A DNA stretch of 64,000 bases from Saccoglossus kowalevskii. Lineage: Eukaryota; Hemichordata; Enteropneusta; Harrimaniidae. The position numbers and the translations under genes are program-made. The stretch lies in assembly GCF_000003605.2 (NCBI RefSeq), contig NW_003141825.1, positions 83,492 through 147,491 of the forward strand, written 5' to 3'. The notes beneath the pieces were generated by a model. That model did not search any database and was not told the DNA's origin. It saw nothing but the letters and a program-made list of their open reading frames with translations. Shown piece by piece: positions 1-64,000 of the stretch; the first letter of the stretch is position 1, and each line of letters begins with the position of its first letter.

Positions 1-933
1 GAAGTCTAAACCAGACGACCCCCAGAAGTTAATAACGCAAAATGTTGCTTGGTAAGGATTTGTGTTTCTTAGCGATTGTAATTATATCATTAACAGACAA
101 ACGCATCACCAATTGAACACGGAAATGCATGATATACTAATAGGAAATATTTTTTTCTTTATTTTAGATAAGTTACTAAAGTTGAAACAGAATACACATT
201 GCAGGTTAATAGTATTGCACTAGCTCTTCTCTGTGAATACTCATACACTGGGCAGTCATTAAGAATAGAATGTATGTACAGTAATACACGCTGAGATACA
301 CTTAAGCGAAGAATGAATTACATTCGCTTGTCAATAGAACTACTGAAACGCACCTTAAGGGATGTCTGGAAGGATTTTCTTCGTCTCTCTTCTGCAATCC
401 CAATGAACAGAGATATTTAACGAGGTGTTTTAATGCAATTGAGCATGATACTTATTAGCAGAACACGTCGGTTGGATGAGAATGTGTTACCATCGCGACA
501 AATGATCGAATCTGTCGAGCAATCGTGACTGTCGATTTAATTCAAATTCTCCCCCACCAATGCCACTTTTCACGACCCGATGCATGACATCATGGTGACA
601 TATGTGTGTCACTTCAGCAGTACTTAATGACCATGACGCTGGATATTGTTGGATCGTCGTCTCTATTGGCAGAAATTATTCCCACACCCACGATTACTAG
701 TACTTGTAATCATTAAGTATTTGTCGATGGAGTAATTATTTTACATATATAAGCAGAAATATACCACCGATTTGATATGAAATTTGAAAGTGTTTGCTTT
801 GTAAATGTGTGATTAGTTGTATTTGTAGTGTATCGTGTACGCAAACACAGTACCGTTTCTATGAATCGCGCCATCTAGCGGCGACGCGCTTCTGTGACGA
901 TGGTGAATGGGTAAACGCATAGTTATTGTTTTT
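1..933. other. Upstream flank, no gene recognised
   Basis: AT-rich non-coding sequence. The only site worth noting is a CGCCATCTAGCGGC motif near 868 that resembles the CTCF-like motifs elsewhere in the window. Confidence 0.5.
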
Positions 934-1874
934 AGTCCCCGTTCGGACGAAGTCCGAAAACGGGGACTTATAATTCGGTCTCCGTCCGTGCGTCCGTGCG
1001 TCTGTGTGTCCGTGCGTCCGTCAGGAGACACATCTCAGAATCCGTTGGACCGATTCCGTTCATTCTTTGCATGTAACTAGTACTTTATCTGGGACATATG
1101 CACATGCAGTGGTTTAGCGATTCGATTCAAAATGGCCGACTGGCAGCCATCTTGTTTTTTGAAAATGTTGTATTTTGGACATGCTTTGTCAGTTTTCATT
1201 CAAATTTGGTACATAGATTATACATGTTAGGATACATGTCCATGACGATTTATTTCACAATTGGATCTAAGATGGCCGACTGGCAGCCATCTTGTTTTTT
1301 GAAAATGTTGTACTTTGGACATGCTTTGTCAGTTGTCATTCAAACTTGGTACATAGATTATACATGTTAGGTTACATGTCCATGACGATTTATTTCGCAA
1401 TTGGGTCAAAGATGGTCGACTGGCAGGCATCTTGTTTGTTTTTTTATGCGGTATCTTGAACGTGCTCTGTCAGTTTTCATTCAAATTTGGCACACACATG
1501 TACTTTATACATGTTAGGATGCATATCCATGACAATTTGTTTCAAAATCTGGTCAAGGATGACCGACTGACAGCAATCTGACTTTTTGGCCTTACTACTA
1601 TATTTCCACAATTTATGTACCATTTTCATTCGTATTTGGCACATACATCATACATATCAGTGTGTTTCAATATCAGATCAAAGATGGCCGAATAACGGCT
1701 GTTTTTATTTTTGGCCATATTACTACTACACGGAACACGTGTTTTGATGTAAATAAACAATCTGTTGTATACGCCACTTGGAACTCAAGCTTCAAGGACA
1801 CGCTCGCGACAACCCCCCCCCCCCCCGCTTTAATATGACAGCACGAAGAGAACTTTCAAAAAATTAACGGGGAC
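934..1874. mobile_element. Inverted-repeat-ended element with internal tandem repeat
   Basis: The left end AGTCCCCGTT is matched by AACGGGGACT at the right end. Next to the left end is a small hairpin (CGGAC-GAA-GTCCG region) and a CCGTCCGTGCGTCCG-type run. Inside are four to five copies of a roughly 140-bp unit (about 1112-1700) with ATGGCCGACTGGCAGCCAT, itself a partial palindrome. No transposase frame is seen, so it is non-autonomous. Target duplications are not clear. Confidence 0.6.
1738..1835. mobile_element. Half copy of the CGACGAC..CCGCTTTAA MITE family
   Basis: Contains ATGTAAATAAACAAT, GTTGTATACGCC and an end GCGACAAC-C(n)-GCTTTAA, matching the right half of the 60953-61086 element. 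It includes a run of 14 C. Confidence 0.4.
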
Positions 1875-4851
1875 TGTGTCATTTCAATGACTTGTAATCT
1901 GAGGATCTCGCTCAATAAAAAAATAGATTTTGTGAAATTCGCCGTAATATCATACGTTCACTATTAATGAGGTTACACTAAGAGCAGTCTCATCTGCATA
2001 GATATGAAACATAATACATTGACTTTATTTTCGAACTGCCGTATTTGCATCAGGTTGTTACGTAGCGCCATCCACCGCTAGTACACCCACTGTATTATTC
2101 AAACCGAATAGTGTATTCAGTTTGAGGGGAATTAAAAATTGTGCAGCGTGGTTCAATATTGACGCCAACATGATGTTGCATAATTGAGAGAAATATAGAG
2201 GACGGGCAAGTTTAATATAAATAAGTTTTGCGGCATATTTGTTCAGTCATGGTAATATCGTTGGCACGCTCAGGAAAACGTTGACTTTCTACAACTGGTT
2301 ATATACACTACAAAACTCGGTCGTAAGATGCGTCACCGTTTGAATTGGACAGTATTAGGCGAATAAATTTGGGTGGTACCGCGTGTTAAATCAGCATTAA
2401 TGAAAAATATTAAGCACCGTAGCAACGCAACACAACCGATATTACGACTCGCTATTATGCGTTCGGCTGTTAAAACTATGTCTGAAAACCAAGCTGTCTG
2501 TATTACCGCAACCGGTGTAATTATCTTAATCCCTTTTTACCGCAATTAAATAAATATATTATAATACATATATCCATAATTATACTACAGCAATTGTGGG
2601 TTTACAGTTGAGTTAAGATTACTCGAGATACAAACAATGTCACATCTGGTATATTAATATTTGGTTTTGCTAATTAAAATTATTTATTGCTCATATTTAA
2701 TTTGAATATAATTAAATATATATATATATATATATGTGTAAAATGCGAATTTCCATACATGTCTACATGCACTTTGATATGTGTTTACCTGAAACGACGT
2801 TGACAGGATAACGTTTTGAAATGCATGCGATTCTGGATATACACATAATACATCAGTTATCAATATTGTGTTTATGTTATTTTATTTGCCGTCATGTCTC
2901 ATTTCCATGTCAGCGCCTTCCAATTATTCGCGCTTCATGGAGTACTGTGCGAGATCCCGGCCACAGTTTGACGCAGACACAACAAACAAAACAGCAACAT
3001 TGGCGCTTGTTCGTGTCAGTATATACACTGTACATGAAACAGACACGTTACACTGTTCCTCTGCTGTACGCCTTCCAGCATGTCGTACTAAGGCCCTAGA
3101 CACACCAGCAACCCATACTAATCCAACAGGACACATATCTAGGCAACTTGCAAAAGTTTCTCACACGATACAACTACTACGCCTGACACCCTAGGCAGGT
3201 AGAAGGGCAATATGCATAAAAAGTTAAAAACAAGACCAAAATAGTTGCGATATAGACATCTCACTTCCTTTGGGTGAAGGGAATTGAGATCAGAATTATG
3301 TCGATTTTTTTTAAAGAAATAAAAAATGTCAAATGATTTGACATTCATTATTGTTTGTGCTGCAATCCGCCCCGGTAATTTAACGACACTCACCTATACT
3401 TTCGCTGATAACGCCTTTGGGAATGTTATTAATAGCATTGTATCATTACTATGGCCATCTACTCAGCGTTACCATGGTTGCAATGGCCACCATTTGAAAT
3501 ATTCAGATTAGCTTATGTTACAAACAGGAAGCCCTGACAACCGACAAATAACAATATCCACCAATGCAATGTACAAGTTGCCATATATCGCCATGGTTAC
3601 ATTTCGCAACATTCTAGTATCTAAGTTACTCTGAAAAAAACGTATTTGTTTGCAGCTTTGTATTGTTCTTGTCTGTATTAAAGAATGGGACAGCCACGGA
3701 TGTAGCCGATTTTGACAGAAATTCACAACCTCAACCCTGACTATTTTCTTTTTCGCACATTTATCACTCTGGAATAGTTTCGTTTTTATAGATATGAAAT
3801 ATAAATTATGAAACATCAAATATCTGATACATGTATGTAGCTAGGGGCAACCGAAGTGAAAATTTATGTTGCTAAGATGCCGCTATTATAGTACTGATGA
3901 TTTACTACAGGGCGTTGTGGTAATTGTTGTTATGACCATTTCTGCGGAGAACTAACGTTTTGGTAACGTGAGATATAATATTCCTCATTTAGTTAGGCTG
4001 ATCATGGAATTGCTATGGGTAACAGGTATTCCTAAATGTCATAATCTTGCCTTTGAGCAATTTCCTGATGTCGGCAATGAATAAAGTGTTTGTGATGTCC
4101 AAATATAGATGTACGCATTATCTTAGAATGATATGCAACAACTTCGACCTTGTATTACATATGTTGCACCTCGAATGTACTTCCGTCGTGACATCGCTAA
4201 CAACATCGCTATAGGACGTGATTGGAACGTGCGTGTTTAACGGCCAATGAAATACCAGCCCCAGCAATCATAGGGATGGGATTATATTGCTGTTTCCTGG
4301 GATACGTATTTGAAATCTGCTTCGTTAAATCACACACTTACATACCAGCTTGAATGGTGACACCGTGATTTGGAACGATCGGCGTCCTCAAGAGCACGCG
4401 CTATTAAAAATGTAGTCGCGGCTGAGAATGAGAAAGAAATTACAATAGTACTGGACTTCAGCAACAACGTTCTGGTATAGCAACGCGTATATGAATGTAG
4501 ACATGACGTAGGCTAACAATGGAATTACCGACTGGTCAATCCATAATTTCAACGACCGCCCCTGTATCGTCAACAAAGTACCGTTTTAAGTTTCGATTCA
4601 AAAGAACTTTATGATACAGGTTGAAAAGGTCCCCTCGCTGTCACTCAAATCACAGCGATGATTTCATCGAAGGCATTGAGATAATTACCCCTTAATAAAC
4701 ACGTGACAGAACAAGAACAAGTTGGGTTACTAGGTTCGTATTCAATATTCAGTTACCTTACACGTACTGTGTACATTATATTGTCGGCAGGCTTTATATC
4801 CGTTGCATACTTCTCCGACTCACAGACATCAACAAGTTCTGCTCCTACGAA
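1875..4851. other. Upstream of gene A, no coding feature recognised
   Basis: Non-coding. Contains a short (TA)n at about 2717-2735 and a possible TATA-like CTTTATATC at about 4791, roughly 60 bp before gene A's ATG, which could set the start site. Confidence 0.45.
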
Positions 4852-7800
4852 ATGTACAACGACGCAAAGACGTTTCCGAATTTGTTTGCAGTTTGTATGA
4901 GTTTTCTCTTTTTCACTTGGCCATCGCACACTGTGTTTGCCGAAGGTAAGTGACTATTTTAACCCTTTAATCGTAACAAAGTAAACATATTCTTGAAATA
5001 TCGTTGAATTTAGCAACTTAGTTATTAACGGTTTATTTTGTTTCCCGACTACGTTACGTAAAAATACATTCATTTAAGACGTCTCGCCATCGACGCATGT
5101 GACTATCATTTTTTTCTAATTCAGCTTCGATAACCCAATATATTTTACCCGATAGATACTTACATATACGTAAAAATTGTTTATAAAATACATCTCGACA
5201 GAACTTTATGAATTCTTTTAAATAAATTCTTTCTAATTCGATTACTCGACTTCTGTATCGAACTGTCTTTTTCGGAGGACGCGATTGCTTGATACATAAA
5301 GTACGTTTGTTTGAGACGTCTGGGGTAATATCATATCTTATTCGGTTTATTTACCAGAATAACACTATTTACGCATGATTTGCGTGTGTTTGAGAAATTA
5401 AAATCGCTGCCAAGCCACAATCAACGCATGTGAATTAAATTTATTGACGTGACTTACTTTACATTTAAAAAACACTATTTCCTTGCTCGTCTGTGAATAT
5501 ATACAATCAAGAAATTACATGAACATGAAATGTGATACGGATGTAAATGACCGGAATACGTTCCGTGTACATCTTGGACGAGTTATTTGGAAGAGTGTTT
5601 CCCCCTCAACACAGGGCAACACGTGATATTTCCTGATGGCAACTGAAAAAAAAAAACCGTAAAATATTGAAGACATTCCCTCTCAATACTCATAACTACA
5701 AACTGCAACCGATTCCACAATAGAACAGTAAAGAGTGGAATAAATTATACTAATATTCGCGTATAATAGTTAGCTTAGACAGCGAATCAAGTGTTTTCAT
5801 AGTCGATATGAGTATTCATTGGTATGGCGAGCGTATACCGTACTATTAATTACAGTCAACGTACTTGAACAGATCCGACAACTATCAGACCTAAGAGGTA
5901 CATATACAGTTTTATAGGGCGCACAGCCACAACTTAAGTGATGTCATGACATGCAGTACATTTTATGTTGTTATGAAATACATTCGCAGTTGTATGCAGT
6001 GTAATTAAATGCAAGTCATCTTTTATGTTATGCTGTATATTTGTCGTGCTATGCTGTTCATTTTTTGTAAGTTTATGTATCATTTTTGTCAATATTTCTG
6101 TGATAATGAGGAAATAATTGATCTAAACAAACTAGTGGGTAGGACAGATGCCTATTTCATTCGTCTCAGCGGGGTTTGAAACGACAATAACTCATCATCG
6201 AATTATCTGTTACCGGGTTCCTCGCCGCCAGTACAACCAGACTGCTGAGACTCCTCCTCCTCCTTCTCAATTGATTCAACTGCATGTTCAGTGATGTGTG
6301 TGTTTCTTGTAGTATGCCGCGTTATCGCCAACTACGTTCTTCTCATAACAGTAACTAACCACATCAAAAGTTTATATATTGTTATGAAACACATTCGCAG
6401 TTTTATGCAATGTATGTGTAATTGAATGCAAGTTATCTTTCATGATATGCTGTATATTTGTCGTGCTATGCTGTGCATATTTTTTTTTGTAAGTTTATGT
6501 ATCATTTTTGTCAAGTTATGTAATGCATTTGTCTTTTTATGCAATATATCTGTCATTTTATGCTGCGCATCCAAGTCGTCTGCGTCAATAATTCTGTGAT
6601 AGTGAGGAAATAATTGATCTAAACAAACTAGTGGGTAGGACAGATGCTTATTTCATTCGTCTCATCGAACTATCTGTTACCGGGTTCCTCGCCGCCAGTA
6701 CAACCAGACTGATGAGACCACGAACTCCTCCTTCTCAATTGATTCAACTGCATGTTCAGTGATGTGTGCGTTCCTTGTAGTACGCCGTGTTATCGCCAAC
6801 TACGTTCTTCTCATAACAATAACTAACCACATCAAAAGTTCATACCGGTACAATCAGATAAGCTGACTCGACTATACTGTACCGTTAACAATTAAACTCA
6901 CAAATGATCTCATCATTCCTGAGTGTTGAGGGAACCCTGTCATAGCTGTGCACCACAGCCTTATCCAATGCAGATAGAAAGACATATTGCCAATTACGTC
7001 AGAAACCACATTTTTACAGCATATTTTGAATTTAATTTAATTTTCAAGGCCGAATGCTGTACTGTACATCGAACTGAATCGTCGCTACCTTATCACTAAC
7101 TATTCTAACTAATATATTGATTTCTCAATTTATGACAAAAATGTCGACTAGACCGTATTTTAGTTTACAGGTAGGTTTTGCCGCAACAACATTCATCATA
7201 CGTATTGTCAATGAATTACAAATTAAAAAAAACATCAACACATTTTTGGTTGTTGCAAAGAGCCACCGACCATCGCACCTTCTTGGCACAAGGTAGTATA
7301 TAACATGAATGCTAGTACATGGCAAATGTAGCTGATAACAAGTTCATTATCACTGCATATCATAACGCATGCATCACACAGAATGACAATGTAATGCATA
7401 GCAATGAATGCACTACATAACTGGGAAAGTATGGCATGACAATTGTACTCAGGCTGCACAGAATGGCAAGTGTACTACGAATCCAACACTGAACTCACCT
7501 AATATCACTAGTTACTAGAGCTGATTGATAAGAGTGACGTCGTAAGCTCGTAATTATTTAAAAACCTATGGTGGGTGGATAATAAATGGTGCCGACGGTT
7601 ATTGATAATCGGCAGAAACATTAGCATGCTGTCAATGTTTCAATCGACACTATTACGAGTTGGTGTCATTGCACCATTCTCTCAAGTATTCGTTTCTCTG
7701 CAATAGAAGTGGTAATACAGCACGATTTGTTTTCCCCGCGTTCTGTGATATGCAGTCATGTGTTAAATATACTGCAATAAAATGTATTGCATAACATTAG

Positions 7801-10800
7801 AAATGAACCGTATAAAATCAAATATGCATCGTGTAACATGACAAATGCATTGCACAACTTAACAAACGAACAGTGCATTGCGTGAAATATGCGCTGCGAT
7901 AACGTGTTTATAATACTGCTACTCAAGACTGCTTTCCATATTTTGTGTTTGTTATTTTCAGTGCTCTGCTCTGATACCTGTGAATCTTCTAATGACGGCA
8001 CATGCAACGACGGAGGTCTAGAATGGGAATCCTACCCTGGCTGCTTTTATGGAACAGACTGTACTGATTGCGGAGTTAGAACGTGGCCCCACGCACACGA
8101 CGGAGGTAAATCTCGTACATTATTCGCATCATGAATGGTATGATTATTTCACAATTTACTTATTAAGTCTGTTTTGGATGACTGTGTTCCCTTATTTACA
8201 GAGGATATATGTGACGATAGCTGCGACGACTGGAGCGGCACTGCTGAAGCATACAACGATATATGCGAGGATGGAGGCGTTGATGCTGAAAACGCAGGTT
8301 GTGCATTGGGTACGGATTGTCAAGACTGTGGTACGAGAATTGGTAAGTAGTGAAGCAAACCATTTTCGATTCCCGACTAGTTATGTTGTAGATTTCTGTT
8401 GGCGTAAAAGTAGCTGCTGTTTTTTTGGGCTAGGTGTACTCAATATAAAACGTAGTGTAATATCTGACAATAAAAGCTTCAGACCAGCCCCGCAAAAATT
8501 CTTTAGACATCGGCAACCACAGGCACATTATTCGGCATGGTGTTCTGAATGTCTTATGCTAATAAAAATTTATGAGGTTATTTCTATTGTAAGCCAGGTT
8601 GTACTTACCCAGTCGTATAGATATTGCGTCTAGCGTATCATCTCATAATCAGGCCGAAGCATTGTATCGCATTTGTTTTATATTTAGATTTACGCACGAT
8701 GGTATAACACATCTAGGACTTTTCAATGATTTCTTCCATGCCTCATTGGTGGTTGCATAGTTACCTCGTCAGGTACCGCTCTACTACCGCTCTCGCTGCG
8801 TCAACGATTTTCACAGCATTCGTATTTGTTATGGGTCTCACGCAACGTTCACAGCGAGTGTGAGATACAATGTACCTTGTTTATTTACAGCATGGAATTA
8901 TAGTTCCATGTTTACAGGAAATTCGAACACGCGTTCTGTAACAGTATGCTCGAGGCTCGAAGTCGATGCTCTGCGCCACAGGAATGCGCCGGCGCATTTC
9001 CCAAAATAAGCATTGTACGCCGCCTAGTTGTGCCAACATTCTGCGCCATATTCTGCGCCCCTCATTCTGCGCCATCGAGAAAATTCATACTGTGCCCCAT
9101 TCTGGGTTCAAAATGATTGATTTTCAATCCTGTTTATCAACGCAATCGGGATGGTTTTATGTGAAATACTGTTATAACATCTGTAGGGGCATCGAAAAGT
9201 ACAAACTTATTGGAAAGTGACAAATCATTCTGCTCTCATTATTTGCGTACAAACTATTTTTGTAATCAATGACGCGATCTAGGTCTACTGTGACGAAGTT
9301 TAAACAATGTTTCCATTCTTGATCTACAGTCCTTTTTTATCGTTGAGTTGAGCTGTCATTCTGCGCCATCGAAAAGCACTGTAATGTTGTTTTATATGAC
9401 GCAATCTAGGTCTACCATTACGTAGTTGAAACAATGTTTCACTTCATTGTACTCATTCCAAGGGCCACTTCTTTTGTATTTCTCCACGGGATTTTACGAA
9501 GTTCCGATGCCAACAAAATCCAACTCCACCACACTTGAGTGTCTTTGCACTGTCTAGTATTTTCCAAAAACAGACGTGATCATAGCTTCACACACACAAC
9601 TGTAATTCGCACGACTTCATACTCATAGCTACGCGATGAGTGCAACCCAACAAAACGAGCAAAATTAAAATCTCAAGATGGTAAATGTAATTGCTTTGTC
9701 AGTTATTGATGTTGGTTTGCTTGTGGAGCTACAAACAAAATTGTAGCTCCCCGGTTTGCTACAATAAACATTGTTTTGACACATTCCCGACGCATCCTGA
9801 CTTCAAGTAGCCGAAACTACTACCCACTTACGTTCACTTCATAGCGAGAGTATTATTTGCGTTCAAAAAATGATTTCTTTATTTATTACTCCAAACATTT
9901 CAAATGCCGAAGTCGAAATAACATCGAATGTCGTGTAAGTTGGTTAATTTTGCAGCGCAACCTGACTAGTACCTACAAAAATAAAGAAACCAAGTTCAAA
10001 TTTATTTTGTGCGTACAAGTTTCAATGACAATGCAATGTTTATTCACCACCTCTGATTTATTTATTTACCACTAGCAATGTCGATATTTGCATCTCTTTT
10101 GTTCGAATGACTGCGAACAATTCGAATAATAAACAGTATACACAACGAACCACATAATTGCGTGAAATTAGTTTAGAACGGTCGGTACGTTTGATTGATT
10201 ATGCGTTTGTACTGCCAGGCACTTGGTGCCGTCGATTGCGAGTTGGCCGGTATAACTGTAACAACAAACTGGCTACATTTAAAAAAATAATCAGCGACGA
10301 AAAGGCGGAGGTTAATGAGACAAACCATTTTACTCAAAGGAGTGGTAACTGTGATCTCATTTGTGTCGAACAAACCCGGAATGTAACACGTTCGTATAAA
10401 AACAAGATTTGGATGGTAACAACATTTCATGCGAAACATCCAGATTGGGTCGATAAACAGGCTTGAAAATCATTGCCGTCTATGAGTCTATGATTTTACA
10501 TTTTTAAAACGCTTGAACTGGGACACAGTATGAATTTGCTCGGTGACTCAGAATACACGGCGCAGAATGTTGGCGCAACTAGGCGGCGTACAATGCTTAT
10601 TTTGGGAAATGCGCCGGCGCATGCCGGTGGCGCAGAGTATCGATTTCAAGCCTCACACATACCTCGACAGTGCCAAACATTCCACTATATATACTTTGCC
10701 TGTACGACTTTCTGAAATACGTGATGTGAATGTATCACCAGAGTTATCAAAAATCACACACTACATATACTGGCTTATGTATTGAACGCAATCAATAGTT

Positions 10801-12135
10801 CTACTTGTATAATAGTAGTGATAATATCAGGTTTATAGTATGAGGCGTACTCAGACAGTACGCCGTGGCATCGACCGATGCGCAGCGGATACTGCCGCTG
10901 TACTGTCTTCGTGCATACTCATAATAACCTTATTATTATACATCTTTGCCTTCCAAGGATACATCATGGGAATGCCGAAATCCAAAAAGCTCAGAACAGA
11001 ATCAGCTAACTTCTTTGTGTGAAGTCTGGCCAAATCCTGGTGGCAGCCATGTTTGTTTTTATTATTAGAGGATGCTTACGCGCGTAATCATTCCATATTT
11101 AGAATTCGCATTTCCTTATATGGTAGGAGAAAAATTTCCCGTACAATACCGCACAATTACGGTACGCTGTATCTTATGGCGTTATAGTGACAGATGTATA
11201 ATACTCATGATATTTTCTCATCTAAAACATTATATTTCTGTGTGTCTGTTCTGTATAAGACAAAAACTGTACAGGTCTCAACGCCAAATCTCGTAGTTTG
11301 TTCGCGTGTTGTATGTTTCAATTTAGTATGTTTTTTTCATTGGCTAAATATTAATATATGCATTTTTCGCGCTTTATCCCTTCTTTTATCTCAAGCTCCA
11401 ATCACTACTAAGTCACCGACAGAAGCACCACAAACGACACTTTTCTCAGGTGATGATGCACCGACTCAGTCCGGTGGTGGTGGTGGTGCTGGTGACGGCG
11501 GTGGAGGGAATGATGATGGAACTACGACTGTATCGGAAAACAGCTCAGGTCTGTAAAATCAGCNNNNNNNNNNNNNNNNNNNNNNNNNNNNNNNNNNNNN
11601 NNNNNNNNNNNNNNNNNNNNNNNNNNNNNNNNNNNNNNNNNNNNNNNNNNNNNNNNNNNNNNNNNNNNNNNNNNNNNNNNNNNNNNNNNNNNNNNNNNNN
11701 NCTCGAGACTTGAATAAATGAAAGTTCCGTGCCCCATTGGTGGTTGTATTGTTTCATACATACTTCGATTCTCAATAATATTTTCTAGGCTCAGATGTGG
11801 TGGTTCCAGTAGCTAGCAGCTTGTCCTGTCTCGCTGGGCTGAGTGCGTTGTCAGTGTTTGCTTATTTGTACTACCGATACCGGAAGAGAAAACCAGTTAA
11901 ACCAAATGAAAATAAGGTAAAACAAATAAATATACTACGTGCTTATGAGATGATATGGCAGTTGAGGTTTTTTAGATGACCTCACTAATATTTACAATAA
12001 AAAATTATTGTATTGGGACCTACCAATACATGACCTGGTTCTAGAGTATCATTCGTATTTTCTTCTAATGAATATGTATTTTCTTTTCCCTCAATTGTAA
12101 ACCAGTCATCATCATCACCAGGAAATGCTGTTTAG
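4852..12135 (+). CDS. Gene A: type I membrane protein, two six-Cys modules
   Basis: Six exons read in one frame to 229 aa: 4852-4945, 7962-8105, 8202-8342, 11396-11548, 11789-11916, 12106-12135. Exon 1 encodes a signal peptide (hydrophobic LFAVCMSFLFF, likely cut after VFA). Exons 2 and 3 each encode one six-Cys module. Exon 4 is a Thr/Pro then Gly-rich stalk. Exon 5 holds the membrane helix followed by YYRYRKRKPVK, a basic stop-transfer. Exon 6 ends SSSSPGNAV. Introns 1-4 are phase 1 and the last is phase 0; no joined codon makes a stop. The weakest joint is the exon 4 donor (GTCTGT), which lies 15 bp before an assembly gap. If the last intron is retained, the tail is instead a short VKQINIL-type sequence. 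The architecture suggests a cell-surface receptor or ligand. No named family is recognised, and the function is unknown. Confidence 0.8.
5968..6842. repeat. Tandem duplication (about 411-bp unit) in gene A intron 1
   Basis: Unit 1 is about 5968-6378 and unit 2 about 6379-6842. Shared landmarks, in the same order, include GTTATGAAA.ACATTCGCAG, GTCGTGCTATGCTGT, AACTAGTGGGTAGGACAG and CCGGGTTCCTCGCCGCC. Unit 2 carries an extra roughly 60 bp. No coding frame is kept, so it is a plain intronic duplication. Confidence 0.8.
7962..8105 (+). CDS. Gene A exon 2: Cys module 1
   Basis: This 144-nt exon is phase 1 at both ends. Cysteine spacing is 3-7-12-5-2, with core CNDGG and YGTDCTDCGVR, then a linker TWPHAHDG. 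It matches gene B exon 2 in length and linker (TWPYAHDG), so these are probably corresponding modules. Confidence 0.85.
8202..8342 (+). CDS. Gene A exon 3: Cys module 2
   Basis: This 141-nt exon is phase 1 at both ends. Cysteine spacing is 3-13-11-5-2; the loop between the second and third Cys is longer than in module 1, as it is in gene B module 2. The core reads CEDGG and LGTDCQDCGTR. Confidence 0.85.
8952..10660. mobile_element. Foldback-like element with about 100-bp inverted repeats in gene A intron 3
   Basis: The sequence at about 8952-9050 (GATGCTCTGCGCCACAGGAA... to ACATTCTGCGCC) is the reverse complement, with few mismatches, of about 10558-10655. The repeats are rich in GCGCC and include ATGCGCCGGCGCAT, a palindrome. 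The 1.5-kb interior has further direct repeats (TCATTCTGCGCCATCGA at about 9062 and 9357; GACGC.ATCTAGGTCTAC) and no recognisable transposase. Confidence 0.65.
10832..11115 (+). repeat. Dispersed repeat, copy 1 (gene A intron 3)
   Basis: Homologous in inverted orientation to about 47389-47665. Shared segments include TACTGTCTTCGTGCATACT, GTGGCAGCCATGTTTG and TTACGCGCGTAATCATTCC. No coding content is evident, so it is a short interspersed element or MITE copy. Confidence 0.65.
11564..11701. other. Assembly gap (138 N)
   Basis: Run of N in gene A intron 4, immediately after exon 4. The exon 4 donor cannot be fully judged because of it. Confidence 0.98.
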
Positions 12136-13264
12136 AAGAGTAACTGAAAAACGGTAAGGCTAATCCGATATATGATAAATTGATGTGACTGAGATAAGGT
12201 GATCAATTGGTGTGACTGGGATAGAGTAATCAATTGATGTGCCTGAGATAGGGTTCACATCAAGGTAAACGCTTATTCTCTGTCAAGGCCCGCGTCTCGA
12301 ATGACTATTCATCTATTTATAGCCTGGTTCATTCTACAAATACCGTAGGTAATAATGATTCATATTGAAAGAGAGCACAGTATCAATTCTACCATCGTCT
12401 CAGTGATCAATAATCGATAGAATAGTACAACAACAAACCTCAGAAGCTGTACAGAAACTTAATTAGATACCACATATGAACGGTATCCCGGACGCTTGGC
12501 TGGTATAAGTAGGACATAACAATGTTCTACAAAATAGAGACATAGATTTCTATTGGTTTTTAAATAAAAATGTACCACATTATTTGATACAATGTGAAAA
12601 TTTATAGCACCCTCATTTTTAATATGTCTGAACAAGCTACGCACTTTAGTCTAGGAAATTCAAAGATACGATGTCTTCTTGTTCCCTTCGAACGCCTCGA
12701 TGCTTTTGGTGTGTTTCATTCAGATGGTTTAGTTTTTATGCATTTTCTCAAAGTCAGTCTTTCAAAACGTACCTAGTTTTTGGTTTTTGCGAACATTCGA
12801 ACGTCGAAATATTAACATACACCTTTCTCGCCAAATTCAGAATGCACGTGCATATCTCTCGATCAGACAAGTGCCCTCAAAATGGCATACACTCAACAAG
12901 CTCGACAGAATCAGAATGCAGGCTTTCAACAACCCAGCAAAACTCGTATTGTTTTCTTTTTAATTTCTAGACAACACGCCAGTGGTACCAATGATGTGAC
13001 GAGTCTTCCCAGTGATTATTGAAAACACCGACCATAAGTAGTGTGACCCGCAGTGTAATTCTGACAATGTATATACAACGTTAATGGTAGATCTGCTTGA
13101 CTTTTCACGGATGAAATGAAAGCACCTGCATTATCGAAGAACTAAATCGACGCACGGATGCACCACGTCGACATGCGCCGAAATGTAGAAGAGTGAAATA
13201 GTTTTATTGAGAACAATCTAAGGAGATGCTGAATTGCTCTAGTTACGAACACCGAGTTACAAAA
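12136..13264. other. 3' flank of gene A
   Basis: Presumed 3' UTR and flank. AATAAA at 12563 is a possible poly(A) signal. A short imperfect direct repeat TTGATGTGACTGAGATA..G occurs three times at about 12181-12252. Confidence 0.4.
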
Positions 13265-13679
13265 ATGGCCACGCCCATATTTTAGAAAGCCCGCCCACTT
13301 TGGGCAAACCACGCCTGAATTGTAACACGATGTTCAATTTCCAGTTAACGGAAGTTAGACTTACGGGCAACATATATTATTGTTTTTGTTGAACGTCCAC
13401 ATTTAGTAACACTAACTTTAATTAACAATTAATCGAGTTACGGAGAATTTACATTTGGCGTTCTTTTAAACGATCAAACTTAAATTTTAAATTAACTGGA
13501 AACATACCATGTTAAACAAACTAAAAAAAGCTATGCTGCCCGTGGACGTTGGACAAAAAACAAAAATATAGGTGGCCCGTTACTGGCCCGTTTTGTTAAC
13601 ATGCTAATGAATATCGACTTACAATTTAGGCGTGGTTTCTCAAAGTGGGCGGGCTTTATAAAATAGGGGCGTGGCCGTG
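13264..13679. mobile_element. MITE-like element with about 65-bp terminal inverted repeats
   Basis: The left end ATGGCCACGCCC...CCCGCCCACTTTGGG...CACGCCTGAATTGTAA is mirrored at 13623-13679 by TTACAATTTAGGCGTGG...AAGTGGGCGGGCTTT...GGGGCGTGGCCGT. The interior is AT-rich with no reading frame, and total length is about 415 bp. The superfamily is not assigned. Confidence 0.7.
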
Positions 13680-15039
13680 TCTGTAGCTCGATGTCCGCAA
13701 CAATTCAGCATCTCCAATCAATATCGTGTTGGTGGTGCAATGGTGTCACTCGGGCAATATTCCCGAGAAACCCGACTTATTTTTCAGTTCATGTCATCTA
13801 CGCAACACATTCGTTCTGTGTTTTCCATCATGGTTTGGCGAATGTTATGTTTTTTTATCACGTTTCATGTATATACTCTAATCATAACCATTTACATTAT
13901 TATGCAAAGAATAGGATAAAATATAATGCCGTGAGAATACTTTCTACTGATTTTCGTCCAATTGTGTTTACCTGACAAATACAGTTATGGCATTTCAAAG
14001 TGGTAACATAGCACAGATTATATATATACTAACATTGCTTTGTCAGGTTTCATTAGGAGAGAAACCAGTACAATATCGATTCTTGGTGTAACCGAGAATT
14101 CGTCCGCATGACGTAAACTCATAAATGACACATGAAATTATATGTTTTCACATTATAATTTTTTTCTTGCTATATTGGTTACAAAATGAAACAGAAACAC
14201 GTGGTCATTTTGAAACGTTCAGTACCCACGCATAAAATTCAATCAAAACCAAAATCAGCTAGATCCGATCAAGTTGGTGGAATAATTAATTTCTGTCGCC
14301 CGTCCTGACTGAAATTACAATCAAGGACAAAATAACATGACAATGCATTGTAGAAACCATTGCCAAGCACTGGCGCCAATGATGCTACCTTGTTTGTCGC
14401 GCCTACGTTAACTGCGGTTGACACTTTAGGCATTACTTTCAATGAAATGCGTTAATTAAAATTAGAAAGCGTGGCAACAGAAATAAGACATGAATACAAA
14501 ATATTTACGTTGTGCGTATTTCTCGCACCGTGTATGCAATGCGCACGCTATTTTTGCCACGGTTGTAAATGTATATTGCAAGGTTTAGATTTCGAATAAA
14601 AATGTTAAAACAACTGCAGTTGATTTGGGCTATGGCGATTATGAAGTAGCAGTTTTACTCGCCAGGCTTGAAGTTACGAGTTCACAGACTGATTCTCGAT
14701 TTCATCAAGAGTCGATTGTACACAAATAAGAAATTTAAATTTGACAACAATATATAGCAAAATAGTTGGAAGAATATATAATGGAATTGTACGAAGATGT
14801 GAACAGAGATGATGATCTAATAGACGTAGCCAATGGTGACGAACCAGAACTTGCATGTGCAGGAGACAGACACGCCACAAAATGTTTAAAAGCCTGAAAA
14901 AGCGACAGATGTGAAATTATAACACTAGAAAGCGCCGAAGAAAGACGCAATAGATATCGCGCTTCAATTATGCAAACAAATATACAACACAGGTCTCATA
15001 TTATAGGATATAAAACACCCTCTTTATAATAAAGTTGGC
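13680..15039. other. Intergenic, nothing recognised
   Basis: No gene, clear repeat or RNA was recognised. Short open frames here lack splice context or similarity. Confidence 0.4.
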
Positions 15040-16097
15040 GAAAAAAGATAAAGTCATCACAATAGTCCTGTGTTTTTATGTTTCCTGGAAGGCCTTTGAT
15101 CATGTCAATCACTGGTCCCTTTTTAAAAAACTTATTGAACGTCATGCTCCATTATTTATTGTCAGACTTTTGATTTATTGGTATAATTCTCAGCACTTCT
15201 GTCAGATTCGTTTGGAGTTTCTAATGGGGTTAGACATGGGGGTATACTATCTCCCTGTCCTTTTAACTTGTATGTTGATGGTCTGAGTGTTGAGCTTGGG
15301 AATATTTCTGTTGGAATTAACAGTATGTTCATCAACCATATGTTTTATGCTGACGAACTTATTTTGGTTTCTCCTTCTATTAAGGGTTTGAATTTTTTCG
15401 TAAAGAAGTGTGAGAAATATGCCAATGAAATTGATATTTTATTTAATTCAAAGAAATTTGTCTGTATGTATAATTTACTGTCCCAGTGTGGTATTAAAAG
15501 AGTTCCCAATGTTTATCTTAATGGCAAGCCACTACAATTTGTTAGTCAGTATTGTTATTTAGGATATCATTTTACCTAGAACGGAAAAGACAGTATTTTA
15601 AACAGTATAGAAAACAAATACGTGGATTGTTTGCTCGAGCCATTGTTTTACTACGTAGATTTAGTCAATGTTCTCTTCTTGTTAAGTGTACGCTATTTCG
15701 TAGTTATTGTTCAAATTTGTATTGCAATTACATATGGTCGGATTTTACTGTAGCAGATTTTAATCGTATTCGTGTTACGTATAACAATGCTCTTAGAATT
15801 ATATGTAATGTTTCTCGTTCTTTTAATAGTAGTATCACTGAGACTTTCGCCAGTATACATGTTGATGATTTTCAGGTTAAGCTTAGAAAGGTGTTTTTCA
15901 CAACGTATTTTGTTGAGTAAGAACTGTTTTAATCAATTAATTATCTAGTGATATTTTTTAAATCACGTATATGGCAAATGTGGTGTGGTCGATTTTATTT
16001 AATGCATACTGTGTAATTTGTTAATATTTATATATATTTTTTTCTTACTTTTTATATGGGCTTGTCCTGAAATAAAATATAATAATAATAATAATAA
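15040..16097 (+). pseudogene. Degenerate LINE (non-LTR retrotransposon) reverse transcriptase, 5'-truncated
   Basis: Frame 1 begins SWKAFDHVNHWSLFKKLI, typical of RT blocks. After a frameshift near 15210 it continues SNGVRHGGILSP..FNLYVDGLS and FYADELILVSPS, where the catalytic YADD has become YADE. A third frame (15552-15920) holds the usual C-terminal region (LFRSYCSNLYCNYIW; YNNALRIICNVSRS). The 3' end carries GGCTTGTCCTGAAATAAAAT followed by an (AAT)n tail near 16080-16097. Frameshifts and stops make it inactive. Confidence 0.85.
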
Positions 16098-16672
16098 AAA
16101 TATTATGCCTATCATAGAAGGGGTCACGTTTTAAAGATTATGATTCAAATTAAAACTGTCTTGAAATAAACAAAAAGGGGAATGCATATTATATCGATTA
16201 TGAAAACTATTTTCTTCGCGTCTATCACAAAGATCTAATTGAAACCAGTACTTTAGCCTCAAATTGAGAAAGAGAGAATCAATCAACTACAAATTTAAAG
16301 AAGTGTTCGCGTTTTTGTTCGCATTAGTTGTTTAAATTGCACACAGAATCATTTCAAAAAATACTATTATTTTAAAATTGGTGATGCTTTTACAAATTTA
16401 CGTTATAGTGATGACAGCGTTAGCAGAAGATTCATCACGAAAGACAGTTAACATACTGAACGTAGAAATTGTTATGAAAGGTCCTCAAATAAATGTAAAA
16501 TAGTGTTGGCAAAGCAGATAGGGATTTAAGCGATCCTAGATATCACGCAAAACATGCTATTAAGATGAAAGATTCCTTAATATTATCGAATTGTGGTTAG
16601 AAACGACAACATGGATTATTAGTTGCTACATCCTATGTATTCTGTTATATGGGAGTTATTTATTGCTCTTTT
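16098..16672. other. Intergenic, nothing recognised
   Basis: AT-rich sequence without recognisable genes between the LINE tail and the next MITE. Confidence 0.4.
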
Positions 16673-16836
16673 TTAAGCGGGGGAGTCGTCACCTGCGCGC
16701 GAGTTAGATGGTCATAGCGTGTCATTGTTTACAAACAAGCGTCTACACATGAGCCTTTGCGTTTTAGCGCGTATTGTTATCGTCGCTTGGGACTCAATTT
16801 CCGCGCGTGCGCAGGTGACGACCCTCCCGCTTTAAG
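16673..16836. mobile_element. MITE, internal-deletion relative of the element at 57.5-57.9 kb
   Basis: Inverted ends TTAAGCGGGGGAGTCGTCAC and its partner GTGACGACCCTCCCGCTTTAA are followed by CTGCGC. The interior (CATTGTTTACAAACAAG, GAGCCTTTGCG, TTGGGACTCAATT) aligns in order with the minus strand of 57545-57890, so this copy probably derives from a longer parent. Confidence 0.7.
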
Positions 16837-19800
16837 TGAAGCTTGGACCGAAACAGAAGCAAATGACATGTAGATTTATGAATAACATAAAACGACGATT
16901 AGAATTAGAATTTTCCAAAGTTACAAACAAAAATTAAATCGGAAATACAGCAGAGGAAAACAAAATTGTCTGGACATTTTATCAGAGCAGATAATATACA
17001 AACTATCGACGGGGAAAAAAGAGAGAGGAAAACTAAGAAAAAATATGGGTCAGTAGTATTGCACAGTAGACGTAAATGAGCGTGGGACAAGTAAACAGTG
17101 AAGATATATATATATATATATATATATATACCTGCATACTTACCAGTGCATTATTTGGAGTTGAAGCGTTAGTTTATTTACCAGATATGCTAACATGCGA
17201 GTATGGATTAATATAAAAATGCTCACTTAACAAATACTGCAAATGATGGATGTTACCATGCCGACAGAAGATACGTCGTGTGCACTAATAGTACATGTAA
17301 GGATGTCGTCATTGGCAACGCCACAAGTCAACCACATATCTGACAGTTATTGTTGCAAGTGCAATTATAAGACTACACCCTGTTCGATGCTGTTTGTCCA
17401 CGCATTATACATGTCACAGCTCTCCCTTTTAAGTTAGGTGTGATTCGATCAATTTCACCTGAACGCCCGCTGACGTATTGTGTGTGTTTACGCCCAATTC
17501 AGTCACGGCTTCGTGGGTTTTATTGTCATAATATGGGCCTTGTTTGCGCACTTCGAGAAACTTTTGTGTCGAGGAAAACCCAAGTAATTCTCAACTAATC
17601 AAAATGCTCAATAGCAAGACTTTATTTAAAACGAAATGTCTTGATTTCGAATGCTACTCCTTTTTTTCAAGTCAAATATCTGTGTTGTGACACATGCCTC
17701 GGGACTATTATACGTCTTTGTTCTCAAAAATCGATATAGTATTTTTGATATGTACACACTTGGCATCAAAGAGATGAAACACGGACCAATATACTGGTGG
17801 ATCCAGAAATTCGTTAAGGGGGCGCTCCTATTGACGTGGCTGGGATGGTGTGGGGGCTTTCCCGAAATCCGCACGGGCAATATAGTCGTAAACAACAAAA
17901 GCTTGGTTCTCAGAGCTCAAAAATATCGATGTGTCAGGAAAAATTAATGCCTCCAGTTATATGGTCGGTCGGTCATTGGTTATTTGGCTATATTAATTTT
18001 CGAGTTAGATTATCAACATTCATATGTCGATCTTAATGTAGATCTTACGTATATGATCTACCTGCCACAGTTTCAGAATGATATGACAACAAATTCCGAA
18101 AGATCAACAATAAACGCGTATGTAAAGCATTCACGAAATGCGGTGGAACACGTTTCTATTTGATTTTATATCAAATTTGATTCAAAAAATAGCTATGGTC
18201 TACGGCGGACTTAGGGACACACGGGAAGCGCGTCCTTTTCTGAAATTTTCGGTACTCATACAAATATATCCCACAATACAGCACGGAAATGACGTCATTG
18301 TAAAGGTGCACCCCTCTAACTGAACACCATTGACACATTCAATGTTTTTATTTTGAGTATGAGAATTGTTTTTCCAAACTATATCTGTAGATGGCTTGGG
18401 CCGATGGGTTTTTAATAAGAAAAACCCATCGAACTTATTTTATCCTTAATTCAAAATTGTTAATCCTAAACTGATACAGGAATATTCTGTTAACAATACG
18501 TCTTTGAGTCATATGTTAGAATCGGCGTAGATGTATAGAATCAGTGGCATGTAAACAACAACTACAATTGTACAGACGTCACTGCAAGCAAATAACTAGC
18601 TCAGTATTACCAAACAATGCCCGCAGTCAATTCACATTGCCTTCACGATCCTAAAACATTATTTATATTGGTTCAGAAAGCAGGTCACTCTAAGATCACG
18701 GATTTGAAGTGCGCCCTCTACAATTCGAGAATGAACCATCTCCTTTCCTTGGATCCAACTCATGATACACATTGGCAGTAGTATTACAATAGTAAGAAGC
18801 AGTAAATAGCACGATTACTTAAAACGCCACAGTCGTCGCTCAGTGTACATGTTGTATGCTATATGAGTTCCATACTACCTTTAAAACGCGTGTAAGGTAA
18901 TAGTCGATTTCACAGTAAATACTAGAGCGCTGTACGACGCTTGTGGCGCTTCAGCTTGTCCAATTTCATATAATTCAAAACACGAACTGTTATTATGGTG
19001 TTGGTTGAAATAAAACGGAAGCAACCAACGGTAACCTGTCAAATAACTAGCCGTGGTAGGGAACATTGTATTTAATTAAGCTCGATGCGTCTGTGACAGG
19101 ACATACAGTAAGAAATTTGTACACGTTTCGCGGTTTATGGATGTGTGTTTTAAACGTGGACATAATGCAAAATACTGCTGGCAGTTTACTTATATCTATG
19201 ACTATGCTTAAACTATCACCTGATTCTAGAAATAAAATGATAAATAGTTTGGATGCTTTTACTGGGATAGATTACAAAAAATCGAACTTAATGATGCCCA
19301 TCACAGTGGAAACATTCAAAACTGGTAGATATATTGATGGGTAGATACGAAATACCACGTATAGTTACGCAGTTACAGTGAAAGAAACAGTTGTAAAAAC
19401 CGCTCATCATCTCACATTCAAACTCAAATAACTAATAGTGATTGGCGCGCTACCATCACGGGACATGGGAACTGCGAGCGCCCTCTTATTCAAAACGAGG
19501 CGCAAGGTGCAAGTTTACGTTACACCCCAAAACGACATGCGCGCGCATGCGAAACGCCGTATCTTCGACTTCCGGGAAAGTGATCTATATAAATATTCGC
19601 TTGTTCCCGGCGTTCCTTGTGAATGACAAGTAGGTAACCAATCTCCTTTCCATAGGTCTTCGCGCTTTACGCAATAGTATCTCTGCCACATGCAGCCTTC
19701 AATTTTGCGGTTAATCACCTCACTACGCACAGTCATTTTCCCGTAGTTGAAAAGTACTACAAAAAGTGGGGAAAAAACATGTGTGGCATTCGAACTATTT

Positions 19801-20399
19801 ATTAATGTCAGACTTCAGTAAAAACGTAAATACGAACCATTTTATAGCGGACTATTTTTTGCAAGGTAATGTTATTGTAGTGAAATGGCGCACGTGATAC
19901 ACTAAAACTGGGAAGGAAAAAACACTGTTAACGTATATAGTTCGGAAAGAAACATTAAAGACTAATTTCATTTCCGGTCATCTTGTATTCTGGTGAATAC
20001 TAATTATGAATGGATTCGATTTTCCGCGTCTAACAGAAATAGAAAACAAAGGTTATAGTAAGTATATAAAGTTATTTATTTATTCTATAATCCAATGTCT
20101 TGATATATGTTTGAAAGGACTATAATTCCTAGCGTGAATCATACATGTTTCAATTTAATTAACCGAACATTTTTTTTTTCAGATTTAGAACGTAAAATGT
20201 TTTATTAAAGTAACCAGATGGCTTGAAAATAACTTTGTTAACCGACAGGACCTTGTAATTGAAACAAATTCGAATATGCAAATATGTCATATGCAAAGCT
20301 GCTTTATACAGTGATGAGAAGAAACGCGCATCGAACTGTGCGGAGTTCGGTAGGTAATAGTAATCGCCATTTTGTTCCACTTGTCCGGGATTCCGGCCT
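16837..20399. other. Intergenic, no gene recognised
   Basis: Contains (TA)n at about 17106-17130 and a perfect 12-bp hairpin stem (CGATGGGTTTTT, loop 6) at 18402-18431. A half terminus GACTTCCGGGAAAGTGATCTAT at about 19568 is related to the element at 49118-49303. The open frame at 19066-19344 (92 codons) has no recognised similarity. Confidence 0.4.
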
Positions 20400-20880
20400 A
20401 AAGTCACGTGACTAAGCAACGCAAATTGAAAACGTTCCAATTACCGCGATAAATCCATGTCCATTCAGTCTGCTTAGACTTGCTATTTGATATGGTTTGG
20501 GCATTTCTCGTCATTTGTGTAACAAAAGAAACAGTTTTATATTCAGACATCTTTTGAGAGTGAAAGGAAAACCGTTGTTTACATATTGAACGACCACGAG
20601 CGTAAGTGCTGACGTCAGGTAACCAAGGGAAATAAAACAAGGAACGAGAATGTGATTGACCAATAAGAATACCCGAACTATTAGTTACCGGGCTATTGTG
20701 GCTTGGCGCGCATGACACTTAAGGCGGGAACCAGCCAAATATAAATAATGCTGGGCTAACTCATTAATGTCAATAAGAAGTGACGATGATGTCACATTGC
20801 GATTCAAAGTTCTGGATTGGTTAACTGGAAGGAATTTTGCATATCATTTGCATATCATTTGCATATTACCGCTCTTCCCT
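20400..20880. promoter_or_regulatory. Promoter-like motif cluster without an assigned gene
   Basis: Contains a GTCACGTGAC palindrome (about 20404), an exact CRE TGACGTCA (about 20610), CCAAT boxes (GACCAATAA near 20656; inverted near 20815), TATAAATA (about 20740), a CRE-like TGACGATGATGTCA, and three spaced TTTGCATAT repeats at 20834-20866, two of which are exact octamers ATTTGCAT. Individually these occur by chance; the density suggests a regulatory region. No coding exon follows closely. Confidence 0.35.
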
Positions 20881-23229
20881 TGACGCAAGCTCAGTGGCCT
20901 ATGTACATTTAGGGAAAGTAAGGGGTGGTCGTATACCGAGAATTGTTTAATAGTGTAACCATATCCCCCCCCTAAAAAATACCCAAACGACAATTTTCGT
21001 GAACCATGTGCTATATTAGGAGGAACATTACGCATCTTTGGGAAAAATAATTATAAAATGAGTCATTGATTTCCGTAACACTTTTACAATGACGATTTGC
21101 AATTTTCGAGAGGTCAACTGGGTGTCGAAGAATGTTCTATTTTCGTCATCGAGACACTTTACCCCAAAAGACAATCGTGACCGGAACTTCATGTAAAAAC
21201 TAAATGCGTGGATACGTTTGAAACAACTGTCTCCCTGTTCTCTTACGATTTCACGATTCACATGAATAAACAGACCGGGTCATTGTTTATGTTGCACCTC
21301 TTAAATCCATATCAAATCATACGTTGGGTAACTGTTCTATAACGACAAACGCTCAGCTGACAGGTGTATACGTTGGTGGGTTGGCGTCGACAGTCACGGG
21401 ACTGAATACCAGCTGCTAAAATTCAATTAGTACCTTTCATGCATTCACAGAGAACACGTTTCATATATCTTCATATCAATGCACATACATTATATGTATA
21501 ATGAATGTATAACTCTCCAACAATTATTCTCAACAATACCCGGTTCATTGCATATTTCTTCATCGTCTTGATAGTATTGCATAACAAATAAATACATTTG
21601 TAGTACACATTATTAAGGTCAGTGACGTACACAACGCGTGTAAAATACGTGAAATCCGATCACGCGCTGCGTGACAACCACCGCCCTTTAAATACTGTTT
21701 TAAACACCAGAAAATCAAATGTGAATTGTCTTATACAAAAAACACTGGGTTGGATGAGCTATAAGTCTATCTAAAATATCAATCCACTGTACAAAAAACA
21801 TCACGTGACAGACTCAGTGACAGACTCAGTTGACGGAGCCGGGTCCCGTCCAGCTTTTTGACTGTTTCGTGACATTCATCTCATCAAATACTGCAGTCAC
21901 GGTGGAGGCGGCACAGAGGAGGTGTCAGAGGCGGCAATCGCCCCCTCGAAAAAAAATGCGGAGAAGCGTTGCCCCCTCGAAAAATCAACTTGAGGCTGAA
22001 ACCCTTTGTGTCAGAACAATTTGTCCCTCAAAATGAAGGAAATAACGTTTTAGAGGGTCTAGATTTCGAAATTTTAAGCTGTAAGCCCCTGGATCACACC
22101 ATGGTAAGCTCGCGCCTTCGCCGTGAGGGATGATGAGCATATGTCGCCCCTCCGTGCAAAATTTCGTGCCGCCGGCTCTGCACTGTCATGTAAATTACCA
22201 TTATTCTTCGATTCTAAAGAACTATATATAAAACACCAGAGAAAGCATCCCGTCCAAACGAATTGTTCGATCATGGCATGAAAGCAGGTTTTTTTCTGAC
22301 AAATTGGCGGAAGAGTTCAGATAGAGGCCAATTACTGCGTCCCGATTCGACCTCATTGTACAGAGGTCAGACACCCTTTCTTATCGTCCCATCTCAGAGG
22401 AATAATAGCTTTTTATTGTTATCTATATTGAAAATCGTCTCGTTGATTCGACTTCTTCGGTCGAAACGCACACAATGGGTATTTAGTAATTGCTGTGATG
22501 CGCTTTGCACCTGACCTGATAACTTCTGATAATAACCATGGCGACACATCCGCGAATCATATTATTCATTGGTTGTACGAATATAATTTATTGTAATCAA
22601 TTATGATAATATTATGCAAAATACTGTAAAATGAATTTTTGATTAGCTACATATATTTTCAGTTCAGTTGGTACCAGAACTAATGAAACAACAATCATTG
22701 ACATGACTTACTCCCCGTCACAACTAAGTCAGCCATTTTGTAGTCAATTCTGACATGCCTCCCACACGACCTCGAACGGTCACACATCCTGGTACTTTAA
22801 GCATCAAGTCCAATATGAGAATTTCCAAATTATTTTACCAAAATATTAAATTAAATACAGTAAGTTTTATTGTAAATTATAACAAAAATATTTTCGGAAC
22901 TTGAAATGACGACCAGTATCGGTAGTGCCTATGCAAAGCTGTAAATACTAGTAATTTATTCCCTTGCCAATTTATTAATAGTAAGTAGAAATCGGGAACA
23001 TAGATACACAATAGTTCGACAGCAAGACCAGTAAGACCGTCTTCAGTATACTTTTGAATTACAATTATTAAATTACATACTTAACAGCCTTACCAATATT
23101 TCGTATCTGGGAGGTGTGTGTAAAGCATAAAACATACAACGCCTGAATCGCATATGCTCAAGCGGTTTCACCTCGACGATTTTGGCAACTGGAGGTTAAT
23201 CTAATAATTTTAATTTGTATAATGTGTAA
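20881..23229. other. Intergenic, no gene recognised
   Basis: Contains a partial MITE end (ACAACCACCGCCCTTTAA at about 21672-21691) and a GC-rich patch at 21900-22000 with CGCCCCCTCGAAAAA twice. No gene was found. Confidence 0.4.
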
Positions 23230-23246
23230 CCATTTTAAGTGGATTC

Positions 23247-25403
23247 TGTTGTTTTGTTTTGACTATTGAGTGAATGCTGTTTTAATTGTTTTGACTATTA
23301 ATCGAATGCTGTTTTAATTGTTTTGACTATTAAGTGAATGCTATTTTAATTGTTTTGACTATTAAGTGAATGCTGTTATAATTGTTTCGACTATTAGTGA
23401 ATGCTGTTTTTATTTAATTGTTTTGACCATTAAGTGAATGCTGTTTTTATTCAATTGTTTTGACTATTAAGTAAATTCTGTTTTTATTTAATTGTTTTGA
23501 CTATTAAATGAATGCTGTTTTTATTTAATTGTTTTGACCATTAAGTGAATGCTGTTTTTATTCAATTGTTTTGACTATTAAGTAAATTCTGTTTTTATTT
23601 AATTGTTTTGACTATTAAATGAATGCTGTTTTTATTTAATTGTTTTGACTATTAAGTGAATGCCGTTTTTATTTAATTGTTTTGACTATTAAGTGAATGC
23701 TGTTTTTATTTAATTGTTTTGACTATTAAGTGAATGCTGTTTTAATTGTTTTGACTATTAAGTGAATGCTATTTTAATTGTTTTGACTATTAATCGAATG
23801 CTGTTTTAATTGTTTTGACTATTAAGTGAATGCTATTTTAATTGTTTTGACTATTAAGTGAATGCTGTTTTAATTGTTTCGACTATTAGTGAATGCTGTT
23901 TTTATTTAATTGTTTTGACCATTAAGTGAATGCTGTTTTTATTCAATTGTTTTGACTATTAAGTGAATTCTGTTTTTATTTAATTGTTTTGACTATTAAA
24001 TGAATGCTGTTTTTATTTAATTGTTTTAACCATTAAATGAATACTGTTTTTATTTAATTGTTTTGACTATTAAGTGAATGCCGTTTTTATTTAATTGTTT
24101 TGACTATTAAGTGAATGCTGTTTTAATTGTTTTGACTATTATGTGAATGCTATTTTAATTGTTTTTNNNNNNNNNNNNNNNNNNNNNNNNNNNNNNNNNN
24201 NNNNNNNNNNNNNNNNNNNNNNNNNNNNNNNNNNNNNNNNNNNNNNNNNNNNNNNNNNNNNNNNNNNNNNNNNNNNNNNNNNNNNNNNNNNNNNNNNNNN
24301 NNNNNNNNNNNNNNNNNNNNNNNNNNNNNNNNNNNNNNNNNNNNNNNNNNNNNNNNNNNNNNNNNNNNNNNNNNNNNNNNNNNNNNNNNNNNNNNNNNNN
24401 NNNNNNNNNNNNNNNNNNNNNNNNNNNNNNNNNNNNNNNNNNNNNNNNNNNNNNNNNNNNNNNNNNNNNNNNNNNNNNNNNNNNNNNNNNNNNNNNNNNN
24501 NNNNNNNNNNNNNNNNNNNNNNNNNNNNNNNNNNNNNNNNNNNNNNNNNNNNNNNNNNNNNNNNNNNNNNNNNNNNNNNNNNNNNNNNNNNNNNNNNNNN
24601 NNNNNNNNNNNNNNNNNNNNNNNNNNNNNNNNNNNNNNNNNNNNNNNNNNNNNNNNNNNNNNNNNNNNNNNNNNNNNNNNNNNNNNNNNNNNNNNNNNNN
24701 NNNNNNNNNNNNNNNNNNNNNNNNNNNNNNNNNNNNNNNNNNNNNNNNNNNNNNNNNNNNNNNNNNNNNNNNNNNNNNNNNNNNNNNNNNNNNNNNNNNN
24801 NNNNNNNNNNNNNNNNNNNNNNNNNNNNNNNNNNNNNNNNNNNNNNNNNNNNNNNNNNNNNNNNNNNNNNNNNNNNNNNNNNNNNNNNNNNNNNNNTTTA
24901 TTCAATTGTTTTGATTATTAAGTAAATTCTGTTTTTATTTAATTGTTTTGACTATTAAACGAATGCTGTTTTTATTTAATTGTTTTGACCATTAAGTGAA
25001 TACTGTTTTTATTTAATTGTTTTGACTATTAAGTGAATGCTGTTTTTATTTAATTGTTTTGACTATTAAGTGAATACTGTTTTTATTTAATTGTTTTGAC
25101 TATTAAGTGAATGCTGTTTTTATTTAATTGTTTTGACTATTAAGTGAATGCTGTTTCTATTTAATTGTTTTGACTATTAAATGAATGCTGTTTCTATTTA
25201 ATTGTTTTGACTATTAAATGAATGCTGTTTTAATTGTTTTGACTATTAAATGAATGCTGTTTTAATTGTTTTGACTATTAAATGAATGCTGTTTTAATTG
25301 TTTTGACTATTAAATGAATGCTGTTTTAATTGTTTTGACTATTAAATGAATGCTGTTTTAATTGTTTTGACTATTAAATGAATGCTGTTTTAATTGTTTG
25401 GCT
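23247..25403. repeat. 32/37-bp minisatellite with higher-order structure, interrupted by a gap
   Basis: The unit AATTGTTTTGACTATTAAGT + GAATGCTGTTTT (32 bp) alternates with a 37-bp variant carrying an extra TATTT. Diagnostic variants recur 492 bp apart (TTTCGACTATTAGTG near 23385 and 23877), and a three-unit subrepeat of about 111 bp occurs near 23400-23640. The gap at 24167-24896 lies within it, so the true length is unknown. There are no unique spacers, so it is not a CRISPR array. Confidence 0.95.
24167..24896. other. Assembly gap (730 N) inside the minisatellite
   Basis: Run of N flanked on both sides by the same repeat unit. The gap size is probably an estimate. Confidence 0.98.
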
Positions 25404-26775
25404 AACAATTTTGATTCGTGTTTGCTGTTTTGTGTGTAAAGCTATACAGTCATGTATGTGCATGGTTTTTTCAATTGAATCAGACTGCCATGTGTTATTT
25501 GCAACATTAATGGTAAGATATGCTTACGAGAACAATTTGAACAATTTCAAAAACGGGAGTTCCTGTTTTAAAATTTCAATAACATATGACGACCACCATG
25601 TGACTGTAGCATATTGATATTTATTTATCCGTTCAGTTGGAAACAGTTACTACGAAATATACATTACTATCTTTGAAGCACGTGTTACTAAGATCACGGC
25701 TGTGACGCACATTGTAGGTATGATCGCACCAACACGATTACGGACAATTGTTACAAGACTTCGCTCAGTGATTACATTGATTTCAGTCGTAGCAGCACAT
25801 TCCCCTCGAGAGACAATGTTTTTTGTGATTGTGTTGGTATCCAGGAGTAAAACTTCGCCAGAGTGGCGCAAGGAAAGGGATTGAATTATGAAAGTTATTA
25901 TTTGGAAAATAAGATGGTATCTTTCATAGCAGCGTCTTAAGATTCCCTTCGATTTGTTTGAATACGACGCAAGACTTCTATGTGATAACATTGTTTACCT
26001 CTTCATTTGTGTTTCTGACAATCGTACATAGTATTATCCCCTCGGAGATCAGCCCGGCACAAATCCCACGGGATTGGCGGCTGTTAAGCTCAATGCCAGA
26101 ATCATCCATGTCCAAAGACATAACCCGTTTTACACCTGGGAGCCTTAAAGCAGATGACGTTTCAAACCTGTAAACCAGCAAATACAGGTATATTCCATGT
26201 GACGCTGACGCTGTGACAGTGTCTCAAGGAGGGTGTAGCAACGTAAACACTAATCTCATTTAAAAACTCTATATCACCATCTACCACGTCCCTTAAAGAA
26301 ACTGAATTACTTTTTTGTATTTCTTCTTAATGACCGTAATGTTACCAGGGGGTACGTACGCGTCTTCTTCTTGTTCGATACCGTTCTCTGGCGCCAATTA
26401 ATTACCCAATGTACGTCATACTTGGACCTATATAGCCTCGTCCAATCGCGTGCTGCGATTCATGGGTCAGCAGTTTTGAGTTGGGTACGATGGCCAGTGT
26501 TAAAACATTGCTACATGTAGTTGGTTTGACTTTTAGTAGAAATTTTTAATTCGCATTTAAAGCATGACCTCCCCTGAGAATAGAATAGTTTGATACTCGT
26601 GGCTGTTTCTAAGTGGTGTCAAATCGTTACCCTAGTGGGACAGATACGCACTTGACTCGGTGGTGTATGGGCTTGTAACAGATTACTACGTGAAACGACG
26701 GTCATTACAGAATCACACATTACACCTGTACGACATTATACGCATCTAGTTGGGACAAAACCAAAAAGAATCGCC
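25404..26775. other. Upstream of gene B, no coding feature
   Basis: Non-coding flank. A CCTATATAGCC motif with CCAAT nearby at about 26427-26445 is a possible core promoter roughly 340 bp before gene B's ATG. Confidence 0.35.
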
Positions 26776-29700
26776 ATGTCTACAACCCATACATATTTCC
26801 AGACTACACAGCAGTGTTCTCACATCAACCTGTTCGTCGTGGTCTCATTTATCTTTCTATCAAGTCCTTGGACAACACATGAAGTCGCAGGGAGTATGTC
26901 ATATTTTATAATTATTACTTGTATATTATTTAAATCGACTGTTTAAATATTCTGCATTTTATCAATAAATATTTCAGAAACGACCATACCCGTGCATGTA
27001 GCTATATGCCGGTCAAGTGTTTATTGTTATCAACGCTGTTGTTCTCTTTGTCCACTTGTAGTACTGTACTACAAACAATCTGTGCCAAACATGAAATGCA
27101 TTTCATTAGCATTGAAACTAACACGTCGATGAGTGTTTAATACATGTGTTGATTAATTGTGTTTAAATGATGTATACGTACAATCTAGTAATCGAACATG
27201 TACAACAGTGAACAAAAGGAAATTGGACACGCGGAATCGACACTAAAATCCCCTCAAACTATTCCTGTGGTGACATCTACATTTTTGTTTTGCAGCATTA
27301 TGTTCGAATACTTGTGAAACTGCAGGCAATGGAGCTTGTGAGGATGGAGGTATGACCTGGTCAGACACTAACGGCTGCTTTTGGGGAACTGATTGTACCG
27401 ATTGTGGCGAGCGGACGTGGCCGTACGCACACGATGGATGTAAGTAGAAAACTACTCATGTTAAACATACTCACTATTTACACAATATTCCATGATTAAT
27501 ATTTCCTAATCTCATTTTTTCAGCATCGTTATGCGATAACACGTGTGATCAGCCAAGTGGTGAAACCGCCTCTAATGGCGTCTGTGAAGATGGTGGAATT
27601 GACGCCGCATCAGGGGCGTGCTTTCTGGGATCTGACTGCGATGACTGCGGCGTACGATACGGTAAATAATGCCCCCTTTTAACATTTCGATTTAAATTAG
27701 TGTTTATGACCACCCTCTTTTCCCTCTATATTCGATTCCCAACTTGCTCGATTTAATTCATTGTTATTTAATTAAGAATAATAAAAAGACAACACTAATT
27801 ATATGTATTGCGTTGCTATGACGCTGAGCAATGTGCGATGTGTTGGACACATTATTAATCGTGTTGATGGTGCATACTTGTGCCCATTGTTTAGTGTAAA
27901 TCGGAAGATGACATCACATTTTATGTAGAGAATGAAGATCGTATCAGCATATGTAGTGATAAGAGGACGGCGGCGAAAAGGTTGCAACCTGGCCACTATT
28001 TTTGAAGGCAGTCATGAGCGATAAAACCCAAGTGGTTATTATATAATTAGAAAGCACCATGTTTTAGAAAGCGCATTTAAGCAAGTACTATTATCCACTA
28101 TTTGGCACATTGTTTTACAGCCCCGACCACTACAGTAAAACCAACAACAGTTGAGTCTGCCGAAACCATTGATAGTGGCAATGGGAATGGGAATGGAAAT
28201 GGGAATGGTGATGGGAATGGAGAAGAAGATGGGAATGGGAACGAGGATGGAACTACAGAAGCAATAGAGTCATCAGCTTCCACCAGTACGATAGGCCAAA
28301 ATAATCAAAGCAATGACGGACGATCCTGTAAGTATCGGTGTCTTTCATATGTGTTGACAAATCAGATAATGAATACATTGTATAAAATATTTCTCCTATT
28401 TTTGATTTATATACATAATCAATAACTTGTAATCCATACTGATATTCAACGTCGCAAATAAACTGTTAAAAGACAACATTCAATATATATATATATCTAT
28501 ATGGCCGGTACTGGATTGCATTTAACAAATGTTAGTTTTCAAACAACGCTAATTGCCAAGGGTTGGTGTCATATTACAAAGCGGTCACTTTTACTAATAT
28601 GATTGATGTTCATAACTATAGCGATACAGACGCCCATTATAGCGGGTTCGCTAGCAGGACTTATAGGACTGGGTGGCGTGCCAGTGATAGCGTATATGTA
28701 TTACCGATACAAGAAACGTACAACTGTCAAACCCGATAACAAGGTGAGAATGCAACACAAAATAAGTCGAATACAAACACAAAGTGTTCGAGTAGAATGC
28801 ATTATTTTAATGCTGATTAGTTGGTTATAATGTCTAATTCGATGATTTTCTGGTTAATGTTTGTTTAATATGATGTATCCAATATTATCAGCGATCGGTT
28901 TTAATAGCGACATTGTCACAAAAATGAACGAACAGTAGTCTCCAAGCAGAAAGCTGCAGGTTCCTTTCAAACAAGAACAAACAATATTTTTGTAAGATTG
29001 CTTTCTTTCGCTGGGCAGCAGTAACATTACCAATTGTGGTGCTCACAGTATTTGGCGTTCAAACTTGTGTGTTGACATGCGTTTTGTATAGTCATCTCGT
29101 TAGTCCCTGGAGAAAATGCCTCCTTTGTGCACTTATCCCACGCACGGGTGACTACCAATCTACATCGATATCGATAATATAACAATACTCGCACACATAC
29201 GGTGACATATATCGTATTCTAACATATCATGTGACACTATATAAATATTTTGCTCTGCATAAATGTATGTCATTATTTCTTATATATTGTATTTTCTATA
29301 AAACATAGATTAATTCACGCTGAATTCCAAAAGCTAACACTGACAATGCAACACCGTTATGTTGGCAAATAACACGATGTTTCAGAAAGATATACTGATA
29401 TATTTTTGAATATGTAATTAAATCCAGATCATATTCTAATCATATTATAATTACGTTATTATCATTCGAAGCATATCACAACTATTGGTTACAATCATTC
29501 GATTGTTTAATACTTGTTAAACTTGTGATGACTTTGAACTGGTATAACTGTGCGCCATGCATCAACTTATTCCGTAATCTATCAATTCATACGCAATATC
29601 TTTCTAAATTTAAGTAGAACATTCCCAAATGGTGTATCGTACTCATGATGGTTTTATCATTATTGTTTGTACGCTGTGTTGTTTTTTGTTGGATTTGATA

Positions 29701-30175
29701 TTATTCTGGTACACTGGTTATTAATTTTATGATGATAAACATGTTATTTATCTTTTTGCATTATTGTTTACCTTTAATATATTACACTAAATATTTGTCC
29801 GTTACCATGGCACCACGACCCAACTGTCTCTATGTTTGTTTACGTTTGTTTGCGAAAACCATTGCTACGCGAGCTGGGATTTGGATACACATCGCCGGTT
29901 TTAATAACCCGCAATATTTTATTTCCCACCCTCAGTGTCTAAATGTATTTTACTTAATATATGTGAAACGCATTCAATAATTGTTGCGTGCTGGAATCAT
30001 TCTGCTTCAGGGAGCTTCAACAAAGCAAACCCGTCTATATCTGGCTTCTGTATCGATGTTTTTTACCTAAACATTGGTTTTAAGAAATATAAACATGAAT
30101 ATGTACTCATTCATCTAATGCCGGTTGGTATTATTGTTTTTTTAAATTCAGGAACCTGGAACAAACATAGCATAG
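26776..30175 (+). CDS. Gene B: type I membrane protein, two six-Cys modules
   Basis: Six exons give 250 aa: 26776-26893, 27296-27439, 27524-27661, 28121-28327, 28622-28743, 30152-30175. The signal peptide core is LFVVVSFIFL. Two modules follow, then a stalk of TTVKPTTVES type with an (Asn-Gly)n run, an acidic stretch and a Ser/Thr-rich end. The membrane helix (IIAGSLAGLIGLGGVPVIAY) is followed by YYRYKKRTTVKPDNK. Phases match gene A exactly. The last exon (EPGTNIA then stop) is the least certain: it sits 1.4 kb downstream and is tiny, but it resembles gene A's last exon in size, phase and a Pro-Gly pair. An AATAAA lies at 30243. The alternative is retention of the last intron, giving a tail that begins VRMQHKIS. 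A and B look like the closest pair among the more diverged genes. Confidence 0.78.
27296..27439 (+). CDS. Gene B exon 2: Cys module 1
   Basis: Cysteine spacing is 3-7-12-5-2, with core CEDGG and WGTDCTDCGER. The first motif reads GNGAC where most modules have DG before the third Cys. The exon is 144 nt and phase 1 at both ends. Confidence 0.85.
27524..27661 (+). CDS. Gene B exon 3: Cys module 2
   Basis: Cysteine spacing is 3-12-11-5-2, with core CEDGG and LGSDCDDCGVR (Ser for Thr in the usual GTDC). The exon is 138 nt and phase 1 at both ends; intron 2 before it is only 84 bp. Confidence 0.85.
28121..28327 (+). CDS. Gene B stalk exon with in-frame Asn-Gly repeat
   Basis: The exon encodes a Thr-rich start, a run of alternating Asn-Gly built from the hexamer GGGAAT and variants at about 28176-28248, an acidic EEDGNGNEDG, then a Ser/Thr end. 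The reading frame is kept (69 codons, phase 1 to phase 1). Gene A's stalk has a Gly/Asp run in the same place. Confidence 0.8.
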
Positions 30176-33100
30176 AAAATACATCGGTAAGTATATATAT
30201 GATCAGCTCGTCGTATGAAAGTACAATTCATTAAAAAAATAGAATAAAATAAAAACGTGACAGAGAGGGAATATGTGCTTGTGTGTAAAACTGAACGCTC
30301 GTTTGATCTCTCCGGTGCTTGCTATACACTGTTTAATGTAGCAGCTGCAGAAGCAAGATATCGTGGATGAAAGGCGTTTTGGCGGATGAACAATTGTTAA
30401 AAACACTCCTAGAAACGTGATAACTCCTGGATAACATGGAACCAGAAAACAAACATTAATCAATTTGGGTAGCGACGGATATAAGACGAGAATTAATATA
30501 AACATTAAGTAAAACGCCCACTTTAAGGTGAAGTAGTAGGAGCTAGCATAGCACATACGCTGGACCGATATATGTTTACACTGTTTCAAAACATTATTAG
30601 CGCGAGTCATAAGTTCTGCTACTGTTTTTCATTACAGGTAATCCTGTGTTTTCACTATAGAAGACGCGATATAGCATGTGATTTGATGTCATGCCTGAAT
30701 GTGTTCTCCTCTTACACTGGCCCACCATATAGAAGAGTTCTGTTGAATGACATTCCACTCATTGCGCCTTTCCGTTCTAGGCACCTCGGTTAACGTCTCC
30801 ATAGAACGATTTCATGCGACAGTGACCAATTGTGAGTGGCCACAGGTCACCTTTATATAAGCTACTCGGGAGAACCCAGTCTTGAGACCCAGCCAACGAA
30901 ACTGTAACAGTTCCGAGGCTACGATATCCATATATATATATATATACAATAACTACTATTATAATAATAGATGAACTGCCTACAAATTTAACTGATCGTA
31001 CTATTTAAAAAAAATCGTAATATTTGTTCTTAGAGATACGACAATTGATCTATTTAATATACAGCATGTAATTAAATGAATTGTTGGCGCAACCATTGAA
31101 TCAAGCTTATTTTATAAAGCAGGTGGAATTTACATATTTACAATAATTTAATCATACCAGTGGCTAGGTCGATAGTATTGGCAGTGAAACTATTTATCAT
31201 CCTGTGTATTAGTATCAGAATATCTTTACTTGATTCGACAGAATTCGTCAGAATATTTCCAAATTAGAAACAATATGTATATTTAAAGTTTCTGTTATTT
31301 TAGTATCATTCTTGTATATGTTTCATGGTTAGTAAGCATTGTGAATGTTTTCGGGGCATTGTTTTCGTTTTAACGTGATAGCTATATTTTTAGTTTACTG
31401 TGTTAGGTTTGTTTTCACTCGATACGAAACTTAATTTAGTGTATATATCTACTACACAAACAAAATAGAATAGAATAGAATAAATATCGCTATTATCATC
31501 TAATTTATTCTTGGTGTATTTTTGATAGCGAAATATTGTTGTGATAATTTATATGTTATGTACATTTATATCGGATGTTTCCAGGATTGTAAAATTTGCA
31601 AAAACCTGTGACAGTTTGTATTGTTTGACGTAATTTTAGATGATGATCCGAAACTATGATTACTCACTGTGATAAAAGTTACTTCTGGCTGGAATTCAAT
31701 TTCGTGTATCATTTTAACACTTCATGTGAGTAAGGGCTACACATACCTGGGATAACAAGGCCTGGTTTTATATTTGATAGCTTTGCCAAATATTGCCTTA
31801 AATGTAGATCAAATAAGTTCAAAATGTAATCACTAGACAACATGTAGACGCCATTTGTACAGTCTTTATGCTAATGGAATTAATGTACATACTTATTTAA
31901 AGTTAATGTATTCAATTTATACGTTCGCAAATTTGTATTTTAGTGTTACAGTAGATATTGTTAATTTAATTGAAATAGATTGAATTATTAGTTATAATAA
32001 TTTATTTCCAGTCTGTAAATATCTTGTACAGAAATACATTTTAAATGTACAGACATACGTCTTAGTTATTGTTATGAATTAATAAAATATCGATTATATC
32101 TACGTCTAACAATAGTGGCCTACAGATGTAAATGCGTGAAATTAGTTACAAGTAAAAGTGTCGTGTCTATGGAATGATGACTTATTAGCTAACGAGTTTG
32201 TTCATGAACTTGAAGCAAAAGTAACTAATTGCGTTTGTAAATAAATGTTACTAAAATAATTGAGATGAACAATGTACAATTAGCTTGATTTAAATTTTTC
32301 ATATTTGTCTCCGACCTCTCACAAAAACGTAAATGATGTTTATAATAATTTAATTTTTATCTGGTTGGAGGCTTAAACTGCTAAATACACATGGTAACAG
32401 ATATCCTGGTCACGTGAAGCATGGTCAGATTAGCAAATTAAAATGTATCTTATACCACTATTTTGAGATTATTCGAATTCGTGTAGATGGGAAGAAATCA
32501 TAATTATCAAGAAGTACCAGATTTTAAAAGAAACTAGCGTTCGACTGCACTGTACATTTAATTGGGTTTATCGACTCCTCACACACAAAGAGAGATTCTA
32601 AAAAAACGAAACCGACAACCGGGCAATTATAGTCTTATCTAAGTTAAAATGTTTTTTCCCATTACCAATGAAATGCGATATAGGTCTAGACGTATTCATC
32701 GACAATTTTACCTTTACTATACTATATACATTTTACCATTTACCAGATGCCAGTGGCAGACATTGACTACGGTATCATAATATATGATCTTCTTTCTTGA
32801 GAATGTCCCTGTCGTTGCCAAGTCACGGGAATGCTAACCACATTGATCCATTTAACTGACACTTGAACGAGAGTACAAACTTAACTTAAGAATCGGAGAC
32901 ACTTAAACTGAACTTGGAACGATCAATTGATCTACTGATGAAGAATGTTTAATAAACACCAATAAAGCCAGCCATTTTATTTTATTTAAGTAGATGTTTG
33001 CATTATTTGACACACGTCACATCATGTGATTGTTAGATTGTTCCGTTTTGTTCTCAAACGATGAAAAAAACATATACAGTAATCACTTTCATTGAATAAA

Positions 33101-33200
33101 GGTACTTGTTATTATAAGTAGTAAATATCGGCTTGGTAGAAGGTTAGCTCCCGGCATCAAGATACCAGTTCAATAAAGCGTTTATGCTGAAAATTCGACC
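30176..33200. other. Gene B 3' flank and region upstream of gene C
   Basis: Mostly AT-rich without genes. A CTTTATATAAG box at about 30850 with GACCAAT about 30 bp upstream looks like a core promoter (inference) and could serve gene C through an untranslated exon. (TA)n at about 30930 and an (AATAG)n run at about 31467-31484. Confidence 0.35.
30243..30248 (+). terminator. Candidate poly(A) signal of gene B
   Basis: AATAAA lies 68 bp after the proposed stop at 30175, with a second overlapping AATAAA. It gives modest support to the tiny last exon. Confidence 0.35.
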
Positions 33201-36200
33201 ATGATTCGCAGCTTGCTAGTTGTGTGTGTAATAGTCGTGTTCACTGTTCACCAGATTTACGGTAAGTGCTAACTGGTTTGATATATAAAACCCCAGACGG
33301 CGGTAACTGTAAATCTTATCTTTCTGACTGTGCATTTACTTTCGTACATTTTTTTTTATTTGACGAAAATAACATATCTGTGAGATACTGGTTTCTTACA
33401 AAATACATTTCAATAGCCACGAAGATTCTCGGGACAAGTACTGAACATAGATTGAATGTGGACACACTAATACAGCTTTTGGCGTGGCTGTGTGTATAAC
33501 TGCAGTAAACCAACGATGCTTTCCGCGTGTTTCAATACAAAAAAAGCATTGCCAATTTCAACTACACATACACATTTTATTGTTAGCGTAATTCTAGTTA
33601 CATACTTATCCTTATGTATGTGGCAGATGTCAAAACAAAAAAACACCTTAAAACTAGATCTGATTCCCGAAATATATACTTCTATAATAATAGCAAATTG
33701 ATTTAGATGAATATTTGACAAAATAATACAGATGTATGTAAATCCTAAACAAATACCTGTACCACAGTAAAAAAAAAAGACAAGGGTAAAACGTTTAGAA
33801 ATTGTGTGGAGATGAAAATCCTTAACTGATGTATACATTTTGATTACTCCATGTAGCTGCACCTGTGCCAAGTCACAATGGTACAGTTAGAAAACTAGTT
33901 GATGAGTTTATGAATTCGAGGATTTTCAAACGAGACGTGGGTAAGTAGACAACACAATAGATGTATTTTCTACATTCATTATATTTTTTCTGGTGGATTT
34001 CCTGAATTCTTGCAGTGTGTCGTTTTAAGTTTGCTACTGAGAAATCGACTACGATTTGTAATCATTATCATCCCAACTGCACATCCCACGTGTTTTGTTT
34101 GGTGCACGTTTTACTTGTGGTTATGCTTTCTTCGTCAGTATTGTGTAGTATTTATTTTGTTTAACAAATAATATTTCAAAAGCATCACCCCAGGCCCTAA
34201 GAAGTCTTCAAACGTGTTGTACCCATGGCAATATTCTGTCACAAATTCACAGTGACACCCGTTTTGCCGACTGAATCTCCAGACGGAACTGAAGAGACTG
34301 GAATCGAAGGAGGTAGTATCGGTAATTCAAGTTATGACTCCTCCTACTCCTACTCCTATGTCTATGAGTACGTATACCATGTAGTGGACAAGGAACCCCC
34401 GTTGTATCTTTCCTACGATGATGGGGATAGTGGCAGGGAAAGCGCATCAACAACAAGAGCGAAGTACTTGGTCATGACATTTGGTAAAAATAAATATTTA
34501 CTTTAATAATAATAATAATATTAAGAAGATTCACATCGATTTGTAAACAAATATTGCGTTCCTTCGTGAAGTCGCTAGCTGAATTGGTGTCGGGTACCAA
34601 ATCAGAATTTTAGGAATACGTGAGATTAATTCATAATTTCGTTACTAGTTTGAAATTTATATTACAATGTATTGTATATAACAAATGTTATCATTATTTA
34701 TTTCTATGTCCACATAATTGCAGGAAACTTCACTAGCGAAGTTCTGATTGGTCTAATAGTACTCACTTGCATAGTGTTGTTGGTGCTTTTAGCGATAATC
34801 TCAATGTGGTTCGTGAGGCACTGTCAGTATACCAAGATCGCGACAATACATGGTAAACTGGACGATACAGAAGAACCTAAATCAGATAGTAAAACAGAGG
34901 TAGGTATTACAAATTTATTTTAATTACTCACCGTGAGCATCGGTTGTCTGATACTGATCATGATATTACGGGTTCCAGATTTCTCATTATTACACTGAAC
35001 GAATACTTACTATCTTTAGTGACAAATCAGTGTTTTTATTTTCATCATTGTACGATAAATCGTACTTTATTGTTTTCATAAAGATGTATTCTCAAATTTT
35101 ATTATTTAAACATGCTCAAAAAACACTAAAAGTTATATAACATTGCCCTTTTAGAACACGTACGAAGTGTCACAGTTTTAGCGCAAACTTTGACTTTCGC
35201 AGTAAAGAAAGTAAATTACATGCGTTGTATGCGTTGCAGGGAACTGCCATTTAAAAAAAAAAACTCAATGGTTGAATAATGTTTTTTCTTTTAGCATGTG
35301 CTCTTAAACAGATTCAATATATACTACACTATCGGTACACTCTATCGGCTTTTTATGGATTTAATTCACCATTCCGATAATTTAGATACAAACATTTAAA
35401 ACTACATTTCAATTTGTTAAATACGTTTTTATTTATCAACTGACGCATTTTCGAGTGGTGTCCAACACATGTCTATTTTTTACATACATTGAAATATATA
35501 TTGATTAATTTCCACGTTTTTTCTTTAAAAAAATTCGAAACTCACATCCGCCGAGTTTCAGTGTCAGTGTGTGTAGCAACTGTCTTAGGCAGTTGTCCTC
35601 GTACCGCTGCTCGCATGCAAACCACATGAGCACATTATTTATTATCTCAAGTGTACACGAGCTCTATGAGGTGCGCACTAGTTCACAACTAGCTTGGTAA
35701 ATTTATTGAACACATTGCATTTTTGCATCAATTTATCGTTGTTCATCTCTGGATGCCATGGAAGGCGCATTCCAGTGTATTCACCAGAACATCTATTAAA
35801 TTACATATCAATATCAACGCCAATAATTACGATACATTGTAAATACAACTGCCCTGGAATATTTTCAACCTATATTTCTTTATTAAAATGGCTCGGCTGT
35901 TGGGTTCAGTAAACACGGAATCCACAAAAGCAAACGAGAGCACATTGAATCGCTGTGCGCTTCCAATAACAAACACATCAAAGGTAATGAGGTATAAATA
36001 GCGAAGCACATGCGTTTTATACCTGACTGCGTTTAATTGAAATGACGCTAATTTGATATAACCTGAAAATAGAATTGTGGTAAAAGATATTTCTTTACAC
36101 GTCACGATACGGTCACCACGTCGTGTTGCCTGTTGCGACGTGCCGCCGCTGTCACGTTGTTGAAAGATGCTCTAAATCGTTAACTGCAATTATGTCGATT

Positions 36201-37582
36201 TATTATATACATCGTAACAAATAATGATTTACTATATATGTCTTCCCGATAATATCACAGTACAAAGATATTCAAACTTTTCATTTATGTATTATTTAAT
36301 TAAACAGGGTGATTATTATATAGACGCGAAGATGACCGCACATCGACCTTCCCTCGCACCACCAGTGTTAGATTCAGACCATTCTCCGGTGGATGACAAA
36401 GACCTGGACAAAAGGATAGCAGCAGTAATGGTGAATAACTTCGTCAGCGTGCCAGATACGAGTCCCGGCAAAGATGCGTCGACCGTGAAAACGAATTCCC
36501 AAACTTTAACAACAAGTAACGAAGAAAGTGGGAGAACATCCACGGAGAAGGGTAATAAACGAAAAGGGAAAAAAGACAAAAAATATGTCGTAGATGAGAA
36601 TGCAACGAAGTCCGAGGATCAAGAAGGGAAACCGAATAGTGTGCCTGGAATTGTAGAAAGCAGTGACAAGGTGGGTACAACACCCAGCAATAGCCAGATA
36701 GCAATGGCACATAAGAATAAAGATAACGGGGATGACACAAACCAAACCAAATCACCAACACACAGCTCTGACACCGATTCAAATGTAGTAAAAGATAAAC
36801 AAAGTAAAAAGAAGAAAAAATCGGGAAAAGAAGCGAAAGTACACACACAAATTGTCCACCTCGGGAAAGATTTCACCAAGGAGGATATTACGGACACCTC
36901 CACACGAAATGCAAACGAAATGCAAACGGACCAGGGTAAAAACGTCGTAGTAAACGCTAATCGCTCGAAAAGTTGCGATCTCCCAGTGGACAACACGGCT
37001 GAAACCAATATGACAATCAGGCCCGGAACTTCTGGAGACCAAGCCAGTGAACAAGAATCTGGATATTCGGTGCCATCAAATCTTAAGGGAAGTGCATGGC
37101 ACAATAACGAAGCTGGGAACCAAACACACGAGAATTCGACATCGTGCGATTTAGCAGGGCACGTCATGGGCGGCGTACCTGCGGTAACCAATTCTTCGGA
37201 AGCATTCCAGACGGGTAGTAACGCTTCTTCGCAGCTGCGGGCAATTGATGACACAAGCAGTCCCGTGAACAACAAAAGTGTTGACGTGACTGATGAAAAC
37301 CCGCGACTGATTGTCTCAAATGAAAAGACCACTGATAGTCATCACCTGGGAAACGGTGTAATTGAAAAAAGCCTGACCATCGGCAAAGACGGGAAAAGAA
37401 ACGGTGACGATAACGTTGGTGGCGGGGGCACACATGACGCAGACGGAACGACTTCGACACAATCGACTAAAAAATCGAAGTCATCTAACAAAAAGACCAA
37501 ACAGAAAAAACAGGGTACTAAAGCTAAAAAGAAATTGAAACGTGCTATGTCGAAAACTTTATTACAGACTAAATTGAATTAA
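33201..37582 (+). CDS. Gene C: cluster member without Cys modules, long Lys-rich tail
   Basis: Five exons give 608 aa: 33201-33261 (signal peptide, LLVVCVIVVF core), 33857-33940, 34253-34483, 34724-34899, 36308-37582. The ectodomain is short: an N-glycosylation site NGT, a dibasic FKRD, then an acidic Tyr/Ser-rich stretch (YDSSYSYSYVYEYVY). An NFT site sits just before the membrane helix (EVLIGLIVLTCIVLLVLLAI). The juxtamembrane ends PKSDSKTE, resembling SDNK/PDNK in the other genes at the same phase-0 junction. The last exon would supply about 424 cytoplasmic residues, low in hydrophobics, with polybasic blocks (KKKKKSGKEAK; KKTKQKKQGTKAKKK) and no recognised domain. Two alternatives exist: read-through at 34900 gives a seven-residue tail (VGITNLF), and the 36.3-37.6 kb exon could be a separate intronless gene starting at Met 36332. 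Confidence 0.65.
36308..37582 (+). CDS. Gene C last exon: long disordered Lys/Asp/Asn/Ser-rich region
   Basis: An open frame of 424 codons in AT-rich DNA that is otherwise full of stops is strong evidence of coding. The acceptor TTAAACAG at 36300-36307 is in phase with gene C's TM exon. The frame is also open upstream to 36224, so splicing is inferred. Composition is polar throughout: an N-terminal PPVLDSDHSPVDD, several Lys clusters, Thr/Ser-rich spacers, and a very basic C-terminus ending LLQTKLN. Polybasic blocks could bind acidic lipid or act as nuclear localisation signals (inference). Confidence 0.75.
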   Translation, partial: GDYYIDAKMTAHRPSLAPPVLDSDHSPVDDKDLDKRIAAVMVNNFVSVPDTSPGKDASTVKTNSQTLTTSNEESGRTSTEKGNKRKGKKDKKYVVDENATKSEDQEGKPNSVPGIVESSDKVGTTPSNSQIAMAHKNKDNGDDTNQTKSPTHSSDTDSNVVKDKQSKKKKKSGKEAKVHTQIVHLGKDFTKEDITDTSTRNANEMQTDQGKNVVVNANRSKSCDLPVDNTAETNMTIRPGTSGDQASEQESGYSVPSNLKGSAWHNNEAGNQTHENSTSCDLAGHVMGGVPAVTNSSEAFQTGSNASSQLRAIDDTSSPVNNKSVDVTDENPRLIVSNEKTTDSHHLGNGVIEKSLTIGKDGKRNGDDNVGGGGTHDADGTTSTQSTKKSKSSNKKTKQKKQGTKAKKKLKRAMSKTLLQTKLN

Positions 37583-38380
37583 CCAGTCAGGCATTACTAA
37601 TGCTTTAATAATTAACAGCAGTGCGACGAAAAAGTCGGAAAGCCGAACGTATACATAGCTAATTGAGAAACTTCCGTTTTTATCTACGTCGCTACATGTC
37701 CCTCGGATGTGCACGCTGATTCATCGTATTTATTCATGAATTTCTAGTTACATGTATTTGGTTTAATTGACACAGTTCCAAATTCTTTTCGGAATTACAG
37801 AAACCGAATATGTATATTTATATTAGTTTATTGATTGAATCTTCGTATCTTGTGATTTTCATATTTATTATTTAAGCATTTGGCGAGATGCATTTATATG
37901 TGTTTCCGTAAGATGAAATATTAACCGATTTTTGTTGAATTAAATGGTACTTCAAGTTGTTTAAGAATATGTTGCCGAAATACCAATAATATAATTAAAT
38001 GATTTATCAAACGTTGTTTACCTTATTAGAGTTGCCATGACTACGTATTTGATTATCTTAATATGTCATAACGATTTTTAAGAATGTCATAAACAAACAA
38101 TATCTAAAATTGATTCAGCAAATCAGATATTCGATATGTGATAAGCTATAGCGTTTAAAAAATTTACAGCGACTGAACACAATTCAGAACGTGCGTGTTG
38201 TCAACACATGGAATACGATCATAGCTGATTCTACCTAACGGTGAAATGTACAAATCGACGTTGGGGACAGCCTTCCACTGTCACTACTCCACTGCAGGCA
38301 CTAGTATACTGCCCTCAACATACCGACGCGTATACAACCGTTTCTTTATCACCAACGAATAGAAGGTTAGATTTTGTTGA
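37583..38380. other. 3' flank of gene C
   Basis: Presumed 3' UTR and intergenic sequence; no convincing AATAAA close to the stop and no other feature. Confidence 0.4.
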
Positions 38381-38706
38381 TGGTTGTTAGCAAGGTCATG
38401 GACAAATTTCACCAAACGTTTATGGGAGAATGTTTATAAAAAGGGACAATTGATTCGATTTTGTGAAAGATCTGAATTTGCTCCTCTTCAAGTTGTAAAG
38501 AGGATTCTTAATGAATGTTTGTATAATATTTGAATTTGAATTTGAATTTGAGGAATAAGCCAATCGATTTGGAATTTTGGGAGAGATTTGCATCTGAGTG
38601 GAGGGATTCTTCACTATTGTCAGATAGATCCAACAGATATGTAAGAAGGAGTTGCCATTGTGACAGAGGATGGTCGATTACATATTGGGAGAGATGTTTT
38701 TTTTGA
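38381..38706 (+). pseudogene. Coding-like relic, family uncertain
   Basis: Two adjoining frames translate to protein-like sequence: 38381-38533 (KRLWENVYKKGQLIRFCERS then EFAPLQVVKRILNEC) and, after an (AATTTG)n insertion and a frame change, 38551-38706 (KPIDLEFWERF...RSCHCDRGWSITYWERCFF). Stops and the frame change indicate a dead copy. I do not recognise it securely. A weak idea is the CDIN1-type nuclease family, which has a YAPxxxAR-like stretch. Confidence 0.3.
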
Positions 38707-39940
38707 AGGATTCATTGTCACGGACAGATAGGGCCATTGTTTGATGTTTAGTACGCAAATTATTCGATATTAAATCTGGCATTTGTTTTCACACACAAAA
38801 TAAATAAAAAAGGAGAAATGAACTCTTATGCCAATGCGATAATGGCAGAAGTATCAGTAAAAAGAAATACTTTGTAATATTGTCATGGGATGGGTGAACA
38901 TTCCTCGACTGAGTCGTAACATATTTTAGGTTTTATTAAAGATAATTTGTATAACTCGAGGGTTGAATTAATTTGTTACATGTGTATTATGATGCATTTG
39001 TGATTATTCTAATATTGTTGTAAAAACAGTTAGTTGTTTTTCAGTAGTATAATGGTCAATATTTAAAGACTGTGGCTTACGTCATCTGCTAACCTGTAAA
39101 TGAACGAGTATATATAATTAATATATTTTGCACATACACGAATAAACTGTGTTTGATGTCTTGTTGTCGGTTTTTACTGTGTTCATACAAGAATTATATT
39201 ACACATTGCATATGTGTTTTGTTTGTGTGTGAAGCTGTTGAATAAAAGCAAAGACGAATTGTGGTAACTATATTGTACCTGTAACGACGACAGTCCACCA
39301 ACTAGTCTAGTTAGTGTACGCAACCAACAGGGCAACCAGGGTCACTGAACTACAAGCGCATCGTCGACCCAATTACGTGTAGAATACCTGCACTCTTTGT
39401 GCATACGTACAGTTATTATGTGTCGACACTGTATCGTAATAATAAGCACACCTTATAACTTAGAAGAAATCGCTCACGATGCGTAAGATCCCCAATAAAC
39501 ACATGTATGCCATAGACCTTGTCAGCCCTGCCTACGCGGCGTGAGTGATCGCTTTTCGGATTTAGATTTAGTACTAACCGATAGCTGTCGAGCCTTACTC
39601 AAGCGGATAATTTTGTTGCTTTATCCATTCCCCCGTAACTATGGCGAGAATGAATTATTTATATGAAATGTCATACAGACTCAAAGCAAACAATTCGGTG
39701 TCTTGTCCTCCTGTTAATGTAATTAACGTAGGGGTGATGTTTTGACCTTAGATGATATCCAATTTATAAAGGAAATCAACAGAGGCGTATAGTATGACAG
39801 TGAGAGCATCATTTCATCTCAAATCCGTTGATGGGACAGGGTACAGTTTTGCTTACTCGCGACTTACTGATATAATTTTGGCAGTGACATCAAACACATT
39901 TATCAGAGACGATCAATTTGTTGTTCGTATTGTATTTAAA
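38707..39940. other. Upstream of gene D exon 1, nothing recognised
   Basis: AT-rich, non-coding. AATAAA at about 38802 follows the relic and could be its old 3' end. Confidence 0.35.
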
Positions 39941-42900
39941 ATGTCGCTTCCGATGTCAAAATATGTGTGTTTAATCTTCGTTTTATCGTCATCCATCCCG
40001 GGGATACGAGCAGTGGGTGAGTAGACAGACTATATATATATATATTTCTGAAATAAACTTGTGAATAGTGTACAATGAAATCAATGACACAAAATATTAC
40101 AGCCACATTTTTAAAAAAAAAACTGAAACTTTATTCAATGACACTGACGTTATGAACTTGACACTAATGGTTCAATAGCATAGCATGACGTCATGAAAAG
40201 TTGAAGGTCACCCTTCCCCGCTCGTCGCAATGTGCAACACCCAGAGTAAACAAGATTGTCAGTGTATGATTTATAGCGACTTTTATTAAAATTGAGGTAC
40301 GAGATATCGATGTAGATTTTGTTCATTGTACATTCAAAAATGAAAATGTGACAGCAAGAGCAACAAAACTGCTTTGAGGCGTGTATTTCTTTGAGTAATT
40401 CGTTTATATCGTACAATTGAATTTTCTAACTGAAAGATTATTATACTCGTGAACATTATACGTTGACAATGAAAAAGCACAGGCAATGCTGACTTTTAAC
40501 GTATTCATACAATAGTCACTTGTCTAAAGTGAAAACACCACATATATACATACAACAACTAGTTGAAAGTTCTTTATAAACTATTACTGTGTATGGCAAC
40601 TCAATCGTGACCTTTGAATTCAAACAAAGATATGAACCACATGCACCGTTAATAGACCATTTTCCGTTCACTGCGAGAATCACGCGTTATGCGTGAAATC
40701 GAACGTAAAAACAGGACAAACAAAGGTCATAGCGTCGTAGTGGCGTCAAACATCGCGTGGGATTCGACAAACGCGAAGTATTTTGGGGGACATTTCCATG
40801 CTTAATAATGTGCTGTCCACATTTGATGATAGGCAATTTTGATTAAGTAAGGGTATTCGGAAGCAATATTCCTCTGTCGAAAATCGGCCGGTCGATGTGA
40901 GTTACGAAATAAAGAAATTCTAGTTCAAAATCAAATCGTTCGATTTTTGCGGTAGACGTTCGACGCGCGTTTTTCATACATCTCGCGAGATCTCGCAATT
41001 GTACGGAAAATCCCCTATTGGTAACTCTCATCTCTCTAGTAACAGAACAGTCACTTGTCCAAAGAAATAACATCGCATAAATACATGCATTTTTAATTTA
41101 TTAACAAAGTCTTATTTCATTTTTTCTTCTTTCGAAGAAGTTAATGCATGATGTCTGCTTAAAGGTATGCTTAATGTCAACGCTCAGGGTAATCGACAAT
41201 TAGATCTGCTAAATTTAAAACACAAAAGTCGAGGGACACTTCCTTGGATGTGGTGGACAATCCCTACATCATATCCAGACCTTGATATGATGGGTATTTT
41301 GTGACCGAATCACATGAGTTTGTCTTAAAAACAATGGCAACGAACAAACCAGAATATCAGTTATATATTTATATATAATTTACGAAAAACCGTTCTGATG
41401 ATCAATCAAACATATTAGCATCGAGGCCATCATAATTGATACATTTTTAAAATACTAAATATATTCAACCATCTAGTCAATGTGAAAACAAATCTACTAT
41501 TAAGTATGCATTATTATTATTTAAAAGTTTAGTCCCACTGTCCGGTCGAAGTAAGTATACCTACCAGTCACATGTGACGATTCTTTCTGAACAAGTCACG
41601 AGCGTAAGTAGGCACGAAGTACACAATCATAAAAATTATATAATCTTTTAGCCCCTCTGTCCGGTCGAAAGCATTTGATGTATACCCATCAGTCACATAA
41701 GACGATTCTTTCGAGACAATTCACACGTTCACCCAGTCGAACATGTCTGAAACTTAGCTCAATGAAATTAATGCTACACCTATGTCCTAAGACGATTCCC
41801 AATGCATGGTCAATCAATAGAAAAGTGTTTGATTTTACTAATAATAATAACTAATAATAAGTTAGGTAAAGAATCGTCGGGGTTTAAGCTCCTACGACCC
41901 TACCTTCACTTGTGAATACCCAGTCGTCAATTGCGCAAGGAAAACAGTGTTTCAGTTCGTGCTTCTACATCAACAACCTTCATTCGTTGCAACGAGGTTA
42001 ATCGACTTGAAAGCCGCCACCTTGTCTACGTGCGATCACGTTAGTTATTCAGTTACGTAACCAATGGTCCTTATACATTTGTGCAACTCCTATGGTCGTA
42101 CAGAGTCAAAGGCGTTCAATATGTATTACGGGTGTAATATCGCACAACGATTTCACTTTTTAGTATTGAAAACTACCGCATCACATTTCCAATGGTAGTG
42201 TATATGTTTGTATTCACATTTATCCATACATTTCATTAATTTATCAGATGTGATCAAACTACACAATATATGTAATGTCAGTATTATGTTATTTGAGACT
42301 CATGTAATACTTTCCTTTTTCTTCAGATAAAATATTAATCAATGTCTTTTTTGTAAGTTACATGTTTGTTTCAACCACGACATTGAAAGTTACAAGAACG
42401 TACTTGCTCTACTTTGTTTATTTCATTGTGTCAGATAATTGGTATTATGTTGCCATGACATCATAACAACATTCAGAAGTGACTATAATCTGTTTTACAG
42501 TACACAGTTTTACTCATTGCATTTATATAAAAGCTAAATGAACACAAATTGACAAACTAACAAGTTGTATGTATGTATGTTTATAAAAATTATTTTTTCC
42601 CGTTACTTTCCTAATAGTAACGAAAAACCATACTATAATAAACTCGTGGGTGAATGCATTGTAACCCTGTTTACTTCAATCTGTAACAAAGCATGTACAA
42701 ATTTCAAATGTTAACAAGTACGTATCTGTCGCCAAAAATAAGCAAATAATAATATAATATTATTGTCACTTGTCACACGTGCTCTAATAATTGTAAATGC
42801 GATGTTGATTTGAGTTATTTCGACTGTACATTGCGGACACAGCTTTTATTTATTTAATTCTGATTTCTTTGTTCAGGGAAGTTTTTAGTTTCGGGTGTTT

Positions 42901-45900
42901 CCATAACAATGTCACTAATCTATAATTTAAATTAGGGGTGCAGATTTATCATAATAAATATCGATGTGTTTTGTTATTGTAGTTAAAAGTCGGCTTTTTG
43001 ATTGGAGTTAAGTAAAAATGCAAGCGTTTTCCGATACTGAAGTCTTTTATGTCTAAAGTCTATTCACGAGTAACTAATAAACTTAAAAGTTTGAAAAACT
43101 GCGTCACGATTTGTTCTTCCGTGTGAGTGGATTGCAATGTGTAATTACACAGTTATGTAAATGATTGTATACCTGTTGAGGTGGTGGACACTTTGAAAAA
43201 AAACATGTCATCTTGCAAATATTTCATTTCCGTAATGACATATGTATTTGTTATAACTATCCAGACCAAAATTCAATCATATTGACTTATTTTATAGAAC
43301 AAACAAATTAAAAATTAAAATTAATGCTTATCTAAGTCGGCATGTATTAAATTACCATACCGTACCGTACGCTGTCGATTATTTGCGCAGACCTGCAATG
43401 TTTAGTTCATTTTTTCGTCTTAACAACTATTATTAGATATTTGTGCTGCTATCAAATTGGTGCAGGAATTCGACAGCACTGTTACAAATCCGTATTTGTA
43501 CTATTTTATTTGATGTCTACAGTGGACAGATTTGGCCTTAAAATGGCGACCTTCCAGATATGTGGAGGTGCCGTCGGCGTTAAAGTCCTCATGACTCTAC
43601 TTTGTTATAACTTAAGATAAATGGTTTTCAATATAACACAATATATGTAAAATCATCTCGGCAACACATAATTGTGCACATAAGCCGGCCATCTTTTGTA
43701 CTGCTACATTTGATTCATTGCTGATAAATGTACACAATAACCAAAATTACGTAGACTCTTTTGACAACATTCAACTAAGTAAACTATTCTGTGTAGTCAA
43801 AAGAATAGCGTTCTTTTGTACCAGTTACTTGTGTCGATTTCATTTGTAATTATCCAGTCATCAATTGCGCAAGGCAAACAATTGTTCTGTTTCATTTCGT
43901 GCTACTACCTCAACAATCTTCATCTGTTGTAACGAGATTATTCGGCTTGAGCGCAACCACCTTGGATACGTGCGACCATGTGAGTGTGTAGTTACGTATC
44001 TACTGGTCATCGTACATTTGTGCAACTCTTCTGATCTTACAGAGCCAACAGCGTTCAATATTAGAGATGGAAATACCGGACGATGTTTCAACGTTTTGGT
44101 ATTTTTGGTGATGTTGTGTAAATGCATCAAAACAGTGAAAACTATCTCTTCACATTTCCAATGGTAGTCCATATGTTGTATTCACATTCATCCATACATT
44201 CTATTATTTAAACAGATATTGTCAAACTACAGTAAATGTAAAGTCAGCAGTGAAAATAGTTCTATATGTCACGTGGTACTCATTTTGGGTGGTGCCTGAC
44301 ATTAAAAATTGGACAACACAACAATAGTTTGTAGCATTGTACTAGTCACAAGAACGTACTTGCTCTACTTTGTTTATTTCATTGTGTCAGATATTCAACA
44401 ATTGACATTCTGTTGCCATGACATCATAACAACATTCAGAAAAAGTGGCTACAACCTGTTTTAAAGTACACAGTTTAACTATTGTGATCATGTAAAAGCT
44501 AAATAAACAAAAATACTACGTTGCATGTATGTTTGGAATGAAAATTGTTTTACCGTGACTTTCCTGAGATAAATACGTTATAGAGTAAACTCGTGCGTAG
44601 GTACATTGTAATCATGTTTACTTCAATCTGTAACAAAGCACGTATACACTTCAAATCTTAACAACAGATACGAATCGTTTACTCCAAACACAATTTCGCT
44701 AACAATAAGCATACAGTAATATAATGTTGTCATCTGTCACATATGCTCTACTTATTTCGAAAGCGATGTTGATTTGAGTTGTTATTATCATACACTGCGC
44801 ATACCTTTTTCATTTGTTTAATTCTGATTTCTTTGTAAAAAGAGGCTTTCAGTCTGTTTACAACAATGTGTCATGCAGTTATTAAACGGGAGGTGTGATT
44901 CTCTCATAATAAATATCAATATACTCTGTATCATTGCAAAATTATGGTAATATTAATGAATTCTTAATTCGTTGAAGGTAGAAAGTCGGCGTTTTTAGTA
45001 GTTTAGTTGCCAATGCACATTTTTCCGGTACTGGGGTATATTTTTCCGGGCTTTTTTTTTAATAGCAAATGTGTTCGTATGTATGTCTGTTCAGACCAAA
45101 ATTAATAAATATTATATGAATAATAAGGATGACACTGCTAGCGTACTGTGCTGAGATAATTTGCTTAATTGCCCAGTCAGCTGGCGTACACGTGATAATA
45201 AAATAAGTTCTACCGATTTACCGATATTAAGTATATGAGGGCTTTTATCTTGAATACGCATACAACTAAGAAAGAGAAAATTGAGAAACGTGTTTTTTCT
45301 ACAAGTCAGGAAAAAAATAACAAACTTTTACGGCCAAACGATCCTTTGGAGTAACACTAAGTTCAAACGCTAACAAAATTCGGCCGAATTCGTCGTTTTC
45401 GTGTGGAAAAATCTCATGCATACGAATGCCTCATTACACGAAGAACAAAGAATAATTTCCCGGGGTGTTTGAAACAAAAGTCTTCATCATACTATCAGCG
45501 ACGGTCTTATGGTTTTTTTTCAATTTCAAGCCATATTCAAGATGGCTGCCCACATATAATAAATATTGGTAAATTGATCACATTTTTATTTTTATCACGT
45601 GTACGCCAGCTGGTTGTGCTTAATTGTAGCTAATTATGCATATATAGCTTTATTCATGCGCTGCCGATTATTGGAACTGTTCTTCTGTGTTATACTACCA
45701 TCTGAACCATGCCTTGTCCAGTTGTCAGAAAATACTAGTAACGAGGTAGCGTTTTTGTTCAATGCACAGACACTAGAACATCAACGCGTGTGATTCAAAA
45801 ATTTTCAATGATTGTCCAAATCTTTACCAATCGTTTAACAACAAACTCAATATGATTATTCCAATTAAGGTCATTTTCATCGGGAAATTTTTCTGTTTAC

Positions 45901-48900
45901 GTGTGTCATTTGCTCGTTTGCAACACGTTCGATTTCGTGCGTTTGCGCATATCACTCTCGAAATCATTCTGCGTATATTAATTTGGCTTTCATTACTCAG
46001 TATTATAGCTGAATTAAAAGGATTTCACACTTCTCGTGATTATTGCGTTTTAATATGTCTAGCTACGGGATATTGGCTTCAATAATAGGCTCAATCGCGT
46101 CTCGCCCACCATTTGCCACATCTAAATTTCATACTTATCGTGATTATTGCGTTTTATTATGTCTAGCTACGGGATGTTGGCTTCAATAATTGGCTCAATC
46201 GCGTCTCGCCCACCATTTTCCACATCAAAATTCTTACACTATAACGATATTGTATAATGTCGCCTTTTATTCCCTAAATGCAGCTAGTAGAAATGTACAC
46301 CGGCATTTAAAATAAACGGTGATACTCATATGAAATGGTCAATTATGTTTTTATTAAAAGGAAGTATTTGTTTTGGTTTGCTACATATATAATAATTAGC
46401 ACAGTGACATAAGTTGTAGTAATTTAGGATACCGCTAAACTGCGCATTTGGACCGCTTGCATTTGCTACCTTGATGAGAATGTGGATATGAATTTTCAGT
46501 ACGGCTAATGCATTAAAAGCAGTCAGAATCTGGAGGAGTAGAATGTGTATTTGTGTGCACCCTCTCATTTAGTTTACAGTTGCACAAGAATTAAATCTAT
46601 AATTAACAGTATTTGTGCTGCTATCACCTCTGAGTCAGTGCGAGAGTTCGGTAGCCTTGTCACATACCCGCTTTTGTACTATTTGATTTGATTTCCAATG
46701 TGGGTGGATACATTCTTGCAAAGGCGACCTTCTAGACCGACTTCTTCTAGTTATTGGTAATTCAACATTGGGAATGCACTGCAAATAGTTGCTTACCAAT
46801 TAATGAACTTAATTTGCTATAAGTTGATGCATGGTGACAACTAGCTTCAGCGTTTTGATTTGTGTCAATGCCGCCCTCTTTCTATTGTCTAGTTGTTGAA
46901 CTGTGAATTATAATGAATCTGTTGGCGCATTTCCAGGGATGTTCTATTATATCGTATCGTACGACCACGATTCAATTGACCGTCTTTCTAAAGAACGTAA
47001 TGTGATTACCCGGCAACTTTTCTCTACAATCTAAATCAGTCAGTGTCCCCACCCTCGGCGTAACAGTGATTTTGTTTTCCCTTGAAAATACATTCGCACC
47101 GTATCATCCGGGGCCGGGGGCTTCTGTTTAACATGATTTGACAGTTCACTGTTCACTATTTACGAGATTGGTAAGTTCGTTCATCTACATGAACTCTTAG
47201 AGCAGTGTTCGCTGTCTCACTATGTAAATTTCAGTTGTCATAGTTTGCTAAGAAACAAACTGGTGTTAAAGAAACACTGGAATTTACTAATAATAGGTAT
47301 TATTACACATATGTCACCGTAACGCCATAAGTCACAGCTTGACGTAATTTTGCGGTTTTACACTGGGTATTTTCAAACTACCATATTAGGAAATGCGAAT
47401 TCCAAATATGGAATGATTACGCGCGTAAGCGTCCAATAGTAATAAAAACAAACATGGCTGCCACCAGAGTTTAACTGGACTCCACACAAAGAAGTTCGCT
47501 AATCTGAGTGTTCGAAACGTTTTGGTTTTCGGCATTTCCATGATGTATCCTGCAAAGTGTGCACTCAGACAGTATGCGGTCGCATCGACCTCCGCTGCGC
47601 GTTTGTGGATACCTGTTGTACTGTCTTCGTGCATACTTTTCAGTATCCTCGTAATAACCTCATACTAGTATTCCACACAGTTTCTGTAAATTGCGCCCTG
47701 TAGTGACTTCAAAATGACGTTTGAATGTATAACTGTGTTTAGCTATGTGTTAGTAGTTCGTCATCTAGAACATAGTAAAATATCTACAAAATACGATCTT
47801 CATTAATATTGTTAGACTGTTGTCGATTAGAACGCGTTGAACGGTTTTTGTGCAATCCATTTGCGTCATAGAGTCTGTGGTGATATTGAAGGAGAATGAA
47901 AAGGACGGAGAAAGTAAAAAATATAAATCTATGCGTGATCGCGTGCGACTTGGCTTTTTTTTACTTTTAACAAAAATACATTAATATGTAAAAACAAATA
48001 TGATCTGGGGAGTTAGTACGAAGTTTGAAGATGCAATGGTACCAGAAATAATCTGCCTGTAACTTTTATCGAGTGAACCATTTAGCTATCGGGTATGTGC
48101 CAAAGTTGAGGCTGTCTGTGGAACAGTGCAAAACAAATTTGGTATATGTTGAAAATTGATGTTCCGTTTATGTTTCCCACTAATAGTTGACAATTATTCA
48201 CCAAGATAGAATGGTCTTTCTCAGTTACTTTTAAACTTAGTACATTTTGTAAAATGCATGCGTATTACCCGGGCCTATTTCCCTCTCGATCGGATAGAAT
48301 ATTTCTTTATGTACTATTTTTGCTTCTCTCATGCTAAAGTATGATTGCTATCAATATATATTATAGATTTGTGTACAGATAACTGCGTGTTCGCTTACGA
48401 CGGAGACTGTGAAGACGGAGGTCCTGACGCTTTTGAAGGCTTGTGTGAGTACGGTGATGACTGTGACGACTGTGGACCACGTCCAGAGAATCCCGGGTGT
48501 AAGTATTTACAATTTCCCATAGCGCTGCGTGGTGATAGTAATCGTAATTACAAATGTCTAGAAGCTCGAGTTTTTGAGATAGTCACATAAGATTCAAAAT
48601 ATTACCGAACACTACCGTGCATTACAACATTTTCAGTAAACCTGCCGGTAATATTTACTTATTTTTTCCGCAGTTTCGTGCTGGAATACGTGCCACAACT
48701 CCGATGACGGATTTTGTGATGACGGTGGAGACGACGCTGATTACTCTGAATGTTCATATGCAACGGACTGCCTTGATTGTGGACCCCGTCTGGACGCTGG
48801 GACAGGTAAACAAAGAACAAAAATGAAATATGAAACTTAACATTTATAAGTGTCGATTGAACGTCCCCATCAGCGTGTCGATAAACCAAGTATGATCGTG

Positions 48901-51898
48901 AGACTTTGACAAATCTACAAATAATAGACTAGGCATTCGGTGTGAAGTGTGTGTGGACAGCCCTTTTCTATGGTTAGACCACACATGCGTGTTTTTATGG
49001 TGCTGTACTGAAGTCAAAAACCAAATAGGCATCGCTACGTAACACGTGTACATGTATATTAATTTTATAAACACATTCGCGCTCTCTAACGCCACAGTGC
49101 TTCAATCCTGTGATTTAAATAGACCACTTTCCCGGAAGTAGCGAGACTGGGGTGCAAAAATACACCTGCTTTGTCATCGAATACAATCATGTCAGTTTGT
49201 TGATAGTCGATAGAAGGGAATATTATTTTTGTGACGTCGATTGGTATACCCAGAAGCACAATATCACGCGAAATGTTCGACTTCCGGGAAAGTCGTCTAT
49301 GGGTCAACACTCGTTCGAAGTTCGTATTGCTCGGTAGTTTTATCCGTGACCCGTAAATTTAATAAATGCTTTTTCATATATAATGATTTGCTATATTTTT
49401 AAACGAACGAATATACAAACAAAGTTTAAACGACAATCCTAACGCCAAGTTTCGCTATTCAAGTTTTTAGAACACTTTCCCTGAATGCGCATGCGCGCGC
49501 ATAACGGATATGGATACTATGGAATACCTGGAATTACTTATTGATGAAAAGACATTTTGGGTATTTTATATGGAATTTATTTTCACTTATTTTTGACAAG
49601 TTGAATGTGAAATATGGGGAAAAAAGTTATATTCGCTGGATTATATTTTCACAGAATCATAGCGAAAATCACAACTCTATTAAAGCGAAAATAAAGTGGT
49701 TTACAGTATACGTAAACGTGTACGCTTGATATTGTGCTTGTAAATGTGCGAATCAACGTGACAAAAATAGATCTTTTGTACCACCACCACTGACATGATC
49801 GTATATGAAAAAGGCAAACGTATTGCTTGCACTCCAGTCTCGCTGCTACAGGGAAAGTGGCATTGTGTCAACACAGGTGGCGCTATTCAGCAGGAAAGTG
49901 GTACAATGTACATAATTCACTGAAGCGAATTGTCGCTAGAGGGCGCTACGAACATACACCCATGTAAACAATTTTAATAAATTACATTCATTTATCTCCA
50001 GAAATGTGTTTTAATACATGCGAGTATAGCAATGATGGCGAATGCGATGATGGAGGTGTTGGTGCCGCCTACTCAGGTTGTTACTATGGAACAGATTGTT
50101 TAGATTGTGGAATTCGAAATCACGTATTTGACCGTAAGTCTGAATGCTTTCTATCTTCGGGGCGGAGCTACGTCACAAGACGTTCCACATTGCTAAGACG
50201 CGCACCACTGTACCACGTATTTCTAGGGGCTCTGAGCACGCTGCCGAGGAACGCAGAACGAAGTGAAGAGCCGGTGAAAATTCAAGAAAACAACTGGAAC
50301 TCAATTTTGAAGTAATCCTGAACAATGAAATTTATATGAGTTACACACGCAGGGGTAATTCTTTTCAGAGGAGTCTCAACAACCATCCCAAAGTACCGAT
50401 TTCTAAGTGTTTTCGGCCTTTGTTTTCACCGGGATGCTTGCCATGCGGTGAGAATGCCCGGATGTCCTCTCAAGATATCAATAAATCGCGTCTTCCAGCG
50501 ACGAAGCGTTAGTGTGATGTCACAGGACTAGCGCAACAGAGAGACTACTTACTGATGCCATATGCGACCCTGGTATGCGAAACAGGTCACCTTGGCGTCA
50601 TAGAAGAGCTAGAAGACGCGATTTTTGAAAAAAGGTGTATTGACACTTTCGCACTGCCATTCTGATCGTTAGAGTTCATGTACAAATGGTGCAAGTATTT
50701 CACGGGCTGCGAGCGGGGAACATAGTTATAAATACTTTACTTCCCTTTTTAAAAGAGCAATTTCACATAATTAATTAAGCTAATATGCCATTCACTCACA
50801 GCACCGTTATGTGACGATTCATGCAGTGGGGCAAATGACAGCTCTTGTGAAGATGGTGGTCTATTCAGTACAAATTACGAGTGTTATTTGGGAACTGACT
50901 GCACTGATTGCGGAATACGAGGAGGTAAGACAATATAGATACAATAGACAATATAGACAATATTGGCAGTGTGCCAATATATCAATAACTAGAATCACGG
51001 TAACCGTCTGAAAAAAATAAATCACGTATACAATGTTAATACAGTCTCCTAGAATGCCTTTTATCTTCTTAGGCAAAAGCACGTTTCAAAAAAGGTTTCA
51101 GTGACGAATTAACACAGTACTGACATATCTGTAATATGTTATCTTACAGTGCTGCCCTCTGTAGTCGCCCTACCACCAGGAAACAGTACGCCATCTACGC
51201 CAACTACTTTACCCGGAGTAACTAATGTCGCCAACGATGAGAGCACCGATGCATCTCCAAAGCAGTCATTGATAACATTAGAACTCACAACAGAACCGCC
51301 ACTAGCAAGTCAAGGTAAACAGACCTTCGCCCAGCATTGTACTTTAATCTAAACTAATAATAAGAACAAAACAAAAGGCAATTTCGTATTTACCGAATTG
51401 TGGCGTGTGTTAATATACCTATGCATGGACAATGAAACTGATTGAATCGAACCAAACAGTATGTGATGATGATATGAATAAGAGAATGTGCGTGGTTCCA
51501 ACATCATTGCATACCACATCTGTATTAAGTTTTACCTAAAATAATGAAAGCAAAACAAAAGGCAATTTCTCGTTTCGTGAATGGTGGCGTGTTATCATAC
51601 ATCTCTGACCCGAAAAGGAAGATGATCAAGTCAATCTCTATGTGTTGATGATATACATGGGAATTTTAAAATATAGCATTTACAAATATCGTTTGCATTA
51701 CTGTATTTGTACTTACTTCCCTATTTGTTCTTAGATACAGATATACACATGATCATCGGACTGGTTGTTGGGAGTTTACTCGGATTGTTGGTCACGGCAG
51801 CAGGCATTGTGCTCTTCATTCTCAAAAAGAAGGAGAAGAAATCTGACAATAAAGTCCAAGCTATACAAACACTTGTCATTGAAGATTTGGAAAATTAG
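39941..51898 (+). CDS. Gene D: type I membrane protein, four six-Cys modules
   Basis: Seven exons give 307 aa: 39941-40016, 48367-48498, 48674-48805, 50002-50133, 50802-50924, 51150-51314, 51735-51898. Exon 1 encodes a signal peptide (YVCLIFVLSSSIPGIRA) with the right phase, but it lies 8.35 kb upstream and is unrelated to E's exon 1, so it is the weakest part. Exons 2-5 are four modules. Exon 6 is a Thr/Pro/Ser stalk with an NST site. Exon 7 holds the helix (MIIGLVVGSLLGLLVTAAGI), then KKKEKKSDNK and a C-terminus ending IEDLEN, with no further intron. An AATAAA at 52065 is conserved in position downstream of gene E. Unlike A-C, the SDNK codons run straight into coding sequence. Exons 2-7 are close paralogues of gene E. 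Confidence 0.75.
40017..41919. other. First part of gene D intron 1, repeats only
   Basis: Contains an imperfect tandem duplication of about 115 bp (CTGTCCGGTCGAA...AGTCACAT..GACGATTCTTTC at about 41537 and 41653). No exons seen. Confidence 0.45.
41920..46760. repeat. Old tandem duplication, unit about 1.96 kb, in gene D intron 1
   Basis: Landmarks recur in order at about 1960-bp offset: TCAATTGCGCAAGG (41928, 43861), AACGTACTTGCTCTACTTTG (42394, 44353), GTTGCCATGACATCATAACA (42449, 44412), GCGATGTTGATTTGAGTT (42799, 44763). The end of the unit (TTTGTGCTGCTATCA at 43440) recurs at 46612 after about 1.3 kb of inserted DNA in copy 2. Copies are well diverged and non-coding. Confidence 0.75.
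46032..46235. repeat. Tandem pair of about 104 bp
   Basis: CGTGATTATTGCGTTTTA...GTCTAGCTACGGGAT.TTGGCTTCAATAA..GGCTCAATCGCGTCTCGCCCACC appears twice in direct orientation with few differences, so the duplication is fairly recent. Confidence 0.85.
47389..47665 (-). repeat. Dispersed repeat, copy 2 (inverted relative to 10.83 kb)
   Basis: Reverse-complement homologue of 10832-11115. Both copies lie in introns of the gene cluster (A intron 3 and D intron 1). Divergence is moderate with small indels. Confidence 0.65.
47666..48366. other. End of gene D intron 1
   Basis: Homology to gene E begins only at about 48328 (TTTGCTTCTCTCATG), 40 bp before exon 2. The duplication breakpoint therefore lies here, and E's signal-peptide exon has no copy upstream of D. 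Confidence 0.6.
48367..48498 (+). CDS. Gene D exon 2: Cys module 1 (membrane-distal)
   Basis: Cysteine spacing is 3-7-11-5-2, with core CEDGG and YGDDCDDCGPR. This is the fastest-changing module against gene E: ten codons differ, seven changing the residue, all inside the two loops between the second and fourth Cys. Confidence 0.85.
48674..48805 (+). CDS. Gene D exon 3: Cys module 2
   Basis: Cysteine spacing is 3-7-12-5-2, with core CDDGG and YATDCLDCGPR. The only residue change against gene E is the penultimate residue of the linker (Thr versus Pro). Confidence 0.88.
49118..49303. mobile_element. Short MITE-like inverted repeat in gene D intron 3
   Basis: ATAGACCACTTTCCCGGAAG on the left is mirrored by ACTTCCGGGAAAGTCGTCTAT on the right around a roughly 140-bp AT-rich centre. 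No copy is seen in the corresponding intron of gene E, so the insertion probably followed the duplication. Confidence 0.6.
49875..49948. promoter_or_regulatory. Two CTCF-like motifs in gene D intron 3
   Basis: AGGTGGCGCTA at 49875 and AGAGGGCGCTA at 49938 both match the core of known animal CTCF motifs. Binding is inferred from motif only. Confidence 0.3.
50002..50133 (+). CDS. Gene D exon 4: Cys module 3
   Basis: Cysteine spacing is 3-7-11-5-2, with core CDDGG and YGTDCLDCGIR. One residue differs from gene E (Ser/Asn before NDGEC). Two CTCF-like motifs lie within 130 bp upstream. Confidence 0.88.
50486..50626. repeat. Small inverted repeat in gene D intron 4
   Basis: AAATCGCGTCTTC and GAAGACGCGATTT face each other about 110 bp apart. 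Possibly a small MITE or fragment of one. Confidence 0.35.
50802..50924 (+). CDS. Gene D exon 5: Cys module 4 (membrane-proximal)
   Basis: This is the shortest module exon (123 nt), with spacing 3-7-11-5-2 and core CEDGG and LGTDCTDCGIR. All 123 nt are identical to gene E exon 5 by eye. Confidence 0.88.
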
Positions 51899-54705
51899 CA
51901 TAAAACAATATGTATATATATTTATAAATAATATTATTCTATTTTTGCTATTATATCAAATATAACCAAATATAACCATATAAACTTCATTTAACTGACC
52001 CAATGAGAGGTTGTACAATAATGACTGTCGCGTGATTATTTCTTCTGTTCCAATTTTTTATTTCAATAAATTCCGCTGGATGGAGCATCACTGCACAAGA
52101 ATGGATACTGTGACTAGGATTAGAAATATTCCATAATGAGTGACATGTGAAAGCATCGTTCGGTTCGCTTCACTTTACTCCAAATTCTTAAGATGCCATT
52201 CAGCACTTGTAGCGATTTATATTATTGTATATTACATTCACGCAGACAGTCAGCCAATCATCGACCTTGCATTTATTATGATACTTCCCTATATGGCAGT
52301 GTTTCTATGAAATGTGATGCCCATATACAGAATAATTACCATGTTAAAAGTAAAAAAATGAACTTTCTAGTTGATTTGTTTACTAATGTGATGATTTTTG
52401 ATGCTTTGAACTTGACAGAAGCATTTCTGTAGAAACATTAATTTACACTGGAATTTAAATTCATTATTTTAATATTTTAAACACATTTACTGGCTTCTAA
52501 ATTGTTTCAAGGATTTTCCAGTGAAACATCGAGTACATTTGAGATGTTCACGCCGATTTAATTTAGAGTTTATTCATTAATTAGGGAAAAGTAGTAAAAT
52601 TAAATACCAATGTTTAATTATTATAATTACAGTATACTTTGGAAACTTCGGGAATTTAATTATTTATTTTATCATTTAGTGTATTCGTTCGATTCAGCGA
52701 TTTGATAGTGACAGCATTTTCACATGGCTTTCATTTAACGCATATCACTCCTTATTTCAAGTTAGCAAACATGATAGCTTGGAACAACCAATACGATTAT
52801 ACAATACTGCCCACGTGACCTTAGTAAGTTAAAAAGCTTATATCAAATCGATTAACAATCACCACAGTAGACAACACGGGCTGAGTGTCGTATTGGTTTA
52901 ACAAGATCATTGTTAACAAAATTAGCTTTCAGCGAACTGAATAGAACTAAATTCGAATTCTAACTCACGCGTAAAATCACTCTCTCTCTCTCAACCTTGA
53001 AATATTAAGCAAGTCAGCGTCCCGGTCAAGGAACTTATTTATTAACCAGATTGTTCTTCTGAGCCTTTGATCTACCATGACACTTTCATAATGTTTTTCC
53101 GAGCTTATACAATTTCCATCTGAGTTAGAATTTTGAAAATTATACAATTTAGTACATTTCTAAAATAAAATTGTTTATGTTTATTTCAATGATTCCAGAT
53201 GTGCATGTGTGTGCTCGGGTACGATTTCGACTATACTAATTGGGTCATTATTAGCTGGTTGACGGTATCAATAACGCACTGTTTCCACTTGTTGAACAAG
53301 ACAGGCGTTTTCACTGACAAAGTATCCACAAATTACATGTGAGAAGTTTCTGGCCACGGGGTAAAAATGGCGCGGTCATGATCGGATATGTCTACCTCTC
53401 CTCTGATAAAGTGACGATTCAAAAAAAATTTTAAAACTCAACAAAGGTATACAAATAACGTACTAAGTCAACGACACGTCCGTGTAATCGGAATCATAAC
53501 CTGGCCGGTGTATTTGATTCTGGGTGACAAGCGAGGCATGAGTTCCTTGTAAGTCGCGCCATCTAGATAGGCAAAGCGCGCGGCTTGTATGCCGGCTACT
53601 GACAAGCGAGTCAAAATAGTCACTCCAATGTTTAACATGATTTTGGTCAAACGCGTTGAAAGAAGTTGTGTATATGTCCAAGTTCGAGAAAAATGTGAAA
53701 CTTGTATCTAGTCATTGTCAAGGAATTTTGACTTGATGCGAGTTTCCCAGTCACACCAATATAAGCTCACAACAATGCCATTAGAAAACCAAGCAGAACA
53801 GAACGACTTGAGCAAGCACCCATGTACCACATATACAAAACATTGAACAATGCGATTTACTATATTTATCAATAACCTTGAATCACCACGGCAACTAAAG
53901 ATAAATATTCTACGGGAAGCAGAACTTGACATTAGTAGCAAGTTATTCATCGATACCGTTAAGATTAAGTGAAAAAAATGCTCCCAACGAAGTAAAGATT
54001 AAAGGAACGTAACTTTTGAAGATTAAACGATTGAATTCCACTACAGTCATAGCACGCTTCATTTAAAGTTTTCTATAAATTACACATGAATGCTTTCTTA
54101 GGGAGTTTTGTTCTCGTTGGTGTTCTATAGGAATTGTTAGGAGCTCATTTTAGTGTGACTGGGTAACTATTCTTAAGTAGGAATCTCCTAACAATGATTA
54201 AATATAGGTTTCATCAGCTTGTCGAGTATGCAGACACGCAGTGCCATCTTCAGCACGTTCGACGAGGATACATCCCAAAGCCTTGTCATTCAAAAGGTTC
54301 CTCCCTCACCTCGCTCGTTAGTAACCGTTTCTGAACCGATGTATGATGTGATGGACAATTTACAGATTTTTAAAACTGTGTAAAAGAAGTATTTTGAAGA
54401 TAAATCAGAACTGTAATCCGTTCAGATAAAAGCGTTGCCGAATTCCACGCGCCGTGTATTGCCCTGGTTTTGACAGGCTCTCACTTGACAACATAAGATA
54501 AGCAATTCCACTTTGACCAATCTCACTGCGTTACCTGTAACCTGTCACGTTCAAGCAAATAACACGGGTGTACTGTCCTATTCATACTCGATCGAACCAT
54601 CGAAGGCGGAGGTTTTCTTAGTATCTGCAGAGAATCGAATACGTAATCAATTTCTGAGATCCCTACTGATCTACTTATACGTGTGATGTGTACACGGTAG
54701 TTGCC
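51899..54705. other. D-E intergenic region, duplicated between E and F
   Basis: Paralogous to 59741-62843. Landmarks are ATAACGCACTGTT (53268; 60276), ATACAAA.AACGTACTAAG (53448; 60519), AAAACCAAGCAGAAC (53786; 62216) and CTATTCATACTCGATC (54579; 62727). Holds gene D's 3' end, no further gene, and a CGCCATCTAGATAG site near 53558. Confidence 0.6.
52065..52070 (+). terminator. Poly(A) signal AATAAA of gene D
   Basis: AATAAA lies 167 bp after the stop and is followed by TTCCGCTGGA. The same arrangement follows gene E, which supports its use. Confidence 0.5.
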
Positions 54706-57700
54706 ATGGCAATATCACTATTAGCAACGTCTATCGCTATCGTCATTATGGTGATAGTTTTTGTCCAAGGAGTACAGCTAGCCGGTAAGTAACAGAATCA
54801 ATTGTTAAAGTCAATAACAAGCTTCCGCCATGTCATAACATTAGAAGTTGGCGCGTACGTTCTTGCTGGAACGTAATCTTGACTGGGTCGTTTTTTTATT
54901 ATGCCAAAATTTAATAAAATGCTGTAAATAACAACACAGAAATACAATTCACAACGCCACTGTAGTTGTGCGACCAATTGTGTGATGGTTTTACGATTGC
55001 GCGACGGTAAGCTGAGTACACGTGTTGATCAGCAAACTTTAGTTTCCTAGTATGGTATATGTGCTCCCCGGTTTAATTACATCTAATACGTATTTATATG
55101 TACTAAAGACAATAATTCCGGAACATTTATACCCGCATTGCATTGGAGTCATTAGATTTGAAATATGTTGCAACGTGGTGGTTTATTTATGTCCCCGACT
55201 ATGTACTTAGACAAGTTTTTACCAAAACAGAATGTTCGCTCTCAGTCATTGAAACACGCCATGCGTTTGCAATTGTGATAATCAACTGTTTCCCTCATGG
55301 TGGAATATTGCCTCGGGTATTATATTTGCTTCTCTCATGGCTAAAGTATCATTGCTGTCATAATTCTAGATTTGTGTACAGATAACTGCGTATTTGCCCA
55401 TAACGCCGACTGTGAAGACGGAGGTTCTGACGCTATTGGAAACTTGTGTGAGTACGGTGATGACTGTGACGACTGTGGACCACGTCCAGAGAATCCCGGG
55501 TGTAAGTATTTACAATTTCCCATAGCGCTGCGTGGTGATAGTAACTATAATTACAAATCTCTAGACGCTCGAGTTTTTGAGATAGTCACATAAGATTCAA
55601 AATATTACCGAACACTACCGTGCATTACAACGTTTTCAGTCAAGCTACCGGTAATATTTACTTATTTTTTTTCCACAGTTTCGTGCTGGAATACGTGCCA
55701 CAACTCCGATGACGGATTTTGTGATGACGGTGGAGACGACGCTGATTACTCCGAATGTTCATATGCTACGGACTGCCTTGATTGTGGACCCCGTCTGGAC
55801 GCTGGACCAGGTAATTATAAACAAGGCAGCAATTCAACATCATCGACATCGAAACATGGGTTTATCCCAGACACGATATCAAAAGGACTCGATCATTATA
55901 AATAAAACACCCAGCAAAAGTCGACATTTCAAATCAACAAAACTCGTGACAGTGACGAAGTAAGTGTCGCTGAAACAGCTTTGTAAGTCTCGCTAAAAAT
56001 CAATTGGTAACAAACAACTTCAGCTAAATTGTATCTGTTCGCTGTAACTTCAAATTCCGTATGTTTTCCTACCGTTGTGAGACGATCATCGCGTGTTAAT
56101 ACAGAATAAAGCGGTCATGATGAATTGTACAGCGAACATCATGCTACCTTCTAAAGCAAATGGAATCGTCCGTTTCAGCATCATGCATCAAGTGTCGGCA
56201 TTGCAAAATGGACGATTCTGTAGGGGTCAGCGTTAAATTGGAGGGACAACACTTCTCCCTACTGCGAATACGCGCTCGCGATAGTTGAATCGAATTGAGG
56301 TTAGTGTGACTTATTCAAAGATTAGTGTGCGAGAATTATGTATTGAGTTGCTTCTTTTAGCGAGACTTATTACCAGTTGCTGATTTAGCGAAACTTACGG
56401 TGAACCCGCGTCGGCGACACTTACTACTAGTTGCCGATTTAGCGCAACTCCATGGCGGCCTTAACGACAAACGTTATACTTTGCAAAAAATTGGTGTTTG
56501 TAAGTGTCAGCTTTTCCGTGTATTTTCTATGAGTTTAACAGTGAAGTGTATAGGTCCCCCACGGCTTTCTATATCACCGCTACGTGACACGTGTACATTT
56601 GTTCGCTAGACTGACCCAGTCGTGGCAATTTTATTGTTTCATGTGATAATTCCTGTTAAACGAGCTTGTAGAGTCTTCCGAGTTGACGCGAAATTATCAC
56701 AACTGGCCATGGTCTAATCTGCCGCGACCTCTATAGTTATCACACGTTTTTGTGGTGATAAATAAGGTAATGAGTTGCATGACTTCGGGGGGGGGTGCAG
56801 GACAGAATTGGTTGAAATATTCGTCTCATTTGCATAAGTTAATATTCATGAGCAATGAAAAATTCGTCTTTTTAGTAAAATTGTGCCAAAATGCTTTCCG
56901 ATAGCACACATGATAGCTCTAATTTGACTGATTCTATCGCTACGAGCTGAGAAAATAACCGAAAAACGGATGTAAGAGTATTTTTTGAGACATATTTTTT
57001 ACCAGACTCCAGCAAACTGTTGAAAGTAACCACAGGCTTTTTCTTTACCATGACCATAGCAAGTTACGAAATAATCCGCCTGACACTTAGCGCAGGCATA
57101 CTTCCCTCATTTGTTCCACTTCCGGGTTCCATAACGTCACTGCATATCATGAATAAGTAATAGCAATGGACATGCTGCAGAATCGACCAGTGAGTCGTAG
57201 TAATTTCGTCGTTCCACGATTTAAGAAAACAAATATAGGGGCAGACGTACATACTGACCGTTCAAAAAAACACAGACGCCATCTAGAGGCAAAGCGGTTC
57301 CGTGAGGTTAACTGAATGGGTCGCAAACACGCTAACAAATAACATTTTCTTCCCTCCAGAAATGTGCTTTAATACATGCGAATATAACAATGATGGGGAA
57401 TGCGATGATGGAGGTGTTGGCGCCGCCTACTCAGGTTGTTACTATGGAACAGATTGTTTAGATTGTGGAATTCGAAATCACGTATTTGACCGTAAGTCTG
57501 AATGTTTTCTATATCAATACCACACAATACACCATCGCAAAAAGTCACGCCCCTAGCGACGAAGCGATTCTATGACGACACAGCGTTACCATAACAGGGG
57601 GTTTCCTGACTGCTGCCTCCAATCTCCGGCGCAGAGTTTTATTTCTACGAATATATCTCCGCCACCGCACGATCTTATGCTTGTCGTTGTTTGTTCGATG

Positions 57701-59740
57701 CGTCACAGATGCCCGCCTTCGCGATGTTTGTAGATTCTGTCTCCTCATTAATTCCTCGAGAATTGAGTCCCAAACGATGATAACAACACACGCCAAACAC
57801 GCAAAGGCTATTGGGTATATACTTGTTTGTAAACAATGACGCGCTATGGCCATCTGACGCATGCGCAGGTGACGACTCTCCTGCTTTAATTTCGATTTTC
57901 CGTAGCACAAATAGGTTGCCAACAGAACGAGTTAATGTTTTGTTTGTTTATATTTCCTCGCCTGGGAATCGACAAGAGTCGTTAGCTTGATGGGCCGAGT
58001 AATACCTTAGTGACCGTTATTCCGCGATGAAGTACCTTTCTTTTGTAAATTATAACTATTTTACCCCTTACAGTATGTTTATAAAAAAATCATTATAAGC
58101 TTATCAATGAAATAGTTTTAAACGTGTTTACCAGTAAGAAGGAATCAACATGAGACCCCCCCCCCCCCATAACAAGAACATACCAAGAATACGCGTGATA
58201 AAAGTGGCAGAGATACTTTCGATGTTCTAGCCGCAGGGAACTCTGGGAATGAGAATGTACTGCCCTTTGTCACGTACAAAGTAACTGTGATGGCGCTGAT
58301 GTGGCACTACCGGCCGTTATATTGTCCGGCTTTCCTCTTGACGCTGTCGAAGTGCGTCCTCGCAGTTTAAAAAAACGATAGTACAATATACTAGTAGTTG
58401 TACACTTTTTGCTAAAGCTAATATGCCATTATCTTACAGCACCGTTATGTGACGATTCATGCAGTGGGGCAAATGACAGCTCTTGTGAAGATGGTGGTCT
58501 ATTCAGTACAAATTACGAGTGTTATTTGGGAACTGACTGCACTGATTGCGGAATACGAGGAGGTAAGACAGTATGACATAGCGGCGTGTCAATAATTCCC
58601 ATCATTTGCCAGAATCAGTAGCCATCTGAGTAAAAAAATATCTTCAGATAAACAAATAAGTAAACTAATCTACATGCACACTATGAATGCGGTCTTCTTG
58701 ATTGTCATTGCCATGATGAATATATAGATTTATTTCGCACTTTGCGCCTTTAGCCTAAATGTACACTGCTTATGAATTGCTTAAATAATCACATCTGATA
58801 ACTGAGGATACAGACATGTGTCAAAGGAGTGAGTTTACTCCTGATTTTCATTCATAAGTAATAAAATAAATTTTCATTCAAATGCCGGAGAAAGGTGCAA
58901 TTAAGGAAAGAGGTGAATTTCTGAAACCTTCATGCAACAGTCGGACATATCGACAGGAAATGAAATTCGTCTTCGATCTATAATATATGTGGAAGCAAAG
59001 TCAGCGTTAGATTTCGAATGCAAATTGTCAATGCATTAAACCCAGATTCATTCTATTATAGTGAATTACGTCACCATGAATATGTTGCCACAGTAGTTTA
59101 AAAGACAAATTAACCCACTACTGACGTATATGTAATGTGTTACCTTACAGTGCTGCCCTCTATATTAGCACAACCCATAGGAATTAGTACGCAATCTACG
59201 CCAACTTCTTCGCCAACTAATTTATCTGGAGTAACAGAAATCACCAACGATGATGAGAGCACCGATGCATCTCCAAAACTATCATTGATAATATTAGAAC
59301 TCACAACAGAACCGTCATTGACGAGCTCAGGTAAACAGACCATCGCCCACCATTGCTTTTTAATCTAAACTTTGGAACAAACAAAAGGCAATTCGTGTTT
59401 ACCGAATGGTGGCGTGTGATAATACACCTATGCACAGACAATGACACTAATTGAATCGAACAGTATGTGTTGATGATATAAATAAGAGAATATGTGTGGT
59501 TCAAATGACACAGTCATTCTAGAATAATAATGGCATTTGTATTATTTTATAAATTTACTCCCCTATTTCTTCCTAGGTACGGATATATACATGATTATCG
59601 GACTGGTTGTTGGGAGTTTAGTCGGAGTGATGGTCGTGACTGCAGGCGTCCTACTCTTCACCCTCAAAAAGAAGCAGACGAGATCTGACAATAAAGTCCA
59701 AGCTATACGAACCATGGTGATCGAAGACGTAGAAAATTAG
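54706..59740 (+). CDS. Gene E: type I membrane protein, four six-Cys modules
   Basis: Seven exons give 313 aa: 54706-54784, 55370-55501, 55679-55810, 57360-57491, 58440-58562, 59151-59330, 59577-59740. The signal peptide is MAISLLATSIAIVIMVIVF..., with exon 1 ending in phase 1. Four modules follow, then a stalk five codons longer than D's and largely re-written, then the helix (MIIGLVVGSLVGVMVVTAGV), KKKQTRSDNK and a C-terminus ending IEDVEN. An AATAAA is at 59817. This is the best-supported gene model of the window, because the whole exon set lies within 5 kb and matches D exon by exon. The intron between modules 3 and 4 carries a transposon fragment absent from D, so that insertion followed the duplication. 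The molecular role is unknown. Confidence 0.85.
55370..55501 (+). CDS. Gene E exon 2: Cys module 1
   Basis: The module differs from D in residues such as Tyr/His, Gly/Ala, Pro/Ser, Phe/Ile and Gly/Asn in the loops, while the C-terminal half from LCEYGDDC onward is unchanged. Before the third Cys it has NADC instead of DGDC, so the usual DG is lost. Confidence 0.87.
55679..55810 (+). CDS. Gene E exon 3: Cys module 2
   Basis: Spacing is 3-7-12-5-2, matching D except for the last linker residues (GPG versus GTG). The acceptor is TTCCACAG and the donor GTAATT. Confidence 0.88.
55811..57359. other. Gene E intron 3
   Basis: No exon. Contains repeated AGCGA.ACTTA...TTGC(C/T)GATTTAGCG motifs at about 56355-56450 and a CGCCATCTAGAGGC motif near 57278. 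Confidence 0.45.
57360..57491 (+). CDS. Gene E exon 4: Cys module 3
   Basis: Spacing is 3-7-11-5-2. The exon opens with EMCFNTC and ends RNHVFD before the donor GTAAGT. It is almost identical to D exon 4. Confidence 0.88.
57540..57890 (-). mobile_element. DNA transposon end with coding-like frame, parent of the 16.67-kb MITE
   Basis: On the minus strand the terminus TTAAAGCAGGAGAGTCGTCA leads into CATTGTTTACAAACAAG and TTGGGACTCAATT, shared with the MITE, and then continues where the MITE stops. The open minus frame contains an Arg-rich stretch (IVRWRRYIRRNKTLRRRLEA) that would suit the start of a PIF/Harbinger-like transposase (inference). The frame ends at 57545. The insertion is absent from gene D. 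Confidence 0.45.
58440..58562 (+). CDS. Gene E exon 5: Cys module 4
   Basis: This 123-nt exon is identical to gene D exon 5. The identity continues a few bases into the intron (GTAAGACA) and then decays. Confidence 0.88.
58563..59150. other. Gene E intron 5
   Basis: No feature recognised. Similarity to the D counterpart returns only just before exon 6 (GTAATGTGTTACCTTACAG type). Confidence 0.5.
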
Positions 59741-59816
59741 CATAAAATGACATATTGCATTTGAGAGATCGTACATAATCTCTGTGACGTAATTATTACC
59801 TAAATTACAATTTTAT

Positions 59817-59822
59817 AATAAA
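59817..59822 (+). terminator. Poly(A) signal AATAAA of gene E
   Basis: AATAAA lies 77 bp after the stop and is followed by TTCCGCTGGA as in gene D, despite divergence of the surrounding 3' UTR. Confidence 0.55.
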
Positions 59823-60952
59823 TTCCGCTGGACGGAGCGTTAAAGTACAGTTACGTCGTGAGCTGGGCGTGAAATATATCCCAATACGCGCAACTCGAAG
59901 GTGTCGTCACGGACATCGTTGTTTCGTAGTCAAAAATGGAATTATGATACTTGACATGTCGAATTCAATTTGCATGTTTCCGTATACACTATTACATGTA
60001 TCTCATTTTTAAAATACACATACATGAGTTCTAATCAGCGACTCGGTTTTCTGTTCTCCAAATTGCTAAGATTCCATACAGGACATATAACGATTCATAT
60101 TGTTGTACATTACATTCACTCACTCTTTCTATTTATTATATTAATTACTGTAATTATAAGATGAAACTTTTATAAAGTTTTTTTTTATATCTCATACAAT
60201 TTATATTGGGCATTATGAAAATAAAACAATCATAAAATAAAATTGTGTATGTTTATGTCATTGGTTGGCTATGAATAACGCACTGTTCCTACACATTGAA
60301 CAAATCGTTATTATTGAAACACTCCTAGTTACACGCGAACGAAATGAATATGTCCCATCATGCCTTGCATGCCTACTTGTTCAGAATAGTGACAAGAGTA
60401 ACAATATCACGTGACTTATCACGTGATATAAATGGCTGTCACCAGTCTCGTCGATCAAATAGATATGTCTACTTCTGATCAGTCGATAATTCTATATACA
60501 TGAGAACTCGACAGGGATATACAAACAACGTACTAAGCCCCCAACACATGGCAAGCCGGTGTAATCGATTCCTAGCAAATATTCTTTTTAGTATAAGTGG
60601 CGCTCTCTATGTCGATTACTGACAACAGAGGAAGGTATTCGTTTTTTAAGTCTACCCTTGGACGTATTGGTCAAACATCCTGAATGTGGCATTGCATTGA
60701 TGTATATTTGACAGAGAGATGACACTTCTTTCTAATCAGTTCTAGTCCGCAAGGGATTGCGACTCGCCACCAGCCACTGCAATGTGTGCTCACAGTTATG
60801 CATAATTACCTTTTATTGACCACATATTAGATCCAAGAATGTCAGCTTATAGGAGGTGATACAGCTGTAAACATATTCGTCTACGTCTTATAATCACTTG
60901 TAGCTCGCCTTAGAACAAAAGAAGTGTGCAGGTTTGATTGTCTATCGCGTAG

Positions 60953-61086
60953 TTTAAAGCGCGGTGGTCGTCGCGCTGCGCGTGTTCGAATTTCATGTAA
61001 ATAAACAATGTATTTTACACGCGTTGTATACGTCGCTATGAGTCCCGTATCGAACAGGACGCGGCGTGACGACTACCGCCCTTTAA
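60953..61086. mobile_element. 134-bp MITE with inverted ends
   Basis: TTTAAAGCGCGGTGGTCGTC on the left is mirrored by GACGACTACCGCCCTTTAA on the right, and CGTGTTCGA/TCGAAC is repeated inside. It belongs to the same family as the copies at 1738 and 21672. Confidence 0.7.
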
Positions 61087-61185
61087 CCGTTGCTAAGCCA
61101 CGGGCATATGCTTATTTGTGACACTATTTAACGTCCCATAAGCAGCGCGATAACTTATCTGGATGTGCCAGTGAACGGTAAGACC

Positions 61186-62208
61186 TATTGAAAGGCGTTC
61201 CTTATTTGCCAGCTTTGTTCAATGCATTTTTGAACTACCTTCATTTCACCCTTAGTATGGTGTCTTTATTGATTATGTCGATGATAATACTTTGTCGGCC
61301 GTATGCAATACGAAATAAAAGATGATTGATCGTCTTACTTGGGAGTTTAATCACAACTATTAGGTGGTTTCCTGAAAACAACATGCAAGCTATATCGTAT
61401 TTAAAGTTTCAGATAACGGAAAAAGTTTTGACATCGTTGGTAATATTATTGTTTCCGAAAATTGTGTCAATTTACTAGGGGTGAATATGCTGTAGAACAT
61501 GTTGAAATAGCTGCATGCAATTTTAGCGGATTTGACTCTTAGCATGAATTAACAGGATCTTAATTTAGCTAAAGTGTCGACTATCTCCCTGTGAGGATAT
61601 ACTTTCTGTTAAATTAGCTACATCTTGAATTAGCAAAATTACAGATTAGCTAAATTAGCTAAAATAACATGCTAGCTAAAAATCATATTTTAATTATTTT
61701 TTCCTTATTTTGAGTTTTTGTGGAAGTGGTTATCTAATTTGAAATTTGTATACAACGACTTTCATTCCTAGTTATAGTTGATTATTACACAAAGCAGTAT
61801 TAACTACACTCACGTCTATACATAAACTATCAACATCTTTTATGTGGATTTATTTAAATATGAAACATGTGAGTTATAATTGACGATATAAGTCACAGTT
61901 GTGCGCATGCGTTACAGATTCTAGAACAACGAGATATGGATTAAAATGTTTCTCAATTCTTACGGTACGAAAGTTTGGAATTCGCTGCCATCATATATGA
62001 AAGAATGTAAAAATTTGTCATTTTTCATAAAAATTGTACAATTATGGACTGGAAGTTGTAATTTTTAATTTTATTGTATTTATATTGAACTCGATGTATT
62101 TATTGTTTTAAATTGTTTAGTATTGTAATGTGTTTCGATAGACAGTGATGTTAGTCTCTGACTAAATTGGTAAAATCGACCTTAAATAAAGGAATTGAAT
62201 TGAATTGT
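61186..62208 (+). pseudogene. Degenerate LINE 3' half in the E-F intergenic region
   Basis: DYVDDNTLSAV at 61271-61303 is an RT catalytic box (YVDD), followed by WFPENNMQA at about 61369 and, at 61948-62069, NSYGTKVWNSLPSYMKEC...FIKIVQLW ending in a stop, the usual C-terminus of CR1/L2-like elements. The 3' end is AATAAAGGAATTGAATTG. Frameshifts show it is dead. It lies in the F unit and not in the D-E equivalent, so it inserted after that duplication. Confidence 0.75.
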
Positions 62209-62308
62209 CATTGGAAAACCAAGCAGAACGGAACGGCTTGAGCAAGCATCTATGTATCACATATAGAAAACATTGAACAATGTCCCGTGAGAGTGATTCA
62301 ATGGGCTA

Positions 62309-62683
62309 TTGTCAGAAAATTATGTTTCTCTAACCTTTTCACCGATGGAATCGTGTTTCCCACAGTCTTATGTTTTTGATAATTGTGATATCAATCATGG
62401 CACATGCAATATACTCAAGGATTTCCAAAATCATATGAAAAAAAGTGTAACTTCGCCATGCTTGCCGGTACCCGTGTCGCATTTACAGACACTGGTGGAC
62501 AATTTACCCAATTTTATTCGGAGGATTACCATTTCAATGAACAGTAGAGTGAATCAAAACTATATTCATTGCATACAGTTGCGTTGTCCAATGCTACACG
62601 AAGTTCAATGCTTTGGTTTTACAGCTCTTCCACCTGACAATAAGAGGATTGGCGATTCGCTTCAGATCAAGCCCACCGTGTGA
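62309..62683 (+). CDS. Hypothetical ORF upstream of gene F
   Basis: 124 codons open from ATG with mixed composition, six Cys and no low complexity. No domain, signal peptide or membrane segment is recognised. It sits where the E-unit flank (about 53850-54540) has different sequence, between two tracts that do align, so it is either inserted in one unit or lost from the other. It could be an exon, a retrocopy fragment or chance. Confidence 0.25.
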   Translation: MSENYVSLTFSPMESCFPQSYVFDNCDINHGTCNILKDFQNHMKKSVTSPCLPVPVSHLQTLVDNLPNFIRRITISMNSRVNQNYIHCIQLRCPMLHEVQCFGFTALPPDNKRIGDSLQIKPTV

Positions 62684-62843
62684 CCTGTTACCCGTCAGGT
62701 TAATAAAACGGGTGTCTTATTCATACTCGATCATACCATCGAAGAGGGAGGTGTTTCAGTATACGGGAAGAATCAAATACGTATTCAATTTCAAACATCG
62801 GTACTGATCTACCTAAAAGTGTGATGTGTACACGACAGTTGTC

Positions 62844-62922
62844 ATGGCAATATCACTATTAGCAACGTCTATCGCTATCGTCATTATGGTGATAGTTTTT
62901 GTCCAAGGAGTACAGCTAGCCG
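62844..62922 (+). CDS. Gene F, first exon only (signal peptide); gene runs off the window
   Basis: This 79-nt exon is identical by eye to gene E exon 1, including ATG, phase-1 end and the donor GTAAGT. The following roughly 80 bp of intron are also close to E's. No module exon occurs before the window end. Sequence at about 63811-63870 matches E intron 1 at about 54960-55015, so intron 1 of F has gained roughly 700 bp and exon 2 should lie just past position 64000. Whether F is intact cannot be judged. Confidence 0.6.
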
Positions 62923-64000
62923 GTAAGTAACAGAACCAATTGTTAAAGTCAATAACAAGCTTCCGCCATGTCATGAAATTGGAAGTTGGTGAGTACGTCG
63001 TTGTTGGAATGTAACGTTGGGACTTACTGCATGACTGGATCGTTTTTATTAAACAAATATGTACTATAATTATAAAGCCGATTCGCTGTGGGACGCAAAC
63101 AATCATTTTGTTACCAGTTGCCATGACAATGTTAGGACAGGATTTTTTGAATTTTTTCTGACATACCTAGAGTGTTAGGCGTGACCAGCCTATCAAGTCG
63201 GGACTATCACAGGCCAAAACGATAACAGATAATTGAATGCGTACAGGCATATAGGCAAGCCTGGCAATACTTACATTGGACCGACTTCAGAAAATTACTT
63301 AATGAACTTGCTTGTTAGACCTGAACATGATGGACTTGGATGTTCAACTCCAATACTCCAAGTAAAATGAAATGTTTTATAGACTTTAACATATGAACCA
63401 TTGATAAACTAAGTGTTTTGTTCTTGGGTATAATGCATAGTGTCGGCCCAGTGGACGCACTGGCATCGACTCAAAAACAAAATAGTAACTTTGAGCACAC
63501 ATTCAAACACAACTGAATGAGATTTGGACACGGCCACGACCACGAATTCAGGTTTATGGGCGTTGCCATGGCAACGGCAGAACAGGATGTTTTCACCAAT
63601 CTACAGGCGTGACCTGGCTGTCAAGTTTGGTAGGTTAGCCAAAAGAAATTACATATATATTAATATTAAAACGCCGTTTCTGACGAAAAAGTTGCATTTA
63701 GAGATACCTTTGGCGCGAAGGCAAATCAAGCAATGAACAAATCATTCCATTACCACTGTTTAGCTAGGAGTAGAATCTGTATAGAACAATGCAAAGAGTT
63801 CCACAACAATACTGTGTAGTTGTACGATTGTGATGATTTTACAATTTGGTGTGTAAGTTGTGGCGATCTGATGTGTGAGTAGATGAGAAGGGATCTGTTT
63901 TTAAACTGTCCTATTGTCACAGTGTTAACTGGGCCTCCACATGGGTAAAAAACGAAGTGCGAAGTACCCGTTTTAAAAGGTGTAAAAATCGAAGTGATGC
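62923..64000. other. Gene F intron 1 (partial)
   Basis: Contains diverged direct repeats (GTTGCCATG.CAA.G..AGAACAGGAT-like, GCGTGACC.GC..TCAAGT) at about 63115-63210 and 63555-63635. These bound the extra DNA relative to gene E. No exon seen. Confidence 0.45.

Follow-up and report, generated by a model that had tools for sequence, protein, structure and literature searches.

A tandem cluster of predicted module-built surface proteins in the acorn worm Saccoglossus kowalevskii, and a six-cysteine module common to bacterial proteins

The expanded surface-receptor clusters of invertebrates, such as the SRCR or FREP clusters, are tandem and modular, and their members are single-pass or secreted proteins. 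Among small extracellular modules, LDL-receptor class A is about 40 residues long, Cys-rich, and acidic, and the Notch LNR (PF00066) is small and disulfide-rich, with acidic DGxCD and DC patches. The cluster described here, which is located on contig C3290 of the 572 Mb assembly of Saccoglossus kowalevskii, is likewise tandem and modular, but it is built from a domain different from those of the SRCR and FREP clusters. The whole stretch of C3290 that was analysed, 64,000 nt in length, is referred to as the window.

Predicted genes of the window

Exon chains were rebuilt with GT-AG sites, the splice sites being placed from the sequence and from agreement with paralogues. Four complete module genes (I, II, III, and IV) were obtained, whose predicted proteins are 247, 250, 307, and 313 aa long, respectively. 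Each starts with a signal peptide, which is followed by the module exons, a stalk of low complexity, a single helix, and a tail that is short and basic (43, 22, 24, and 24 residues as cut, respectively), and genes I-IV are predicted to encode type I single-pass membrane proteins. The original prediction had proposed six receptor-like genes, with five full exon sets and one further first exon. All of these exist on the + strand, but only four sets carry modules; the fifth gene (X) is a bystander and the sixth (V) is a first exon only. The proposed layout of signal peptide, modules, stalk, helix, and short tail is retained for I-IV and fails for X, which has no module, and whose tail is not short because its last exon codes for 424 residues. 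The joined frames are open as predicted, every rebuilt CDS being a multiple of three in length and having no internal stop. The features are given below; unless a line says otherwise, module exons were placed by profile and exon rebuild and the other exons by exon rebuild.

4852..4945, + strand, gene I exon 1, signal peptide, phase 1 out
7962..8105, + strand, gene I module 1 exon, phase 1-1
8202..8342, + strand, gene I module 2 exon with a 6-residue insert, phase 1-1
11396..11548, + strand, gene I stalk exon, Ser/Thr/Pro/Gly-rich
11789..11916, + strand, gene I transmembrane exon with YYRYRKRK juxtamembrane, like the minus-strand TM exon of L063
12122..12153, + strand, gene I tail exon a, least certain boundary
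12971..13022, + strand, gene I tail exon b with stop
26776..26893, + strand, gene II exon 1, signal peptide
27296..27439, + strand, gene II module 1 exon, phase 1-1
27524..27661, + strand, gene II module 2 exon with a 5-residue insert, phase 1-1
28121..28327, + strand, gene II stalk exon, Gly/Asn repeats
28622..28743, + strand, gene II transmembrane exon, like TM exons in L048 and L063
30152..30175, + strand, gene II last exon with stop, short and less certain
33201..37582, + strand, gene X, five exons (33201-33261, 33857-33940, 34253-34483, 34724-34899, 36308-37582), signal peptide, TM, long Lys/Ser-rich tail
39941..40016, + strand, gene III exon 1, signal peptide, followed by an 8.3 kb intron
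48367..48498, + strand, gene III module 1 exon
48674..48805, + strand, gene III module 2 exon
50002..50133, + strand, gene III module 3 exon
50802..50924, + strand, gene III module 4 exon
51150..51314, + strand, gene III stalk exon
51735..51898, + strand, gene III TM and short tail exon with stop
54706..54784, + strand, gene IV exon 1, signal peptide
55370..55501, + strand, gene IV module 1 exon
55679..55810, + strand, gene IV module 2 exon
57360..57491, + strand, gene IV module 3 exon
58440..58562, + strand, gene IV module 4 exon, coding bases identical to gene III module 4 over 40 codons
59151..59330, + strand, gene IV stalk exon
59577..59740, + strand, gene IV TM and short tail exon with stop
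62844..62922, + strand, gene V, first exon only, signal peptide, 27 residues identical to gene IV exon 1

The link of gene III exon 1 is the weakest in its chain because of the 8.3 kb intron that comes next, and for this exon, as for the small exons that encode the tails in I and II, the splice links are based on one locus each. Gene V cannot be followed past its first exon because the contig consists of N from the first base beyond the window up to C3290:174605; past this stretch, modules reappear on the contig at 175825 and 177301.

Gene X, which lies between II and III, combines a signal peptide, a short ectodomain, and one helix. The window profile search found no module in it, and the sole genome match of its last exon at E <= 0.001 is the exon itself, i.e., it is single-copy. 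With neither a module nor a Pfam family over the cut-off, gene X was rejected as a module receptor. It also has a dibasic site downstream of a short pro-like segment, a Tyr/Ser-rich ectodomain, and a Lys-rich long tail.

Other features of the window include a 37-base repeat array at 23254-25395, with about 26 and 14 copies flanking a 730-base N gap, an imperfect inverted repeat about 500 bases long at 13222-13715, and reverse-transcriptase-like broken frames at 15187-15920 (+ strand), which by eye are probably a decayed LINE fragment. The mitochondrial contig of the same assembly (17,037 bases) carries COX1 on the strand opposite to most genes, an ND4L that runs into ND4, and a tRNA-Lys with anticodon ttt, and its 12 genes contain 0 AGG, 4 AGA, 46 AAA, and 96 ATA codons, with ATA at isoleucine-like positions by eye. 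An excerpt of a published description of the Saccoglossus kowalevskii mitochondrion gives COX1 as inverted and ND1 or ND2 as moved, AUA as Ile, AAA as Lys, no AGG, and a tRNA-Lys with UUU (PMC3121625), and an excerpt of another reports the overlap of ND4L and ND4 (PMC2697986). The contig agrees with these accounts, and on this basis the genome was assigned to this acorn worm or a close relative.

The six-cysteine module and known families

The building block of the cluster has 38 residues and six Cys, arranged in the order C-x3-C ... C-[DE]-D-G-G ... C-x2-G-T-D-C-x-D-C-G, and module size ranges from 38 to 44 residues. A profile built from the modules found exactly 12 of them in the window, all on the + strand and distributed 2+2+4+4 over genes I, II, III, and IV; the weakest of the 12 has an E-value of 1.3e-15, while the next match reaches only 0.42, and no further module was found in the window by this search. 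A degenerate DNA pattern, which was taken from the window modules themselves, gave 12 matches in the window versus 0 in 100 shuffles, and the count of 12 originally proposed is borne out by both searches. All 12 window module exons are symmetric (phase 1-1), as for an exon-shuffled extracellular module.

Conservation was assessed in a set of 113 aligned modules, consisting of 10 from the window, 53 from elsewhere in the worm genome, and 50 from bacteria, from which two window duplicates, one of the 54 own-genome matches (short), and 12 of the 62 bacterial ones (weak, short, long, or duplicate) were omitted. All six Cys are present in 113/113 modules (63 worm and 50 bacterial), an invariance which is partly by construction because membership of the set depended on how a module scored against the profile and on its length, and because the last two Cys were part of the pattern used to scan bacteria. 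Four Asp/Asn positions are also nearly invariant in this set (n = 113): position 11 is D or N in 111 modules, positions 16 and 31 are D in 112 each, and position 34 is D in 111.

Searches of Pfam, NCBIfam, and the PDB place the module nowhere, which agrees with the earlier view of a cluster of single-pass, module-built proteins outside known families. In Pfam-A, none of the 113 modules exceeded a cut-off, and the best match was to zf-CCCH (E 0.005, 5 members); the zinc-finger matches were judged to be chance. No family over its curated cut-off was found in Pfam-A for genes I, II, III, and X either, the gene II stalk giving a TrAA12 match of 20.8 bits against a cut-off of 30.9. In NCBIfam, no model exceeded its curated cut-off for the 12 window modules (best E 0.11), and none was over the cut-off for 10 bacterial proteins. 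In the PDB, one module searched by phmmer had no relative at E <= 10, and the profile of 113 modules gave no relative, with a best E of 3.2. Exact module strings occurred in no paper text of the literature searched, consistent with the original statement that no described system of this layout was known to its author, and looser strings occurred only in papers on other topics by title. Strings similar to the module may occur in other eukaryotes as well.

Among known modules, LDL-receptor class A (PF00057) is likewise of about 40 residues and Cys-rich, and three copies of it adjoin the module in one bacterial locus (L017), but PF00057 is not among the families matched by any of the 113 modules at E <= 1. 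The module might also be read as a divergent Notch-type LNR, in which case the proteins would regulate signalling by Ca2+-dependent shielding. By eye, the LNRs of the same genome do resemble it in the spacing DGxCD ... DC. However, the 113 modules between them matched seven Pfam families at E <= 1, PF00066 not being one of these, and hhalign, against only five LNR rows, gave a probability of 9% over 18 columns, with an E-value of 0.0036 for that single comparison. Cys count and spacing differ too, the module being without one LNR Cys and having an extra Cys after it. Identity with the Notch LNR was rejected on these profile tests, and we regard the shielding function as very improbable. Placement of the module in a well-characterised receptor family, named at the outset as a refuting outcome, did not result from the Pfam, NCBIfam, and PDB searches.

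Relatives in the worm genome and in bacteria

At least 79 module matches on 17 contigs were found in the worm genome, one of them with a stop; the count is a lower bound because the search misses the two insert-bearing modules of the window. In 20 fetched stretches of this genome 54 modules were found, and the 52 that end in the conserved Arg were used for a paralogue splice test. Donors were scorable for 31 of the 52 (28 in phase 1, 2 in phase 2, 1 in phase 0; 21 had none) and acceptors for 39 (37 in phase 1, 2 in phase 0; 13 had none), and all 22 perfect GTRAGT donors were in phase 1. By hydropathy, a TM-like exon with a short tail lies 3' of the modules in six of seven receptor-type loci (L044, L045, L047, L048, L059, and L062/L063), the exception being L046. 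By tblastn, gene II-like TM exons were found in L048 and, on the minus strand, in L063, the L063 exon also matching gene I; the same search of the 20 stretches gave no relative of the III/IV stalk-TM exons and no convincing relative of the signal-peptide exons.

Secreted forms are also present. In L052, L053, and L054 (3/3), several modules share one open frame, which stops at most two residues past the last of three or four modules, and signal-peptide-like ORFs lie upstream. The module therefore does not need the membrane. Another local module expansion is seen in L050 and L051 (C1549:266001-286000), where eight similar single-module exons of the ICNNDCYYPADGYCDDGGDNS type form an array.

An animal-only design does not hold, since the module is common to bacteria. 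When bacterial and archaeal genomes were scanned, 46 pattern stretches yielded 32 confirmed loci, with 40-68% identity in the best segment, and the window-module profile matches bacterial copies at E-values down to 1.3e-17. All 32 loci come from MAGs by title, and the titles name Myxococcota (or its families), Deltaproteobacteria, Flavobacteriales or Salibacteraceae, Phycisphaerales, Opitutaceae, or plain bacteria; they are mostly Myxococcota and Flavobacteriales, with one Phycisphaerales and one Opitutaceae. Eight of these genomes, which were picked for having matches, were searched whole and contain between 2 and 17 matches apiece. Among 187 genomes sampled from the phylum of one Myxococcota genome, 23 carry the module (two of the 23 known beforehand), and for one Flavobacteriales genome, 12 of the 42 genomes searched from its order are positive (one known beforehand), 11 of these 12 with two matches. 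In the phylum of the Phycisphaerales genome, 1 of 199 is positive, solely that genome itself. Carriage by viruses was rejected, as none of 52 pattern stretches in viral contigs was confirmed at E <= 1e-3.

The bacterial carriers look secreted or surface-anchored, judging from their sequences. They have the same module, with a DGxCDDGG...GTDCxDCGxR core, N-termini that by eye are secreted or lipoprotein-like, and lipobox-like signal peptides (by eye) in many of 17 loci inspected, and a MYXO-CTERM match below its cut-off was found in L043. Up to seven modules occur in one carrier (L022). The carriers are single open frames, often lipoprotein-like, whereas the receptor genes of the worm are split by introns and encode a TM helix and a stalk. 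An animal-looking mix was seen in a Phycisphaerales MAG (L012:2432-5677), where VWA7-like and VWA domains are combined with the module and a hemicentin galactose-binding-like domain.

In Flavobacteriales, two one-module lipoprotein-like genes lie adjacent among bacterial-type genes in 4/4 loci inspected (L021, L035, L037, and L040), and these tiny genes encode a lipobox-like signal peptide, one module, and hardly anything else. In L035, L037, and L040, the pair adjoins an apparent aspartate decarboxylase gene (named by eye). Animal contamination was rejected as the source of the Flavobacteriales matches on account of these paired genes and the two matches in 11 of 12 genomes; it is ruled out with lower certainty for short bacterial contigs. 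As judged by the profile matches, the worm and bacterial proteins have a module family in common.

Divergence, tails, and possible role

The modules of the youngest pair, III/IV, differ with a dN of 0.025 and a dS of 0.127 over 169 codons, and the dN/dS of about 0.2 in this one pair indicates that they are under purifying selection. Module 1 is the most divergent of them (dN 0.082), while module 4 is identical, silent sites included, which together with the low module divergence points to constraint and local gene conversion. Stalk and TM exons of this pair have diverged further than the modules, the stalk exons with a dN of 0.186 and a dS of 0.362, and the TM exons with 0.149 and 0.401, respectively. 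Neither ITAM nor ITIM was found in any of 10 tails (4 window and 6 paralogue), and eight of the 10 have none of the eight motifs tried.

Genes I-IV may encode module-built type I surface proteins, in which disulfide knobs, perhaps Ca2+-bound, are carried on a stalk for extracellular binding, in adhesion or capture; we give this reading a probability of about 0.5. Each predicted module would fold as a disulfide-knit knob, Ca2+ would probably be held by the near-invariant Asp/Asn residues of each knob, and the stalk would keep the knobs off the membrane, so that they could bind an extracellular ligand such as matrix, mucus glycan, or a microbe. The conserved Asp could also be purely structural. 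Because no signalling motif was found in the tails, the role proposed for I-IV is that of receptors for adhesion or capture, or else of the chain that does the binding within a complex. Adhesion or capture is ranked first on the sequence evidence, and an immune repertoire and a matrix/mucus role come next.

An immune-recognition role had been suggested for the cluster, and a rival reading is that of a diversifying innate-immune receptor repertoire whose variable modules recognise microbes. The genes are indeed multiple and arranged in tandem, both two-module and four-module genes occur on the contigs C3290 and C131, the layout is that of surface proteins, and the modules of I and II are strongly different (dN 0.333, dS saturated). 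Nevertheless, we consider such a repertoire unlikely and not supported, because neither ITAM nor ITIM was found in the tails and, as noted above, purifying selection is seen in the modules of the youngest pair. Somewhat less likely still, the ectodomains might be mainly shed or secreted as matrix or mucus components, with the membrane anchor as a delivery step. Acorn worms secrete much mucus, the secreted multi-module paralogues with their upstream signal-peptide-like ORFs fit such a role, and the stalks could be cleaved or O-glycosylated, but the TM-like exon is kept at nearly all receptor-type loci. Pairing with a separate transducing chain, for example a long-tailed one like gene X, would suit the short, motif-free tails of I-IV and the position of X between II and III. 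We hold it to be distinctly improbable, however, as the helices of I-IV are without the charged residue needed in typical adaptor pairing, the X tail exon is single-copy, and position is the sole link of X to I-IV.

Under the adhesion or capture reading, the cluster would have grown by tandem duplication of genes with exchangeable phase-1 exons, accompanied by patchy homogenisation between neighbouring genes. A wider scenario, which we put forward tentatively and think doubtful, is that of an uncatalogued Ca2+-binding surface module spanning bacteria and animals, which was taken up, possibly by transfer from marine bacteria, into an acorn-worm lineage, gained phase-1 introns, a stalk, and TM exons there, and spread to at least 79 copies binding microbes or mucus.

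Modular surface proteins encoded in tandem clusters are known from other systems, but the present cluster is built from a module which has no model in the Pfam and NCBIfam releases scanned and is common to bacteria. A profile of this module would annotate many unnamed proteins in the worm, in Myxococcota, and in Flavobacteriales, and the single-module proteins of Flavobacteriales, an anchor plus one module, offer a minimal system. As far as sequences can tell, this building block may represent a type of extracellular binding module that has been overlooked.
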